This document shows positions 1-64,000 of a DNA stretch of 64,000 bases, piece by piece. Positions within the stretch are counted from its first letter, which is position 1; every line of letters starts with the position of its first letter. The notes beneath the pieces were generated by a model. The model ran no database searches and was not told the DNA's origin. It saw only the letters and a program-made list of their open reading frames with translations. Source of the stretch: Ancylobacter vacuolatus (GTDB lineage: Bacteria > Pseudomonadota > Alphaproteobacteria > Rhizobiales > Xanthobacteraceae). The position numbers and the translations under genes were made by a program. The DNA is taken from assembly GCF_030813595.1 (NCBI RefSeq), contig NZ_JAUSUH010000010.1:124001-188000 (forward strand), given 5' to 3'.

Positions 1-2
1 CG

Positions 3-1619
3 ACCGATTCCGCGGAAAGCTATGACTACATCGTGGTCGGCGCCGGCTCGGCCGGCTGCGTGCTGGCGAACCGGCTGTCCGCCGACCCGAAGAACCGGGT
101 GCTGGTGCTGGAGGCTGGCGGGCGCGACAACTGGATCTGGTTCCACATTCCGGTCGGCTATCTCTTCGCCATCGGCAATCCGCGCGCCGACTGGTGCTTC
201 AAGACGCAGGCGGAAGCCGGGCTGAACGGGCGGGCGCTGAACTACCCGCGCGGCAAGACCATTGGCGGCTCCTCCGCCATCAATGCCATGATCTATATGC
301 GCGGCCAGGCGGCCGACTACGACCATTGGCGCCAGCTCGGCCTGGCCGGCTGGGGCTGGGACGACGTGCTGCCGGTGTTCAAGCGCCACGAGGACCATTA
401 TCTCGGCGCCGCCGAATTCCATGGCGGCGGCGGCGAATGGCGGGTGGAAGCGCCGCGTCTCACCTGGAAGCTGCTGGACACGGTGCGCGTCGCCGCGCAG
501 CAGGCCGGCATTGCCGCGATCCCGGATTTCAACACCGGCACTAATGAAGGCTCGTCCTATTTCCAGGTGAACCAGAAGCGCGGCCTGCGCTGGAGCGCGG
601 CGCGCGGCTTCCTCAAGCCCGTGCTCTCGCGTCCCAATCTTCGGCTGGAAACCGGCTGCCACACCGAGCGCGTGCTGATCGAGGATGGCCGCGCCGCCGG
701 CGTCGTCTACCGCCAGAACGGGGTGACACGGGTGGCGCGCGCGCGGGGAGAGGTGATCCTCGCCGCCGGCGCCATCGGCTCGCCGCATCTGCTCAAGCTC
801 TCCGGCATCGGGCCGGGCGAGGAACTGGCGCGCCATGGAATCGCGGTGGCGCACGCGCGGCCCGGCGTCGGCGCCAACCTGCAGGACCATCTGCAGTTGC
901 GGATGATCTACAAGGTTTCCGGCGTGCCGACGCTGAACGAGCAGTACCATTCGCTGTTCGGCCGGGCGAAGATGGGGCTCGACTTCGCCCTGTTCCAGCG
1001 CGGGCCGCTGACCATGGCGCCCTCACAGCTCGGCATCTTCACCCGCTCGCGCGCCGGGGTGGAACATGCCGATCTCGAATTCCACGTCCAGCCGCTTTCG
1101 CTCGGCAAGTTCGGCGAGCCGTTGCACAAATTCCCCGCCTTCACCATGAGCGTGTGCAATCTGCGCCCGACCAGCCGGGGCGAGGTGCGGCTCGCCAGCG
1201 CCGACAGCGCGGCGGCGCCGCTGATTCAGCCCAATTATCTCTCCACCGAGGAAGACCGCCGCGTCGCCGCCGACAGCCTGCGGGTGGGCCGCCGCATCGT
1301 CGCCCAGCCGGCGCTGGCGCCCTTCGCGCCGGATGAGTTCCTGCCGGGCAAGGGGATCGACGACAGCGAAGAGGCGCTGGCCCGCGCCGCCGGCGATATC
1401 GGTACCACCATCTTCCACCCCGTCGGCACGGCGAAGATGGGCCTTGCCTCCGACCCGTTGGCGGTGGTGGACGCGCGGCTGCGGGTGTTCGGCATCCGGG
1501 GCCTGCGCGTGGCGGATGCCTCGGTGATGCCGACCATCGTCTCGGGCAATACCAACTCGCCGACCATCATGATCGCGGAGAAGGCGGCGGGGATGATCCT
1601 GGAGGACGGGCGGGGCTGA
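3..1619 (+). CDS. GMC-family FAD oxidoreductase (choline/alcohol dehydrogenase type), 5' end outside window
   Basis: The frame is open from the left edge and codes for a glucose-methanol-choline oxidoreductase, a flavoenzyme that oxidises alcohols such as choline. The visible N-terminus (YDYIVVGAGSAGCVLANRLS) is the FAD-binding Rossmann fold with its GxGxxG motif. The GMC signature around RGKTIGGSSAINAM follows about 75 residues later, and the C-terminal block with HPVGTAKMG and SGNTNSPTIMIAEKAA carries the usual active-site His/Asn region. About 538 residues are visible, so only a few N-terminal codons should be missing. The true start lies off the window; the GTG at 33 is inside the FAD motif and is too late. 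Substrate is unknown because no betaine or alcohol pathway genes lie beside it. Confidence 0.9.
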   Translation, partial: TDSAESYDYIVVGAGSAGCVLANRLSADPKNRVLVLEAGGRDNWIWFHIPVGYLFAIGNPRADWCFKTQAEAGLNGRALNYPRGKTIGGSSAINAMIYMRGQAADYDHWRQLGLAGWGWDDVLPVFKRHEDHYLGAAEFHGGGGEWRVEAPRLTWKLLDTVRVAAQQAGIAAIPDFNTGTNEGSSYFQVNQKRGLRWSAARGFLKPVLSRPNLRLETGCHTERVLIEDGRAAGVVYRQNGVTRVARARGEVILAAGAIGSPHLLKLSGIGPGEELARHGIAVAHARPGVGANLQDHLQLRMIYKVSGVPTLNEQYHSLFGRAKMGLDFALFQRGPLTMAPSQLGIFTRSRAGVEHADLEFHVQPLSLGKFGEPLHKFPAFTMSVCNLRPTSRGEVRLASADSAAAPLIQPNYLSTEEDRRVAADSLRVGRRIVAQPALAPFAPDEFLPGKGIDDSEEALARAAGDIGTTIFHPVGTAKMGLASDPLAVVDARLRVFGIRGLRVADASVMPTIVSGNTNSPTIMIAEKAAGMILEDGRG

Positions 1620-1637
1620 GCGGCGTCCCGCCTTCCG

Positions 1638-1728
1638 CCGTCATACCCGGCCTTGGGCCGGGCATCCACGACTTGCCCGCATGGCGGGTTAAAGTCTGCG
1701 ATGGCCGGGTCAAGCCCGGCCATGACGT
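1638..1728. repeat. Palindromic intergenic repeat (CCGGGC/GCCCGG type)
   Basis: Two nested inverted repeats built from GGCCTTGGGCCGGGC and GGCCGGGTCAAGCCCGGCC fill the gap between convergent genes. The flanks read GTCATAC at the left and CATGAC at the right. Similar elements occur at 13318, 35518 and 37670. Confidence 0.7.
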
Positions 1729-1735
1729 GGTTGCC

Positions 1736-2635
1736 CTAAGGCGCCAGCACCACCTGCCGGCAGGCCTCGGGCAAATCCTTCATCAGCATGGGGGGCGCGG
1801 GCTTGGACGGGGTGGTCGGCGGCTTCGGGTTGAGATTGGCGTCGGAGAACCACCAGTCGAGCTCGCTGCCGCAGCCCTCGCCCGGCACGACGGGATCCTG
1901 CGGCCGGCAGTCCGGCGCGCCTTCGGGGCAGGAGAGCCGCACATGCATGTGGTAGTCGTGCCCCCAATAGGGCCGCACCTTCTGCAGCCAGGCGCGGTCG
2001 CCCTTCGCATCGCGGCATAGCCCCTTTTTGATCGCCGCATTGACCAGCACCCGCTCGACCTCCGGGTCCTGCGCCGCCGCCTTGATCACCGCGATGTGCG
2101 ATTGCGTCCACACCGCCGGATCCACGTCCCGCCGGTCCTTGCGTACCACCATGGTGGCGGAGATCTTCTCGCGCTCCTCGCGGGAGAGTTCGCGCCTCGG
2201 CATCGGGGTCAGCCAGATATCGGCATCGAGGCCGATCTGGTGCGAGGCGTGGCCGGTGAGCATCGGCCCGCCGCGCGGCTGGGAGAGATCGCCGACCAGG
2301 ATTCCCGGCCATTGCGAGACGGTCGGCACGGTGGCGGAGAAGCGTTCGAGGAAGGCGATGAGGTTGGGATGGCCCCAATTGCGGTTGCGCGACAGGCGCA
2401 TCGCCTGCCAGGTCGCGCCGTTCACCGGCAGCGCCTGTGCGCCGGCGAGGCAGCCCTTGGAATAGAAGCCGATCGACCGCGCTTCGAGCGGCGCCGGCGC
2501 TTTAGCCGCGCCGAAGACCTGCTTGGCCGGCAGGGAATCGAGCCGGGCGGCCGGCGCCGTTTGCGCCGCCGCCGGCCCGGCCAGCAGCATGGCGAGGAAC
2601 GCGAGGCAGGCCCGGCTCGGCATCGCGCGTATCAT
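1736..2635 (-). CDS. mepA: Penicillin-insensitive murein endopeptidase MepA (peptidase family M74)
   Basis: A 299-residue exported zinc peptidase that cleaves D,D- and L,D-cross-links between peptidoglycan stem peptides. It has an N-terminal signal peptide ending near AGPAAAQ. The family's metal motifs are present: GHASHQIGLDADIW near residue 128 and HDYHMHVRL near residue 225. The ATG is preceded by a strong AAGGAG. The gene begins 10 nt after the stop of the L,D-transpeptidase gene on the same strand, so both are probably one transcript for cell-wall remodelling, the transpeptidase making L,D-links and MepA cutting them. Confidence 0.93.
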   Translation of the reverse strand: MIRAMPSRACLAFLAMLLAGPAAAQTAPAARLDSLPAKQVFGAAKAPAPLEARSIGFYSKGCLAGAQALPVNGATWQAMRLSRNRNWGHPNLIAFLERFSATVPTVSQWPGILVGDLSQPRGGPMLTGHASHQIGLDADIWLTPMPRRELSREEREKISATMVVRKDRRDVDPAVWTQSHIAVIKAAAQDPEVERVLVNAAIKKGLCRDAKGDRAWLQKVRPYWGHDYHMHVRLSCPEGAPDCRPQDPVVPGEGCGSELDWWFSDANLNPKPPTTPSKPAPPMLMKDLPEACRQVVLAP

Positions 2636-2645
2636 CGCCGCTCCT

Positions 2646-3656
2646 TCAGCTTGCCGCCTGCGAGAGAATGACGAAATCCTTGTCCGAGCGCGTATCCGGC
2701 TTGGCGGAGAGCTCGGTGACGAACAGCGTCGAGCCGGGCACCAGCAGCTTGGCGAGTTGCTGGTTGGCGCTGGGCGCCACGGTGACGCGGTCGATGGCGC
2801 CGGCCGCCTTGCCGGCGCTCGCGCCGTAGCCCTCGAAGGACAGTGCCGTCCACGACACCTCGCCGCCGACGCTCTTCAGCACATAGACCACATTGCCGAT
2901 CGGCGTCTGCGGATCGCGGATCGTCACCGGAGAGGTGAAGGCCACCGCGCCATCCTTGATGACGGTGAGCGCCATGTCGGCCTGGCTCACGATCATCGCC
3001 ACCGCGTCCAGCGCCGGGTCGGGCGCGGCTTCCTTGTCGGGCGTGCCATTGGCGTTCTTCGGGTCGTCCTTGGCGATCGCGGCGGTGGCGTCCGCCGGCA
3101 GCACAAGGCCGGGATGCAGCACGTCCACCGGCTGGGAATGCGCGTCGGCGATGATGACGGGCGTGCCGAAATGGGTGACGGAGAACAGCAGCTTGGAAAA
3201 CTCCAGCGGCAGGTGCACGCAGCCATGCGAAGAGGGATAGCCCGGCAGACCGCCCGCATGCAGCGCCACCCCCGACCAGGTCAGCAGCTCGGTGAACGGC
3301 ATGGAGGCGTCGTTATAGAGCGAGGAATGGTGGTCGACATCCTTCTCCAGAATGATGAACACGCCGGTCGGCGTCTCATGCCCGGCCCGGCCGGTGGAAA
3401 CGGTGGACACGCCGATCCGCACGCCGTTGCGGTAGACATAGCAGCGCTGGTCCGGCAGCGAGACGATGATGGCGACGAAGCCCTCCGGCGCGCGCTCGGG
3501 ATACCAGGCATATTGCCCGGGCTTCAGCGCATCGACCTCGACCGGGGCCTGCGCCCGCGCCGGCAGCAGCCCACCCGCCGCCAGCGCGAGGGCGGTGCCG
3601 CCGACCCGCAGCAGGCTGCGGCGGTCGGCGCGGAAACCGTTCGCGTGGTCCGACAT
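2646..3656 (-). CDS. Tat-exported L,D-transpeptidase (YkuD domain)
   Basis: Predicted periplasmic L,D-transpeptidase of 336 residues. The ATG at 3656 was chosen because GAGGGAG lies just upstream and because the protein then starts with a twin-arginine signal (RADRRSLLR followed by an Ala/Gly/Leu-rich stretch). The YkuD catalytic motif is clear: a His in ALHAGG followed by SSHGCVHL, with the nucleophile at about Cys146. The C-terminal 150 residues are not assigned. An in-frame extension reaches 3893 but overlaps the divergent promoter region and has no signal. It is followed closely by mepA. Family function is L,D-cross-linking of peptidoglycan or attachment of outer-membrane proteins; which applies here cannot be told. 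Confidence 0.9.
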   Translation of the reverse strand: MSDHANGFRADRRSLLRVGGTALALAAGGLLPARAQAPVEVDALKPGQYAWYPERAPEGFVAIIVSLPDQRCYVYRNGVRIGVSTVSTGRAGHETPTGVFIILEKDVDHHSSLYNDASMPFTELLTWSGVALHAGGLPGYPSSHGCVHLPLEFSKLLFSVTHFGTPVIIADAHSQPVDVLHPGLVLPADATAAIAKDDPKNANGTPDKEAAPDPALDAVAMIVSQADMALTVIKDGAVAFTSPVTIRDPQTPIGNVVYVLKSVGGEVSWTALSFEGYGASAGKAAGAIDRVTVAPSANQQLAKLLVPGSTLFVTELSAKPDTRSDKDFVILSQAAS

Positions 3657-3761
3657 GTGCTGATTCTCCCTCTCGTCCGTGCCGCGACGATACCGGCCAC
3701 GCTCCGCCCGCGCATCTGCCGAATTCTGGTCAGTTCGGCCCGAGGGCGAGACTGACCGTCG

Positions 3762-3786
3762 GGAACCGCTGCCGGCTCCGCACGTT
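3762..3786 (+). promoter_or_regulatory. EcfG (general stress sigma) promoter upstream of PRC-barrel gene
   Basis: GGAAC at 3762-3766 and CGTT at 3783-3786 are separated by exactly 16 nt, matching the alphaproteobacterial EcfG consensus GGAAC-N16/17-CGTT. The site points toward the PRC-barrel ATG 34 nt downstream, which leaves a short leader carrying the GGGAGG ribosome-binding site. Confidence 0.75.
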
Positions 3787-3819
3787 GCCCCTGCGAGACT
3801 GTCAACATGGGAGGCCAAC

Positions 3820-4203
3820 ATGCAGACGACGCAGCAGAATGTCGACGCGCGCGAAACCCGCACGCTGATCGGCAGCGACAAGGTGGAAGGCACCGCCGTC
3901 TACCGCCCGAATGGCGACCGCATTGGCGGCATCGAGCGGGTGATGATCGACAAGCTGACCGGCCAGACCGCCTATGCGGTGATGAGCTTTGGCGGGTTCC
4001 TCGGCTTCGGCGAGGACTATTACCCGCTGCCCTGGTCGCTGCTCAAATATGACGAGACCCTCGACGGCTATGTCGTGGATCTCACCGAGGAGCAGCTCAC
4101 CGGCGCGCCGCACCACGCCAGCTCGGACGAGCGCTCGTGGCAGGACCGCGAATGGGGCCGCAAGGTCGACGATTATTACAACGTGCCGCCCTACGTCATC
4201 TGA
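3820..4203 (+). CDS. PRC-barrel domain protein
   Basis: A 127-residue soluble protein with a single PRC-barrel domain (about residues 15-90; GTAVYRPNGDRIGGIERVMID, then the FGGFLGFGEDYYPLPW block). PRC-barrel proteins bind RNA, ribosomal proteins or photosynthetic and stress factors; the partner is unknown here. The ATG at 3820 has GGGAGG six bases upstream. An open frame extends back to 3679 but would begin upstream of the EcfG-type promoter, so it is not used. A terminator follows the gene. The tail (WGRKVDDYYNVPPYVI) is common in stress-induced members from Hyphomicrobiales. Confidence 0.88.
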   Translation: MQTTQQNVDARETRTLIGSDKVEGTAVYRPNGDRIGGIERVMIDKLTGQTAYAVMSFGGFLGFGEDYYPLPWSLLKYDETLDGYVVDLTEEQLTGAPHHASSDERSWQDREWGRKVDDYYNVPPYVI

Positions 4204-4222
4204 CGCGGCACGCAGCATCACG

Positions 4223-4252
4223 GAACGGTCGGGCGCGAGCCCGGCCGTTTTC
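4223..4252 (+). terminator. Rho-independent-type terminator after PRC-barrel gene
   Basis: The arms AACGGTCGGGC and GCCCGGCCGTT surround the loop GCGA, with one bulged base, and TTTTC follows. It begins 20 nt past the stop codon. Confidence 0.6.
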
Positions 4253-4269
4253 GTGTGGCCAAACGCGGC

Positions 4270-4464
4270 TCAGCTCGCCACTTCCTGCGTGGTGACGACC
4301 ACGACGGCGTCGGGAACGTTCTTCTTGAGGGAGTCGATGGCGGCGAGTGCCGAAGCCTTGGCCTTGTAGCCCTCGGATGAAAACATCGGCTCGCCATTCG
4401 AGGCCCGGAAACGGAACCGGAACTCGCCCGCCTTGTCCTTGTAGACTTCAAATTTGTAGGCCAT
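4270..4464 (-). CDS. YegP-type DUF1508 protein
   Basis: A 64-residue protein with one DUF1508 unit: YKFEVYKDKAGEFRFRFRAS followed by GEPMFSSEGYKAKASALAAI. This is the short beta-beta-beta-alpha fold seen in YegP of E. coli, which has two copies. The ATG at 4464 was chosen for the GGGGAGG upstream; a 13-residue in-frame extension has no such site. It lies 67 nt beyond the lepA stop on the same strand and could be read from its transcript. No function is established for the family. Confidence 0.85.
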   Translation of the reverse strand: MAYKFEVYKDKAGEFRFRFRASNGEPMFSSEGYKAKASALAAIDSLKKNVPDAVVVVTTQEVAS

Positions 4465-4531
4465 GGGCTGCCTCCCCCTCGTTGAGGAGGAGGATGTCAG
4501 CACGAAACGCCGGCCTTGGGTAGCGCGCGGC

Positions 4532-6337
<1,806 letters not shown>

Positions 6338-6438
6338 GTCGGGCGGGATAGCATTGGCGCCGTTACGCCACAAGGCGGCGCCTTGCATGCAGGCGGCCCT
6401 TCGACCACATTCGCGCGGCCTGTCGCCAAGGAGCCCCC

Positions 6439-7074
6439 ATGCCTGAACTCAAGGTCGCCATCGTTCCCGTCACCCCGTTCCAGCAGAACTGCTCCATCGT
6501 CTGGGACGAGACCACCAAGCGGGGGGCGGTGATCGACCCGGGCGGCGACCTGCCCCGCATCCTCGCGGCGCTGGAAGAGCTGGAGGTGACAGCGGAGAAG
6601 ATCGTGCTCACCCACGGCCATATCGACCATGCCGCCGGCGCGGCAGAACTGGCGGAAACGCTGAAGATTCCGGTGGAGGGCCCGCATCAGGGCGACAAGT
6701 TCCTGCTCGACAATCTGCCCGCCGATGGCGTGCGTACCGGCATTCCCGGACGTCCCGTCACCCCCGGCCGCTGGCTGGAGGAAGGCGATGCGGTCGATAT
6801 TGGTGGCGTCGCTTTCGAGGTGCTGCATGTGCCCGGCCACACGCCCGGCCATATCGTGCTGGTCAGCCGGGAGAACAAGCTCGCCATTGTCGGCGACACG
6901 CTGTTTCAGCGCTCGGTGGGGCGCACCGATTTCCCCTATGGCGACGGGCCGCTGCTCATCAAGGGCATCAAGGAGAAGATTCTCCCCCTCGGCGACGCCT
7001 TCACCGTGCTGCCCGGCCATGGCAACGCCACCAATATCGCGCTGGAAAAGCGCACCAATCCGTTTTTGCGCTGA
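6439..7074 (+). CDS. Metallo-beta-lactamase-fold hydrolase, YcbL/glyoxalase II-like
   Basis: A 211-residue cytosolic protein with the full metal-binding set of the MBL fold: [10 protein letters not shown] near residue 59, HVPGHTPGH near 130, [13 protein letters not shown] near 153 and the C-terminal LPGHGN His. Such single-domain proteins hydrolyse thioesters such as S-lactoylglutathione or related compounds; it lacks the C-terminal substrate domain of true GloB. It starts at an ATG with AAGGAG upstream and is divergent from lepA. Confidence 0.88.
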
Positions 7075-7121
7075 GCGGGGCGCTGCGGCGAGGACCGTCA
7101 GGACGGGGCACTCCCCTCCCG

Positions 7122-7216
7122 CCGTCATCCCGGCCGGAGCGCAGCGGAGAGCCGGGATCGCGCCGCGATTGGCCTGTGATCCCGGATCGCGCCGAGGACG
7201 CGTCCGGGATGACGCG
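7122..7216. repeat. Palindromic intergenic repeat (GTCATCCCGGC type)
   Basis: The element begins GTCATCCCGGCCGGAGC and ends GTCCGGGATGACGC, with internal GCCGGGATC and GATCCCGG arms, giving a long imperfect palindrome. Relatives lie at 8137 and 38498. Confidence 0.75.
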
Positions 7217-7293
7217 CGCGCCACGAAACTGTGACTCGCCCTGACGCAGGGGAGCGTCGATGATGCCCGAGACGCCAGCCCGGAGCCTCAGCC

Positions 7294-8130
7294 ATGCAGT
7301 GCCCCCTGCCGCGTATCACCCCTCTCGGCCCGGCCCTGTTCCTCGGCCTCGCGGCGCTGTTCGGCACCACGCCAGCCCTTGCCCAGGCGGAGCGATGCCC
7401 GAAACTGGTGGCGGACAATCCCTTCCTGCAGCGCCTCGCCCCGCGCGCGCTTCCCGCCGCCTATGTCGGCCCGCGCGAGGTGGGGCTGACCTATATTGGC
7501 CACTCCACCTTCCTGATCGAGACCGCCGGCGGCGTCACCGTGGCCACCGACTATAACGACTATGTCCGCCCCTCGGTCGTGCCGCGCGTGGCCACCATGA
7601 ACCGGGCGCATTCGACGCATTACTCGCTCAACCCCGATCCCGGCATCGAGCATGTGCTCAAGGGCTGGCGCGACGACCGCGATCCCGTGCATTACGATCT
7701 CGACATCGGCGATCTCTGGGTCGGCAACCTCCAGACCAATATCCGCGACTGGCAGGGCGGCACCATCCAGAACGGCAACTCGATCTTCGTGTTCCGCGCC
7801 GCCGATCTGTGCATCGCCCATCTCGGCCATCTGCACCACACGCTCACCCATGAGGATATCGGCGCGCTCGGACGGCTCGACGTGGTGCTCGCCCCGGTCG
7901 ATGGCAGCTACACGCTCGACGTCGACGGCATGATCGAGGTGCTCAAAGCGCTGGAGGCGCCGGTCATCATTCCGATGCACTATTTCAACGAGGGCACGCT
8001 CGACAATTTTCTCGCCCGCTTCGCCGGCCGCGACTACGCGATCGAGCGGCGCGAAAGCGCCGAGCTGGTGCTCTCGCGCGAGACGCTGCCGCGCAAGCCG
8101 ACGGTGATCGTGCTGCCGCCGGGCGGTTGA
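7294..8130 (+). CDS. Exported MBL-fold hydrolase, UlaG-like
   Basis: A 278-residue protein with a cleavable signal peptide (hydrophobic stretch to TPALAQA). The rest is an MBL-fold domain of the UlaG/L-ascorbate-6-phosphate lactonase type: YIGHSTFLIET, the conserved ATDYNDYVRP metal region, a central HLGHLHHTL and a C-terminal IIPMHYF. Several canonical HxHxDH positions are shifted or replaced, as in other members of this branch. Export suggests a periplasmic substrate, which cannot be named. It stands alone between two repeat elements. Confidence 0.8.
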   Translation: MQCPLPRITPLGPALFLGLAALFGTTPALAQAERCPKLVADNPFLQRLAPRALPAAYVGPREVGLTYIGHSTFLIETAGGVTVATDYNDYVRPSVVPRVATMNRAHSTHYSLNPDPGIEHVLKGWRDDRDPVHYDLDIGDLWVGNLQTNIRDWQGGTIQNGNSIFVFRAADLCIAHLGHLHHTLTHEDIGALGRLDVVLAPVDGSYTLDVDGMIEVLKALEAPVIIPMHYFNEGTLDNFLARFAGRDYAIERRESAELVLSRETLPRKPTVIVLPPGG

Positions 8131-8136
8131 AAGGCA

Positions 8137-8235
8137 CGCGTCATCCCGGCCGAAGCGAAGCGCAGAGCCGGGATCTCTTGATGCATGAAGCGCGGCGAGC
8201 GATCCCTGATCGGCCGTTCCGGCCGTGCGGGATGA
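8137..8235. repeat. Palindromic intergenic repeat (GTCATCCCGGC type)
   Basis: Starts GCGTCATCCCGGCCGAAGC and ends CGTGCGGGATGACG; same family as the element at 7122 and placed between convergent genes. Confidence 0.75.
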
Positions 8236-8237
8236 CG

Positions 8238-9533
8238 TTAACCGCCCTCCACCGGCGCATAGGCCGACGGGTCGACCAGGCCCGGCCGGCCGGGCAGGTC
8301 GAGCACCGAGACGCGCGGCGCGCCCTCGGCGATCACCCGGCCGCGCCGCACCACGAACAGCCGCGTGGCCTTCAGCCTTATCGCCTCGATCGGGTCGGCC
8401 GCCTGCAGCAGCACGAAATCGGCGTTGCAGCCGGGCGCTACTCCGTAGCCTTCCAGCCCCATGAGCTTGGCCGAATTGGCGGTGATCGCCTCGAAGCACC
8501 AGCCCATCGCCTCGCGCGAGGTCATCTGGCCGACATGCAGCGCCATATGCGCCACCTCAAGCATGTCGCCCGAGCCGAGCGAGTACCAGGGGTCCATCAC
8601 GCAGTCATGGCCGAAGGCGACATTGACGCCCGCCGCCCGCAACTCCGGCACCCGCGTCATGCCGCGCCGCTTGGGATAGGTGTCGTGACGGCCCTGCAGG
8701 GTGATGTTGATCAGCGGATTGGCGATGGCGTGGACGCCCGCCTCGGCGATCAGCGGGATCAGCTTGGAGACGTAGTAATTGTCCATTGAATGCATGGAGG
8801 TGAGGTGCGAGCCCGTCACCCTTCCCTGCAGGCCGAAGCGCTGGGTCTCATAGGCCAGCATCTCGATATGGCGCGAGAGCGGGTCGTCGCTTTCGTCGCA
8901 GTGGATGTCGACGCGCAGGCCGCGCGCGGCGGCGATCTCGCACAGGGCTGTGAGCGAGGCGGCGCCATCGGCCATGCTGCGCTCGAAATGCGGGATGCCG
9001 CCGACCACATCGACGCCCATGTCGAGCGCCCGCGTCAGGTTCGCCGCCGCGTTGGGGGAGCGGTAATAGCCATCCTGCGGGAAGGCGACGAGCTGGAGGT
9101 CGATATAGTCCTTCACCTTCTCGCGCACATCCAGCAGCGCTTCCACCGCCAGCAGCCGGTCATCGCAGATGTCGACATGGGTGCGGATGGCGAGCAGGCC
9201 CTGGCTCACCGCGAGGTCGCAGTAACGCAGCGCCCGCTCGATCACCGCCTCATGGGTGAGGATCGGCTTCAGCTCGCCCCACAGCGCGATGCCCTCCAGC
9301 AGCGTGCCGGATTCATTGAGGCGCGGCAGGCCAAGCGAGAGCGTCGCGTCCATGTGGAAATGCGGGTCGATGAAGGGCGGCGTGACCAGCTTGCCATCGG
9401 CGTCGATGACCCGCCCGGCCTCGGCCTCGATGCCCGGCTCGACCGCGACGATGCGCCCGCCCTCGCAGGCGATGTCGATGCCGCCGCGCCCGTCGGCCAA
9501 GCGCGCATTCTTCACGAGTAGATCGATGCTCAT
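8238..9533 (-). CDS. CodA-like cytosine deaminase-family amidohydrolase with Cys at the Asp-314 position
   Basis: A 431-residue metal-dependent deaminase. The CodA active site is recognisable throughout: metal His58 and His60 (DPHFHMD), Gln153 (FPQDG), His211 and Glu214 (HCDESDD), His243 (GSH) and metal Asp310. The next residue, equivalent to E. coli CodA Asp-314, is Cys311 (GHDCVMDPW). Loss of that Asp marks CodA homologues shown to deaminate 5-methylcytosine, which CodA itself rejects. The gene is last in a five-gene cluster with a BmpA-type base/nucleoside importer, 12 nt after the second permease, so it probably works on the imported compound. Ordinary cytosine, isoguanine or creatinine-like substrates remain possible. 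Confidence 0.85.
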   Translation of the reverse strand: MSIDLLVKNARLADGRGGIDIACEGGRIVAVEPGIEAEAGRVIDADGKLVTPPFIDPHFHMDATLSLGLPRLNESGTLLEGIALWGELKPILTHEAVIERALRYCDLAVSQGLLAIRTHVDICDDRLLAVEALLDVREKVKDYIDLQLVAFPQDGYYRSPNAAANLTRALDMGVDVVGGIPHFERSMADGAASLTALCEIAAARGLRVDIHCDESDDPLSRHIEMLAYETQRFGLQGRVTGSHLTSMHSMDNYYVSKLIPLIAEAGVHAIANPLINITLQGRHDTYPKRRGMTRVPELRAAGVNVAFGHDCVMDPWYSLGSGDMLEVAHMALHVGQMTSREAMGWCFEAITANSAKLMGLEGYGVAPGCNADFVLLQAADPIEAIRLKATRLFVVRRGRVIAEGAPRVSVLDLPGRPGLVDPSAYAPVEGG

Positions 9534-9545
9534 GGGGATTCCAGA

Positions 9546-10490
9546 CTACCTTTGGCCCTTGAAATACGGCTTCATCAGAGCGCGGGGATAATCCGCGCGG
9601 CGGGCGACCAGCACGAGCGCGGCGATGGAGAAGATATAGGGCAGCATGAGGAAGATCTGGCTCGGCACCACGCCGCCGGCAATGGTCTGTATGCGCAGCT
9701 GGTAGGCATCCAGCGCGCCGAACAGCAGCGCTCCGAGCAGCGCCTTGCCCGGCCGCCAGGAGGCGAAGACAGTGAGCGCGATGCACACCCAGCCGCGCCC
9801 GTTGATCATGCCGAAATAGAAGGCGTTGAAGGCCGACAAAGTGAGGAACGCCCCGCCCAGCGCCATCAGCGCCGAGCCGGCCATAACCGCGCCGATGCGC
9901 AGCGCCACCACGGAAAGCCCCTGCGCCTCCACCGCCTCCGGATTGTCGCCCACCGCCCTGAGCGCGAGGCCGAGTGGCGTCCGGGCGAGCACGAAGGCCA
10001 GCACGCCGACGCAGGCAAAGGCCAGCACGGTGAAGCCGGTCTGCTGGGCGAGGATCGGCCCGATGAACGGGAGATCGCCGATCAGCGGCACGTCGAGCGG
10101 GGCGAAGGGCTCTATGCGCGGCGGGGTCGCCACATTCGGGAAGGCGACGCGGTAGCCGAAATAGGCCATGGAGGTCGCCAGTAGCGTGACCCCGATGCCG
10201 GTGACGTGCTGCGAGAGGCCGAGCGGCACGGTGAGCACGCCGTGGACCAGCCCGAACAGCGACCCCACCAGCGCCGCCACCACCACCCCGCCCCAGAGCG
10301 GCAGGCCGAGATAGACAGCCAGCCAGCCGGACATGGCGCCGGCGACGAAAATGCCCTCAATGCCGAGATTGAGCACCCCGGCCCGCTCGCACAGCAGCGC
10401 GCCGAGCACACCGAAGATCAGCGGCGTGGCGATGCGGATGGTGGCGGCCCAGAAATTGGCCTGGGTGAGAATATCCAGCGCCTCCCACAT
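9546..10490 (-). CDS. BMP-family ABC importer, second permease (YufQ/NupQ type)
   Basis: A 314-residue inner-membrane protein with eight to ten hydrophobic segments, in the branched-chain amino acid/sugar permease superfamily branch that serves BmpA-type binding proteins. Typical motifs are the N-terminal RIATPLIFGVLGALLCERAG, GVLNLGIEGIF and LALRAVGDNPEAVEAQG. It shares one base with the upstream permease stop, showing translational coupling. With its partner it should form the heterodimeric channel for nucleosides or nucleobases. Confidence 0.9.
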   Translation of the reverse strand: MWEALDILTQANFWAATIRIATPLIFGVLGALLCERAGVLNLGIEGIFVAGAMSGWLAVYLGLPLWGGVVVAALVGSLFGLVHGVLTVPLGLSQHVTGIGVTLLATSMAYFGYRVAFPNVATPPRIEPFAPLDVPLIGDLPFIGPILAQQTGFTVLAFACVGVLAFVLARTPLGLALRAVGDNPEAVEAQGLSVVALRIGAVMAGSALMALGGAFLTLSAFNAFYFGMINGRGWVCIALTVFASWRPGKALLGALLFGALDAYQLRIQTIAGGVVPSQIFLMLPYIFSIAALVLVARRADYPRALMKPYFKGQR

Positions 10491-11557
10491 CAGGCGGTCC
10501 CCCGGCGCACGAAGACGATGCGAAAGCGCGTCAGCAGCCCGCCGACCAGCACGCTGAGCAGGGCGAAGGCGACGACGAGATCGGCCAGATAATTCGAGAC
10601 GCCGATCGCCCGGCTCATCGAATCCGCCCCGACGAACACGCCGGCCACAAAAAGCGCGGCCGGGATGACGCCGAGCGGCGAGAGGTTGGCCAAGGTCGCC
10701 ACCACAATGCCGGCATAGCCGAAGCCGGGCGACAGGTCGGCGGTGAGGTAGCCTTTCAGCCCCGCTACCTCGCTCGCCCCGGCGAGCCCGGCGAGGCCGC
10801 CGGAGAGGAGGCCGACCAGCGCCATCGCCTTGCCCACCGGCAGGCCGGCATAGCGGGCGGCGCGGGCATTCTCGCCCACCGCGCGAATGCGGAAGCCCCA
10901 GACGGTGCGGGTGATGAAGACGTGCAGCAGCACGGCGGCGAGGATGGCGAGGACGAGGCCCCCATGCAGCCGCCAGCCGCTCACCAGCTTGGGCAGCGTC
11001 GCTTCATCCAGCACCGGTGCCGATTGCGGCCAGCCGAGCGCCATCTCATCCTTCATCGGCCCTTCCAGCATCATCTGCACGAACAGCAGGACGATGAAAT
11101 TGAGCAGCAGCGTGACCACCACCTCGTCGGCGCCGAAGCGGGTCTTGAACAGCACCGGCACCAGCAGCAGCACCGCCCCGGCGAGCGCGGCACCGATCAG
11201 CACCAGCGGCACAAGCACATAGGACGGCGCCTCGATCAGGCCGGCGCCCAGCGCCACAGTGGCGAGCGCGCCGGCATAAAGCTGGCCCTCGGCACCGATG
11301 TTCCACAGCTTGGCGCGGAAGGCGACGGCGGCGGCCAGCCCGGTGAAGATCAGCGGCGTCGCCCTTGTCAGCGTCTCCGCCAGCGCGAAGCCGTTGCCCG
11401 CCGCGCCCTGCGCCATCAGCGCGAAGGCGGTGAAGACAGGCGCGCCGGTGAGCGCGAGCGGAATGGCGGTGAGCGCCAGCGCCGCCAGCCCAGCACCGAT
11501 GGAGACGGCGACGCTCAGCCAGACCGGGGTGCGGGTGCGAGGCACGAAGCGGATCAT
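10490..11557 (-). CDS. BMP-family ABC importer, first permease (YufP/NupP type)
   Basis: A 355-residue multi-pass membrane protein. Family features are TRATPLIFTGLAAAVAFRA, LWNIGAEGQLYAGA and FRIRAVGENARAARYAG, which match the first permease of nucleoside ABC importers. The ATG at 11557 has GGAG upstream; an in-frame GTG at 11587 lies nearer the repeat and is less likely. The gene is separated from the ATPase gene by 154 nt filled with a palindromic repeat, so the cluster may still be one transcript. It overlaps the next permease. Confidence 0.9.
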   Translation of the reverse strand: MIRFVPRTRTPVWLSVAVSIGAGLAALALTAIPLALTGAPVFTAFALMAQGAAGNGFALAETLTRATPLIFTGLAAAVAFRAKLWNIGAEGQLYAGALATVALGAGLIEAPSYVLVPLVLIGAALAGAVLLLVPVLFKTRFGADEVVVTLLLNFIVLLFVQMMLEGPMKDEMALGWPQSAPVLDEATLPKLVSGWRLHGGLVLAILAAVLLHVFITRTVWGFRIRAVGENARAARYAGLPVGKAMALVGLLSGGLAGLAGASEVAGLKGYLTADLSPGFGYAGIVVATLANLSPLGVIPAALFVAGVFVGADSMSRAIGVSNYLADLVVAFALLSVLVGGLLTRFRIVFVRRGTA

Positions 11558-11590
11558 GCGAGGGCTCCGGGCATGGCAAGTGACCAAGCG

Positions 11591-11692
11591 AGCATCCTTC
11601 GAGGCCCGGCTTCGCCGGGCACCTCAGGATGACGGTGCGCAGTGAGAACAACGTCATCCTGAGGTGCGAGCGCAGCGAGCCTCGAAGGATGC
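11591..11692. repeat. Nested palindromic repeat (GCATCCTTCGAGGC type)
   Basis: Outer arms GCATCCTTCGAGGC (11592-11605) and GCCTCGAAGGATGC (11679-11692) and inner arms CACCTCAGGATGAC and GTCATCCTGAGGTG form a near-complete cruciform. A small inner hairpin GCCCGGCTTCGCCGGGC lies in the left half. It sits inside the ABC transporter cluster. Confidence 0.8.
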
Positions 11693-11711
11693 CGATCGGG
11701 CACGGTCTCCA

Positions 11712-13286
11712 TCACGCCGCCTCCCCCGCGCCATGGCCGGCCATCATCAGCCCGACCGTGCGGACATCGAGGCCGGCAGCGTCCAGCGCCGGCGAGAGAT
11801 GGCCGGCATGGACCACGGCGATACGGTCGGACAGCGCGAAAAGCTCATCGAGGTCTTCCGAAATGAGCAGCACCGCCGCCCCGCGCCCGCGCGCGGCGAT
11901 CAGCCGGCGATGCACATCCGTGGTGGCGCCGATGTCGAGGCCGCGCGTCGGCTGGTGCGCCAGCACGAGCTTCGGCTCGCGCTCCAGCACACGGGCGAGC
12001 ACCACCTTCTGCATATTGCCACCCGAGAGCGCCCGGATCGCCGCGTCGGGACCGGGGCAGCGCACATCATAGGCCTGGATCGCCTCCATGGCCCGGGCGC
12101 GGATGGCGGCACGGCGGATCAGCCCCGCGCGCTGGTTCTCGGGGGCGGAAATGGTCTCCAGCACGAAATTCTCCGCCACGCTGAGCGAACCGATCGTGCC
12201 GTCGCGATGGCGGTCTTCCGGAATGCGCCCGACATGGGCGGCGACGCGCCCGGCCGGGTCGGCGCCAGCGAGCCGCACGCCGTCGATCATCGCTTCCCCG
12301 GCACGGGGGGCGGCAAGCCCCGCGACCAGCGCGGCGAGCGCCCCCTGCCCGTTGCCGGAGACGCCGGCAATGCCGACGATCTCGCCGGCGCGCACATCGA
12401 GATCGGCGCCCTCCAGCCGGTCGCGCTGCGAGAGTGCGCCGACGCTCACCCGACGCAGGCTCAGCACCGGGGCGCCTGGGGTGGAGGGCGGGCGCTCGCG
12501 CGCGGGAATGGCGCGCCCGACCATCAGTTCAGCCAGCGTCGCCCGGTCGGCGCCCGCGGTCGGCCGGTCGGCCACCTTGGTGCCGCCGCGCAACACCACC
12601 ACCCGCCCGCACAGCGCCAGCACCTCGTGCAGCTTATGGCTGATGAAGATGACCGCCAGCCCCTTCCCCGCCAGCGTGCGCACCGTGGCGGCGAGGCTGT
12701 CGGCTTCCTGCGGGGTGAGCACGGCGGTCGGCTCGTCGAGGATCAGCACCCGCACGTCGCGATAGAGCGCTTTCAGGATTTCGATGCGCTGCTGCTCGCC
12801 CACCGACAGCCGCGCCACCGGCACGTCGAGGTCGACGGCAAGGCCGCTCTCGGCCATCAGCCGCGCGATCTTGTCCCGCGCGCCGCGCCCCCTCGGGCGC
12901 AGGCTCCACAGCGACTGGGTGCCGAGCACGATGTTCTCGAAGCCGGTGAGGTTTTCCGCCAGGGCAAAATGCTGGTGCACCATGCCAATGCCGGCCGCCA
13001 GCGCCGCCTGCGCCGAGCCGCCCGGCAGCGGGGCGAGTTTTCCGTCGGCGTCGGCGATCGAGACACTGCCCTCATCGGCGATGTAATGGCCGAATAGGAT
13101 GCTCATCAGCGTGGTCTTGCCGGCGCCGTTCTCCCCCAGCAGCGCCACGATCTCGCCGGCCCGCACATCGAGGTCGATATGGTCGTTCGCCGTCAGCGGC
13201 CCGAACCGCTTGGTGATGCCTTTGAGCGAGAGGACGAGCGGGCGTGGGTCGTGCGGGGCCTCGCAGGTCGAACCTTGGGACGGCAT
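11712..13286 (-). CDS. BMP-family ABC importer, duplicated ATPase subunit
   Basis: A roughly 524-residue protein with two ABC ATPase domains in tandem. Domain 1 has Walker A GENGAGKTT, signature LSVGEQQR and Walker B LILDEPTAVL. Domain 2 has a degenerate Walker A (GVSGNGQGAL), signature LSGGNMQK and Walker B with LVLAHQPTRGLD, as is normal for this transporter type. The ATG at 13286 was preferred; the longer frame to 13370 begins within an intergenic repeat, which explains its odd N-terminal residues. It lies between the binding-protein gene and the permease genes. Confidence 0.92.
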   Translation of the reverse strand: MPSQGSTCEAPHDPRPLVLSLKGITKRFGPLTANDHIDLDVRAGEIVALLGENGAGKTTLMSILFGHYIADEGSVSIADADGKLAPLPGGSAQAALAAGIGMVHQHFALAENLTGFENIVLGTQSLWSLRPRGRGARDKIARLMAESGLAVDLDVPVARLSVGEQQRIEILKALYRDVRVLILDEPTAVLTPQEADSLAATVRTLAGKGLAVIFISHKLHEVLALCGRVVVLRGGTKVADRPTAGADRATLAELMVGRAIPARERPPSTPGAPVLSLRRVSVGALSQRDRLEGADLDVRAGEIVGIAGVSGNGQGALAALVAGLAAPRAGEAMIDGVRLAGADPAGRVAAHVGRIPEDRHRDGTIGSLSVAENFVLETISAPENQRAGLIRRAAIRARAMEAIQAYDVRCPGPDAAIRALSGGNMQKVVLARVLEREPKLVLAHQPTRGLDIGATTDVHRRLIAARGRGAAVLLISEDLDELFALSDRIAVVHAGHLSPALDAAGLDVRTVGLMMAGHGAGEAA

Positions 13287-13317
13287 GGCGTTGCTTCCGG
13301 CCAGCGGCGAGAGGGCG

Positions 13318-13412
13318 TCAGGACCGGGCTTGGCCCGGCCATCCACGGCGTGGAGACGCGACGGCTTCATCAGGCGAAGACGTGGATCCCCGGGTCAAGC
13401 CCGGGGATGACG
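13318..13412. repeat. Palindromic intergenic repeat (CCGGGCTTGGCCCGG type)
   Basis: Two inverted repeats, ACCGGGCTTGGCCCGGCC and CCCCGGGTCAAGCCCGGGG, lie between the ATPase and binding-protein genes. Related to the elements at 1638 and 37670. Confidence 0.7.
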
Positions 13413-13436
13413 GCCGTTTGGGCGAGGCGTCACAGC

Positions 13437-13474
13437 CCCCTCACCCTGACCCTCTCCCCGACGGGGAGAGGGAA
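13437..13474. repeat. CTCTCCCC/GGGGAGAG intergenic repeat
   Basis: CCCTCACCCTGACCCTCTCC is followed by the inverted repeat CTCTCCCCGACGGGGAGAG. Similar copies lie at 25271 and 25641. Confidence 0.7.
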
Positions 13475-13497
13475 GAAGGCGGCGCTGTCGTCCCGCC

Positions 13498-14538
13498 TCA
13501 CAGCGTCGATTTGGGCTCGCCATCATTGACGTTGACGCGGAAGAGACCGTCCTTGATCTCCTTTTCCTTCACCAGCACCATCTCGATAACCTCTGGCGGC
13601 ACAAGCTTGGGGTCGAGCGGGGCGAGGCTGGCGCCGCCTTCGGCCATGTAGCTGTAGGGGCCGTAATCGGCGGCGGTGAAGCTGCCGTCCATGACTTCCT
13701 TGATCGCCTTGTCGATGGTCGGCTCCATCTGCCACAGCGCCGAGGCGATGATGGTGCCGGGATACTGGGCTGACGTGTCGATAACGTTGCCGATCGCCTT
13801 CACGCCGCGCTCCTTGGCGGCGTCGGACACGCCGAAGCGCTCGGCGTAGAGCACGTCCGCGCCCTTGTCGATCTGGGCGAAGGCGGCTTCCTTGGCCTTG
13901 GGCGGGTCGTACCAGGAGTTGATGAAGGTGACGATGAACTTGACGTTCGGGTTCACCGAAACCGCGCCTTCCATGAAGGCCTGCATCAGCCGGCTCACCT
14001 CGGGGATGGCGTAGCCGCCGACAAGGCCGATGACGTTCGACTTGGTCGCCTTGCCCGCCACCATGCCGGTGAGGAAGGAGGGCTCATGGATGAAATTGTC
14101 GAAGACCGAGAAGTTCGGCTTGGTCGGGCCGAAGGAAGAACCCATGAGATAGGCGGTCTTCGGGTAGTCGGCGGCGACCTTGCGCGCCGGGCGCTCCACC
14201 GCGAACACCTCGCCGACGACGAGATCGGCGCCCTCCTCCGAATATTGGCGCATCACCCGCTCATAATCGGTGTTGGCGACGTTCTCGGAGAATTTATAGG
14301 TGATGTCGCCACGTGCCTCGGCGGCTTTGAGCGCCTTGTGGATGCGCGAGACCCATTGCTGCTCCACCGGCACGGTATAGATGGCGGCAACCTTGATCGG
14401 CTTGGCCTTGCCGGCGGCGAAGGCGTCGCGGCCGGCTACGGTGAGGGCGAGAGCGCCCGCGCCGAGGGCGAGCAACTGCCGCCGATCGAGCACGCCTGAC
14501 GAAAAAAGCGGCAGGCTCCCAGACGACTTGCGCAGCAT
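13498..14538 (-). CDS. BmpA-family substrate-binding lipoprotein/binding protein of ABC importer
   Basis: A 346-residue periplasmic binding protein of the BMP family, which binds nucleosides, purines or related bases and feeds the permease/ATPase genes downstream. It has a Tat-like export signal (LDRRQLLALGAGALALTVAG, then DAFAAGK) and no lipobox Cys. Domain features are KPIKVAAIYTVPVEQQW, a ligand-region SENVANTDYERVM and FDNFIHEPSFLTG. The ATG at 14538 has GGGGAG upstream; the in-frame start eight codons earlier lacks a better site. It is the first gene of the importer cluster that ends with the CodA-like deaminase. Confidence 0.9.
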   Translation of the reverse strand: MLRKSSGSLPLFSSGVLDRRQLLALGAGALALTVAGRDAFAAGKAKPIKVAAIYTVPVEQQWVSRIHKALKAAEARGDITYKFSENVANTDYERVMRQYSEEGADLVVGEVFAVERPARKVAADYPKTAYLMGSSFGPTKPNFSVFDNFIHEPSFLTGMVAGKATKSNVIGLVGGYAIPEVSRLMQAFMEGAVSVNPNVKFIVTFINSWYDPPKAKEAAFAQIDKGADVLYAERFGVSDAAKERGVKAIGNVIDTSAQYPGTIIASALWQMEPTIDKAIKEVMDGSFTAADYGPYSYMAEGGASLAPLDPKLVPPEVIEMVLVKEKEIKDGLFRVNVNDGEPKSTL

Positions 14539-14645
14539 TTCCTGTTCTCCCCGAAAAAGCACCGGCGACCCGCCCGAGCGCAGCGCCGCGATTGCCCCCG
14601 CTTATGCGAGTGTCATGCCATTTTCGAACTGTCTGGTCCGAAAAG

Positions 14646-15395
14646 TCACGGCGTCATTGTACCCTGTCCCCAGCCCTGTTCCCAAGCATGGGCGAGATAG
14701 CGGCGGATGAGGGGCGACATGCCCTCGGCAAGATGCTGCGGGCCGCGCACCACAAGCACCTCATCGAATTCCGGCCGGCGCTCCCCGGCACCGAAGCGGC
14801 GGATGCGGGCGGCCAGCGCGTCCGCCTCCTCGCTTGCGCGCATCTCGCGCAGCAGCGCCAGCCGGCGCGCATCGTGCAGCGCGGTCCAGCCCGGCGCCAA
14901 GGTGAGCTCATCGGCCGCGATGCCAGTCTCCTCGGCCAGCTCGCGCAGCACGCTGCCTTCGAGATCGACGCTTCCATCCGGGGCGATGTCGGAAAGGTCA
15001 GGCGTGCCGGCGGCGAAATAGATGCGGCCAGCATTGGCGGTCCATTCCGCCATGCGGATCATGACGAAGGCGCCATCGGCCCCGCGCAGCGCGCCCATGG
15101 CGAAGGAGGCGCGCAGGAACGGGTGCGCGCGCTCGCACGCCAGTAGCCAGAGCAGCGCGGAATAGTCGGCCGCGACATACCGGGCCACCATCCGGCGCCC
15201 CTCGAAGCGGTACGCGCCAAGAAGCAGCACGCGCCCGTTCCACAGCATGGGGTTGGCCGCCTTTCGGGCGGCGAAATGGGCGGCGATCGCCGCCTGCTCC
15301 TCGGCCGAGAAAATGAGAGGGACGGGCGCGAGCCGCGCCTCGACACGATCGAGCACCACCAGCGTCGGCGGGTCCGCCGGCGCCGCCATCCTCAC
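14646..15395 (-). CDS. Nudix-domain hydrolase
   Basis: A 249-residue soluble protein with a degenerate Nudix box near residues 138-158: G-SVDLEGSVL then RELAEETGI. The RExxEExG core is intact but the upstream Glu of the box is not obvious. The C-terminus and N-terminus are of unknown type. The start could be the GTG at 15395 or the ATG two codons later. It follows the PhzF gene by 27 nt on the same strand and probably shares its transcript. Substrate unknown, a nucleoside diphosphate derivative by family. Confidence 0.75.
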   Translation of the reverse strand: MRMAAPADPPTLVVLDRVEARLAPVPLIFSAEEQAAIAAHFAARKAANPMLWNGRVLLLGAYRFEGRRMVARYVAADYSALLWLLACERAHPFLRASFAMGALRGADGAFVMIRMAEWTANAGRIYFAAGTPDLSDIAPDGSVDLEGSVLRELAEETGIAADELTLAPGWTALHDARRLALLREMRASEEADALAARIRRFGAGERRPEFDEVLVVRGPQHLAEGMSPLIRRYLAHAWEQGWGQGTMTP

Positions 15396-15422
15396 CGCCC
15401 CGCCGGGCGCTCGGCCAGGGCG

Positions 15423-16319
15423 TCACACATGCAGCACGCCTTCCGAGACGATGACCGCGCCGCCGCCAATGGTGACGGCGGTCATCGCCCCACCCTCCAC
15501 CTGCAGGCCGAGGCGCACCAGGCTCGGCCGTCCCATCTCGACACCCTGCAGGATGTCATAGGCGTGGAAGCCGTCGCTCGGCTGCTCACCCACCAGCAGC
15601 GCCGCGGCCAGCGCGGCCGCGGCCGAGCCGGTCGCCGGGTCCTCGTCAATGCCCATATTGGCGGCGAACATGCGGGCGCGGAAATCGCCCTCGCCATCCT
15701 CGTCGCGGCAGAACACATAGACGGAATCCGCACCGCCGCCGAAGGTGGAGATCAGCCGCGCCGCGCTGGGGCTGATGCGCGCCAGTGCCGAGCGGGAGGC
15801 CAGCGGCACGCACACGAAGGGCACGCCGGCGGACGCGATCACCGGGCCATAGCCATCGAAGCCGATATCGGAGGTGTCGAGGCCGAGCGCCTGGGCGCAG
15901 GCCTCCCGGCTCATCGGCGCGGCGTCGATGATTTCCGGAATGCGCGGCACGGTGAAGGTGGCGCTGCCGGAGCGCTCGCCCTTGACCGAGACATGGCAGG
16001 CCACCGGCCCGACATTCTCCTCCAGCACGAAATCGTCTGTTGTGGTCACCCCCTCGCGCAGGGCGAGCAGCACCGCCGCGCCCACGGTGGGGTGCCCGGC
16101 GAAGGGAAGTTCGTGGCTGGTGGTGAAGATGCGCAGCCGGGCGCGGTTTTCCTCCTCCTGCGGCGGCAGGATGAACACCGTCTCCGAGAGATTGAACTCG
16201 CGGGTGATGGCCTGCATGTGGTTGCCGTCGAGCCCCTCCGTATCGAGCACGACGGCCAGCGGGTTGCCGGAGAGCGTCCGGTCGGTGAAGACGTCGAGCA
16301 CAACGAAGCGGCGGGCCAT
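15423..16319 (-). CDS. PhzF-family isomerase/epimerase-like protein
   Basis: A 298-residue protein of the PhzF (diaminopimelate epimerase-like) fold. The N-terminus (FVVLDVFTDRTLSGNPLAVV) and the catalytic Glu46 in EFNLSETVFI match the family, as do the second-domain motifs FAGHPTVGAA and DEDPATGSAA. No phenazine genes are present, so it is one of the many PhzF relatives of unknown metabolic role. The ATG at 16319 lies four bases after the pdxY stop, so the two genes are coupled. A longer frame back to 16433 is a shadow within pdxY. Confidence 0.88.
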   Translation of the reverse strand: MARRFVVLDVFTDRTLSGNPLAVVLDTEGLDGNHMQAITREFNLSETVFILPPQEEENRARLRIFTTSHELPFAGHPTVGAAVLLALREGVTTTDDFVLEENVGPVACHVSVKGERSGSATFTVPRIPEIIDAAPMSREACAQALGLDTSDIGFDGYGPVIASAGVPFVCVPLASRSALARISPSAARLISTFGGGADSVYVFCRDEDGEGDFRARMFAANMGIDEDPATGSAAAALAAALLVGEQPSDGFHAYDILQGVEMGRPSLVRLGLQVEGGAMTAVTIGGGAVIVSEGVLHV

Positions 16320-16323
16320 GGGG

Positions 16324-17172
16324 TCAGATCTTCTCCGGCGTGAAGAGACGGGACGGGGTGACGAATTCATCCTGCGCGGCGATGGTGAGGATCTCGCGCG
16401 ATCCCGCCGCCGCCGTGCGGGCGAGCAGGCCATAGGCCGAGGAGGCCGCCTTGGAGAGCGCCTCGGCGGTGGAATGGCTGGCCTTCCAGTGCACGAAGAA
16501 CAGCGCCGCGATGGCGTCGCCCGCCCCGTTCACCGAAATGTCGAGCTTGGGCGTGCGCAGCCGGAAGCGGCCGTCCGGCCCGGAGGCCATGAGGTCGATC
16601 GAATCGTCCGGCGTGTCCTCGGTGTGCAGGCTGGTGACCATGATGACGCGCGGCCCGGTGGCGTGCACGGCGTCGCAGGCGGCAATCGCCCCGGCCAGCG
16701 TCGAGGAGGACCGCCCGGAGAGATAATCCAGCTCGAACTGGTTCGGCGTGATCAGGTCGGCGGCCGGCACGGCGCGCTCGCGCATGAATTCGGGAATGCC
16801 CGGCCGCACGAACACGCCGCGCCCGACATCGCCGATAACAGGGTCGCAGCAATAATGCGCCTCGGCATTGGCGGCCTTCACCCGGCCGACCGTGTCGAGA
16901 ATGGCATCGCCGATCTCGGCCGCGCCCATATAGCCCGACAGCACGCCGTCGCAGCGTGGCAGCACGTTGCGGTCCTCCAGCCCCCCGACCAGCTCGCGGA
17001 TCAGCTCGGCGCCGAACACCTCGCCGCGCCAGGCGCCATAGCCGGTGTGATTGGAGAACTGCACCGTGTGCAGGCCCCACACCTCATGGCCCAGACGCTG
17101 CATCGGGAACATCGCGGACGCGTTCCCCACATGCCCGTAGGCCACCCAGGACTGGATCGACAGAATATTCAT
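16324..17172 (-). CDS. pdxY: Pyridoxal kinase PdxY
   Basis: A 282-residue ribokinase-family enzyme that phosphorylates pyridoxal in the vitamin B6 salvage pathway. Family features are the N-terminal [33 protein letters not shown], the [12 protein letters not shown] region and the catalytic anion-hole [11 protein letters not shown] near residue 217. It is first in a probable operon pdxY-phzF-like-nudix on the minus strand and diverges from an amidase gene. Confidence 0.92.
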
Positions 17173-17329
17173 GCGTATGCGCCCCGAATTTGGCAGACGA
17201 TCCGCGCTTAGCGCCCTAAACGCAAGCGCTCAAACGAAATTCCGCGCGGTGCCCATAAGCGAAATCGATACGTGCCGGGCGCGCCGCCCCCTTGTCCCGA
17301 ACCTTTGCCCATGCGAGAGGCTTTAGGCC

Positions 17330-18598
17330 ATGACAGAGATGCTTTCCGCCGCTGCCCTCGCCCAGGCCGTCCATGCTGGACGCCTCTCCCCGGTCGATGT
17401 CGCCGAACGCTGCTGCGAAGCGATCCGCGCCCGTGAGGACGAGGTGCGGGCCTTTACCAGTGTCGACCTGCCGGGGCTGCTGGCAGACGCGGCCCGGCCC
17501 GGCCTCGCCGCCACGCCGCTCGCCGGACTGCCGGTCGGGGTGAAGGACATTCTCGACACGGTGGACTTCCCCACCGAGCGCGGCTCCAGGCTCTTTGCCG
17601 GCTATCGGCCAGCGACGGACGCGGCCATCGTGCGGATGGCGGCGCGCGCCGGGGGCCTCATCGCCGGCAAGCTGGTGACCACCGAATTCGCCTTCCTGCA
17701 GCCGAGTGTGACGCGCAACCCGCGCCGCCTCACCCATTCGCCGGGCGGCTCCTCGGCCGGCTCGGCGGCGGCGGTGGCCGCCGGCATGCTGCCGGTCACG
17801 CTCGGCACCCAGACCGGCGGCTCGATCATCCGCCCCGCCTCCTTCTGCGGCGTCACCGGCTATAAGCCGTCCTTCAAGCTGCTCCCCGTGCTGGGGCTGA
17901 AACCGTTTTCCTGGTCGCTCGACACGATCGGCCTGTTCGGCGCGCATGTGGCGGATGTCGCCTTCGCTGCCGGGGCGCTGACCGGGCGCGACTTCGCGCT
18001 CAGCGACGACATGCCGACCCCGCGCATCGCCGTGGTGAAGACGGCGCGCGCGCACCTGGCCGCCACGGACGCCCATGCCGCGCTCGATGCCGCCGCCGGC
18101 GCCGCCGCAAGGGCCGGGGCGAGCGTCTCCACCCTCGACCTGCCGGAGGCCGTCGAGGCGGCCGACGAGGCGCACGGGGTGGTGCAGGGCTATGAGGCCT
18201 GCCTCGCCTTCGCCGATGAATGGGACCGCCACCGCGCCGCCCTGTCGACGACACTGGCGACCTATCTGGAGGGAGCTGCCGCCCTCACCCCGGAACAATA
18301 CGACGCCGCGCGGCGCACCGCCCGGCGCGGCCGCCATGCGCTGAGCGACCTTTACAGCGAGTATGACGCGCTGCTCACCTTCTCGGTAGCAGGCGAAGCG
18401 CCGGAAGGCTTCTCCAGCACCGGCTCGCCGGCATTCAACCGCCTGTGGACGCTCACCGGAAGCCCGTGCCTGAACATCACCGGCCTCACCGGCGCCACCG
18501 GCCTGCCGATCGGCGTGCAGCTGGTCGGCCGCTTCGGGCGTGACCGCGAGCTGATGCAGATCGGGCGGTTCCTGGAGCGGGCGATCTGCGCCGCCTGA
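17330..18598 (+). CDS. Amidase-signature family hydrolase
   Basis: A 422-residue enzyme of the amidase-signature family. The Ser-cisSer-Lys triad is visible: Lys in GVKDIL near residue 72, the Ser in SPGGSSAGSAAAV near 143-149 and the nucleophile Ser in GTQTGGSIIRPASF near 165-170. A C-terminal block (GLPIGVQLVG) is also typical. Members hydrolyse amides or act in urea/triazine pathways; the substrate cannot be named from this sequence. It is monocistronic, divergent from pdxY. Confidence 0.88.
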   Translation: MTEMLSAAALAQAVHAGRLSPVDVAERCCEAIRAREDEVRAFTSVDLPGLLADAARPGLAATPLAGLPVGVKDILDTVDFPTERGSRLFAGYRPATDAAIVRMAARAGGLIAGKLVTTEFAFLQPSVTRNPRRLTHSPGGSSAGSAAAVAAGMLPVTLGTQTGGSIIRPASFCGVTGYKPSFKLLPVLGLKPFSWSLDTIGLFGAHVADVAFAAGALTGRDFALSDDMPTPRIAVVKTARAHLAATDAHAALDAAAGAAARAGASVSTLDLPEAVEAADEAHGVVQGYEACLAFADEWDRHRAALSTTLATYLEGAAALTPEQYDAARRTARRGRHALSDLYSEYDALLTFSVAGEAPEGFSSTGSPAFNRLWTLTGSPCLNITGLTGATGLPIGVQLVGRFGRDRELMQIGRFLERAICAA

Positions 18599-18665
18599 CG
18601 CGCCCGCGGCGCAGCAAGCGCCTGGCCGCTGACGAAAAGTTTACACCGCTCGTCTCGCGGAAAAC

Positions 18666-18705
18666 GGTTTGTTAAGCACGCAGGAAGAGGGTTTCTTAAG
18701 TACGC
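18666..18705 (+). repeat. Pair of 16-bp direct repeats upstream of the outer-membrane protein gene
   Basis: GGTTTGTTAAGCACGC (18666-18681) and GGTTTCTTAAGTACGC (18690-18705) agree at 14 of 16 bases with a 24-bp period. They end 45 nt before the porin-like gene and may be binding sites for a regulator. Their distance does not fit the CtrA TTAA-N7-TTAA pattern. Confidence 0.5.
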
Positions 18706-18749
18706 CGGACTAGGTTGGCCTCCTCACATTTTCCTTCGGGGGCGTACTC

Positions 18750-19514
18750 ATGCGTATCAAGTCTCTTCTTCTCGGCACCGTCGCAGCAGCGGCCCTGGCC
18801 GTTCCTGCCTTCGCGGCCGACATGGCCTACCCGGTCAAGGCGGCGCCGATCGCCTATGTCCCGGTCTTCTCCTGGACCGGCGTCTATATCGGCGGCAATG
18901 TCGGCTATGCTTGGGGCGATGGCTCGGCGCCGTGGAACAACTACCTCGCCTATTACTACAGCGGCTTTGACTCCGCTGCGGCCAGCGGCGGCTCGGACCC
19001 CACCGGCTGGTCCGGCGGCGCGCAGATCGGCTATAACTACCAGCTGGAGAACAACGTCGTTCTCGGCGCGGAAGCCGACTTCAACTTCGGCTCGATGACG
19101 GACCGCCTGAACTATACGGCGATCGATCTCGGCGACCCCACGCTGCAGGAGCTGGGCTCGATCGACACCAAGATCGAGTCCTTCGGCACCGTGCGCGCCC
19201 GCGTCGGCTACTCGATGGACCGCTTCCTCCCCTATGTCACCGGCGGCCTCGCCTGGGGCAATGTGAAGGTGAGCGAGAGCTTCACCTCCTACGCCGACGG
19301 CACGCTTGACGGGTTCGGCGGCTCCTCGCGCAGCGAGACGCTGTGGGGCTGGACGCTGGGTGGTGGCCTCGAATACGCCGTGACCGACAACTGGAGCGTC
19401 AAGGCCGAGTATCTCTATATCGACCTCGGCGACGTCAACTGGGACGGCGCGTCGAACACCAAGATCGACATGTCGATGCAGACCCTCAAGGCCGGCGTGA
19501 ACTACAAGTTCTGA
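18750..19514 (+). CDS. Outer-membrane beta-barrel protein (Omp25/Omp31-like)
   Basis: A 254-residue exported beta-barrel protein. The signal peptide (RIKSLLLGTVAAAALAVPAF) is followed by ADMAYPVKA and the sequence SWTGVYIGGNVGYAWGDG, typical of Omp25/Omp31 proteins of Hyphomicrobiales. Alternating Gly/aromatic strands and a C-terminal Phe (GVNYKF) fit an eight-stranded barrel. Its ATG has GGGGG upstream, and a strong terminator follows. A long leader with direct repeats suggests transcriptional control. Roles are outer-membrane stability and surface exposure by family; nothing specific is visible. Confidence 0.9.
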   Translation: MRIKSLLLGTVAAAALAVPAFAADMAYPVKAAPIAYVPVFSWTGVYIGGNVGYAWGDGSAPWNNYLAYYYSGFDSAAASGGSDPTGWSGGAQIGYNYQLENNVVLGAEADFNFGSMTDRLNYTAIDLGDPTLQELGSIDTKIESFGTVRARVGYSMDRFLPYVTGGLAWGNVKVSESFTSYADGTLDGFGGSSRSETLWGWTLGGGLEYAVTDNWSVKAEYLYIDLGDVNWDGASNTKIDMSMQTLKAGVNYKF

Positions 19515-19539
19515 TCGCCACCCTCTGACTGTTGCGGAA

Positions 19540-19570
19540 AGCCCCGGACGGCGACGTCCGGGGCTTTTTT
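19540..19570 (+). terminator. Strong Rho-independent terminator
   Basis: AGCCCCGGACG, loop GCGA, CGTCCGGGGCT, then TTTTT. It begins 26 nt after the stop of the outer-membrane protein gene. Confidence 0.92.
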
Positions 19571-19620
19571 GCGTCCGAAACAGCGCCCTCGCGACAACGT
19601 CGCTGGACACGCCCGCCAAC

Positions 19621-19643
19621 TAGTATATTTAATCTGTATACTA
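19621..19643. promoter_or_regulatory. AT-rich palindrome TAGTATA-N9-TATACTA, candidate operator
   Basis: A perfect 7-bp inverted repeat with a 9-nt spacer, strikingly AT-rich for this genome, ends 14 nt before the SsuA-like start codon. The right arm overlaps a possible -10 hexamer (TATACT). It could bind a dimeric repressor; no candidate regulator is encoded beside it. Confidence 0.5.
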
Positions 19644-19657
19644 TTGGAGAAATCGTG

Positions 19658-20638
19658 ATGTCGCTGTCCTTCTCGCGCCGAACCCTGATCCGTGCCGCCG
19701 GCGGGGCGGCGGCAGCCGCGGCGCTGTTTGCAAATGCCCCGTTGCGCGCCCAATCGCCGGAAACCGTCCGGATCGGCTATCAGCGCTCGTCTACCCTCAC
19801 CGCGCTTTTGAAGAACGATGGCGAACTCGAAAAAGCGCTGGCCCCGCTGGGTGTGAAGGTCAGCTGGCACGAGTTCACCAGCGGCCTGCCACTGCTGGAG
19901 GCCCTTAACCTCGGCAAGATCGACGTCACGGCCGATGTCGCCGACACGGTGCCGGTCTTCGCCCAGGCGGCGGGCGCCAAGCTGGTCTTCTACGCCGAGG
20001 AAGCGCCCTCCCCGTCCGCGCAGGCCATCCTCGTGCCGGATGGCTCGCCGATCGCCAGTATGGGCGAGCTGAAGGGCAAGAAGGTGGCCGTCACCAAGGG
20101 CGCTGGCAGCCATTACCTGCTGCTGGCCGCGCTGGCGAAATCCGGGCTTGCCTTCAAGGATATCGACCCCGCCTATCTGACCCCGGCCGATGGCCGCGCC
20201 GCCTTCGTCGGCGGCAATGTCGATGCCTGGGTCGCCTGGGACCCCTTCCTGGCCACGACCCAGGCGCAGTCCAATGCCCGCATCCTCGCCGATGGCGGGA
20301 ATGGGCTGGCGAGCTACAAGCGCTATTACCTGACGTCGGAAGAGTTTGCCGGCAAGGGTGGCAAGGTGGTCGCCATCCTGTTCGACCAGCTCAAGGCCAA
20401 GGGCGACTGGGTGAAGGCCAACCCGAAGCCGGCAGCCGAGCTGCTCGCCAAGCTGTGGGGCATCGATGCGCCGGCCATCGAGGTGGCCAATGGGCGGCGC
20501 AGCTACAAGGTGGGCGCCGTCACCAAGGGCGGCCTGTCCGAACAGCAGAAGATCGCCGACGCCTTCTTTGCGGAAAAGCTGCTGCCGCGCGACGTCGACG
20601 CGAATGCCGTTGCGATCTGGCAGCCCGCCAGCCAGTAG
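19658..20638 (+). CDS. SsuA-type substrate-binding protein (aliphatic sulfonate/nitrate/taurine family), orphan
   Basis: A 326-residue periplasmic binding protein in the SsuA branch. A Tat-like signal (FSRRTLIRAAGGAAAAAALF) precedes the mature part. Family marks are VRIGYQRSSTLTALLK, FTSGLPLLEALNLGKIDV and VAVTKGAGSHYLLLAAL. GGAGA lies before the ATG at 19658; an upstream in-frame extension would run through the terminator and palindrome. No SsuB, SsuC or SsuD gene is adjacent, so the protein must work with components encoded elsewhere. By family it would deliver sulfonates for sulfur supply, but taurine or nitrate relatives cannot be excluded. Confidence 0.88.
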   Translation: MSLSFSRRTLIRAAGGAAAAAALFANAPLRAQSPETVRIGYQRSSTLTALLKNDGELEKALAPLGVKVSWHEFTSGLPLLEALNLGKIDVTADVADTVPVFAQAAGAKLVFYAEEAPSPSAQAILVPDGSPIASMGELKGKKVAVTKGAGSHYLLLAALAKSGLAFKDIDPAYLTPADGRAAFVGGNVDAWVAWDPFLATTQAQSNARILADGGNGLASYKRYYLTSEEFAGKGGKVVAILFDQLKAKGDWVKANPKPAAELLAKLWGIDAPAIEVANGRRSYKVGAVTKGGLSEQQKIADAFFAEKLLPRDVDANAVAIWQPASQ

Positions 20639-20658
20639 TCTGCCAGACGCAGCGCGCC

Positions 20659-20691
20659 GAAGCCGGCGGCGACGACCTCGCCGCCGGCTTC
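20659..20691. terminator. Bidirectional hairpin between convergent genes
   Basis: Perfect 14-bp arms GAAGCCGGCGGCGA and TCGCCGCCGGCTTC surround the loop CGACC. It lacks a long T run, so termination efficiency is uncertain. It separates the SsuA-like gene from the convergent LssY-like gene. Confidence 0.6.
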
Positions 20692-20693
20692 TG

Positions 20694-21503
20694 TCAGTCG
20701 ACCCCGAGCAGCGAGGCGGCCGCGCTCCAGACGGCGTTCTTCACGCCCACGCCGGGCGGCGAGGCGATGATGGTGGGGGGATCGGGATTTTTCCTGCCAT
20801 CAGCCACGAGCTTGGCGAAGTCGACCTCGCCATCGGTGTAGTAGCGATCGCCGCCGCCATTGCGCCCGAACAGGGTCGGGCCGAGGCCCGTCACCTGATA
20901 GACCGCCCGCACCATGCCGGCGGCCTTGAGGTCGTCGATCAGCAAATCGCGCACCGCATCGACATTGGGGCCGATATGGTGGGTGACGGCGCCGGTATAG
21001 TGGCTGAGGCCGACGCCCCGGTCATAGGTGGCCGAGCCGAGCCAGACCGGCCCGCCATCCTTGCCATTGTCCAGCACCTTCCAGAAGCGCACATGGTCGC
21101 GCTTGTCGGCGCTGCGGCCGATCTCCTTCTCGAAGGCGAGGTCCTCCACCCGCCCATCATAATAGAGCGGGCTCACCGGCGCCTGCGGATCGGGCCGGCG
21201 CAGCAGCACCGAGCCGATGATGGCGAGGCTCGACTTCAGTGTGACCGGGTTGGCCGGCACCCAGCCGGCGGCGTTCATCGCCTGCAGGATGTCGCCCTCA
21301 CTGCCGACCAGACCGACATTGATCGGATCGCCGGGAATGCCCTGCTTGGTCTGCGTCACCATCGGCATGCGCTTGATGCCGGGCTGGTGCTCGTGATGCG
21401 TCCACAGCCGTGGCAGCATCACATAGGCGAGCGCGGCCCAGATGACGAAGGCGACCAGCGCCCATAGCAGCACCCGGCGGGTGTCGTCGTCGATCGCGCT
21501 CAT
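20694..21503 (-). CDS. LssY C-terminal-domain protein, membrane anchored
   Basis: A 269-residue protein with one N-terminal membrane segment (VLLWALVAFVIWAALAYVML) and a C-terminal domain like that of LssY of Legionella, here marked by GDPINVGLVGSEGDILQAM, AGWVPANPVTL and VYQVTGLGPTLFGRNGGG. Function of this domain is not established. The ATG at 21503 lies five bases after the metH stop, so it is probably the last gene of the methionine operon. Nothing in its sequence ties it to methionine synthesis. Confidence 0.8.
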   Translation of the reverse strand: MSAIDDDTRRVLLWALVAFVIWAALAYVMLPRLWTHHEHQPGIKRMPMVTQTKQGIPGDPINVGLVGSEGDILQAMNAAGWVPANPVTLKSSLAIIGSVLLRRPDPQAPVSPLYYDGRVEDLAFEKEIGRSADKRDHVRFWKVLDNGKDGGPVWLGSATYDRGVGLSHYTGAVTHHIGPNVDAVRDLLIDDLKAAGMVRAVYQVTGLGPTLFGRNGGGDRYYTDGEVDFAKLVADGRKNPDPPTIIASPPGVGVKNAVWSAAASLLGVD

Positions 21504-21508
21504 CAGCG

Positions 21509-25252
<3,744 letters not shown>

Positions 25253-25265
25253 GACAGAGCACTTT

Positions 25266-25638
25266 CTACTCCCTCTCCCCATTGGGGAGAGGGTTGGGGT
25301 GAGGGGCGCCTGCGCGCATCGCGTCGACGATGGTCAACAGGACACCGTCCATGTTTGTCAGCACGTCGCTATTCCAGAAACGGATGACCAGCCTAGCCAC
25401 AGGCTTCAATCGTCCGCGTCCTTGCCTCGTCAGTGGTGACCGTATGCTGACCACCGTCGAGTTCGATTACTAGTTTCGCGTCGACGCAGAGGAAATCGAC
25501 GATGTATCTGTCGACCGGCGCCTGCCGGCGAAACTTCAAACCGTCGAGGCGGCGGTCGCGCAAACGCGACCAGAGCCTGTTTTCGACATCGGTCTGATCG
25601 CGCCTCAGGCGCCGCGCCCGCTCGATCCTACCGTCCAT
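25266..25638 (-). pseudogene. Frameshifted DUF559 (endonuclease-like) protein
   Basis: The first 81 codons (25638 to 25393) encode a DUF559 protein: [42 protein letters not shown] and [18 protein letters not shown]. Reading then meets TAG. The missing C-terminus ([20 protein letters not shown]) continues in another frame from about 25391, so a single-base insertion near 25390-25396 broke the gene. DUF559 proteins have a restriction-endonuclease-like fold related to very short patch repair nucleases. It lies between metF and metH, flanked by two CTCTCCCC repeats. Confidence 0.75.
25271..25309. repeat. CTCTCCCC/GGGGAGAG intergenic repeat
   Basis: CCCTCTCCCCATTGGGGAGAGGG followed by TTGGGGTGAGGGG. 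It forms the 3' end of the decayed DUF559 gene, whose last residues read [12 protein letters not shown]. Confidence 0.75.
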
Positions 25639-25640
25639 AT

Positions 25641-25688
25641 CCCCTCACCCGGCGCTGCGTGCCGACCTCTCCCCCACGGGGAGAGGTT
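25641..25688. repeat. CTCTCCCC/GGGGAGAG intergenic repeat
   Basis: CCCTCACCCGGCGCTGCGTGCC followed by the palindrome CCTCTCCCCCACGGGGAGAGG. It ends where the broken small gene to its right would terminate. Confidence 0.7.
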
Positions 25689-25835
25689 AAGTGGCGTCAA
25701 TTGCGCGGGCCTTTCGAAACGTATCTTGACGCTTCTTGGCCTCAGCGATCGCTGCGTCAAGTCTCTGAGCGAGCCCATCAAGGCGAACTTCTGAGGCGTC
25801 AAATCGGCGACGATCTCGTCCTCCGGCTCGCTCAT
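25687..25835 (-). pseudogene. Small probably frameshifted ORF of unknown function
   Basis: An ATG at 25835 with GGAG eight bases upstream begins MSEPEDEIVADLTPQKFALM. That frame then runs without natural character through the repeat and into the start of the DUF559 gene (to 25605). A second frame over the same DNA reads LAQRLDAAIAEAKKRQDTF and stops with TAA at 25687, just before the repeat. I infer one frameshift near 25780 joining the two halves of a roughly 50-residue helical protein. The alternative is that the longer frame is genuine. No family is recognised. Confidence 0.4.
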
Positions 25836-25848
25836 CGACCGTCTCCGT

Positions 25849-25874
25849 GGAATGCCCCTACTATAGGGCATTCC
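25849..25874. promoter_or_regulatory. 9-bp inverted repeat around a TATAGT element
   Basis: GGAATGCCC and GGGCATTCC flank 8 nt that read TATAGTAG on the minus strand, where a -10 hexamer for the small ORF would be expected. The dyad ends 14 nt before that ORF's ATG. It looks like a self-regulatory operator or a hairpin after metF. Confidence 0.45.
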
Positions 25875-25886
25875 GACGCGAAATTC

Positions 25887-26813
25887 TCATGCCGCCGCCG
25901 CCCCGCTGCCCTGCCCCGCCTCCTGCGGCGGGCGGATGCCGAGCAGGTGGCAGATGGCGTAGACGAGGTCGGCGCGGTTGAGCGTGTAGAAGTGGAACTC
26001 GGTCACGCCGCGGTCCACCAGGTCGAACACCTGCTCGGCCGCCACCGCGGCGGCGATCAGTTTGCGGGTCTCGGGGTCGTTGTCCAACCCTTCGAAGCGG
26101 GCGGCCAGCCAGTCCGGCATGTAGGTGCCGGTTTTTTCCGAGAAGTTCTTGGCTTGCTTGAAGTTCGAGACCGGGAGGATGCCCGGCACGATCGGCACGT
26201 CGATGCCGCGCGCCCGCGCCTTGTCGAGAAAGGCGAAATACAGGTCGTTGTCGAAGAAGCACTGGGTGATGGCGCGCGTCGCCCCGGCATCCACCTTGGC
26301 GGCGAGGATGTCGAGATCGGTGTCGAAGCTCGGGCTTTCCGGGTGCTTCTCGGGATAGGCCGAGACCGACACCTCGAAATTGGCGCTGCGACGGATGCCG
26401 GCGACCAGATCGGCCGTGGTGCGGTAGCCCTCGCCATGCGGCTCATAGGTCTGGCCGACGCCGCCCGGCGGATCCCCCCGCAACGCGACGATGTGGCGGA
26501 CCCCGGCGTCCCAATAGCCGCGCACCACCTCGTCGACCTCGCCTTTGGTGGCGGAGACGCAGGTGAGATGCGCCGCCGGCGCCAGCCGGGTTTCCTTGAC
26601 GATGCGTTCCACCGTGGTGTGGGTGCGCTCGCGGGTGGAGCCGCCGGCGCCATAGGTCACCGAGACGAATTTCGGTGCCAGCGGGGCGAGACGGGTGATG
26701 GAGTTCCACAGCGTGGCCTCCATTTCAGGCGTCTTCGGCGGAAAGAACTCGAACGAGACCGAAATGGGCCGCCCGCCGGCGCGGCGGCTGCGGCGCTCGA
26801 CATCCGACGACAT
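25887..26813 (-). CDS. metF: Methylenetetrahydrofolate reductase MetF
   Basis: A 308-residue FAD-dependent TIM-barrel enzyme that makes 5-methyltetrahydrofolate, the methyl donor for MetH. Recognisable blocks are SFEFFPPKTPEME with the catalytic Glu, SVTYGAGGSTRERT, ALRGDPP and ITQCFFDNDLYFAF. Its ATG overlaps the sahR stop codon (ATGA), so the two genes are translationally coupled. MetF supplies MetH, which lies about 0.6 kb downstream on the same strand. Confidence 0.96.
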   Translation of the reverse strand: MSSDVERRSRRAGGRPISVSFEFFPPKTPEMEATLWNSITRLAPLAPKFVSVTYGAGGSTRERTHTTVERIVKETRLAPAAHLTCVSATKGEVDEVVRGYWDAGVRHIVALRGDPPGGVGQTYEPHGEGYRTTADLVAGIRRSANFEVSVSAYPEKHPESPSFDTDLDILAAKVDAGATRAITQCFFDNDLYFAFLDKARARGIDVPIVPGILPVSNFKQAKNFSEKTGTYMPDWLAARFEGLDNDPETRKLIAAAVAAEQVFDLVDRGVTEFHFYTLNRADLVYAICHLLGIRPPQEAGQGSGAAAA

Positions 26814-27826
26814 CAGGCGACCTCCTGCTTTTGTGGGGCATCGGCCAGCACGACACGCGGGTCGCGGGCCAGCCAGAGCGAAACGGTGAGCCGGCCCTCC
26901 CCGGACCTTCCAGGGTCCTTGGGGGCGAGCAGGCGATGGGACTGTGGCACCAGGCCGGCCTGGGCGAGCCAGCTCTCCATGACATCGGACGCGAAGCCGA
27001 GCCGGCGATGGGCGTGCTGCTCGCGCAGGAATTCGAGATCATGCGGATCGAAATCGACCACCAGCAGCCGTCCGCCGGGGCGCAGCACCCGCGCCGCTTC
27101 CTTGATGGCGCGCGGCGCATCTTCGAGGAAGTGCAGCACCTGGTGCACGATCACCACGTCGAACGCATCGCGGGGCAGAGCGAGATTGTAGATGTCGCCC
27201 TGCCGCACCGTGGCATTGCGCACCCCGGCGCGGTCGAGATTGGCCCGCGCCACCGCCAGCATTTCGGCGGAAAGATCGATGCCGACACCGCGCTCCATCT
27301 CGCCGGCAAACAGCTCCAGAATGCGCCCGGTACCGGTGCCGAGATCGAGCAGGCTGCCGATGCGCCCGCCGGACAGGGCGGCATGGATCGCCGCCTCCAC
27401 CTGTTCCTCGGGGGCATGCAGGCGCCGAATGGCGTCCCATTCATGGGCATGGGCGCGAAAATAGGCCTGGGCATGGTCGGCACGGGCGGCACGCACCGCC
27501 TCCAGCCGCTCGCGGTCGCGCAAAAGGACGGTGTCGTCGGGCGCCATCAGCGCCAGCAGAGCGCCGGTCAGCGCCGCGCCGGGGGTATCGACAGCGCGGC
27601 GATAGAACACCCAGCTGGCCTCGCGGAATCGCTCGACCAGCCCCGCCTCCGCCAGCAGCTTGAGATGGCGCGAGATTCGCGGCTGCGACTGGCCCAGAAT
27701 CTCGGTAAGCTCGGACACGGTCAGCTCGCCCTCACCGATCAGCGCCAGCAGGCGCAGGCGCGTGTCCTCGCCGGCCGCCTTGAGGCCGTCGAGAAGCAGC
27801 GGAAAGCTGAGCGGGGAAAGGGTCAC
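26813..27826 (-). CDS. sahR: SahR-type regulator: ArsR HTH domain fused to a SAM-methyltransferase fold
   Basis: A 337-residue protein. Residues 1-100 form an ArsR-type winged helix (LTVSELTEILGQSQPRISRH with the recognition helix). Residues about 140-300 form a class I methyltransferase fold (LLDLGTGTGRILELF, GIDLSAEMLAVAR, VLRPGGRLLVVDF). This architecture, ahead of metF, is that of SahR, the repressor of SAM-cycle genes that releases DNA when it binds S-adenosylhomocysteine. The start is GTG with GGAGG upstream. A palindromic AT-rich site lies 16 nt before it, so it probably represses itself together with metF and perhaps metH. Whether the domain still methylates anything cannot be told. 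Confidence 0.85.
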   Translation of the reverse strand: MTLSPLSFPLLLDGLKAAGEDTRLRLLALIGEGELTVSELTEILGQSQPRISRHLKLLAEAGLVERFREASWVFYRRAVDTPGAALTGALLALMAPDDTVLLRDRERLEAVRAARADHAQAYFRAHAHEWDAIRRLHAPEEQVEAAIHAALSGGRIGSLLDLGTGTGRILELFAGEMERGVGIDLSAEMLAVARANLDRAGVRNATVRQGDIYNLALPRDAFDVVIVHQVLHFLEDAPRAIKEAARVLRPGGRLLVVDFDPHDLEFLREQHAHRRLGFASDVMESWLAQAGLVPQSHRLLAPKDPGRSGEGRLTVSLWLARDPRVVLADAPQKQEVA

Positions 27827-27841
27827 GCGACCTCCGAGAGA

Positions 27842-27863
27842 GATATAAAGATATGTTTATGTC
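27842..27863. promoter_or_regulatory. Candidate SahR operator
   Basis: GATATAAAGAT and ATGTTTATGTC form an imperfect 22-bp palindrome (9 of 11 pairs match) in the promoter region of sahR. AT-rich dyads of this kind are what would be expected for ArsR-family SahR. It also lies 36 nt ahead of the divergent trmO gene and may affect both. Confidence 0.6.
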
Positions 27864-27898
27864 TTATTTACCCGTGATGCAAGAGGTTGCCGCAGTCC

Positions 27899-28489
27899 AT
27901 GCGCGAGGTTGATGGGGACGGCGTCCACGCGCTCGCTGCGGGTGAAGGTGGCGAGGACGCTGCGGCCGGTGATTTCGGCATCCGCCCGGGCGAGGTCACG
28001 GTGGACCTGCCGGATGTGCCCGATGCCGGGCTCTACTTCATCGGCCGCATCCGCACCCCCTGGAGCCGGCGGGCCGACTGCCCGAAGAACGCCCATGAGG
28101 CCCATGCGGCGCGGGCGGTCTGCACGGTGGAGATCGACCCTGCCTTCCGGCCGGCGCTGGCGGGGCTGGAGGGCACCACCCATCTGTGGCTGCTCTATTT
28201 CATGGACAAGGCGCCGCGAAACCTCGTGGTGCAGACACCTCGCCGCTACGGCACGGGGCGCGGCACCTTCGCGCTGCGCAGCCCGGCGCGGCCCAACCCC
28301 ATCGCCATGAGCGCGGTGCGGCTGCTTGGTATCGAGGACGGACGGCTGACGGTGATCGGCGCGGACTGCCTCGACGGCACACCGCTTCTCGATATCAAGC
28401 CCTATTTCCCCTCCACCGACTGCCACCCCGATGCCATTGTCGGCTGGCACCGCGACCGGGGGGACGAGGCACCGCCGCCCCAAGGCTGA
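27899..28489 (+). CDS. trmO: tRNA (N6-threonylcarbamoyladenosine-37-N6)-methyltransferase TrmO (TsaA/UPF0066)
   Basis: A 196-residue protein of the TsaA/TrmO family, which uses SAM to methylate the t6A37 base of threonine tRNA. Family motifs are FIGRIRTPW near residue 50, THLWLLYFMDKAPR, the SPARPNPIAMS block and GTPLLDIKPYFP. The start is not certain: ATG at 27899 is used, but the N-terminal 35 residues are not conserved and a later start is possible. It diverges from sahR; a SAM-cycle gene neighbour is sensible but may be chance. Confidence 0.85.
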   Translation: MREVDGDGVHALAAGEGGEDAAAGDFGIRPGEVTVDLPDVPDAGLYFIGRIRTPWSRRADCPKNAHEAHAARAVCTVEIDPAFRPALAGLEGTTHLWLLYFMDKAPRNLVVQTPRRYGTGRGTFALRSPARPNPIAMSAVRLLGIEDGRLTVIGADCLDGTPLLDIKPYFPSTDCHPDAIVGWHRDRGDEAPPPQG

Positions 28490-28650
28490 GGTGTGGCCCG
28501 GCTGCATCAGCTCCGCGCCACGCGCATGGCAGCCCGGAACCCTCCATTTCGTGAGGGCTTATGGTCTTGAACCTGCCTTGATCCTGCGTCATTCCCCTCG
28601 GCAGCAGCAGTGGCGCAGTCCCGCGCCTTCCCGATTCGTTTTAAGGCTTG

Positions 28651-29763
28651 ATGATGCTCGTTCGCCTCGGTTTCGTTCCCGCTGTCGCCTTCTCGGTACT
28701 GGCATCGGTCGGCACCGCCGCAGCCCAGTATTATCCCGTCGAAGGCCAGGACCCTGCCGCTCAGGGCGGTTCGGCCTATGACGCGGCGGGAAGCCGCGCG
28801 GTCGAGGATGTCGAGGTTCCGGCGGCCTATGATCCCTATGGCGCGCCCGCCAATGGCGCACCGGCCCAGACCTACCAGCAGCCGCAGGCGGCCCATGGCA
28901 CCCCGCCCGGCGTGCGCGATCCCTATGCTCCGCCGGCCCCCGGCGTCGCGCCGGTCGCCAATGCCCCCTATGCCGACCCCTCGCGCCAGCCCACCGGCTA
29001 CCCGCCGGGCGCCTATTCCGGCCAGCAGCCGGCCGGCATGGCCTCGCCCTATGGCCAGAACGCCGCCGCGCCAGCCCAGCCCAGCTCTGCCCAGCCGACT
29101 TACGGCCAGCCCGCCGCCTATGGCCAGCCGCCGGCCCCCGTGCAGGGCAGCGGCGCCAACACCTATGGCGCCAACGGCTCCAGCGTCGCGATGCTGCCGC
29201 CGGAGGACCAACCGGAGGAAGGCCCGCCCAAGGAGCTTCCCGCCCATCTCAAGCACCAGGTGGTCGACTATGTGACGAAGGAGGCCCCAGGCACCATCGT
29301 CATCGATACGCCGAACACCTACCTGTATTACGTGCTGCCCGGCGGCAAGGCCGAGCGTTATGGCATCGGCGTCGGCCGCGAAGGCTTCACCTGGGCCGGC
29401 GCGGAAAAGATCAGCCGCAAGGCGGAATGGCCGGATTGGCGCCCGCCGGCGGAAATGATCGAGCGCCAGCCCTATCTGCCGCGCTTCATGGCGGGCGGCC
29501 CGGGCAACCCGATGGGCGCGCGCGCGCTCTATCTCGGCGGCACGATCTATCGCATCCACGGCACCAACCAGCCCTCCACCATCGGCCAGTTCATGTCGTC
29601 GGGCTGCATCCGCATGCTGAACGAGGATGTGGAAGCGCTGTTCGACAAGGTGAAGGTCGGCACCAAGGTCGTGGTGCTGCCGGGCAACCCGCCGGCCACC
29701 GCCGCCAACGGCATGCCGGCCACCGCCACCGCGCCGGCCGATACCGGCTTCGCCGTCCGCTGA
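28651..29763 (+). CDS. L,D-transpeptidase with Pro/Ala/Tyr-rich linker
   Basis: A 370-residue exported protein. A signal peptide (LVRLGFVPAVAFSVLASVG to AAAQ) precedes roughly 165 residues of low-complexity Pro/Ala/Gly/Tyr/Gln sequence, then a YkuD domain (about 205-350). Catalytic elements are RIHGTNQPS and SSGCIRM with the nucleophile at Cys319. Such a linker may span the peptidoglycan from a membrane or outer-envelope attachment. It is paralogous in domain to the enzyme at 2646 but with different architecture. The ATG at 28651 follows TAAGG; a TTG three bases earlier and another ATG next to it are alternatives. A terminator follows. Confidence 0.9.
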   Translation: MMLVRLGFVPAVAFSVLASVGTAAAQYYPVEGQDPAAQGGSAYDAAGSRAVEDVEVPAAYDPYGAPANGAPAQTYQQPQAAHGTPPGVRDPYAPPAPGVAPVANAPYADPSRQPTGYPPGAYSGQQPAGMASPYGQNAAAPAQPSSAQPTYGQPAAYGQPPAPVQGSGANTYGANGSSVAMLPPEDQPEEGPPKELPAHLKHQVVDYVTKEAPGTIVIDTPNTYLYYVLPGGKAERYGIGVGREGFTWAGAEKISRKAEWPDWRPPAEMIERQPYLPRFMAGGPGNPMGARALYLGGTIYRIHGTNQPSTIGQFMSSGCIRMLNEDVEALFDKVKVGTKVVVLPGNPPATAANGMPATATAPADTGFAVR

Positions 29764-29798
29764 GCGGGCGCGCCGGCCATGGCCGGCTTGAGACAGAG

Positions 29799-29831
29799 AA
29801 AAGGCCGGATCGCCCCGCGATCCGGCCTTTT
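29799..29831. terminator. Bidirectional Rho-independent terminator
   Basis: AAAAGGCCGGATCG, loop of five bases, then CGATCCGGCC and TTTT. It serves the L,D-transpeptidase on the plus strand and the MOSC gene on the minus strand. Confidence 0.9.
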
Positions 29832-29835
29832 GCGT

Positions 29836-30468
29836 TCAGCCGGTCCACACGCGCTGCGCCGGCACGCGGACGCTTATCGGCGTGCCGGGCTTGAGCGTGC
29901 CGGCCCGCTCGACCCAGGCGACCAGCCCGCGTAGCCCTTTCGCCACCTTGGCAAAGCCGAGCTCGGCGCCTTCCTGTCCCGTCTGCGCGGCAATCGCCGC
30001 CCCGGCATGGCGGCAGGGCGCGTTCTCCCCCTCGACCACCAGCGCCGCCCCGCCTTCGAAATGCAGCCTTGTGCCCGGCGGCAGGTCGGTGAGTCGCGGC
30101 ACGCCTTCGATCAGCAGATTGGCGCCGATCCATTCCGGCGCGATCTGCGTCAGGCCGAGACGCCGGGCGATCTCGGCCAGCTCGTCCGGCGCGACCAGCG
30201 AGACCTGCCGCGTGTTGCGCAGCCGCGTGCCGCGCGGGTACCACGGCACGCGCGAATCTGCGGCCCGGGAGTGCCCGGCATGGCGATCGCCGACGATGCC
30301 TTCCAGCGTGACGACCAGCTGTTCCACTTCGCGTGTGGCAAAGCCCGGCCCGTCGGCGAGAAGCGCCCGCGCCAGGTGCCCGGTCAGGCGACGGCCCGGC
30401 ACTGCCGCCGGTGCGCCGAACAGGTCGAGCGGGGGGTGATCGGCGGGAGTGCGGGGCGTGCGCGTCAT
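29836..30468 (-). CDS. MOSC-domain protein
   Basis: A 210-residue protein with a MOSC (molybdenum cofactor sulfurase C-terminal) domain. The conserved Cys lies in EGENAPCRHAG near residue 152, with upstream GDRHAGHSR and PEWIGANLLIEG. MOSC proteins bind the molybdenum cofactor or transfer sulfur to it; some reduce N-hydroxylated compounds. No partner is encoded near. Starts at an ATG and ends at the shared terminator. Confidence 0.85.
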   Translation of the reverse strand: MTRTPRTPADHPPLDLFGAPAAVPGRRLTGHLARALLADGPGFATREVEQLVVTLEGIVGDRHAGHSRAADSRVPWYPRGTRLRNTRQVSLVAPDELAEIARRLGLTQIAPEWIGANLLIEGVPRLTDLPPGTRLHFEGGAALVVEGENAPCRHAGAAIAAQTGQEGAELGFAKVAKGLRGLVAWVERAGTLKPGTPISVRVPAQRVWTG

Positions 30469-30565
30469 CGCGGGGCCCGGTCAGGGTTCGACATCTGGCT
30501 ATTCCATGACTACAGCTCGGCAGCGCCTGTCTATACGATAGGGCGCTCGTTCAGGACGAGTCGCT

Positions 30566-30590
30566 GGAACTCCGGAGGCGGGACGTCGTT
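30566..30590 (+). promoter_or_regulatory. EcfG promoter upstream of hdeD
   Basis: GGAAC (30566-30570) and CGTT (30587-30590) separated by exactly 16 nt, on the coding strand 42 nt ahead of the preferred hdeD start. Confidence 0.75.
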
Positions 30591-30632
30591 ACCGCGCTGC
30601 CGGCGTAGCGAGCAAGAATGAGGATCGACCAC

Positions 30633-31211
30633 ATGGCTTCGCAAACGGGTTCCCTCTCTCCGACGCCGGGCGGCATGGTCGCCGGGCATCTTTCCGAGCT
30701 GCGCGCCAAATGGGGGTGGTTCGTCGCCCTCGGCCTGCTGATGGTCATGGCTGGTGCCATCGCGCTCGGCAATCTCGTGCTGAGCACCGTGGTGTCGGTG
30801 CTCTATATCGGCGTGATGATGGCCATTTCCGGCGGCGCCCAGGTCATCCATGCCTTCCAGGTCAAGACCTGGGGCGCCTTCGCCTTCTGGCTGCTCGACG
30901 GCCTGCTGTTTCTCGCCGCCGGCCTCGTCTGCATCTTCGTGCCGATGGTGGCGGCCGAGTTCCTCACCCTGTTCCTCGGCGTCTCGCTGATCATCGGCGG
31001 CGTGTTCCGCCTGGTCGCCGCCTTCCAGCTGCGCCCGGCCGATGGCTGGGGCTGGATCGCCTTCTCCGCCGCCATCGCCGTCCTGCTCGGCATCGAGATC
31101 ATCGCCGGCTGGCCGGTCAGCGGGCTGTGGGTGCTCGGCCTGCTGCTCGGCATCGACCTGGTGTTCAACGGCATCGCCGTGCTGTTCCTCGGCTTCGGCC
31201 TGAAGAAATAG
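30633..31211 (+). CDS. hdeD: HdeD-family acid-resistance membrane protein
   Basis: A 192-residue inner-membrane protein with six hydrophobic segments arranged as three hairpins, the HdeD/DUF308 pattern (GWFVALGLLMVMAGAIALGN, LLFLAAGLVCIFV, LGLLLGIDLVFNGIAVLF). HdeD of E. coli is part of acid resistance; its mechanism is not known. The ATG at 30633 has AGGA at eight bases; an in-frame ATG at 30618 is an alternative. An exact EcfG-type promoter lies upstream, which fits a stress role. The opgC-like gene begins 9 nt after the stop. Confidence 0.87.
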   Translation: MASQTGSLSPTPGGMVAGHLSELRAKWGWFVALGLLMVMAGAIALGNLVLSTVVSVLYIGVMMAISGGAQVIHAFQVKTWGAFAFWLLDGLLFLAAGLVCIFVPMVAAEFLTLFLGVSLIIGGVFRLVAAFQLRPADGWGWIAFSAAIAVLLGIEIIAGWPVSGLWVLGLLLGIDLVFNGIAVLFLGFGLKK

Positions 31212-31220
31212 CCCCTGACG

Positions 31221-32411
31221 GTGCCTGCGCCCCTCGCCGCGACGGCGGACACTCCCGTGGAGCCGGCCGAAAGGCCGGCCCCACCCGCCGCCTCCGGGCG
31301 CGACCTGCGGCTCGACCTGTTCCGCGGGCTGGCGCTGTGGTTCATCTTCCTGAATCACGTGCCCAACAATGTCGGCAACTGGATCACCAACCGCAATTTC
31401 GGCTTTTCCGACGCCACCGAGATCTTCGTCTTCATCTCCGGCTACACCGCCGCCATGGTCTATGGGCGCCAGCTCGAGTCCAGCGGCGTGCTCGTCACCT
31501 CGGCGCGCATCCTGCGCCGGGCGTGGCAGCTCTATATCGCCTTCATCTTCCTGTTCGTGATCTATCTCGCCGAAATCTCCTATGTCGTCGGCAGCTTCGA
31601 GAACCCGCTCTATGCCGAGGAAATGGGGGCGCTGCAGTTCCTCGCCGAGCCCGACGTGGCGCTGGTGCAGGCGCTGCTGCTGAAATTCCGCCCGGCCAAT
31701 ATGGACGTGCTGCCGCTCTATATCGTGCTGCTCGCCACCTTCCCGCCGATTCTGTGGGCGCTGAAGCGCTGGGCCGACGCGACGCTTCTCGCCTCCTTCC
31801 TGCTCTGGCTGGCGGTTCAGTTCCTCGGCTTCAACCTGCCCGGCTATCCCGACGACCGGATGTGGTTCTTCAACCCCTTCGCCTGGCAACTGATGTTCGT
31901 GTTCGGCGGCTGGTGCGGGCTCGGCGGCAGCGACCGGCTGGCGGGACTGGTGCATTCGCGGGTGGTGCTGGTGTTGTCAGTGTTCTATCTCGCGCTGTCA
32001 CTGGCGGTGGTGACGAGCTGGTACTGGCCGCCACTGGAAGGGCTGGTGCCGCCCGCCATCGGCGACATCATCTACCCCATCAGCAAGACCGACCTCTCGG
32101 TGCTGCGCTTCGTGCACTTTCTCGCGCTGGCGGTGGTGGTGGTCAGGCTGATACCGGTGCAGGCGCCGTTTCTGCGCTGGGAAGCCGTGAGGCCGCTGAT
32201 CATGTGCGGCCAGCACTCGCTGGAAGTGTTCTGTTTCGGCGTCTTCCTTTCTTTTGCCGCACATTTCGTGCTGAACGAGGTCTCCGGCACCGTGCTCATG
32301 CAAGTGACGATGAGCCTGTCCGGCATCGCCTTAATGGTAGGTCTCTCGGCATTGCTGTCGTGGTATGCTCGCGCCGAGCGCGACAGAGCGGCGCGCAAGA
32401 AGGCTGGCTAG
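31221..32411 (+). CDS. OpgC-domain membrane acyltransferase
   Basis: A 396-residue integral membrane protein with about ten membrane segments and the OpgC signature: RDLRLDLFRGLALWFIFLNHV, SDATEIFVFISGYTAAMVYG and MCGQHSLEVFCFGVFLSF. OpgC family proteins transfer succinyl or similar groups to osmoregulated periplasmic glucans. Starts with GTG 9 nt after hdeD. Two SGNH-type exported proteins follow at once, which suggests an acylation/deacylation module for a periplasmic polymer. The first 30 residues are Pro/Ala-rich and not conserved. No opgG/H genes are seen here. Confidence 0.85.
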   Translation: MPAPLAATADTPVEPAERPAPPAASGRDLRLDLFRGLALWFIFLNHVPNNVGNWITNRNFGFSDATEIFVFISGYTAAMVYGRQLESSGVLVTSARILRRAWQLYIAFIFLFVIYLAEISYVVGSFENPLYAEEMGALQFLAEPDVALVQALLLKFRPANMDVLPLYIVLLATFPPILWALKRWADATLLASFLLWLAVQFLGFNLPGYPDDRMWFFNPFAWQLMFVFGGWCGLGGSDRLAGLVHSRVVLVLSVFYLALSLAVVTSWYWPPLEGLVPPAIGDIIYPISKTDLSVLRFVHFLALAVVVVRLIPVQAPFLRWEAVRPLIMCGQHSLEVFCFGVFLSFAAHFVLNEVSGTVLMQVTMSLSGIALMVGLSALLSWYARAERDRAARKKAG

Positions 32412-32422
32412 CGCGGTTCGAC

Positions 32423-33205
32423 GTGGAACGCTGGATCTGGGGTATGTTGTTCGCAAGCGTCCTTTCCTTGGGCGGCGCCTCCGGCGTCGCGGCCGAGACG
32501 GGGAAGGTTTGCGCGGCGCCGTCCGCCCTCACGCGGGCGGGCTTCCCGCTGCCGCGCCTGGCGCGCTCGCTGGAGAAGAAGGAGCCGACCACCATCCTGG
32601 TGGTGAACAGCGCTACCACGACCAAGCGGCCGACTGATGCCGGCACAGCGGGCGGCAAGAGCGTCGCCCTGCGCAGCTTCCCGAGCTATATTGAGGAGAC
32701 GCTGCGCACCCGCTATCCCGAAGGCGGGGTGGTGGTGACGACCCGCAGCCAGCCGCGCGCCACCGCCGAAACCATTCGCGACGAACTCCCGGCGATGCTG
32801 GCGGAAGCCCGGCCGGCGCTGGTGATCTGGCAGACAGGCACCTTCGACGCCATCCTGGGCGCCGAGACCTCCATTTTCTCCGACGCGGTCGACACCGGCA
32901 TAGGCTATGTCCATGACGCTGGCGCCGATCTCATCCTGGTCAGCCCGCAATACAGCCCGCGCACCGATTTCGCCTTCGATATCGGCGCCTATACCAACGC
33001 GCTGCGCTGGGCGGCGCGTCTCGGCGGTGTGCCGTTCTTCGACCGCTACGCCATCATGCACTTCTGGGAAGACGAAGGCATTTTCGACTTCGACACCGCC
33101 CGCCCCTCCCCCTCGCTGTTCGACGATGTGCACAGCTGCATCGGCCGTCTTCTGGTCGGCATGATCGTCGATGGCGTCGACCTCAGAACGCTCGGTTCCC
33201 GCTAG
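32423..33205 (+). CDS. SGNH-fold exported protein lacking catalytic residues (probable pseudoenzyme)
   Basis: A 260-residue exported protein that aligns with the next gene's product across its length (SFPSYIEETLRTRYPEGG, PALVIWQTGTFDA, LILVSPQYSPR). The nucleophile position of block I is changed: GSSS in the paralogue reads NSAT here (Ala64). The block II Gly (NRG) is Ser and the block III Asn is Phe. The C-terminal Asp-x-x-His (DDVH) is kept. I infer loss of esterase activity and perhaps a binding role. GTG at 32423 gives a signal peptide; the ATG at 32444 is an alternative. Its stop is directly followed by the next ATG. Confidence 0.8.
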   Translation: MERWIWGMLFASVLSLGGASGVAAETGKVCAAPSALTRAGFPLPRLARSLEKKEPTTILVVNSATTTKRPTDAGTAGGKSVALRSFPSYIEETLRTRYPEGGVVVTTRSQPRATAETIRDELPAMLAEARPALVIWQTGTFDAILGAETSIFSDAVDTGIGYVHDAGADLILVSPQYSPRTDFAFDIGAYTNALRWAARLGGVPFFDRYAIMHFWEDEGIFDFDTARPSPSLFDDVHSCIGRLLVGMIVDGVDLRTLGSR

Positions 33206-34069
33206 ATGCACCTGCGCCTTCTCGCCCCCCTCGCCTTTTCCGCCCTCCTCGCCGCCGCGCAGCCGGCCGCCGCGCAGACGGTGATGCCGGCCAGTTGCCC
33301 GGCGGCGAAGACGCTGGCCAAGCTCAACGCCCCGCTCGCCCGCACCTCGGCCCGGCTGCGCGCCGGCGAGAAGGTGGTGATCGTCGCCATCGGCTCCTCC
33401 TCCACCGCCGGGGCGGGGGCGAGCGTGCCCGATGCCGCCTATCCCAACCGGCTGCAGGCGATGCTGCGCGAGCGCTTTCCCGCCGCCGATATCAGCGTCG
33501 TCAATCGCGGCATCAATGGGCAGGACGCACCGGAAATGCTGGCGCGCTTCGACACCGATGTCGCGGCGCTGAAGCCGACGCTGGTGATCTGGCAATCCGG
33601 GGTGAACGCGCTGTTCCGCGAGGGCGGCCTCGCCGCCGCTGACGCGCTGCTGCACGAGGCGATCGCCCGAGTGAAGGCGATCGACGCCGATCTCGTACTG
33701 GTCGACCCGCAATACGCCCCGCGCGTGCTCGCCGACGCCGATAGCGGGCCGATGGTCAACCTCATCGCCAAGGTGGCGGCGGAGGAAGGCGTCGCGGTCT
33801 ATCCGCGCTTCGCGCTGATGCGCGACTGGCACGAAAAGGCCTCGATGGGCTTCGAATCCTTCCTGTGGAAGGACCAGTTCCACATGAATGACTGGGGCTA
33901 TAACTGCTTCGCCCGCGACCTCGGCCGCGCCGTCGTCGCCAATATCGACTCGCAGCAGCGCTCCGCCGATGTGGGCGCGCCCGCCAAGCCGATCGCGGCC
34001 CAGTCGGTGACGGCGAAGCCGATCGCGGCTCCTGCCGCCCTGCCGGTGTCGGCCAGCGCGGCGCCCTGA
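33206..34069 (+). CDS. SGNH/GDSL hydrolase, exported
   Basis: A 287-residue protein with a signal peptide (LRLLAPLAFSALLAAAQP, cleaved near AAAQ). The SGNH blocks are intact: Ser65 in IGSSSTAG (block I), Gly in NRGINGQD (II), Asn in WQSGVNA (III) and Asp223/His226 in KDQFHMNDWG (V). An Ala/Pro-rich tail of about 40 residues follows. It is a periplasmic esterase, probably acting on acyl groups of a glycan given the OpgC-like gene before it. The ATG abuts the TAG of its paralogue. Confidence 0.88.
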   Translation: MHLRLLAPLAFSALLAAAQPAAAQTVMPASCPAAKTLAKLNAPLARTSARLRAGEKVVIVAIGSSSTAGAGASVPDAAYPNRLQAMLRERFPAADISVVNRGINGQDAPEMLARFDTDVAALKPTLVIWQSGVNALFREGGLAAADALLHEAIARVKAIDADLVLVDPQYAPRVLADADSGPMVNLIAKVAAEEGVAVYPRFALMRDWHEKASMGFESFLWKDQFHMNDWGYNCFARDLGRAVVANIDSQQRSADVGAPAKPIAAQSVTAKPIAAPAALPVSASAAP

Positions 34070-34128
34070 GCGAAGCGATCAAGCGTAACCCTGATCGAGG
34101 CGGTCAGGCGCGCTCGGAGCCGACAAGC

Positions 34129-34413
34129 TCAATCGTCGCCCTTGCCGGAAAACGCCCCGCCGAAGCGCTTCATCACCGCGTCGCGGGCCTTGAGCACGCG
34201 GCGCTCGTAATCTTCCGCCATCGGCTCGGTCAGCACGCTTTCCAGCCCGGCGAGCAGCGCCCACAGAGCGGGAATCTCCGCCTCGTCCTCGATGAAGTCG
34301 GCCATCGCCTCGCCATCGGCGTCGTCCACCGTGCGCGAGAGGAACTCGAACAGCACGACGGCGACCGAGCGGTCGATGACAAGCGTGATTTCGTCGTCCG
34401 GCGCCTCGGCCAT
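34129..34413 (-). CDS. Conserved hypothetical protein, acidic
   Basis: A 94-residue soluble acidic protein (ITLVIDRSVAVVLFEFLSR, then DDADGEAMADFIEDEAEIPAL and a basic helix YERRVLKARDAVMKRF). The ATG at 34413 has GGGGA upstream. No domain or function is recognised. It diverges from prmB and stands alone. Confidence 0.75.
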   Translation of the reverse strand: MAEAPDDEITLVIDRSVAVVLFEFLSRTVDDADGEAMADFIEDEAEIPALWALLAGLESVLTEPMAEDYERRVLKARDAVMKRFGGAFSGKGDD

Positions 34414-34565
34414 GGAATGTCCCCGTGCGAGATGTTTCCTTCCTATCGTCCGGCCACGCCGCGATGACAAGTCCCGGGGGACCTGTCACGCCGCCCGGAT
34501 GATATCCGCCCGGCTTGCATTCGGCGCCACGCCGTGCTGACCCTTGCGCGAAACCGGGGAGAGCT

Positions 34566-35510
34566 ATGATGGCGGCAGCGGACGATCTGAGGACGGTCAG
34601 GGATTTCGTGCGCTATGGCGTCAGCCGCTTCACCAAGGCCCGGCTGGCCTTCGGCCATGGCACCAGCGAGGCACTTGATGAGGCGGCCTTCATGGTGCTG
34701 GAGGCGCTGCATCTGCCGGTGGACGACCTCTCGCCCTGGCTCGACGCGCGGCTGACCGCCGAGGAGCGCGCGCATCTGGCCGACCTGATCGAGCGGCGTT
34801 GCACCACCCGCCAGCCAGCCGCCTATCTGCTCGGCAAGACCTATATTGGCGGCGTGCCGTTCCGCTCCGATCCGCGCGCCATCGTGCCGCGTTCCTTCAT
34901 CGGCGAATTGATGGCCGGCGAGCTGTTCACCGGCGGCGACTTCTCGCTGGTGCCCCAGCCGGAAAGCGTCGGCCGCGTGCTGGACCTGTGCACGGGCTCG
35001 GGCTGCCTCGCCATTCTCGCCGCCATGACCTTCCCCAATGCGCAGGTGGATGGCGTCGACCTCTCGCCCGACGCGCTCTCGCTTGCCGCCGAGAACGTCG
35101 CGGAGCACGAACTGACCGCGCGCGTTCGGCTGATCGAGGGCGATCTGTTCGGCCCTCTGGCGGGCGAGATCTACGACCTCATCATCACCAACCCGCCCTA
35201 TGTGGATGAGCAGGCGATGGCGGCGCTGCCGGCGGAATACCGCCACGAGCCGAGCCTCGCCTTTGCCGGCGGGCCGGACGGGCTCGACATCGTCCGCCGC
35301 ATCCTTGCCGAGGCGCCGGCGCATCTGACGCCCGGCGGCGGCCTCATCTGCGAATTCGGCACCGGCAAGGAGATATTGGAGGCCGAATACCCCCATCTGC
35401 CCTTCCTCTGGCTCGACACCGAGGACAGCGAGGGCGAGGTATTCTGGCTTTCCGCCGCCGACCTCGCGGTCAACGCCGATCTGCGCGTCATCAACCGCAT
35501 GCCGCGCTGA
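34566..35510 (+). CDS. prmB: Ribosomal protein L3 N5-glutamine methyltransferase PrmB
   Basis: A 314-residue class I methyltransferase that methylates a glutamine in ribosomal protein L3. The N-terminal helical domain precedes the SAM site VLDLCTGSGCLAIL and the NPPY tetrad (ITNPPYVDEQAMAALPAEY) that binds the glutamine amide. The residues after NPPY (RHEPSLAFAGGPDGLDIVRRIL) distinguish PrmB from PrmC. ATG at 34566 has GGGGAG upstream; the longer frame back to 34515 begins with TTG and lacks a site. Confidence 0.93.
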   Translation: MMAAADDLRTVRDFVRYGVSRFTKARLAFGHGTSEALDEAAFMVLEALHLPVDDLSPWLDARLTAEERAHLADLIERRCTTRQPAAYLLGKTYIGGVPFRSDPRAIVPRSFIGELMAGELFTGGDFSLVPQPESVGRVLDLCTGSGCLAILAAMTFPNAQVDGVDLSPDALSLAAENVAEHELTARVRLIEGDLFGPLAGEIYDLIITNPPYVDEQAMAALPAEYRHEPSLAFAGGPDGLDIVRRILAEAPAHLTPGGGLICEFGTGKEILEAEYPHLPFLWLDTEDSEGEVFWLSAADLAVNADLRVINRMPR

Positions 35511-35517
35511 ACCCGCT

Positions 35518-35562
35518 TCGTCATCCCGGAACGGCCTTGGGCCGTATCCGGGATCGGTCGCC
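35518..35562. repeat. Short palindromic intergenic repeat
   Basis: TCGTCATCCCGGAACGGCC and GGCCGTATCCGGGATCGG form an inverted repeat between convergent prmB and mltB-like genes; related to the 7122 family. Confidence 0.65.
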
Positions 35563-35567
35563 GCGCC

Positions 35568-36797
35568 TCAGCCGCCCTTCTTCATATGGGCCAGCACGGC
35601 CGCGTCCGGCCAGCAATCCAGCGGCAGGCCGTTCGCCTTCTGGTAGGCGCCGAGCGCGGCGCGGGTCTTCATGCCGGCCTTGCCGTCGATCTTGTCGGCA
35701 TAGAAGCCCTGGCTCGCCAGCACCTTCTGCATGAATTCGAGATCGCGCGTCTTCACCAGCGCAATCTTCTCCCAATCATGGGCGAAGGGCCGGTCGTCCT
35801 CGATGCGGTCGGCGAGATGGCCGACATAGAGCACATAGAGATCGGCGAAATTGTAGCTCTTGAGCACGAAGTAATTGGCCGGCGTCAGGAAAGCCGGCCC
35901 ATAGGGACCGGCCGGCATGATGATGGAAGCCTCGTCCTTCAGCGCGGAAGGCGCCACCCGGCGTCCGTCGGCGATCTTGACTCCCCGCTTCAGCCACTCG
36001 CCGATGGGGAGCGTGACCTCGGGTTCGGCCTTTGTGCAATCGAAGCCGGGCGGGACGGTGATCTCATAGGCCCAGCGCTTGCCGCTCTGCCAGCCCTTTT
36101 CCTTGAGCAGGCTGGCGGTGGCGGCCAGCGCCTCCGGCACATTGGTCCAGATATTGGCGGTGCCGTCGCCGTCGAGATCGACCCCATAGGCGAGATAGCC
36201 GGTGGGCAGGAACTGGGTGAGCCCCATCGCCCCGGCCCAGGAGCTTTTCATCCCGGCGCGGGTGACATGGCCCTCGTCAAGGATCTTCAGCGCGGCGAGA
36301 AACTCGGCCCGGAACTCCTCCTTGCGGCGGCCGACATAGGCCTGTGTCGCCAGCACGCGCAGCGCGTCATGGCTGAGCTTGGCTCCGCCATAGGAGGTCT
36401 CGCGCGCCCAGATGGCGAGCAGGATCGGCCCCGGCACGCCGAACTGGCGCTCGATGGCGGCCAGCTCCGCGCGGTACTGCACCGCCAGTTTGCGCCCGCG
36501 CGCGGCATAGGCGGCGATCGCCTTGTCGGAGACGTAGTCGGCGGGGGTCTGCACGAATTCCGCCTGCCGGTCCGGCGCCTTCGGCTTACCGGGCAAAGCG
36601 AGGTCGGGCAGCGAGAAGTCCGGCTCCAACCCGGCGGTCTCGCGCTCGAAAGTGGCGCGGGAAATGCCCATGGCCTGCGCCGCCGGCCATTGCGCGGCGA
36701 GCCAGCGCTCAAAGCCGGCATCGGCGAGCGCCGGCCCGGCGAGGACGAGAAGCGTGAGGGCGGCGGCGAGAAGGGGGCGGCGGAGCAAGTGGATCAT
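35568..36797 (-). CDS. MltB-type lytic murein transglycosylase with peptidoglycan-binding domain
   Basis: A 409-residue exported enzyme that cleaves the glycan strand of peptidoglycan with 1,6-anhydro ring formation. Signal peptide near residues 1-25 (LLRRPLLAAALTLLVLAG to ALAD). The catalytic region shows AIWARETSYG with the general acid Glu, SWAGAMGLTQFLPTGY and ANIWTNVPEALAATA. A short peptidoglycan-binding domain of three helices ends the protein (DKIDGKAGMKTRAALGAYQK). ATG at 36797 was chosen because it starts the signal peptide; an open frame upstream overlaps tam. It is 56 nt after tam on the same strand. Confidence 0.92.
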   Translation of the reverse strand: MIHLLRRPLLAAALTLLVLAGPALADAGFERWLAAQWPAAQAMGISRATFERETAGLEPDFSLPDLALPGKPKAPDRQAEFVQTPADYVSDKAIAAYAARGRKLAVQYRAELAAIERQFGVPGPILLAIWARETSYGGAKLSHDALRVLATQAYVGRRKEEFRAEFLAALKILDEGHVTRAGMKSSWAGAMGLTQFLPTGYLAYGVDLDGDGTANIWTNVPEALAATASLLKEKGWQSGKRWAYEITVPPGFDCTKAEPEVTLPIGEWLKRGVKIADGRRVAPSALKDEASIIMPAGPYGPAFLTPANYFVLKSYNFADLYVLYVGHLADRIEDDRPFAHDWEKIALVKTRDLEFMQKVLASQGFYADKIDGKAGMKTRAALGAYQKANGLPLDCWPDAAVLAHMKKGG

Positions 36798-36852
36798 GCC
36801 CCTGAGATAGCGCAGATCGCGCCCGCTGCGAATGACGGCCGTGCCGGGCCGC

Positions 36853-37620
36853 TCAGCCCACCGCGACGATGAACAGCCGGGGAAAGCGCAGCAGCACCTT
36901 TCCGTCGACCCGGGCGGGATAGGTCTGCGCCAGCCGCGCCGTGTAGTCGGCGAGGAAGGCGGCGCGCTCGGCCTCATCAAGCGGCGCGAGATAGGTGCGC
37001 AGCCCCGTGGAGCGGAACCACTCGGCAATGGCCGGCGCGCCTTCCAGCGGGTGGTTGTAGAGCGTGTGCCAGATGTCGACATGGCGGGCCAGCGGCGCCA
37101 GCCGGTCGTAATAGGCGCCGACGCTGGGTAGCCGGTCACGCGCCACCCCGGCCACGCGGTCCGCCCACGGGCCGGCAGCGGCCGCCTCTTCCATCAGCAG
37201 ATGCGAGGGCTCGTTCACATTATCAGGCATCTGCAGCGCCAGCACCCCGCCCTGCGGCAGTGCTGCCAGCAGCCGGGCCAGCACGTCGAGATGAGCCGGT
37301 ACCCACTGGAACACGGCATTGGCGAAGAGAAGCTGGGTGCCCTCGGGCGGCTGCCAGGTGGCGAGATCGCCCAGCTCGAAGCGCGCGCCCGGCAGGCGGG
37401 CGCGGGCCTGTTCGATCATGGCGGGGGAATTGTCGACGCCGATCACCTCGGCCTGCGGCCAGCGCTGGGCCAGCAGTTCGGTCGAATTGCCGGGCCCGCA
37501 GCCGAGATCGACCACGCGGCGGGGCCGCTCCAGCGGCACCCGCGCGAGCAGATCGCGCGGCGGCCGGGTGCGCTCGTCCTCGAATTTCAGATAGAGGGCG
37601 GGGTTCCAGTCTTCGGCCAT
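36853..37620 (-). CDS. tam: Trans-aconitate 2-methyltransferase
   Basis: A 255-residue SAM-dependent methyltransferase that esterifies trans-aconitate, a by-product that inhibits the citric acid cycle. The N-terminus [20 protein letters not shown] is characteristic of Tam. The SAM site [15 protein letters not shown] and the later [17 protein letters not shown] match the family. GGGGAGG lies before the ATG at 37620. Fragments of an additional copy of its 5' region lie about 0.8 kb upstream in the direction of transcription (see 38356). Confidence 0.94.
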
Positions 37621-37669
37621 GACGTGCCTCCCCTTTCACCGCCGACCCTCACGGCAGGCGAACCTCTCC

Positions 37670-37760
37670 ACCTCATCCCCGGGCTCGACCCGGGGATCCA
37701 TGCGTGCGCCCGCCGCCACGCGGCCGGGCTGGGTCCCCGGGCCAAGCCCGTGGATGAGGG
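37670..37760. repeat. Palindromic intergenic repeat (CCCCGGGCTCGACCCGGGG type)
   Basis: CATCCCCGGGCTCGACCCGGGGATCC at the left and GTCCCCGGGCCAAGCCCGTGGATGA at the right, in two inverted repeats. Related to 1638 and 13318. Confidence 0.7.
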
Positions 37761-37799
37761 AAGGCAGGCCCTTCCCCTCCCCCAAAGCCGTCCTCCCGC

Positions 37800-37945
37800 T
37801 CAGCGCGTCAGCTTCTTGTGCTTCATCCGATGCGGGATGATCTCTTCGACGCCGAGGCGGCGCTTCTTGTCTTCCTCATAATCGTGGAAGTTGCCTCGCA
37901 CCACTCGACATGGCCGTCGCCCTCGAAAGCCAGTATGTGGGTGGC
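37800..37945 (-). pseudogene. Remnant of a second ettA 3' end
   Basis: About 146 nt match the last 48 codons of ettA at 38602, with roughly 10-15 percent base differences. The translated 3' part reads GNFHDYEEDKKRRLGVEEII and PHRMKHKKLTR, stopping at the same codon. Upstream of this, the reading frame must shift by one base near 37895 to continue as ATHILAFEGDGHVEW. Homology stops abruptly at 37945. It lies 180 nt before tam, as the intact ettA once may have done, so it is the truncated left copy of an ettA-tam junction duplication. Confidence 0.85.
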
Positions 37946-38060
37946 ATCGATGGATCTCTCGGTCTTGGCGATAAGTCAGCAACCGACCCTAACCGAACAT
38001 CCCCGGTGGCACCTCTGCCGGGACTTACGCCACGCCCGGGGACAAGATCGATGCAAGCGG

Positions 38061-38234
38061 TCAGGAAAAACTGCCGATACTGTTACCGTCGTCAGCGTTT
38101 ACGGTGTCTTGCTCCGTCAAATCCGCCACGATCACAGCCCGCAAGACAGGGGCATTCCACGGCCGTTTCAACCCCTCGCTCTTCTCCTGTGCTTCTGAGG
38201 CCTTGTTCTGATGAGCGACCGGCTCTAACTTCAT
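38061..38234 (-). CDS. Small ORF (57 aa) with WxxPxL motif, possible RiPP-type precursor
   Basis: It lies inside the roughly 0.4 kb of unlike DNA between the ettA and tam remnants. The ATG at 38234 follows GGAG-N7-GGGG. Residues 1-22 are polar (KLEPVAHQNKASEAQEKSEG), followed by KRPWNAPVLRAVIVADLTEQ and a C-terminus rich in Asp, Asn, Gly and Ser (DTVNADDGNSIGSFS). W-x-x-P-x-L resembles the leader motif bound by RiPP recognition elements in lasso-type precursors. No RiPP enzyme genes are in the window and no Gly1/Asp-Glu ring pattern fits a lasso core. It may be an orphan precursor, another small protein or chance. An in-frame extension to 38273 exists. Confidence 0.4.
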   Translation of the reverse strand: MKLEPVAHQNKASEAQEKSEGLKRPWNAPVLRAVIVADLTEQDTVNADDGNSIGSFS

Positions 38235-38355
38235 TGGCCCCGAAACTCCAAAACTAAGTACGAAACGGTACAATATTACAATTGGGCACGCAAGAAAAAG
38301 CCGTGCCGGAGTTTAAGGGGAAGGTGGGCTTCCGCCCGTGGCGGCTACATCGAAA

Positions 38356-38436
38356 GATCGCCCAGCTCGAGGCGGGCGGGCGGGTGCGCTCATCCTCGAA
38401 GGAGAGATAGAGGGCGGGGTTCCAGTCGTCGACCAT
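38356..38436 (-). pseudogene. Remnant of a second tam 5' end, internally deleted
   Basis: The ATG at 38436 begins [20 protein letters not shown], almost the N-terminus of Tam. It then jumps to sequence matching the tam region that codes RFELGDL (about residue 80), so roughly 55-60 codons were lost by internal deletion and the frame is broken. Homology ends near 38356. It lies 66 nt... after the ettA-side repeat element in transcription order, which is where an intact tam would start after ettA. Confidence 0.8.
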
Positions 38437-38497
38437 CGCCAGCTCCCTTGCTCTCCCGCCCACGCACTAGGAGAACCGGTCGACGTCACCCCGCCGG

Positions 38498-38595
38498 CGT
38501 CATCCCGGAAGGGCCGTCAGGCCCTGTCCGGGATCGTATGCCACCTGTCGAGCGCGCGATCCCGGCTCTGCGCTGCGCGCCGGCCGGGATGACGT
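38498..38595. repeat. Palindromic intergenic repeat (GTCATCCCGG type)
   Basis: Starts GTCATCCCGGAAGGGCC and ends GGCCGGGATGACG with internal GCGATCCCGGC; the same family as the elements at 7122 and 8137. It fills the gap between ettA and the tam remnant. Confidence 0.75.
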
Positions 38596-38601
38596 ACCCC
38601 C

Positions 38602-40257
<1,656 letters not shown>

Positions 40258-40608
40258 GTACCAAATTCCTGCGCTTCGGGCCGAGCCGAGATCGGGCCGC
40301 GAGGCCGCGGCGTCATGCGGTGTGGGTTGCGCGCTATGTAAACCGCGCACCGTTGAGCGGCAAGGCCGTCCCGCAAAGACCCGCCTATCTTATGGTTCCA
40401 CGCGGCGCAGGGGCGTCGCTCAGCGCGCCTGAACGGCGTCGCCCCGCCTGCGTTTACGGCCGGCCACGGGCGGGCCAATCGGCTTTTTCGCCCAAGGTAT
40501 TGGAACGCCTCTGTTCCTCGGGCGTTGACAGCTGCCGGCACGCACGCCGGGCGCAACTCACTATCTTCTTACCTCAAGAAGCCGGAACCGGGCGGGTATA
40601 CCGACAGC
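40258..40608. other. Divergent ettA/otsB intergenic region
   Basis: 351 nt without a gene. It holds the EcfG-type otsB promoter at 40502 and, on the other side, whatever promoter drives ettA, which I cannot identify with confidence. The open frame that starts at 40525 and runs into otsB begins inside the promoter and is not considered coding before 40609. No tRNA or repeat is seen. Confidence 0.5.
40502..40526 (+). promoter_or_regulatory. EcfG promoter upstream of otsB-GH15-otsA
   Basis: GGAAC (40502-40506), 16 nt, CGTT (40523-40526). The otsB ATG lies 82 nt downstream. Trehalose synthesis is a known output of the EcfG general stress response in Hyphomicrobiales. Confidence 0.8.
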
Positions 40609-41379
40609 ATGGCGACAGCACCAACCGAACCCCTCTCCCTGCTTCCCCGCCCCGACTGGGCTCTCTTCCTCGATATTGACGGTACGCTGATCGAGCACGC
40701 CGACCATCCCGAGGGCGTGAGCATCCCTACCGGCCTACCGGACCTGCTGGCGCAGCTGCAAGTGGCGCTGGACGGCGCGGTGGCGCTGGTTTCGGGGCGC
40801 ACCATCGACTGGATGGACCGCCGCTTCGCCCCCGCCCGCCTCGCCGCCTCCGGCCAGCATGGGGCCGAGGTGCGCCTTGCTCCCGACGCGCCCTCCGTGC
40901 CGATTCCCCTGCCGCGCTGGCGCCGACCGCTGGAAGAGGCGCTGAGCGCCGTCCTCGCCACCTGGCCCGGCGTGTTCATCGAGCACAAGCCGCTGTCGCT
41001 GGCGGTGCATTTCCGCGCCGTGCCGGATTTCGGCGAGGCGATCATGGACAAGGTGATGGAGATCGGCACCGGCATTGATGGCGGGGTCGAGTTTCTCAAG
41101 GGCAAATATGTCATCGAGGTCCGGCAGGCCGGCCGCAACAAGGGTACGGCGGTGGCCGAGCTGATGAACTCGGCGCTGTTCACCGGCCGCCGCCCGGTGT
41201 TTCTGGGCGACGATGTGACCGATGAGGACGGCTTCCGCGCCGTCCGCGCCGCTGGCGGCCTCGCCCTTGCCGTCGGCGCCCGCCCGACCGAGCAGGCCGA
41301 TTACAGGCTGGCCTCGCCGAGCGAGGTGCGCCGCTGGCTGACCGACCTTCCCAAGGCACTGGAGCGCGTGGATTCGTGA
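40609..41379 (+). CDS. otsB: Trehalose-6-phosphate phosphatase OtsB
   Basis: A 256-residue HAD-superfamily phosphatase that releases trehalose from trehalose 6-phosphate. The catalytic Asp pair is Asp22 and Asp24 in LFLDIDGTL. Later HAD motifs are ALVSGRTIDW, the Lys in RNKGTAVAEL and LGDDVTDEDGF. The cap-domain region contains GQHGAE. The ATG at 40609 fits the length of the family; the preceding frame lies within the promoter. It is first in the operon and its stop overlaps the GTG of the next gene by four bases (GTGA). Confidence 0.94.
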   Translation: MATAPTEPLSLLPRPDWALFLDIDGTLIEHADHPEGVSIPTGLPDLLAQLQVALDGAVALVSGRTIDWMDRRFAPARLAASGQHGAEVRLAPDAPSVPIPLPRWRRPLEEALSAVLATWPGVFIEHKPLSLAVHFRAVPDFGEAIMDKVMEIGTGIDGGVEFLKGKYVIEVRQAGRNKGTAVAELMNSALFTGRRPVFLGDDVTDEDGFRAVRAAGGLALAVGARPTEQADYRLASPSEVRRWLTDLPKALERVDS

Positions 41380-43172
41380 GCACCCATCTCGACCTGGCCG
41401 CCATCGGCAACGGCACCATCGCCGCGCTGATCGACCGCAACGGGCGCATCGGCTGGTGCTGCTGGCCGCGCATTGACGGCGACCCGGTCTTCTCCTCGCT
41501 GCTCGGCGGCGCCGAGCCGGAAGCCGGCTTCTTCGACGTGGTTCTGGAGGGGCAGGTCAAGGCGACGCGCCGCTACCAGACCAACAGCGCCATCATCGAG
41601 ACCATTCTGGAGAACGACCAGGGCGCCAAGCTGCGGATCATCGACTTCGCCCCGCGCTTCAAGCTCTATGACCGTATCTACCGCCCCGCCATGCTGGTGC
41701 GCCGCATCGAGCCGATCACCGGCATGTGCCGGGTGACGCTGCGCCTGCGCCCGCATTTCAACTGGGGCGAACAGCGGCCCGCGCCGGTGCGCGGTTCCAA
41801 CCACATGCGCTTTTCCGGCGACGACGTGACCCTGCGGGCCACCACCGACCTGCCCATCGTCTATGTGATGGAGGAGCGCCCCTTCGTGCTCAGCAAGCCG
41901 GCGACGCTGGTGCTGGGGCCGGACGAGCCCTTCCCCGCGAGCATTGCCGACACCACGCGCGGCTTCGAGGAGAAGACCCGCGAGTACTGGCACGAATGGG
42001 TGCGTTACCTCTCCATTCCCTATGAATGGCAGGACGCGGTGATCCGCGCCGCCATCTCGCTCAAGCTCTGCGCCTTCGAGGAGACCGGCGGCATCGTCGC
42101 CGCGCTCACCACCTCGATTCCCGAGGCGCCGCACTCGATCCGCAACTGGGACTACCGCCACTGCTGGCTGCGCGATTCCTATTTCACCGTGCGGGCGCTG
42201 AACATGCTCGGCGCTACCCGCACCATGGAAGACTATATCCGCTACCTCACCACGGTGATCGCCTCCGAGCCCTCCGGCCGGCTGGCGCCGGTCTATTCGA
42301 TCGTTCCAGGCACGCCGCTGGAGGAGCGCTTCGCCCCGGCGCTTTCCGGCTTCCAGGGCATGGGGCCGGTGCGGGTCGGCAACCAGGCCGGCGAGCAGGT
42401 GCAGAATGACGGCTATGGCCATGTCGTGCTGGCGGCGGCGCAGATGTTCTTCGACGAACGCCTGCCCAACCGCGGCGACAAGGCGCTGTTCGAACTGCTG
42501 GAAGGGGTTGGCGCGCGGGCGGTGGAATTCGCCTTCGAGCCCGACGCCGGCCTGTGGGAGTTGCGCGGCAAGCGCCGGGTGCACACCTTCTCGGCTGTCA
42601 TGAGCTGGGCCGCCTGCGACCGGCTGGCGCGCATCGCCCGGGTGCTGGAGCTGCCCGAGCGGGCGGAATTCTGGACCGAGAACGCCAACGAGATCCGTAC
42701 CCGCATCATGTCCTTCGCCTGGGACGAGACACGCGGCTCCTTCGTCGACGCGGAGGAAGACGGCCAGCTCGACGCCAGCCTGCTGCTGCTGGCGGAACTG
42801 GGCTTCGTGCGGCCGGACGATCCGCGCTATGTCGCCACGGTGGAGACCATCGGCCGCGAGCTGAAGCGCAACGGCTATCTCATGCGCTATGCCGGCGAGG
42901 ATGATTTCGGCCTGCCGGAAACCTCCTTCACCATCTGCTCGTTCTGGTATGCCGGCGCGCTCGACCTGATCGGCCGCCGCGACGAGGCGCGCGAGATGTT
43001 CACCAGCCTGCTCGCCCGGCGCAACCCGGCGGGGCTGCTGTCCGAGGACATCGACAACCAGACTTTGGAACTGTGGGGCAACATCCCGCAGACCTATTCC
43101 ATGGTCGGCCTGATCGACACCGCCATGCGGCTGTCGAAGACCTGGGAGGAAGCCTTTTGGCGCGGCTCGTAA
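41376..43172 (+). CDS. Glycoside hydrolase family 15 protein (trehalase/glucoamylase-like)
   Basis: A 598-residue protein with the GH15 (alpha/alpha)6 barrel. The N-terminal super-beta-sandwich starts AAIGNGTIAALIDRNGRIGW. The barrel signature NWDYRHCWLRDS follows near residue 263. Candidate catalytic Glu residues are in LPETSFTICSFW (about 513) and LLSEDIDNQTLE (about 557). GH15 enzymes of trehalose clusters, as in mycobacteria, are trehalases, so it may degrade trehalose; glucoamylase-like activity on other alpha-glucans is possible. It starts with GTG coupled to otsB and overlaps otsA by 16 nt. Confidence 0.9.
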   Translation: MSTHLDLAAIGNGTIAALIDRNGRIGWCCWPRIDGDPVFSSLLGGAEPEAGFFDVVLEGQVKATRRYQTNSAIIETILENDQGAKLRIIDFAPRFKLYDRIYRPAMLVRRIEPITGMCRVTLRLRPHFNWGEQRPAPVRGSNHMRFSGDDVTLRATTDLPIVYVMEERPFVLSKPATLVLGPDEPFPASIADTTRGFEEKTREYWHEWVRYLSIPYEWQDAVIRAAISLKLCAFEETGGIVAALTTSIPEAPHSIRNWDYRHCWLRDSYFTVRALNMLGATRTMEDYIRYLTTVIASEPSGRLAPVYSIVPGTPLEERFAPALSGFQGMGPVRVGNQAGEQVQNDGYGHVVLAAAQMFFDERLPNRGDKALFELLEGVGARAVEFAFEPDAGLWELRGKRRVHTFSAVMSWAACDRLARIARVLELPERAEFWTENANEIRTRIMSFAWDETRGSFVDAEEDGQLDASLLLLAELGFVRPDDPRYVATVETIGRELKRNGYLMRYAGEDDFGLPETSFTICSFWYAGALDLIGRRDEAREMFTSLLARRNPAGLLSEDIDNQTLELWGNIPQTYSMVGLIDTAMRLSKTWEEAFWRGS

Positions 43173-44578
43173 TCGTCTCGAACCGGGTGGCATCGCCCAA
43201 GGAGCGCGCCGCCAAGGCGGGCGGACTGGCGGTGGCCCTGCGCGAGGCGCTGAGCCAGCGTGGCGGGCTCTGGTTCGGGTGGAGCGGCGAGACCGAGATC
43301 AACCCGCCCGACACGCCCAAGGTGTTTCGTTCGGGCCGCGTCACCTATGCCCTGCTCAATCTCGACCCGGAAGACCAGCGCGCCCATTATGCCGGCTACG
43401 CCAATGGCACGCTGTGGCCGCTGTGCCATTACCGGCTCGGCCTGCTGACCTTCCGACGCGCCGACTGGGAAGGCTACCGGCGGGTGAACGAGCATTTCGC
43501 CCGGGCTCTGCTGCCGCTGCTCAAGCCGGACGACAACATCTGGGTGCACGACTATCATTTCATCCCGCTGGCGGCGGAGCTGCGCAAGCTCGGCTTCGCC
43601 GGACGGATCGGCTATTTCCACCACATTCCCTGGCCGACCCCGGAAGTCTATCTCAGCCTGCCCTCGCATGCGGCGTTGGTGGACGACCTCTCGCATTACG
43701 ACCTTGTCGGCCTGCAGACCGAGAACGACGTGCGGGCGCTGCTGACCTACATCTCCTCCGAGGTGCATGGCTGGATCGCCCCGGGCGGCACGGTGGGGCT
43801 GAAGGACCGGCGCTTCCGCGTCGCCGCCTACCCGATCGGCATCGATGCCGAGGCCTTCGTCAGCGATGCCCGGAAGTCGGTCGGCAAGGACGAGGAGCGG
43901 CGCCTCAATGAGAGCCTCGCCGGCCGCAGGCTGGCCGTGGGCGTGGACCGGCTGGACTATTCCAAGGGCCTGCCCGGCAAATTCGCCGCTTTCGGCGAGT
44001 TGCTGCGCAGCTACCCCGAGCACCGCTCCAAGGTGACGATGATGCAGGTGGCGCCGCTCTCGCGCAGCGAGGTGGCCGAATATCAGGCGCTGCGCCGCGA
44101 GCTGGAGGAGCTGGGCGGCGCGATCAATGGCGAATTCGCCGAATTCGACTGGGTGCCGCTTCGCTACCTCAACCGCCCGTTCCAGCGCGCCACGCTCGCC
44201 GCCATCTACCGGCGCGCCCTGGTGGGGGTGGTGACGCCGCTGCGCGACGGCATGAACCTCGTCGCCAAGGAATATGTCGCGGCGCAGGACCCGGAAGACC
44301 CGGGCGTGCTGGTGCTCTCGCGCTTCGCCGGCGCGGCCGACGAATTGAAGGGCTCGCTGCTGGTCAACCCCTACGACATTGAGGGCATGGCGGCGGCGAT
44401 GGACCGGGCGCTGACCATGCCGCTGGAGGAGCGCCGGCAGCGCTGGCGCACCAACATGGACAATGTGGAGACCAACACCATCCACCATTGGTGCCAGCGC
44501 TTCATCGACGAACTGACCAACGTCACCGACCAGTTCGGCCCCCCGGGCGACCAATGGGGCAATGCCCGGCCGCAGTGA
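43157..44578 (+). CDS. otsA: Trehalose-6-phosphate synthase OtsA
   Basis: A 473-residue GT20 glycosyltransferase that joins UDP-glucose and glucose 6-phosphate. It begins at TTG (43157), read as [12 protein letters not shown], with GGGAGGA six bases upstream, inside the end of the GH15 gene; this gives the family's usual N-terminus. Substrate-binding motifs are [25 protein letters not shown] and [14 protein letters not shown]. The order otsB-GH15-otsA puts synthase last, with translational coupling throughout. No other start fits the frame as well. Confidence 0.94.
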
Positions 44579-44661
44579 ACCGGAGCGGTGCTGGTCGAGC
44601 CAGATTGCCTTGGATAGGGGAGTCTGAGATTATCAGGACGCAACTCTAGTCGTCTGTGAAA

Positions 44662-45696
44662 ATGACACGTTATGGTTTTTGCGGCCTCAAGGTCATCGCC
44701 GGCTTCACCGCTGCGCTGGCATTTTCAACCCTGTTGGCCTTTGCGCAAACCGATGCCACGCCGCCATCGCCCCGCAAGGGGATCGTCATTTGGGACGTCC
44801 CGGCGTTCGATGCCCTGCCGGATGATGAGAATGGCCCGCTCGCCCGCTATGGCCGCTCCATCATCGAGGCCACTTACGCGCATATTGGGCCGGAAGCCGT
44901 CAATCCCGAAGCCCGTTATGCCGGTAATAATCTGGCCTGCGCCAATTGCCACCTGCACGCTGGACTGAAGAAATTCGGCCTTCCTTTGGTTGCAGCGTCC
45001 GCCGACTACCCCGCCTACAGCTCGCGGACCGGCACGGTCAGCTCGATCTTCGACCGGGTGAACCAGTGCCTGAAGCGCAGCATGAACGGACGGCCGATGC
45101 CGGAGGATGAGCGGCCGATGCAGGCGATCCTCGCCTACCTCAAGGTCCTCTCGACCCATATTCCGACCGAGGCGACGATCGTCGGTGCCGGAGCGGGGTC
45201 CATGCCGGAGATGGATCGCGCGGCGGACCCGTCGCGGGGGGCCGCGGTCTATGCCCACACCTGTGCGGACTGCCATCGCCGTGATGGCCTGGGCGTCCGG
45301 CGCAACGAGGCGCTGCCGAACATGGGCTATGCCGTCCCGCCCTTGTGGGGCCCGGACAGCTTCAACGATGGAGCGGGCACCGCGCGGCTGATCACGCTCG
45401 CCAACTTCGTCCATGACAACATGCCGAACGGGACTTCATGGATCGCCCCGACGCTCGCGCCGGAAGACGCCTGGGACGTGGCGGCATTCGTGCTGTCGCA
45501 ACCTCGGCCCCAACTGGCTGGGATTGATCGCGATTTCCCCGACCTGCTGCTGAAGCCGGTGGATGCGGGCTATCCGCCCTACGCCGACAGCTTCTCTGTG
45601 GAGCAGCATCGCTTCGGCCCCTTCGCCCCGATCCGGGCGGAAATAGCCCGGCTGAGGGAAACGCGCGGCGAGGTGCCCAATCCCAACAGCCCGTAA
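44662..45696 (+). CDS. TsdA-like dihaem cytochrome c (thiosulfate dehydrogenase candidate)
   Basis: A 344-residue exported protein with two c-type haem motifs, CANCH and CADCH. The first is followed about 40 residues later by a Cys in RVNQCLKRSMNG, at the position of the unusual axial Cys ligand of TsdA. The second haem has a candidate Met ligand in NFVHDNMPNGT. The signal peptide is FTAALAFSTLLAFAQ. TsdA oxidises thiosulfate to tetrathionate or reduces tetrathionate. The order of conserved residues fits, but activity is inferred. Start may be ATG at 44662 or GTG at 44656. It is monocistronic after otsA. Confidence 0.75.
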   Translation: MTRYGFCGLKVIAGFTAALAFSTLLAFAQTDATPPSPRKGIVIWDVPAFDALPDDENGPLARYGRSIIEATYAHIGPEAVNPEARYAGNNLACANCHLHAGLKKFGLPLVAASADYPAYSSRTGTVSSIFDRVNQCLKRSMNGRPMPEDERPMQAILAYLKVLSTHIPTEATIVGAGAGSMPEMDRAADPSRGAAVYAHTCADCHRRDGLGVRRNEALPNMGYAVPPLWGPDSFNDGAGTARLITLANFVHDNMPNGTSWIAPTLAPEDAWDVAAFVLSQPRPQLAGIDRDFPDLLLKPVDAGYPPYADSFSVEQHRFGPFAPIRAEIARLRETRGEVPNPNSP

Positions 45697-45792
45697 CTGG
45701 GACGGCATGACGGGCGAGGCCGGGAACGTCCGGGAGTGCCGCGGGATGAAGACGGCTGCATTTAATCGGCATCCCACGACCTCGGACTCCAC

Positions 45793-46707
45793 CTAAACCC
45801 CCGCCTCATGTGGTCCGATCAGCCGCCCGACATCCGGCAGCCAGCGGATCGCCATGGCGAAGCGCTTGGTGGCCCCCGGCGCGATCAGCGACAGGCCCGG
45901 CTTCTCCGTGAACTCGGCAGGGCCGTCCTCGGGCGAGGCATAGCCGGCCCAGGGCTCGATGCACAGGAATGGCGCGCCGGGCTTCGACCACAGGCCGAGA
46001 TGCGGCATGTCGGGGAAGGCGACTTCCAGCCCCGGCTCGCCCGGCACGCCGAAGCGCACATGGTGCGAGCGCAGATCGAGGAAGATCAGGGCGTCGCGCT
46101 CGAACAGCGCATCGGTCGGCTCGAGGATCGCGTCCACCGCCGGGTTCGGCTCGGTGGCGGTGGAGAGCAGGCCGCCCACCGGGCGGTGGATGGCTTCGGC
46201 TTCCGCTTTTTCGAACACCAGCCGGTGATCGTCCCGCGTGCCGCCATAGGGCAGCGGCCAGCGGAAGGCCGGGTGGAAGCCGACGCTCGCCGGCAGCTCC
46301 CCCTCGCCGGTATTGGCCACCTCGACCTCAATGGTCAGCGTCGCCTCGGCCAGCCGGTAGGTGACGGTGAGCGAGAACGGGAACGGGTACTGCTTGCGCG
46401 TCTCCTCGTCATCGTGAAGCGCAAGCCGGACGACCTGCTCCGTCGCCTCCTCAAGGGTGAAGGCGCGGCGGCGGGCGAAGCCGTGCTGGGCCATCGGGTA
46501 GACCTTCCCGTCATGCAGCAGTTGGTCGTTCGGCAGCCGCCCGACAATGGGGAAGAGCAGCGGCGCGCGGCCGGTCCAGAAGGCCGGGTCGCCGTTCCAC
46601 AGCAGGTCATGCCCGTGCCGGTCCCGCAAAGCCACCATCTCAGCGCCCTGGGGCGAGATCTCGACCTCAAGGAATTCCGATTTCAGCCGCACCGCACCCT
46701 CGCTCAT
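45793..46707 (-). CDS. Aldose 1-epimerase-family protein (YihR/LacX-type)
   Basis: A 304-residue galactose mutarotase-like beta-sandwich protein. Family marks are ISPQGAEMVALRDRHGHDLLW, LPASVGFHPAFRWPLP with the catalytic His, and the later LGLWSKPGAPFLCIEPWAGYA containing the catalytic Glu region. It converts anomers of a sugar or a phosphorylated or sulfated sugar. The ATG at 46707 has GGGGA upstream. It is convergent with the cytochrome gene and unlinked to any sugar operon here. Confidence 0.85.
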   Translation of the reverse strand: MSEGAVRLKSEFLEVEISPQGAEMVALRDRHGHDLLWNGDPAFWTGRAPLLFPIVGRLPNDQLLHDGKVYPMAQHGFARRRAFTLEEATEQVVRLALHDDEETRKQYPFPFSLTVTYRLAEATLTIEVEVANTGEGELPASVGFHPAFRWPLPYGGTRDDHRLVFEKAEAEAIHRPVGGLLSTATEPNPAVDAILEPTDALFERDALIFLDLRSHHVRFGVPGEPGLEVAFPDMPHLGLWSKPGAPFLCIEPWAGYASPEDGPAEFTEKPGLSLIAPGATKRFAMAIRWLPDVGRLIGPHEAGV

Positions 46708-46805
46708 ACCAATCCCCGTCTCGACTTCGCCCAAGATCAGGTCTAACGGGACCTTGCGGATAAACGATTCCGCGCGCCCGCCACCCTCATCGTCCGGTTC
46801 CCATC

Positions 46806-48182
46806 ATGGCCCAGACTCTCGGCCCTGTCGCCGCGCTCCTGCTCGGCGTGTTCTTTCTGGTAACCGGGAGCGGCCTGCAGAACACGCTGCTACCGCTGCG
46901 CGGCGCCTTCGAGGGCTTCAGCGCGATCAATCTCGGCATATTGGGGTCGAGCTATTATCTCGGCTTCGTCGTCGGCTGCCTCGCCGTGCCGCATCTGGTG
47001 CGCCGCACCGGCCATATCCGCGCCTTCGCCGCCCTCACCTCCGGCGTGGTGGCGGCGATGATGGCGCATCCCTTGTTCATCGAGCCCTTCACCTGGTTCG
47101 CGCTGCGCACCGTCACCGGCTTCTGCTTCGCCGGGCTCTATCTGGTGATCGAAAGCTGGCTGAACGACCGCGCCACCAACCAGACGCGCGGCTTTGTCAT
47201 GAGCGCCTATGTCATCGTCGATTATGCCGCGCTCACCGCCGGCCAGATGATGATCACGCTCTACCCGGTGCGGGCCTTCGACCTGTTCGCCATCGCCGCC
47301 ATCCTGTTCTCGCTGGCGACGCTGCCGGTGGCCATCGCCTCCAGCAGCCAGCCGGCGCCGATCGAAACCGCGCGCATCCGCCTGCCGCGCCTGTTCAAGG
47401 CCGCGCCGGTGGCGATGGTCGGCTGCTTCGCCATCGGCCTCACCAATGGCTCGCTCTGGTCGCTGGGGCCGATCTTCGGCATCGGCCGGGGGCTGACCTC
47501 CGACGGCGCCGCGACCTTCATGAGCGCCGTCGTGGTGGCGGGCGCGCTGGCGCAATGGCCGATCGGCTATCTCTCCGACCGCATGGACCGCCGCCGCATC
47601 CTCGCCGCGTTGCTAGTGGGGGCGCTGCTGGCCGGGCTGGCGCTGGGGGCGCTGCCTTTCGACCTGCTCGGCCTCAGCCTGCTGGGCATGGTGTATGGCG
47701 CGCTCTCGCTGCCGGCCTATTCGCTCGCCGCCGCCCACGCCTATGACCGCACCGCCCCTTCCGAAGCGGTGGAGACGGCGGCGGGGCTGCTGCTGCTCTA
47801 TGGCCTTGGCTCGGTGGTCGGTCCGGCGCTGGCGGCGCTCGGCATGCAGCATTACGGGCCGGGCGCGCTGTTCTTCTTCACCGCCGGCGCCTATGGGCTG
47901 CTGCTACTGTTCGTGCTCTGGCGCATCCTGCTGCGCGAGCGAGGGCGGCAGATCGACACCAAGAGCGAGCCGATCGCCTCGGCGGCGACCGGCACCGTGC
48001 CCCGGCCGGACAAGGAGCGCAAAGAGGCGCCGCTGGCGCGGCTCAAGCGCTGGCGCCGCGCCACGTCGCCCGCTCCGGCCCGCCCTGCCGCGACCAAGCC
48101 CGCCCCCACGCCCGCACCGGAAAGCCCGGCTTCGGCCGAGGACTTCCCTTCGCCGCAGGACGGACGTTCCGACGGGGCCTGA
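46806..48182 (+). CDS. MFS transporter, YcaD type
   Basis: A 458-residue major facilitator protein with twelve predicted membrane segments. It starts MAQTLGPVAALLLGVFFLVT and shows GYLSDRMDRRRI, the A-like motif after segment 8 that marks this group, and PAYSLAAAHAYD. A charged and Pro/Ala-rich tail of about 75 residues follows the last segment (from RILLRERGRQ) and is not conserved. Substrate is unknown. The gene diverges from the epimerase gene. An EcfG-type promoter for the next gene lies just after its stop. Confidence 0.87.
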   Translation: MAQTLGPVAALLLGVFFLVTGSGLQNTLLPLRGAFEGFSAINLGILGSSYYLGFVVGCLAVPHLVRRTGHIRAFAALTSGVVAAMMAHPLFIEPFTWFALRTVTGFCFAGLYLVIESWLNDRATNQTRGFVMSAYVIVDYAALTAGQMMITLYPVRAFDLFAIAAILFSLATLPVAIASSSQPAPIETARIRLPRLFKAAPVAMVGCFAIGLTNGSLWSLGPIFGIGRGLTSDGAATFMSAVVVAGALAQWPIGYLSDRMDRRRILAALLVGALLAGLALGALPFDLLGLSLLGMVYGALSLPAYSLAAAHAYDRTAPSEAVETAAGLLLLYGLGSVVGPALAALGMQHYGPGALFFFTAGAYGLLLLFVLWRILLRERGRQIDTKSEPIASAATGTVPRPDKERKEAPLARLKRWRRATSPAPARPAATKPAPTPAPESPASAEDFPSPQDGRSDGA

Positions 48183-48190
48183 GCGGCACG

Positions 48191-48215
48191 GGAACCGATG
48201 CAGCACCCGTGCGTT
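48191..48215 (+). promoter_or_regulatory. EcfG promoter upstream of DUF1328 gene
   Basis: GGAAC (48191-48195), 16 nt, CGTT (48212-48215), followed after 39 nt by the ATG of the DUF1328 gene. It starts nine bases beyond the stop of the MFS gene. Confidence 0.75.
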
Positions 48216-48254
48216 GATACCGCACCCGCCACCCGCGCCTCCGGGGACTTTCGC

Positions 48255-48428
48255 ATGATCAAATACGCCTTGATCTTCCTGGTGATTTCGATGATCGCCG
48301 GCGCCGTCGGCATGACCGGCGTCTCGCAGCTCGCCCGCAAGATCTCGCTGGTGCTGTTTGGGCTGTTCTTCCTCGGCTTCCTGCTGCTGATCGGCTTCGC
48401 CATGCTGGTCGACAAGGCGGTCTCATAA
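48255..48428 (+). CDS. DUF1328 small membrane protein
   Basis: A 57-residue protein with two hydrophobic segments (IKYALIFLVISMIAGAVGMTG, then ISLVLFGLFFLGFLLLIGF). This is the DUF1328 family (YtjA of E. coli), stress-linked but of unknown function. The ATG at 48255 has GGGGA upstream. A longer frame from 48198 overlaps the promoter and has no such site. Convergent with the superoxide dismutase gene. Confidence 0.88.
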   Translation: MIKYALIFLVISMIAGAVGMTGVSQLARKISLVLFGLFFLGFLLLIGFAMLVDKAVS

Positions 48429-48433
48429 CAGGA

Positions 48434-49111
48434 TCAGGCGCCCAGCCTTTCGCCCGCCGCGGCCCAGTTCACCCGCTCGTCCAGCAGCGCCTTGATGTGG
48501 GCCGTCCGCCGGTTTTCCCAGTCGAGATAATAGGCGTGCTCCCATACATCGATGCCGACAACCGGGGTGACGCCTTCGGCGATCGGATTGCCAGCATCGG
48601 CGAGGCCGATCACGTCGAGCTTGCCGTCATCCTCCACCAGCCAGACCCAGCCGGTGCCGAACACGCCGTCGCCGATCTCGACCATGCGCGCCTTAAGCGG
48701 CTCAATCCCGCCGAAATCCCGCTCGGCCGCCTCCAGCAGGGCCTTTGAGGGTGGCGTGGGGCCGCCGGCGAATTGTGCCCAGTAGAAATTGTGATTCCAG
48801 GCCTGACCGGCATTGTTGAAGACCGCCGCCTCGCTCTGCTCCTTCGCCCTCACGATCACCTCCTCGAGCGACAGATCCGCATAGGGCGTGCCGGGCACAA
48901 GGCCGTTCAGCTTGTCGAAATAGCCCTTGTGATGCTTGTGGAAATGCAGGCCCACGGTGCGGGCGGAGATGGTCGGCGCCAGCGCGCCCTCGTCATAGGG
49001 CAGCGTGGGCTGGGCGAAAGGCGCGGCGGCGCGGGCGAGGTGCGGCCGGCCGACGGCGGCGGCCGCGAGCATCGTGCCGGTGGCGGCGAACAGGGTACGG
49101 CGATTCAGCAT
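48434..49111 (-). CDS. Fe/Mn superoxide dismutase with Tat signal
   Basis: A 225-residue SOD with the metal ligands in HFHKHHKGYFDKLNG, AWNHNFYW, and the C-terminal DVWEHAYYLDW. The start at 49111 gives an N-terminal twin-arginine signal (LNRRTLFAATGTMLAAAAVG, then RPHLARA), so it should be exported to the periplasm after folding with its metal, unlike cytosolic SodB. GAAGGGAG lies before the ATG. The long open frame upstream is a shadow. Fe versus Mn use cannot be read from the sequence. Just upstream is GGAAC followed by CGATT after 15 nt, an imperfect EcfG-like element. Confidence 0.88.
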   Translation of the reverse strand: MLNRRTLFAATGTMLAAAAVGRPHLARAAAPFAQPTLPYDEGALAPTISARTVGLHFHKHHKGYFDKLNGLVPGTPYADLSLEEVIVRAKEQSEAAVFNNAGQAWNHNFYWAQFAGGPTPPSKALLEAAERDFGGIEPLKARMVEIGDGVFGTGWVWLVEDDGKLDVIGLADAGNPIAEGVTPVVGIDVWEHAYYLDWENRRTAHIKALLDERVNWAAAGERLGA

Positions 49112-49258
49112 GGACGGGCTCCCTTCTGAAGCCAGCCCCCCGCCTGCCAATCGCCGGGCGTGCAAATCGTTCCGCCCGACGCGCCGCGTGGTTTGACCTA
49201 GCGCAAGGCGCGGTTCGGCTGCGCCGCTAGCCTGCTGGAAAACCACCAGGAGGATACC

Positions 49259-49390
49259 ATGTCGACCGAGACCCTGTTTTTCGTCGCCGCCATCGTGATC
49301 GCCTTCAGCGGCTTTGCCGCCACGCTGGCCTATGTCGAAGCCTCGACCAAGTCGGTGCGCCGCACCAACCACCCGATCCCCGGGGAGTGA
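49259..49390 (+). CDS. Small membrane protein, 43 aa
   Basis: A gene of 43 codons: STETLFFVAAIVIAFSGFAA, TLAYVEASTKSVRRTNHPIP then GE. It has one membrane segment (residues 5-25) and a basic tail. A strong AGGAGGA lies seven bases before the ATG. GC bias in third positions is typical of this genome. No family recognised; similar short proteins occur near sod genes in this order by general impression only. Confidence 0.7.
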   Translation: MSTETLFFVAAIVIAFSGFAATLAYVEASTKSVRRTNHPIPGE

Positions 49391-49420
49391 GCGGCCGGCG
49401 CCGCGCGGTCTATCGACGTC

Positions 49421-49467
49421 CGCCCCAAACAATGGTTGTATTACGCGCTAATACAACCATTGGGGCG
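49421..49467 (+). promoter_or_regulatory. 14-bp perfect inverted repeat over the ribosome-binding region
   Basis: CAATGGTTGTATTA (49430-49443), loop CGCGC, TAATACAACCATTG (49449-49462). CGCCC (49421-49425) and GGGCG (49463-49467) extend the stem after a four-base bulge. The stem ends five bases before the ATG at 49472 and includes the GGGGCG that would serve as ribosome-binding site. It may be a translational switch or an operator. Confidence 0.65.
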
Positions 49468-49471
49468 TTCT

Positions 49472-50185
49472 ATGTCGAGCAAGAGCATCAAGCGCGTGCA
49501 GGAAGCGTTGAAGGCCAAGGGTTACGACCCCGGCGAGGCGGACGGCATATGGGGCCGGCAGTCCATCGCTGCCCTCAGGAAATTCCAGGCCGCCACCGGG
49601 CTGGAGGTTGACGGCATTTTCGGGCCGCTCTCACGCGCCAAACTGCTGGGCGCGGACGCGCCGGAGCCGGCGGCGGACGATCCCGAGGGTCTCGTGTGGT
49701 TCGAGCAGGCGCTCAGTCTCGTCGGCACGAAGGAGAAGCCCGGCCCTGGCAACAGCAACCCGGTCATCCTCGGCTTCGCCAAGGGCCTCAACATCGACTA
49801 CAAGGACGACGATATCCCGTGGTGCGGGCTGTTCGTCGCCCATTGCATCGGCGCCACCCTGCCGGAAGAACCGCTGCCGCGCGGCCCGCTGTGGGCGCGC
49901 GGCTGGCTTGGCTTCGGCAAAAAGACCGATCCGCGCCTCGGCGCCGTGCTCGTCTTCTGGCGCGGCAGTCCCAAGGGCGACCAGGGCCATGTCGGCTTCT
50001 ATCACGGCGAGGATGACGACGCTTATCACGTCCTCGGCGGCAACCAGTCCAACATGGTGAACAAGACACGGATCGCCAAGAATCGCCTCCTTGAGGCGCG
50101 CTGGCCGACAACAGCGGCGAGCCTGCACAGCAACACAGTGCAGACCGCCACGGGCGATGTAGGGCTCAGCCACAACGAGCAATAA
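49472..50185 (+). CDS. Peptidoglycan-binding plus CHAP/NlpC-like amidase (TIGR02594 type)
   Basis: A 237-residue protein without a signal peptide. Residues 1-62 are a peptidoglycan-binding domain (IKRVQEALKAKGYDPGEADG, IWGRQSIAALRKFQ). Residues 75-225 are a cysteine peptidase/amidase domain of the TIGR02594 type with PWCGLFVAHC (Cys118), GHVGFYHG (His173) and GGNQSN (Asn191). Such proteins are endolysin-like or act in phage and gene-transfer-agent particles. Absence of an export signal fits holin-type release. The upstream hairpin controls it, perhaps. No other phage gene is near. Start at 49472 is set by the hairpin. Confidence 0.8.
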   Translation: MSSKSIKRVQEALKAKGYDPGEADGIWGRQSIAALRKFQAATGLEVDGIFGPLSRAKLLGADAPEPAADDPEGLVWFEQALSLVGTKEKPGPGNSNPVILGFAKGLNIDYKDDDIPWCGLFVAHCIGATLPEEPLPRGPLWARGWLGFGKKTDPRLGAVLVFWRGSPKGDQGHVGFYHGEDDDAYHVLGGNQSNMVNKTRIAKNRLLEARWPTTAASLHSNTVQTATGDVGLSHNEQ

Positions 50186-50437
50186 GGCCGGTGCGCACCG
50201 GGCGGGGGCACGCGATCGCGCCTCCTCCCGGGCATGCCAAATGCACCTCTGCGGGCCGTTCGACGCCCTTTTGCCGCGCCGTCACTGGCGCGGCGGCCGG
50301 TAGTGGGCTAGAGAACAGTGGCCAGCGCGAGCCTGGCCGTAAGCGTCCAACGTCAGGCAACGCATCCAACCCGGTCTCGGCCGGCCGGATGCGCATGGCG
50401 ATCCGGACCCGCCGAGACCATCCGACGAGGATGGCCT
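50186..50437. other. Intergenic region before DUF2798 gene
   Basis: About 250 nt with a GC-rich inverted repeat around 50274-50292 (CCGCGCC, GTCACT, GGCGCGG) that may terminate the preceding gene. No gene, EcfG site or known RNA is seen. Confidence 0.4.
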
Positions 50438-50713
50438 ATGCCAAAACCCGCTTCGCCAAAACCCGCTTCCCCTTCCCGCAAGCTGCCGGCGCGCTACGCC
50501 GCCATCGTCCTGCCGTTCGTGCTGTCGGTGCTGATGACCTTCGTAGTCTCGGCCATCGCAACCCTGCGCAGCCTCGGGCCCGGCCCCGACTTCCTCGCCA
50601 CCTGGCCGGTCGCCTGGGGCCTGTCATGGCTGGTCGCCTTTCCCACACTCCTGCTCGTGCTGCCGGTGGTCCGGCGCATCGTCGGCCTCGTGGTGGAGGC
50701 GCCCAGCCGCTGA
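50438..50713 (+). CDS. DUF2798 membrane protein
   Basis: A 91-residue protein with a Pro/Lys/Ser-rich N-terminus (PKPASPKPASPSRKLPARY) and two membrane segments (IVLPFVLSVLMTFVVSAIATL, WGLSWLVAFPTLLLVLPVV). This is the DUF2798 family of unknown function. The ATG at 50438 overlaps another ATG in a different frame at 50431. A strong terminator follows 9 nt after the stop. Convergent with rpoD. Confidence 0.8.
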   Translation: MPKPASPKPASPSRKLPARYAAIVLPFVLSVLMTFVVSAIATLRSLGPGPDFLATWPVAWGLSWLVAFPTLLLVLPVVRRIVGLVVEAPSR

Positions 50714-50721
50714 GACAAAAG

Positions 50722-50749
50722 AAAAGGCGGCCCGCAGGCCGCCTTTTTT
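50722..50749. terminator. Strong terminator between convergent DUF2798 gene and rpoD
   Basis: AAAAGGCGGCC, loop CGCA, GGCCGCC, TTTTTT. Works for the plus-strand gene, and A-runs on the other arm make it usable for rpoD. Confidence 0.9.
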
Positions 50750-50768
50750 GATTCGGAGACGGTGCGCC

Positions 50769-52772
<2,004 letters not shown>

Positions 52773-52947
52773 GCGTGTGTGCTCCTCAAGCGCCAGCGAC
52801 CTGCGTCCCGGCGTGCGATGGCGGCCCTCGCGGAACCACCCTTCGATCGTTCAACCCGGCGTCCCGCACAGTGCCCGGCGCGAGACGCAAACAGGGCCAC
52901 GCGCACCACGCGACTGAAGACGCGCGGGCGTGCAGCCCGATGGGACC

Positions 52948-54888
52948 TTACATCGACCGCGCCGGGCGACCCGACGCAGCGCCGAACCCCTCTACCAAAG
53001 CTTCGGTTCCGTCAAGTGCCGCGAGCTGCCTTTGTACGTCGAGAAACCGCGCCCAGTTCATGTCGGTGGGTTCTTCGGCCAGCCGTTTCTCGGCTTCTTT
53101 CAGGTCCTTAGATAGGGCGTGCCCCCGCCGGTGCAAGACCAGACGCTGGTGCCACCACAGCTCGACATCGACCCGGCCGGCATCCGAGAAGGCCGGCCAA
53201 TCGTGCCGCGCCACCGCCAGACGGCTGAGCCGGTCGACCAGCGGCGCCAGCCCCTGCCCCTCCAAACGCGCCGCCAAAGTCTCCGGCGCCTCGGTCTCGC
53301 CCTCCATATGGGCGTCGAGCAGCACCCGGCGCAGATCGGCCAGTTCCCGGTTGTGCAGATGCAAGTCGGAAAGTTCCTCGGCGCACTGGTCGATCAGCCA
53401 GGGATGGTTGATCAGGGCGAAAAGCAGCAGCGCCTCGTTGCGCGGCATTTCCGCCGCCGCCCCGCGCACCAGCGCCGAGCGGCGCATGGTCTCGCCGCCA
53501 CCCCGCCCCGCCAACGGGCGACCGGTGCCGGGCCGCCGTCCGCCCTTGGCTCCGGCACGCCCGGAATAGCCGGAATAATCATTGGCCGAGCGGCGCCCGC
53601 CCTCCCCCTGCCCGGAGGACGGGGCGAACAGGCGGCGGAAGCGCTCCATCAGCTCGGCGCGGTAATGCTTGCGCACCGTTTCGTCGCCGATCACCTTGAC
53701 GATCTCGCCGATCCGCGCCTCCAGCGCCGCGCGGCGCTCGGGGGTGTCGACGCTCGCGGTCTCGATTTCGCGCGCCCACAGCACATCCGCCAGCGGACGG
53801 GCCTGCGCCAGCACCGCGTCCACCGCCTCGCGGCCGCCGGCCCGCACCAGATCGTCCGGGTCCTGCCCCTCGGGCAGCAGGCCGAAGGAAAGGCTCACCC
53901 CAGGCTTCAGGTGCGGCAAGGCAAGGTCCATCGCCCGCCAGGCGGCGCGACGGCCGGCCTTGTCGCCGTCGAACAGCAGCACCGGCTCGGGCGCCATCTT
54001 CCATAAAAGCGCGAGTTGCTCCTCGGTCAGCGCCGTGCCGAGCGGGGCCACCGCCCCGGCAAAGCCGGCCTCGACCAGGGCGATCACGTCGACATAGCCC
54101 TCCGCCGCAATCACGGCGGCGCCATTATGGGCCGCCGTGCGGGCGTTGAAGGCGTTGTAGAGCAGCGCGCCCTTGTGGAAGAGCGGCGTTTCCGGCGAGT
54201 TCAGGTACTTGGCCGGCACGTCCTTCTCCAGCGCCCGCCCGCCAAAGGCGACGACCCGCCCGCGCAGATCGGTGATCGGGAAGATCACCCGGTCGCGGAA
54301 GCGATCATAGGGAATGGCGATGTCCTCGGCCGAAATCAGCAGCCCGGCCTCGACCATGTCCTCCACCGGCACGCCGCGCCCGCCCAGCGCTTCCTTCAGC
54401 GCGAATCGGTCCGGCGGGGCGTAGCCGAGGCGGAAGCGGGCCTGCACCGAGGGCCCGAGGCCGCGATCGGCGAGATAGCCACGCCCCTTGGCGCCGGCGC
54501 GGCCCTGCAGCGTCGCCTCGAAATACTGGGCGGCGAGTTCCATCACCTCGTGCAGCGTCTTGCGCCGGCTCTCGCGCTTTTCCTCCTCGCGCGACTGAAC
54601 CGGCATGGCGAGGCCCGCCATGGAGGCCAGCCGTTCCACCGCCTCCGGAAAGGGCAGGCCTTCGACCTCCATCAGGAAGTCGAACTGATCGCCATGCTTG
54701 CCGGAGGAGAAGCAGTGATAGAAGCCCTTCTGGTCGTTGACATAGAAGGACGGGGTCTTCTCCGGGTTGAACGGCGACAGGCCGCGCCATTCCCGGCCCT
54801 GCTTCTTCAACGGCACGCGCTTGCTCACCACCTCCGACACCGGGAGGCGGGCGCGTATCTCGTCGAGGAACGAGGGCGGAAAGCGCAT
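52948..54888 (-). CDS. dnaG: DNA primase DnaG with degenerate zinc ribbon
   Basis: A 646-residue primase that makes RNA primers on the lagging strand. In the N-terminal zinc-ribbon region the ligands are mostly lost: CPFH reads SPFN (38-41) and C-F-G-C reads C-F-S-S (59-62), leaving only Cys59. The rest is normal: TOPRIM (VIAAEGYVDVIALVEAGF, then LLFDGDKAGRRAAWRAMDL) and the C-terminal helicase-binding domain. A Gly/Arg-rich linker (RAGAKGGRRPGTGRPL) precedes the C-terminal domain. It starts at ATG, 109 nt after azlD. DnaG precedes rpoD in many bacteria. Confidence 0.95.
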   Translation of the reverse strand: MRFPPSFLDEIRARLPVSEVVSKRVPLKKQGREWRGLSPFNPEKTPSFYVNDQKGFYHCFSSGKHGDQFDFLMEVEGLPFPEAVERLASMAGLAMPVQSREEEKRESRRKTLHEVMELAAQYFEATLQGRAGAKGRGYLADRGLGPSVQARFRLGYAPPDRFALKEALGGRGVPVEDMVEAGLLISAEDIAIPYDRFRDRVIFPITDLRGRVVAFGGRALEKDVPAKYLNSPETPLFHKGALLYNAFNARTAAHNGAAVIAAEGYVDVIALVEAGFAGAVAPLGTALTEEQLALLWKMAPEPVLLFDGDKAGRRAAWRAMDLALPHLKPGVSLSFGLLPEGQDPDDLVRAGGREAVDAVLAQARPLADVLWAREIETASVDTPERRAALEARIGEIVKVIGDETVRKHYRAELMERFRRLFAPSSGQGEGGRRSANDYSGYSGRAGAKGGRRPGTGRPLAGRGGGETMRRSALVRGAAAEMPRNEALLLFALINHPWLIDQCAEELSDLHLHNRELADLRRVLLDAHMEGETEAPETLAARLEGQGLAPLVDRLSRLAVARHDWPAFSDAGRVDVELWWHQRLVLHRRGHALSKDLKEAEKRLAEEPTDMNWARFLDVQRQLAALDGTEALVEGFGAASGRPARSM

Positions 54889-54997
54889 GGGGGCGTGAAC
54901 TCACGGTGAAGCTTGGCTGGACATCATAGCAGGAGGGCGGCACTCGCGGCCGCAAGAACCGCGCCCGCGCCGCCGCCGTCCCCGCTGTCCCCAGCCC

Positions 54998-55306
54998 TCA
55001 GCTCGCTCCCATATAGGCGCGCCACAGCGCCGCCGCGAGGATGCCGAGCGCGATGGCCGGCAGCGCCTTGCGCAAAACCAGCCGGGCGAGGATGGCGACG
55101 CCGACCGCAACATAGCCCTCCGGCCCGCCGCGCACCGTCGCCGGCACGACAAGCGCCACCAGCACCGCCCCGGCGAGATAGCGCAGGAAATTCTCGGTGC
55201 GGGCCGACATCGGCACGAAGCCGACCAAAAAGATGCCGCCCGCCCGCGTCGCATAGGTGACGAGCGCCATGGCGCAGACCACAAGCAGGGCGTCCGTCGT
55301 GCTCAT
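54998..55306 (-). CDS. azlD: AzlD-type branched-chain amino acid exporter subunit
   Basis: A 102-residue inner-membrane protein of the AzlD family with four hydrophobic segments (LLVVCAMALVTYATRAGGIF, FLRYLAGAVLVALVVPATV). It forms a two-component exporter with AzlC. The start overlaps the azlC stop by four bases (ATGA). The pair is inserted between yqeY and dnaG, which are adjacent in many relatives. Confidence 0.9.
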   Translation of the reverse strand: MSTTDALLVVCAMALVTYATRAGGIFLVGFVPMSARTENFLRYLAGAVLVALVVPATVRGGPEGYVAVGVAILARLVLRKALPAIALGILAAALWRAYMGAS

Positions 55307-56028
55307 GGGCGCTTCAACTCGTCACGGATGAGCCCGGCGACGCCGCCCGCCAACCCGCCCACCATCACATGCCAGTTGGGCGGCAGGAACCACACCGCGC
55401 CCATGGCTGCCAGACCCGCCACCAGCCAGGGCAGGTCATCGACCCGTCCCCGCCGCAGCCCGACCAGCGTGGTGGCGAAAAAGGCGACGAGCACGAGGTC
55501 GAGCGCATAGGTCTTCACATCGTCCAGCGTCAGCCCGCCGGCCACCGCGCCGATCACCGTGGCCGACACCCAGGTCGCCCACATCAGCAGGCCGCCGCCG
55601 ACAAGATAGCCGAGGTCGCGCTCGCCCTTGCGCTCGGCGGCGATCAGGGCCGCCCAGTTGAGATCGCTGAGCAGCGTCATCGCGCCATAGACCTTCCACG
55701 GCGAAAGCCCCTGGCACAGCGCCCGCAGCGAGGCGCCGAGCAGGATGTGCCGCGCATTGATGGCGAAGGTCGCCACCAGCAGCGGCAGCCACGGCACCGG
55801 GCTCGTCCACAGATCCAGTACGGCGAACTGCGCCGCACCGGCGAAGACGGCCATGCTCATCAGCGCGGCGACCCAACCCTCCAGCCCGACGCCGCGCGCG
55901 GCGATGCCGAAGGCGATGCCGAACACGAAGACGGGTGGCAGGACGGGAAGAATCGCCCGCGCCCCGCGCCAGCAGCCAGCCCAGGTGAGCGTGGCACCGG
56001 GCGGGTGCGGTTCGGAGGTTGGCGGCAT
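55303..56028 (-). CDS. azlC: AzlC-type branched-chain amino acid exporter
   Basis: A 241-residue membrane protein of the AzlC family. The characteristic N-terminal half reads GARAILPVLPPVFVFGIAFG, FAGAAQFAVLDLW and INARHILLGASL. It exports branched-chain amino acids or analogues such as azaleucine with AzlD. ATG at 56028. Its stop overlaps azlD; yqeY ends 45 nt upstream on the same strand. Regulator not seen. Confidence 0.9.
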   Translation of the reverse strand: MPPTSEPHPPGATLTWAGCWRGARAILPVLPPVFVFGIAFGIAARGVGLEGWVAALMSMAVFAGAAQFAVLDLWTSPVPWLPLLVATFAINARHILLGASLRALCQGLSPWKVYGAMTLLSDLNWAALIAAERKGERDLGYLVGGGLLMWATWVSATVIGAVAGGLTLDDVKTYALDLVLVAFFATTLVGLRRGRVDDLPWLVAGLAAMGAVWFLPPNWHVMVGGLAGGVAGLIRDELKRP

Positions 56029-56073
56029 GGCGGGGCTACGCGCTGAAAGGGAGTGTTTGGCCGGCGTCGCCGC

Positions 56074-56529
56074 TCACGCGGTGAGCAGGGCCTTGACCGT
56101 ACCGCTGGCCTTGCCGAAATCCATCACCCCGGTATGCCGCTCCTTGAGCGCCGCCATCGTGCGGCCCATGTCCTTGAGGCCATGGGCGTTGATCTCAGAG
56201 ATGACCGCGGCGATGGCGGCCTGCGCCTCGGCTTCGCTCATCTGGGCGGGCAGGAAGGACTGGATGACGACGATTTCCTCGCGCTCCTGGGTGGCGAGAT
56301 CGACGCGGCCGGCTTCTTCATAGACCTTCGCCGATTCCTCGCGCTGCTTGATCATCTTGGTCAGCAGGCCGAGCAGTTCGTCGTCGGAAAGCGGGTCCTT
56401 GCCATGGCCGCGCGCCTCGATGTCGCGATCCTTGATCGCGGCATTGACGAGGCGCAGCGTGCCGAGACGCAGCTTGTCCTGCGCCTTCATGGCGCTTTTC
56501 AGCGATTGGTTGATCTCGTCGCGCAACAC
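56074..56529 (-). CDS. GatB/YqeY-domain protein
   Basis: A 151-residue protein with the YqeY domain, related to the tail of the amidotransferase GatB. Sequence blocks: LKSAMKAQDKLRLGTLRLVN, QSFLPAQMSEAEAQAAI and DMGRTMAALKERH. It may bind tRNA-dependent complexes; function is not settled. The start is GTG. It commonly lies between carA (divergent) and dnaG, as here except for the azl insertion. Confidence 0.9.
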   Translation of the reverse strand: MLRDEINQSLKSAMKAQDKLRLGTLRLVNAAIKDRDIEARGHGKDPLSDDELLGLLTKMIKQREESAKVYEEAGRVDLATQEREEIVVIQSFLPAQMSEAEAQAAIAAVISEINAHGLKDMGRTMAALKERHTGVMDFGKASGTVKALLTA

Positions 56530-56773
56530 GGCTCAAGCCTTCCTGCAATCCGCGAGACGGCGTGCCGAAACCCCGAGAAACCGGGCCGCACGCCATTCGC
56601 GCTCCAATGGATATAGCCCCGCGCTTTCCGGGGGTCGCCGCGCGGACCCGGACGCGCCGCCGCCGGTTCCGGCGCAGCCATCCGCAAATCGTAGCCCAGA
56701 TACGCAGCGGCAAGGCTGGCATCCGGCGCGGCAACGGACTAATTAGGGCACGAGATGACAGGGAACAAGATCA

Positions 56774-57976
56774 ATGAACGGTAGCGCTGAACAGCACTCC
56801 GGCGACGACGTGTGGGCCGAGCCGCTCCCGACCGCCATCCTCGTTCTTGCCGACGGCACCGTGCTCGAAGGCTTCGGCCTCGGCGCCACCGGCCATGCGG
56901 TCGGCGAAGTATGCTTCAACACCGCCATGACCGGCTATCAGGAAGTGCTGACCGATCCGTCCTATGCCGGGCAGATCATCACCTTCACCTTCCCCCATAT
57001 CGGCAATGTCGGCACCAATGAGGAAGACGTCGAGACCATCTCGATGGCCGGCGCCTCCGGCGTGCGCGGCGTGGTGCTGCACTCGGCCATCACCGATCCC
57101 TCGAATTACCGCGCCACCCGGCATTTCGACGCCTGGCTGAAGGCGCGCGGCATCATCGCCATCTCCGGCATCGACACCCGCGCGCTGACCGCCCTCATCC
57201 GCGACGGCGGCATGCCGAACGCGGTGATCGCCCATGCGCACAACGGCCAGTTCGACCTGCCGGCGCTGAAGGCGGAAGCCGCGGCGTGGCCGGGGTTGGA
57301 GGGCATGGACCTGGTGCCGATGGTCACGTCCGCCCAGCGCTTTTCCTGGGACGAGACCACCTGGAGCTGGCCGGACGGCTATGGCCGGCAGACTGCCCCC
57401 GCCCACCATGTCGTCGCTGTCGATTACGGCATCAAGCGCAACATTCTGCGCCTGCTCGCCCGCGCCGGCTGCCAGGTGACGGTGGTGCCCGCCACTACCT
57501 CGGCGGAAGAGATCATGGCGCTCCAGCCGGACGGCGTGTTCCTCTCCAATGGTCCCGGCGATCCGGCGGCGACAGGCGAATATGCGGTGCCGGTGATTCG
57601 CGAGATCATCGCCCGCGGCGTGCCGACCTTCGGCATCTGCCTCGGCCACCAGATGATCGGCCTCGCGGTGGGTGGGCGCACGGTGAAGATGCACCAGGGC
57701 CATCACGGCGCGAACCATCCGGTGAAGGACAACACGACAGGCAAGGTCGAGATCACCTCGATGAATCACGGCTTCGCGGTCGACCGCGACAGCCTGCCGG
57801 CCACCGCCACCGAGACGCATGTCTCGCTGTTCGACGGCTCCAATGCCGGCATCGCGCTGACCGACAAGCCGGTGTTCTCGGTGCAGTATCACCCCGAGGC
57901 CAGCCCCGGCCCGCAGGACAGCCACTATCTGTTCGACCGCTTCGTCGAGATGATCGCGAAGAACAAGGCGGCCTGA
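56774..57976 (+). CDS. carA: Carbamoyl-phosphate synthase small subunit CarA
   Basis: A 400-residue glutaminase subunit that supplies ammonia to CarB. The N-terminal domain has GTVLEGFGLGATGHAVGEVC and FNTAMTGYQEVLTDPSYAGQ. The class I glutaminase domain has the nucleophile Cys289 in GICLGHQ and YHPEASPGPQDS with the catalytic His and Glu. Start at ATG 56774. carB lies 0.93 kb downstream, separated by a small exported protein gene and a structured leader, so the two subunits may be transcribed separately. Confidence 0.96.
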   Translation: MNGSAEQHSGDDVWAEPLPTAILVLADGTVLEGFGLGATGHAVGEVCFNTAMTGYQEVLTDPSYAGQIITFTFPHIGNVGTNEEDVETISMAGASGVRGVVLHSAITDPSNYRATRHFDAWLKARGIIAISGIDTRALTALIRDGGMPNAVIAHAHNGQFDLPALKAEAAAWPGLEGMDLVPMVTSAQRFSWDETTWSWPDGYGRQTAPAHHVVAVDYGIKRNILRLLARAGCQVTVVPATTSAEEIMALQPDGVFLSNGPGDPAATGEYAVPVIREIIARGVPTFGICLGHQMIGLAVGGRTVKMHQGHHGANHPVKDNTTGKVEITSMNHGFAVDRDSLPATATETHVSLFDGSNAGIALTDKPVFSVQYHPEASPGPQDSHYLFDRFVEMIAKNKAA

Positions 57977-58151
57977 GCCACCTTCGCCCTGAACCAAGCC
58001 GGCGGCACCGCCGGCAAGGTCATTGCGCTTGCATGAGGGCCTGTCACCATGCGTGCGGCGCGCGGCGGCATTGCGGGGGCCCTGCCGGCGCCGCGCGCTT
58101 GCCCGATGCGGCGACGCGCCAAGCGCCGCCGCTTTCGGAGGAGCCCCCGCC

Positions 58152-58586
58152 ATGAAGACCCCCCTGCTGCTCGCTTCGCTGACCCTCGCCCTGCTGCCGG
58201 CCGCCAGCGCCCGCGCCGACACGGTGCCCAGCCTCATCGGCACCTGGGCGCTCGCCGACGAGGCGTTCGCCGCTGCCCGCGTCGGAACCAGCAACAAATA
58301 TTTCGACGACCTGCCCAAGCCCACCTTCGGCACGCCCGACCAGGCCTTCACCTACACGATCGAGGCGCAGGATGGCCGTGCTTTCCATGGCGTCGCCACC
58401 GGGCCGCAGGGGAAGAGCGAGGCCATCGTCGGCGTCATCCGGTTCGACAACAAGGAAATCCTGATGTCCGGCGACAGCGGCACGGTGGAAGGCCGCCTTG
58501 TCGACGACAAGCTCGAACTCTGCTGGATCGATAGCCTGCCGACCTGGAACGCCGTGTCCTGCGGCCTGTTCAAGAAGACCAAGTAA
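58152..58586 (+). CDS. Exported hypothetical protein
   Basis: A 144-residue protein with a signal peptide (KTPLLLASLTLALLPAASAR, cleaved before ADTVPS) and a beta-rich domain (IGTWALADEAFAAARVG, FTYTIEAQDGRAFHGVA, VGVIRFDNKEILMSGDSG). Lipocalin-like or beta-barrel character is possible, not proven. ATG at 58152 has GGAGG upstream. It interrupts the usual carA-carB order. No family is recognised. Confidence 0.75.
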   Translation: MKTPLLLASLTLALLPAASARADTVPSLIGTWALADEAFAAARVGTSNKYFDDLPKPTFGTPDQAFTYTIEAQDGRAFHGVATGPQGKSEAIVGVIRFDNKEILMSGDSGTVEGRLVDDKLELCWIDSLPTWNAVSCGLFKKTK

Positions 58587-58690
58587 GGTACTGGGCGCCC
58601 GCCCGTGACGGTCACACCGTCGCCAGCGCCGAAACGGGCGCCCTCCCCCACGGGGGGAACGACGCGCCACCGCCGCGTTTAGCGGAAAGG

Positions 58691-58870
58691 CCACAGTCGC
58701 CTGTGGAATTCATGCGCCCCCTGCGTCGACCGCAGGGCTTAACAGCACCCGCGCCCTTCCCCCCCGAAGGAATCTGCGTTAAGGGAAGCCCCCAATTGCG
58801 GGGCGTGACCTCGCCCAGAAAGTTCAATCCGGGTCCGCCCAAGGACGCGTCGCACAGCGCGTCCTTTTTT
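58691..58870 (+). ncRNA. Structured leader or small RNA upstream of carB
   Basis: The 321-nt gap before carB holds consecutive hairpins: CCACAG-TCGC-CTGTGG (58691-58706), CCCTGCG-TCGAC-CGCAGGG (58719-58737), GCCCC...GGGGC (58788-58804) and a terminator (58841-58870). This may be a carB attenuation leader or an independent small RNA of about 180 nt. No recognised RNA family. Start and strand are inferred from the terminator direction. Confidence 0.4.
58841..58870 (+). terminator. Rho-independent terminator or attenuator before carB
   Basis: AAGGACGCG, loop TCGCACAG, CGCGTCCTT, then T residues, ending 37 nt before the carB start. Confidence 0.85.
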
Positions 58871-58907
58871 GTGCGCCCGGACTAATGCGCGAGCCGCACG
58901 GGATCCG

Positions 58908-62228
<3,321 letters not shown>

Positions 62229-62278
62229 ACCGGACGAACCTGACGGCGCCTCGCGGCGTTAGGAGCCGGATAACGGAT

Positions 62279-62350
62279 AAGCCCGCGCGGGTGGTTCGAT
62301 CGAGGCTGATGGCCCCGATCTTCCGCCCGCGGGGGCTTCGTTTGCTTTTG
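62279..62350 (+). terminator. Long hairpin between carB and greA
   Basis: AAGCCCGCGCGGGTGG (62279) pairs with CCGCCCGCGGGGGCTT (62325), 14 of 16 matched, with an inner GATCG...CGATC stem, followed by CGTTTGCTTTTG. Probable terminator of carB, 50 nt past its stop. Confidence 0.5.
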
Positions 62351-62369
62351 GGAGGTCAAGAACAGACCA

Positions 62370-62843
62370 ATGGAAAAGATTCCGATGACCGCCGGCGGCC
62401 ACGCCGCGCTGGAAGAAGAACTCAAGCGCCGCCAGCAGGTCGAGCGCCCGCGCATCATCGAGGCCATCTCGGAAGCGCGCGCCCATGGCGACCTGTCGGA
62501 GAATGCGGAATATCACGCCGCCAAGGAACAGCAGGCGCTGAACGAGGGCCGCATCGCCGAGCTTGAGGACAAATTGTCCCGCGCCGAGATCATCGACGTC
62601 GCCAAGCTGACCGGCGACACCGTGATGTTCGGCGCCACGGTCAAGCTGATCGACGAGGACACCGAGGAAGAGCGCGTCTGGCAGATCGTCGGCGACATGG
62701 AAGCCGACGCCAAGGCGGGGCGCATCTCCATCTCCTCGCCCATGGCGCGCGCGCTGATCGGCAAGAAGCTCGGCACGTCGGTGGAAGTGGTGACGCCCAA
62801 GGGCGCCCGCTCCTACGAGATCGCCGCTGTCCGCTTCGCCTGA
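62370..62843 (+). CDS. greA: Transcription elongation factor GreA
   Basis: A 157-residue factor that stimulates transcript cleavage in backtracked RNA polymerase. The N-terminal coiled coil has [19 protein letters not shown] with the acidic tip; the C-terminal FKBP-like domain ends with [19 protein letters not shown]. Its ATG at 62370 has GGGAGG upstream. The lpcC gene follows 20 nt after. Confidence 0.96.
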
Positions 62844-62862
62844 GGACGGACGCAGGCCCGAC

Positions 62863-63939
62863 ATGACGGAGAAGGCGGCGATCGATCCGGCACGGCTCGA
62901 AGTCGTGGCGCCGAATTTCAAGCGCCGCCTCTCCGGCGTCACCTCGACGCTCGAGCGCGTGCTGCCCTTTCAGGCGCGCTCCATCGGCATTGCCGCCTTA
63001 GGCCCGGGCCTGGCGAACAGCGTGCCGCGCATCGGCGTGGCCGACCTCAGCCATTTCTGGCGCCGGCCGGCCCGCCGCCCCACCCGCATCTGGCACGCCC
63101 GCCGCAATGTCGAGATGCTCGCCGGCGTGGTGCTGCGCGATCTGCTGCGGATGAGGCTGAGCCTCGTCTTCACCTCCGCCTCGCAGCGCTGGCATACGCG
63201 CTGGAGCCGCTTCCTCATCTCCCGCATGGACGCGGTGATCGCGACCTCGGGCAAGACGGCGGGCTATCTTCAGCGCCCCTCCACCGTCATCCATCACGGC
63301 ATCGACATGGACAGCTTCGCCCCCGCGCCCGACAAGGCGACGGCGCGGCGCGCCGTTGGCCTGCCGGAGGATCTCAAGATGATTGGCTGCTTCGGCCGCA
63401 TCCGCGCCCAGAAGGGAACGGATGTGTTTGTCGACGCGCTGATCCGCGTGCTCCCCGACCATCCCGGCTGGGGTGGCGTGGTGCTGGGGCGGGCGACCGG
63501 CGCGCACACCGCCTTCTTCGCCGATCAGCGTGCCAAGGTGGAGAGGGCCGGCCTTGCCGACCGCATCCTCTTCCCCGGCGAGGTCGCGACCTCCGACATC
63601 GCGCTGTGGTACCGGGCGCTCGACCTCTATGTCGCCCCCCAGCGCTGGGAGGGCTTTGGCGTCACCCCGCTGGAAGCGATGGCCTGCGCCGTGCCTGTCG
63701 TCGCCACGCAAGTCGGCGCCTTCGAGGAACTGGTGATGGAGGGCAAGACCGGCGCCATCATCCCGCCCGGCGATAGCGAGGCCATGGCGGCGGCGGTGAC
63801 GGCTTTCGTGCAGCTGGACGATGCCGGCCGCGCTGACATGGCGGCCGCGTCCCGCCGACATGTCGTCGACAACCATTCGATCGCGACCGAGGCCGAGAAG
63901 ATCAACGCGGTGTACGAGAAGGTCTGGGCGGCGGCCTAG
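62863..63939 (+). CDS. lpcC: LPS core mannosyltransferase LpcC-type (GT4)
   Basis: A 358-residue glycosyltransferase of family GT4. N-terminal features VVAPNFKRRLSGVTSTLERV, RIWHARRNVEMLAGVVL and FTSASQRWHTRWSR match LpcC of Rhizobium, which adds mannose to the inner core. The donor-binding half has GCFGRIRAQKGTDVFVDAL and the EX7E motif in WEGFGVTPLEAMACAVPVV. No signal peptide. It lies 20 nt after greA. Mannose specificity is inferred from similarity to LpcC. Confidence 0.85.
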   Translation: MTEKAAIDPARLEVVAPNFKRRLSGVTSTLERVLPFQARSIGIAALGPGLANSVPRIGVADLSHFWRRPARRPTRIWHARRNVEMLAGVVLRDLLRMRLSLVFTSASQRWHTRWSRFLISRMDAVIATSGKTAGYLQRPSTVIHHGIDMDSFAPAPDKATARRAVGLPEDLKMIGCFGRIRAQKGTDVFVDALIRVLPDHPGWGGVVLGRATGAHTAFFADQRAKVERAGLADRILFPGEVATSDIALWYRALDLYVAPQRWEGFGVTPLEAMACAVPVVATQVGAFEELVMEGKTGAIIPPGDSEAMAAAVTAFVQLDDAGRADMAAASRRHVVDNHSIATEAEKINAVYEKVWAAA

Positions 63940-64000
63940 AGCGGTTTCGAGCGAAGTGGCTACCGGTTCGCGTGAAGAAAACGCGACAAAACAAAGAATT
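63939..64000. repeat. Partial intergenic repeat at right edge
   Basis: AGAGCGGTTTCGAGCGAAG, then ACCGGTTCGCG and GAAGAAAACGCGACAAAAC. This resembles a dispersed repeat seen in many Hyphomicrobiales genomes. The element is probably cut by the window end. Confidence 0.5.

What the first reader, a model, noticed from the sequence alone, without database searches (positions are those of the whole stretch)
3762..48215. Four exact EcfG-type promoters mark a stress regulon: PRC-barrel gene, hdeD, otsB operon, DUF1328 gene
GGAAC-N16-CGTT occurs at 3762, 30566, 40502 and 48191, each in an intergenic region, on the coding strand and 35-85 nt before a start codon. A 9-base match with two spacings should occur about once by chance in 64 kb of both strands. 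All four are before genes with plausible stress roles, and all have the same 16-nt spacing.
Basis: partly seen in the sequence, partly recalled or inferred. Interest (0 to 1): 0.75.

Follow-up and report, generated by a model that had tools for sequence, protein, structure and literature searches.

The report
Four general-stress promoters in Ancylobacter
Four short DNA switches in front of stress genes are very probably real promoters of the well-known alphaproteobacterial general stress response; this is an ordinary but solid case, with a few possibly new target genes, including an envelope-sugar gene cluster and a light-sensing kinase.

Summary
Confirmed and supported. GGAAC-N16-CGTT lies exactly at 3762, 30566, 40502 and 48191, 33-82 nt before genes for a PRC-barrel protein, HdeD (DUF308), OtsB and a DUF1328 protein. 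A fifth exact N16 site (7771-7795, -) is antisense inside a gene. Shuffles expect 0.30. The genome (nearest named records: Ancylobacter) has an ecfG-nepR operon divergent from phyR, with an exact site before each. In 69 orthologous loci from 18 congeners, 58 carry an exact N16/N17 site in the 220 nt upstream; only 2 more occur in those 239 kb. Genome-wide, 49 of 69 exact N16/N17 sites lie in intergenic DNA within 250 nt upstream of a gene, a class holding 6% of window positions. So these are four of about 50 predicted promoters. The common 16-nt spacing is not meaningful: orthologues use 16 or 17, as published for Methylobacterium. Possibly new: hdeD-opgC-SGNH-SGNH as a stress output, and an EcfG-type site before a phytochrome-HWE kinase 5.8 kb left of the window. 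Expression is untested.

The parts
3762..3786 (+). EcfG-type promoter (GGAAC-N16-CGTT) of the PRC-barrel gene
   Evidence: exact in 15 of 17 genus orthologues (own included), one mismatch in the other 2; motif columns 0.93 agreement, spacer 0.40
3820..4203 (+). PRC-barrel protein, 127 aa
   Evidence: PF05239, 45.4 bits; start 33 nt after CGTT
30566..30590 (+). EcfG-type promoter of the hdeD operon
   Evidence: exact in 19 of 19 genus orthologues (own included), 11 N16 and 8 N17; motif columns 0.98, spacer 0.63
30633..31211 (+). hdeD (DUF308 membrane protein), 192 aa
   Evidence: PF03729, 76.9 bits; this start is shared with the nearest relatives
31221..32411 (+). opgC-like protein; probably on the same transcript (inferred)
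   Evidence: PF10129, 454.2 bits; opgC follows hdeD in 19 of 19 genus loci
32444..33205 (+). NonGDSL/SGNH-type protein 1; probably on the same transcript (inferred)
   Evidence: PF25182, 245.8 bits; seen after opgC in 15 of 19 genus hdeD loci, which end about there
33206..34069 (+). NonGDSL/SGNH-type protein 2; probably on the same transcript (inferred)
   Evidence: PF25182, 171.7 bits; same order in G010
40502..40526 (+). EcfG-type promoter of otsB-GH15-otsA
   Evidence: exact in 16 of 19 genus orthologues (own included), one mismatch in the other 3; motif columns 0.97, spacer 0.51
40609..41379 (+). otsB, trehalose-6-phosphate phosphatase
   Evidence: PF02358, 108.7 bits
41376..43172 (+). GH15 / trehalase-like glycoside hydrolase
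   Evidence: PF00723, 175.2 bits; PF19291 TREH_N, 38.8 bits; follows otsB in 19 of 19 genus loci
43187..44578 (+). otsA, trehalose-6-phosphate synthase
   Evidence: PF00982, 411.9 bits; same order in G010
48191..48215 (+). EcfG-type promoter of the DUF1328 gene
   Evidence: exact in 12 of 18 genus orthologues (own included), one mismatch in 3, none in 3; alignment test failed
48255..48428 (+). DUF1328 small protein, 57 aa
   Evidence: PF07043, 29.0 bits, cut-off 27
7771..7795 (-). fifth exact N16 match, antisense inside a gene (7294-8130, +); probably chance, not counted as a promoter

Best explanation
The four sites are promoters read by RNA polymerase carrying the general-stress sigma factor EcfG. 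Without stress, NepR holds EcfG. Under stress a histidine kinase phosphorylates PhyR, PhyR~P takes NepR away, and EcfG recognises GGAAC (-35) and CGTT (-10) 16-17 nt apart, starting transcription just before the PRC-barrel gene, hdeD-opgC-SGNH-SGNH, otsB-GH15-otsA and the DUF1328 gene. Shown here: the motif, its position, its conservation, and the presence of all three switch proteins with the same motif at their own genes. Inferred from the published EcfG mechanism: the partner switch, stress induction, the start sites and the operon extents.
For: Motif above chance (5 seen, 0.30 expected). EcfG (NF009192, 347.9 bits, cut-off 307), NepR (PF18557) and PhyR (PF22029, PF22233, Response_reg) at one locus, with exact sites before nepR-ecfG and before phyR. 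Conservation: 58 of 69 congener loci have an exact site in the 220-nt upstream window, 0.07 expected from the rate elsewhere in the same loci. Free alignments: for 3 of 4 genes the motif columns beat all 194 slid placements. Genome-wide: 49 of 69 exact sites lie upstream of a gene, binomial 4e-43 against a 6.3% background measured on the window with my own gene finder. For 32 of 52 own sites compared, the downstream gene is the reciprocal best hit of a gene downstream of an exact site in G010. Same motif published for R. etli EcfG1 (GGAAC-N16-CGTT; PMC3892343, passages) and, with a 16 or 17 spacer, for M. extorquens (GAAC-N16,17-C/GGTT; PMC4814048, passages).
Against: No expression or transcription-start data. 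The DUF1328 site is altered or lost in 6 of 18 genus genomes and its alignment test failed (75 of 194 slid placements score at least as high). Outside the genus the otsB site is mostly absent: 0 exact in 6 loci of 5 order relatives, and 8 exact of 60 alphaproteobacterial loci, 5 of the 8 from Ancylobacter or its close kin, against 1 of 18 others. Genome totals alone are weak: the reversed-pattern control gives 29 against 45 (N16) and 16 against 24 (N17), and 11 of 12 genomes outside the genus have fewer sites than that control, while 19 of 19 in the genus have more. Two other EcfG-like ECF sigma genes (L382, over the NF009164 cut-off; L008, under it) could share the sites. The sigma-70 scan found none in the four upstream regions, but about none was expected, so it says nothing.
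Confidence: 0.94

Rival explanations
1. Another ECF sigma factor, such as the EcfG-like L382 or L008 product, reads some or all of the sites, instead of EcfG or together with it (so this does not exclude the best explanation).
For: 10 of the 12 sigma-factor matches were scanned with NCBIfam (not the in-window rpoD-like gene, nor C2:323165). L382 passes NF009164 and L008's best hit is the same model; both also match the models hit by EcfG, more weakly. In M. extorquens several EcfG paralogues share promoters (PMC4814048, passages).
Against: Of the 10 scanned, only the L005 product passes NF009192 and NF009199, and it alone sits with NepR and PhyR and has the motif at its own promoter. That these models stand for EcfG is my recalled reading.
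Confidence: 0.12
2. Chance matches: a short motif in GC-rich DNA that happens to precede genes.
For: Genome totals are only modestly above the reversed-pattern control (45 vs 29 for N16, 24 vs 16 for N17); the fifth window site looks like chance.
Against: Conservation at orthologous positions (58 of 69 against 0.07 expected) and positional concentration.
Confidence: 0.02
3. The four sites form a special stress island, kept together by selection, rather than being four ordinary regulon members.
For: Four sites in 64 kb against 0.64 expected (Poisson P 0.004 for one given window, taking 50 sites in the genome); same order over 47 kb in G010.
Against: 5.02 Mb holds about 78 such windows, so about a third of a window like this is expected by chance; gene order here may simply be inherited; in G012 the PRC gene lies elsewhere on the contig.
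Confidence: 0.08

Closest known systems
Rhizobium etli EcfG1 regulon (PMC3892343, passages seen)
   Same: Identical promoter motif GGAAC-N16-CGTT
   Different: Another genus; there 19 of 56 transcriptional units lowered in the mutant carried the motif. Its target genes were not compared one by one.
Methylobacterium extorquens EcfG regulon (PMC4814048, passages seen)
   Same: Closely similar motif with 16 or 17 nt spacer, GAAC-N16,17-C/GGTT
   Different: There six ecfG genes, none at the phyR locus and none with an EcfG-type promoter; here ecfG lies at the phyR locus and has an exact site before its operon
Bradyrhizobium diazoefficiens EcfG control of trehalose synthesis (PMC8092242, passages seen)
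   Same: otsA and otsB under EcfG
   Different: There otsCB-otsA with a proposed trehalose transporter OtsC; here otsB-GH15-otsA with a trehalase-like gene between
Sphingomonas melonis Fr1 EcfG regulon (PMC6599016, passages seen)
   Same: A PRC-barrel gene and a Ku gene are in its list of EcfG-dependent genes and have sites here
   Different: Motif written GGAAC-N17-20-GTT; the terms DUF1328 and HdeD occur 0 times in the text searched

Membership tests
EcfG-dependent promoter | -35 GGAAC and -10 CGTT with 16-17 nt spacer | tested here: met
   motif from PMC3892343 and PMC4814048
EcfG-dependent promoter | On the coding strand, a short distance before a gene | tested here: met
   33, 42, 82 and 39 nt
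EcfG-dependent promoter | Conserved at orthologous genes in relatives | tested here: met
   58 of 69 congener loci: hdeD 18 of 18, PRC 14 of 16, otsB 15 of 18, DUF1328 11 of 17; outside the genus mostly not
EcfG-dependent promoter | Transcription starts there and depends on EcfG/PhyR | not testable with these tools
   needs 5'-end mapping and mutants
Alphaproteobacterial general stress response | EcfG, NepR and PhyR present | tested here: met
Alphaproteobacterial general stress response | nepR-ecfG divergent from phyR, both with EcfG-type promoters | tested here: met
   exact sites at C11:82343 (-) and C11:82409 (+)
Alphaproteobacterial general stress response | HWE/HisKA2 kinase that phosphorylates PhyR | tested here: inconclusive
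   HWE_HK domain in the phytochrome; a stretch beside phyR (C11:83982-84635) resembles its kinase part; phosphotransfer not testable

The most novel reading that the evidence does not exclude
In Ancylobacter the general stress response has two branches for which I found no paper: (a) an envelope branch, hdeD-opgC-SGNH-SGNH, in which EcfG drives modification of periplasmic glucans; and (b) a sensory branch, in which EcfG drives a bacteriophytochrome with an HWE kinase and a receiver domain (C10:115518-118070, -), so that red or far-red light could feed back on PhyR. The exact motif precedes 6 of 8 close orthologues of that kinase, own included; the other 2 lack it even with one mismatch. The remaining 11 of 19 genus genomes have no close orthologue.
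Probability: 0.35. Interest if true: 0.5.

Novelty: new member of a known kind. Interest (0 to 1): 0.33.

Why it matters
It gives a set of about 50 predicted general-stress promoters, 32 of 52 compared being shared with one congener, for a genus where my searches of the open-licence library listed no study of this response (one paper, on another topic by its title and the start of its abstract, for Xanthobacter: none). It names testable possible new targets (the opgC operon, the phytochrome-HWE kinase). It also shows spacers of 16 and 17 nt replacing each other among orthologues of each of the four promoters while both boxes stay the same.

Tried and rejected
Fixed 16-nt spacing as a special feature: rejected, since orthologues use N16 or N17. 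Fifth N16 site at 7771 (-): inside a gene, rejected as a promoter. N15 site at 58656, 228 nt before the carbamoyl-phosphate-synthase-like gene: left as probable chance. The alignment test for the DUF1328 promoter failed, perhaps because its 220 nt hold the variable end of the gene before it; the exact-count test was used instead. The control on otsB loci of named genomes was weak: 8 of 60 alpha against 1 of 18 others, none with the reversed pattern in the same 350 nt; I assigned the classes by hand from record titles, L207 (the one hit among the others) is only called Proteobacteria, and 2 of 80 loci were too short. Stress-island idea: no more than weak clustering. Sigma-70 scan: uninformative. 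Rows dropped before counts: the 11 weaker PRC loci L091-L101 were not scanned; the genus counts leave out two distant hdeD paralogues in congeners (L070, L071; no site) and all out-of-genus rows, which are told in the report. The gene calls come from my own simple codon-bias finder trained on the window; it missed nepR, so that site is counted as 'other'. Reciprocal best hits were sought only among genes next to sites, so some may be paralogues (for example Ku, 33% with G010; 29%, 36% and 38% in three G012 pairs). Pfam was run on only 20 proteins downstream of sites outside the window, 2 of the 20 without a match. The many weaker kinase and receiver matches were not followed.
Full report
Observation. 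Dinucleotide shuffles expect 0.30, largest 2 in 100. Four of the five lie in intergenic DNA within 250 nt upstream of a gene on the right strand, a class that holds 6.3% of window positions by my gene finder (P 7e-5); the fifth is antisense inside a gene. The four genes are PRC-barrel, DUF308 (HdeD), trehalose-phosphatase (OtsB) and DUF1328 by Pfam.

Where it is. The window is C10:124001-188000 of a 5.02 Mb, 29-contig genome. The nearest named records by OtsB are Xanthobacteraceae bacterium 501b (96%), Ancylobacter rudongensis (92%) and A. polymorphus (90%), so the genus is most likely Ancylobacter (Alphaproteobacteria; inference).

The regulator. At C11:81-83 kb lie ecfG (NF009192, 347.9 bits, cut-off 307), nepR (PF18557) and, divergent, phyR (PF22029, PF22233 and a receiver domain). 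Between them are two exact sites, C11:82343 (-) before nepR-ecfG and C11:82409 (+) before phyR. Read by eye from the sequence, they end 54 (or 72) nt before the two possible nepR ATGs and 38 nt before a GTG that fits the start of phyR. PMC4814048 describes this arrangement as the most frequent one in Alphaproteobacteria (passages).

Footprint. In own plus 18 congeners, the exact motif (N16 or N17) precedes hdeD in 19 of 19, the PRC gene in 15 of 17 (2 with one mismatch; two congeners lack a close orthologue), otsB in 16 of 19 (3 with one mismatch) and the DUF1328 gene in 12 of 18 (3 with one mismatch, 3 with none; one congener lacks the gene). Leaving the own genome out, 58 of 69 loci have it in the 220 nt upstream, against 0.07 expected from the rate elsewhere in the same 239 kb, where only two sites occur, both just upstream of a gene that resembles the window's superoxide dismutase. 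In free alignments, agreement with the window at the nine motif columns is 0.98 (hdeD), 0.93 (PRC) and 0.97 (otsB), against 0.63, 0.40 and 0.51 in the spacers, and none of 194 slid placements reaches these values (their maxima are 0.88, 0.82 and 0.92); the DUF1328 alignment failed the test (0.48; 75 of 194). Of 62 exact sites, 44 are N16 and 18 N17, both spacings occurring for each of the four genes (otsB 15 and 1).

Outside the genus the picture is mixed: hdeD 0 of 4 rows, PRC 0 exact of 2 (one mismatch in both), otsB 0 exact of 6 rows from 5 genomes (one mismatch in 4), DUF1328 2 exact of 3. In named genomes, 8 of 60 alphaproteobacterial otsB loci (5 of the 8 Ancylobacter or its close kin) and 1 of 18 others have an exact N16-18 site within 350 nt. 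Control of these genes by EcfG is thus well supported within the genus and not shown as ancestral.

Genome-wide. There are 45 N16 and 24 N17 sites, against 29 and 16 for the reversed pattern. In 19 of 19 genus genomes the motif outnumbers that control and in 11 of 12 genomes outside the genus it does not; the control is not matched in dinucleotides, so position is the better test. By position, 49 of 69 own sites lie upstream of a gene, 12 inside genes and 8 elsewhere, one of the 8 being the nepR-ecfG site. In G010 it is 52, 15 and 9 of 76, and in G012 29, 21 and 14 of 64. Binomial probabilities against the window's 6.3% are 4e-43, 2e-44 and 2e-18. For 32 of the 52 own sites compared, the downstream gene has its reciprocal best partner downstream of an exact site in G010, and for 19 of 52 in G012; a few low-identity pairs may be paralogues. 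I ran Pfam on 20 proteins downstream of sites outside the window: they include a sigma-70-type factor (sigma-32 by NCBIfam), Ku, DJ-1/PfpI, a short-chain dehydrogenase, an alpha-amylase family enzyme, DUF892, two further PRC-barrel proteins, a PLD-like protein and a mechanosensitive-channel protein; 2 of 20 had no match.

Mechanism. The partner switch is published (recalled in detail; outline seen in the listed abstract starts and passages): stress-activated HWE/HisKA2 kinase, PhyR~P, NepR removed, EcfG freed. Expected outputs here: trehalose from OtsA and OtsB, as shown for Bradyrhizobium (PMC8092242, passages), and membrane or envelope proteins (HdeD, OpgC, DUF1328, PRC-barrel), whose roles are inferred from family names. 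The GH15/trehalase-like gene that follows otsB in 19 of 19 genus loci would put a possible trehalose-breaking enzyme under the same promoter; its substrate is untested.

Novelty. Promoter type, regulator and several targets are known. In the open-licence library my searches listed no paper for EcfG with sigma and HdeD, OpgC with general stress response and Alphaproteobacteria, phytochrome with EcfG, or Xanthobacter with EcfG and PhyR, and one, on another topic, for Ancylobacter with general stress response. DUF1328 occurs in none of the 15 papers listed (of 51). A wider search on periplasmic glucans listed 8 of 108 papers, one of them with that term, on Salmonella mobile elements. One on bacteriophytochrome, general stress response, HWE and PhyR listed 12 of 18; only PMC8092228, on a Brucella blue-light kinase, holds the word bacteriophytochrome among the 12 (not read). 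Subscription papers are not held, so this is no proof of absence.

Verdict. A correct and ordinary finding: four very probable members of the EcfG regulon. The most interesting leads are the opgC operon and the phytochrome-HWE kinase.

Noticed in passing
G000 C10:115518-118070 (-), L385; site at C10:118219-118243, 5.8 kb left of the window: Bacteriophytochrome (PAS_2, GAF, PHY) with HWE kinase and receiver domain; an exact GGAAC-N16-CGTT lies before 6 of 8 close genus orthologues, own included.
   Followed up: partly
window 48434-49111 (-), site-like stretch at 49150; L132, L137: A superoxide dismutase gene next to DUF1328. In two congeners (G010, G007) a similar gene has an exact EcfG-type site; here the corresponding place has GGAAC-N15-CGAT.
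   Followed up: partly
window 41376-43172: A GH15/trehalase-like gene sits between otsB and otsA in one apparent operon; otsB-GH15 adjacency holds in 19 of 19 genus loci.
   Followed up: partly
window 31221-34069: An opgC-like gene and two tandem NonGDSL/SGNH-type genes follow hdeD.
   Followed up: partly
L017 (G000 C2:445664-445688, +): One of two sigma-32 factors (NF005693, over its cut-off) has an exact EcfG-type site 138 nt before its start, and so do its reciprocal best partners in G010 and G012, suggesting EcfG-to-RpoH wiring.
   Followed up: partly
window 49259-49390 (+): A 43-aa reading frame (MSTETLFFVAA...) has look-alikes near DUF1328 in at least 13 of 18 genus rows, own included; not identified.
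   Followed up: no
L005:772-969 (+): A second DUF1328 gene lies near the ecfG locus.
   Followed up: no
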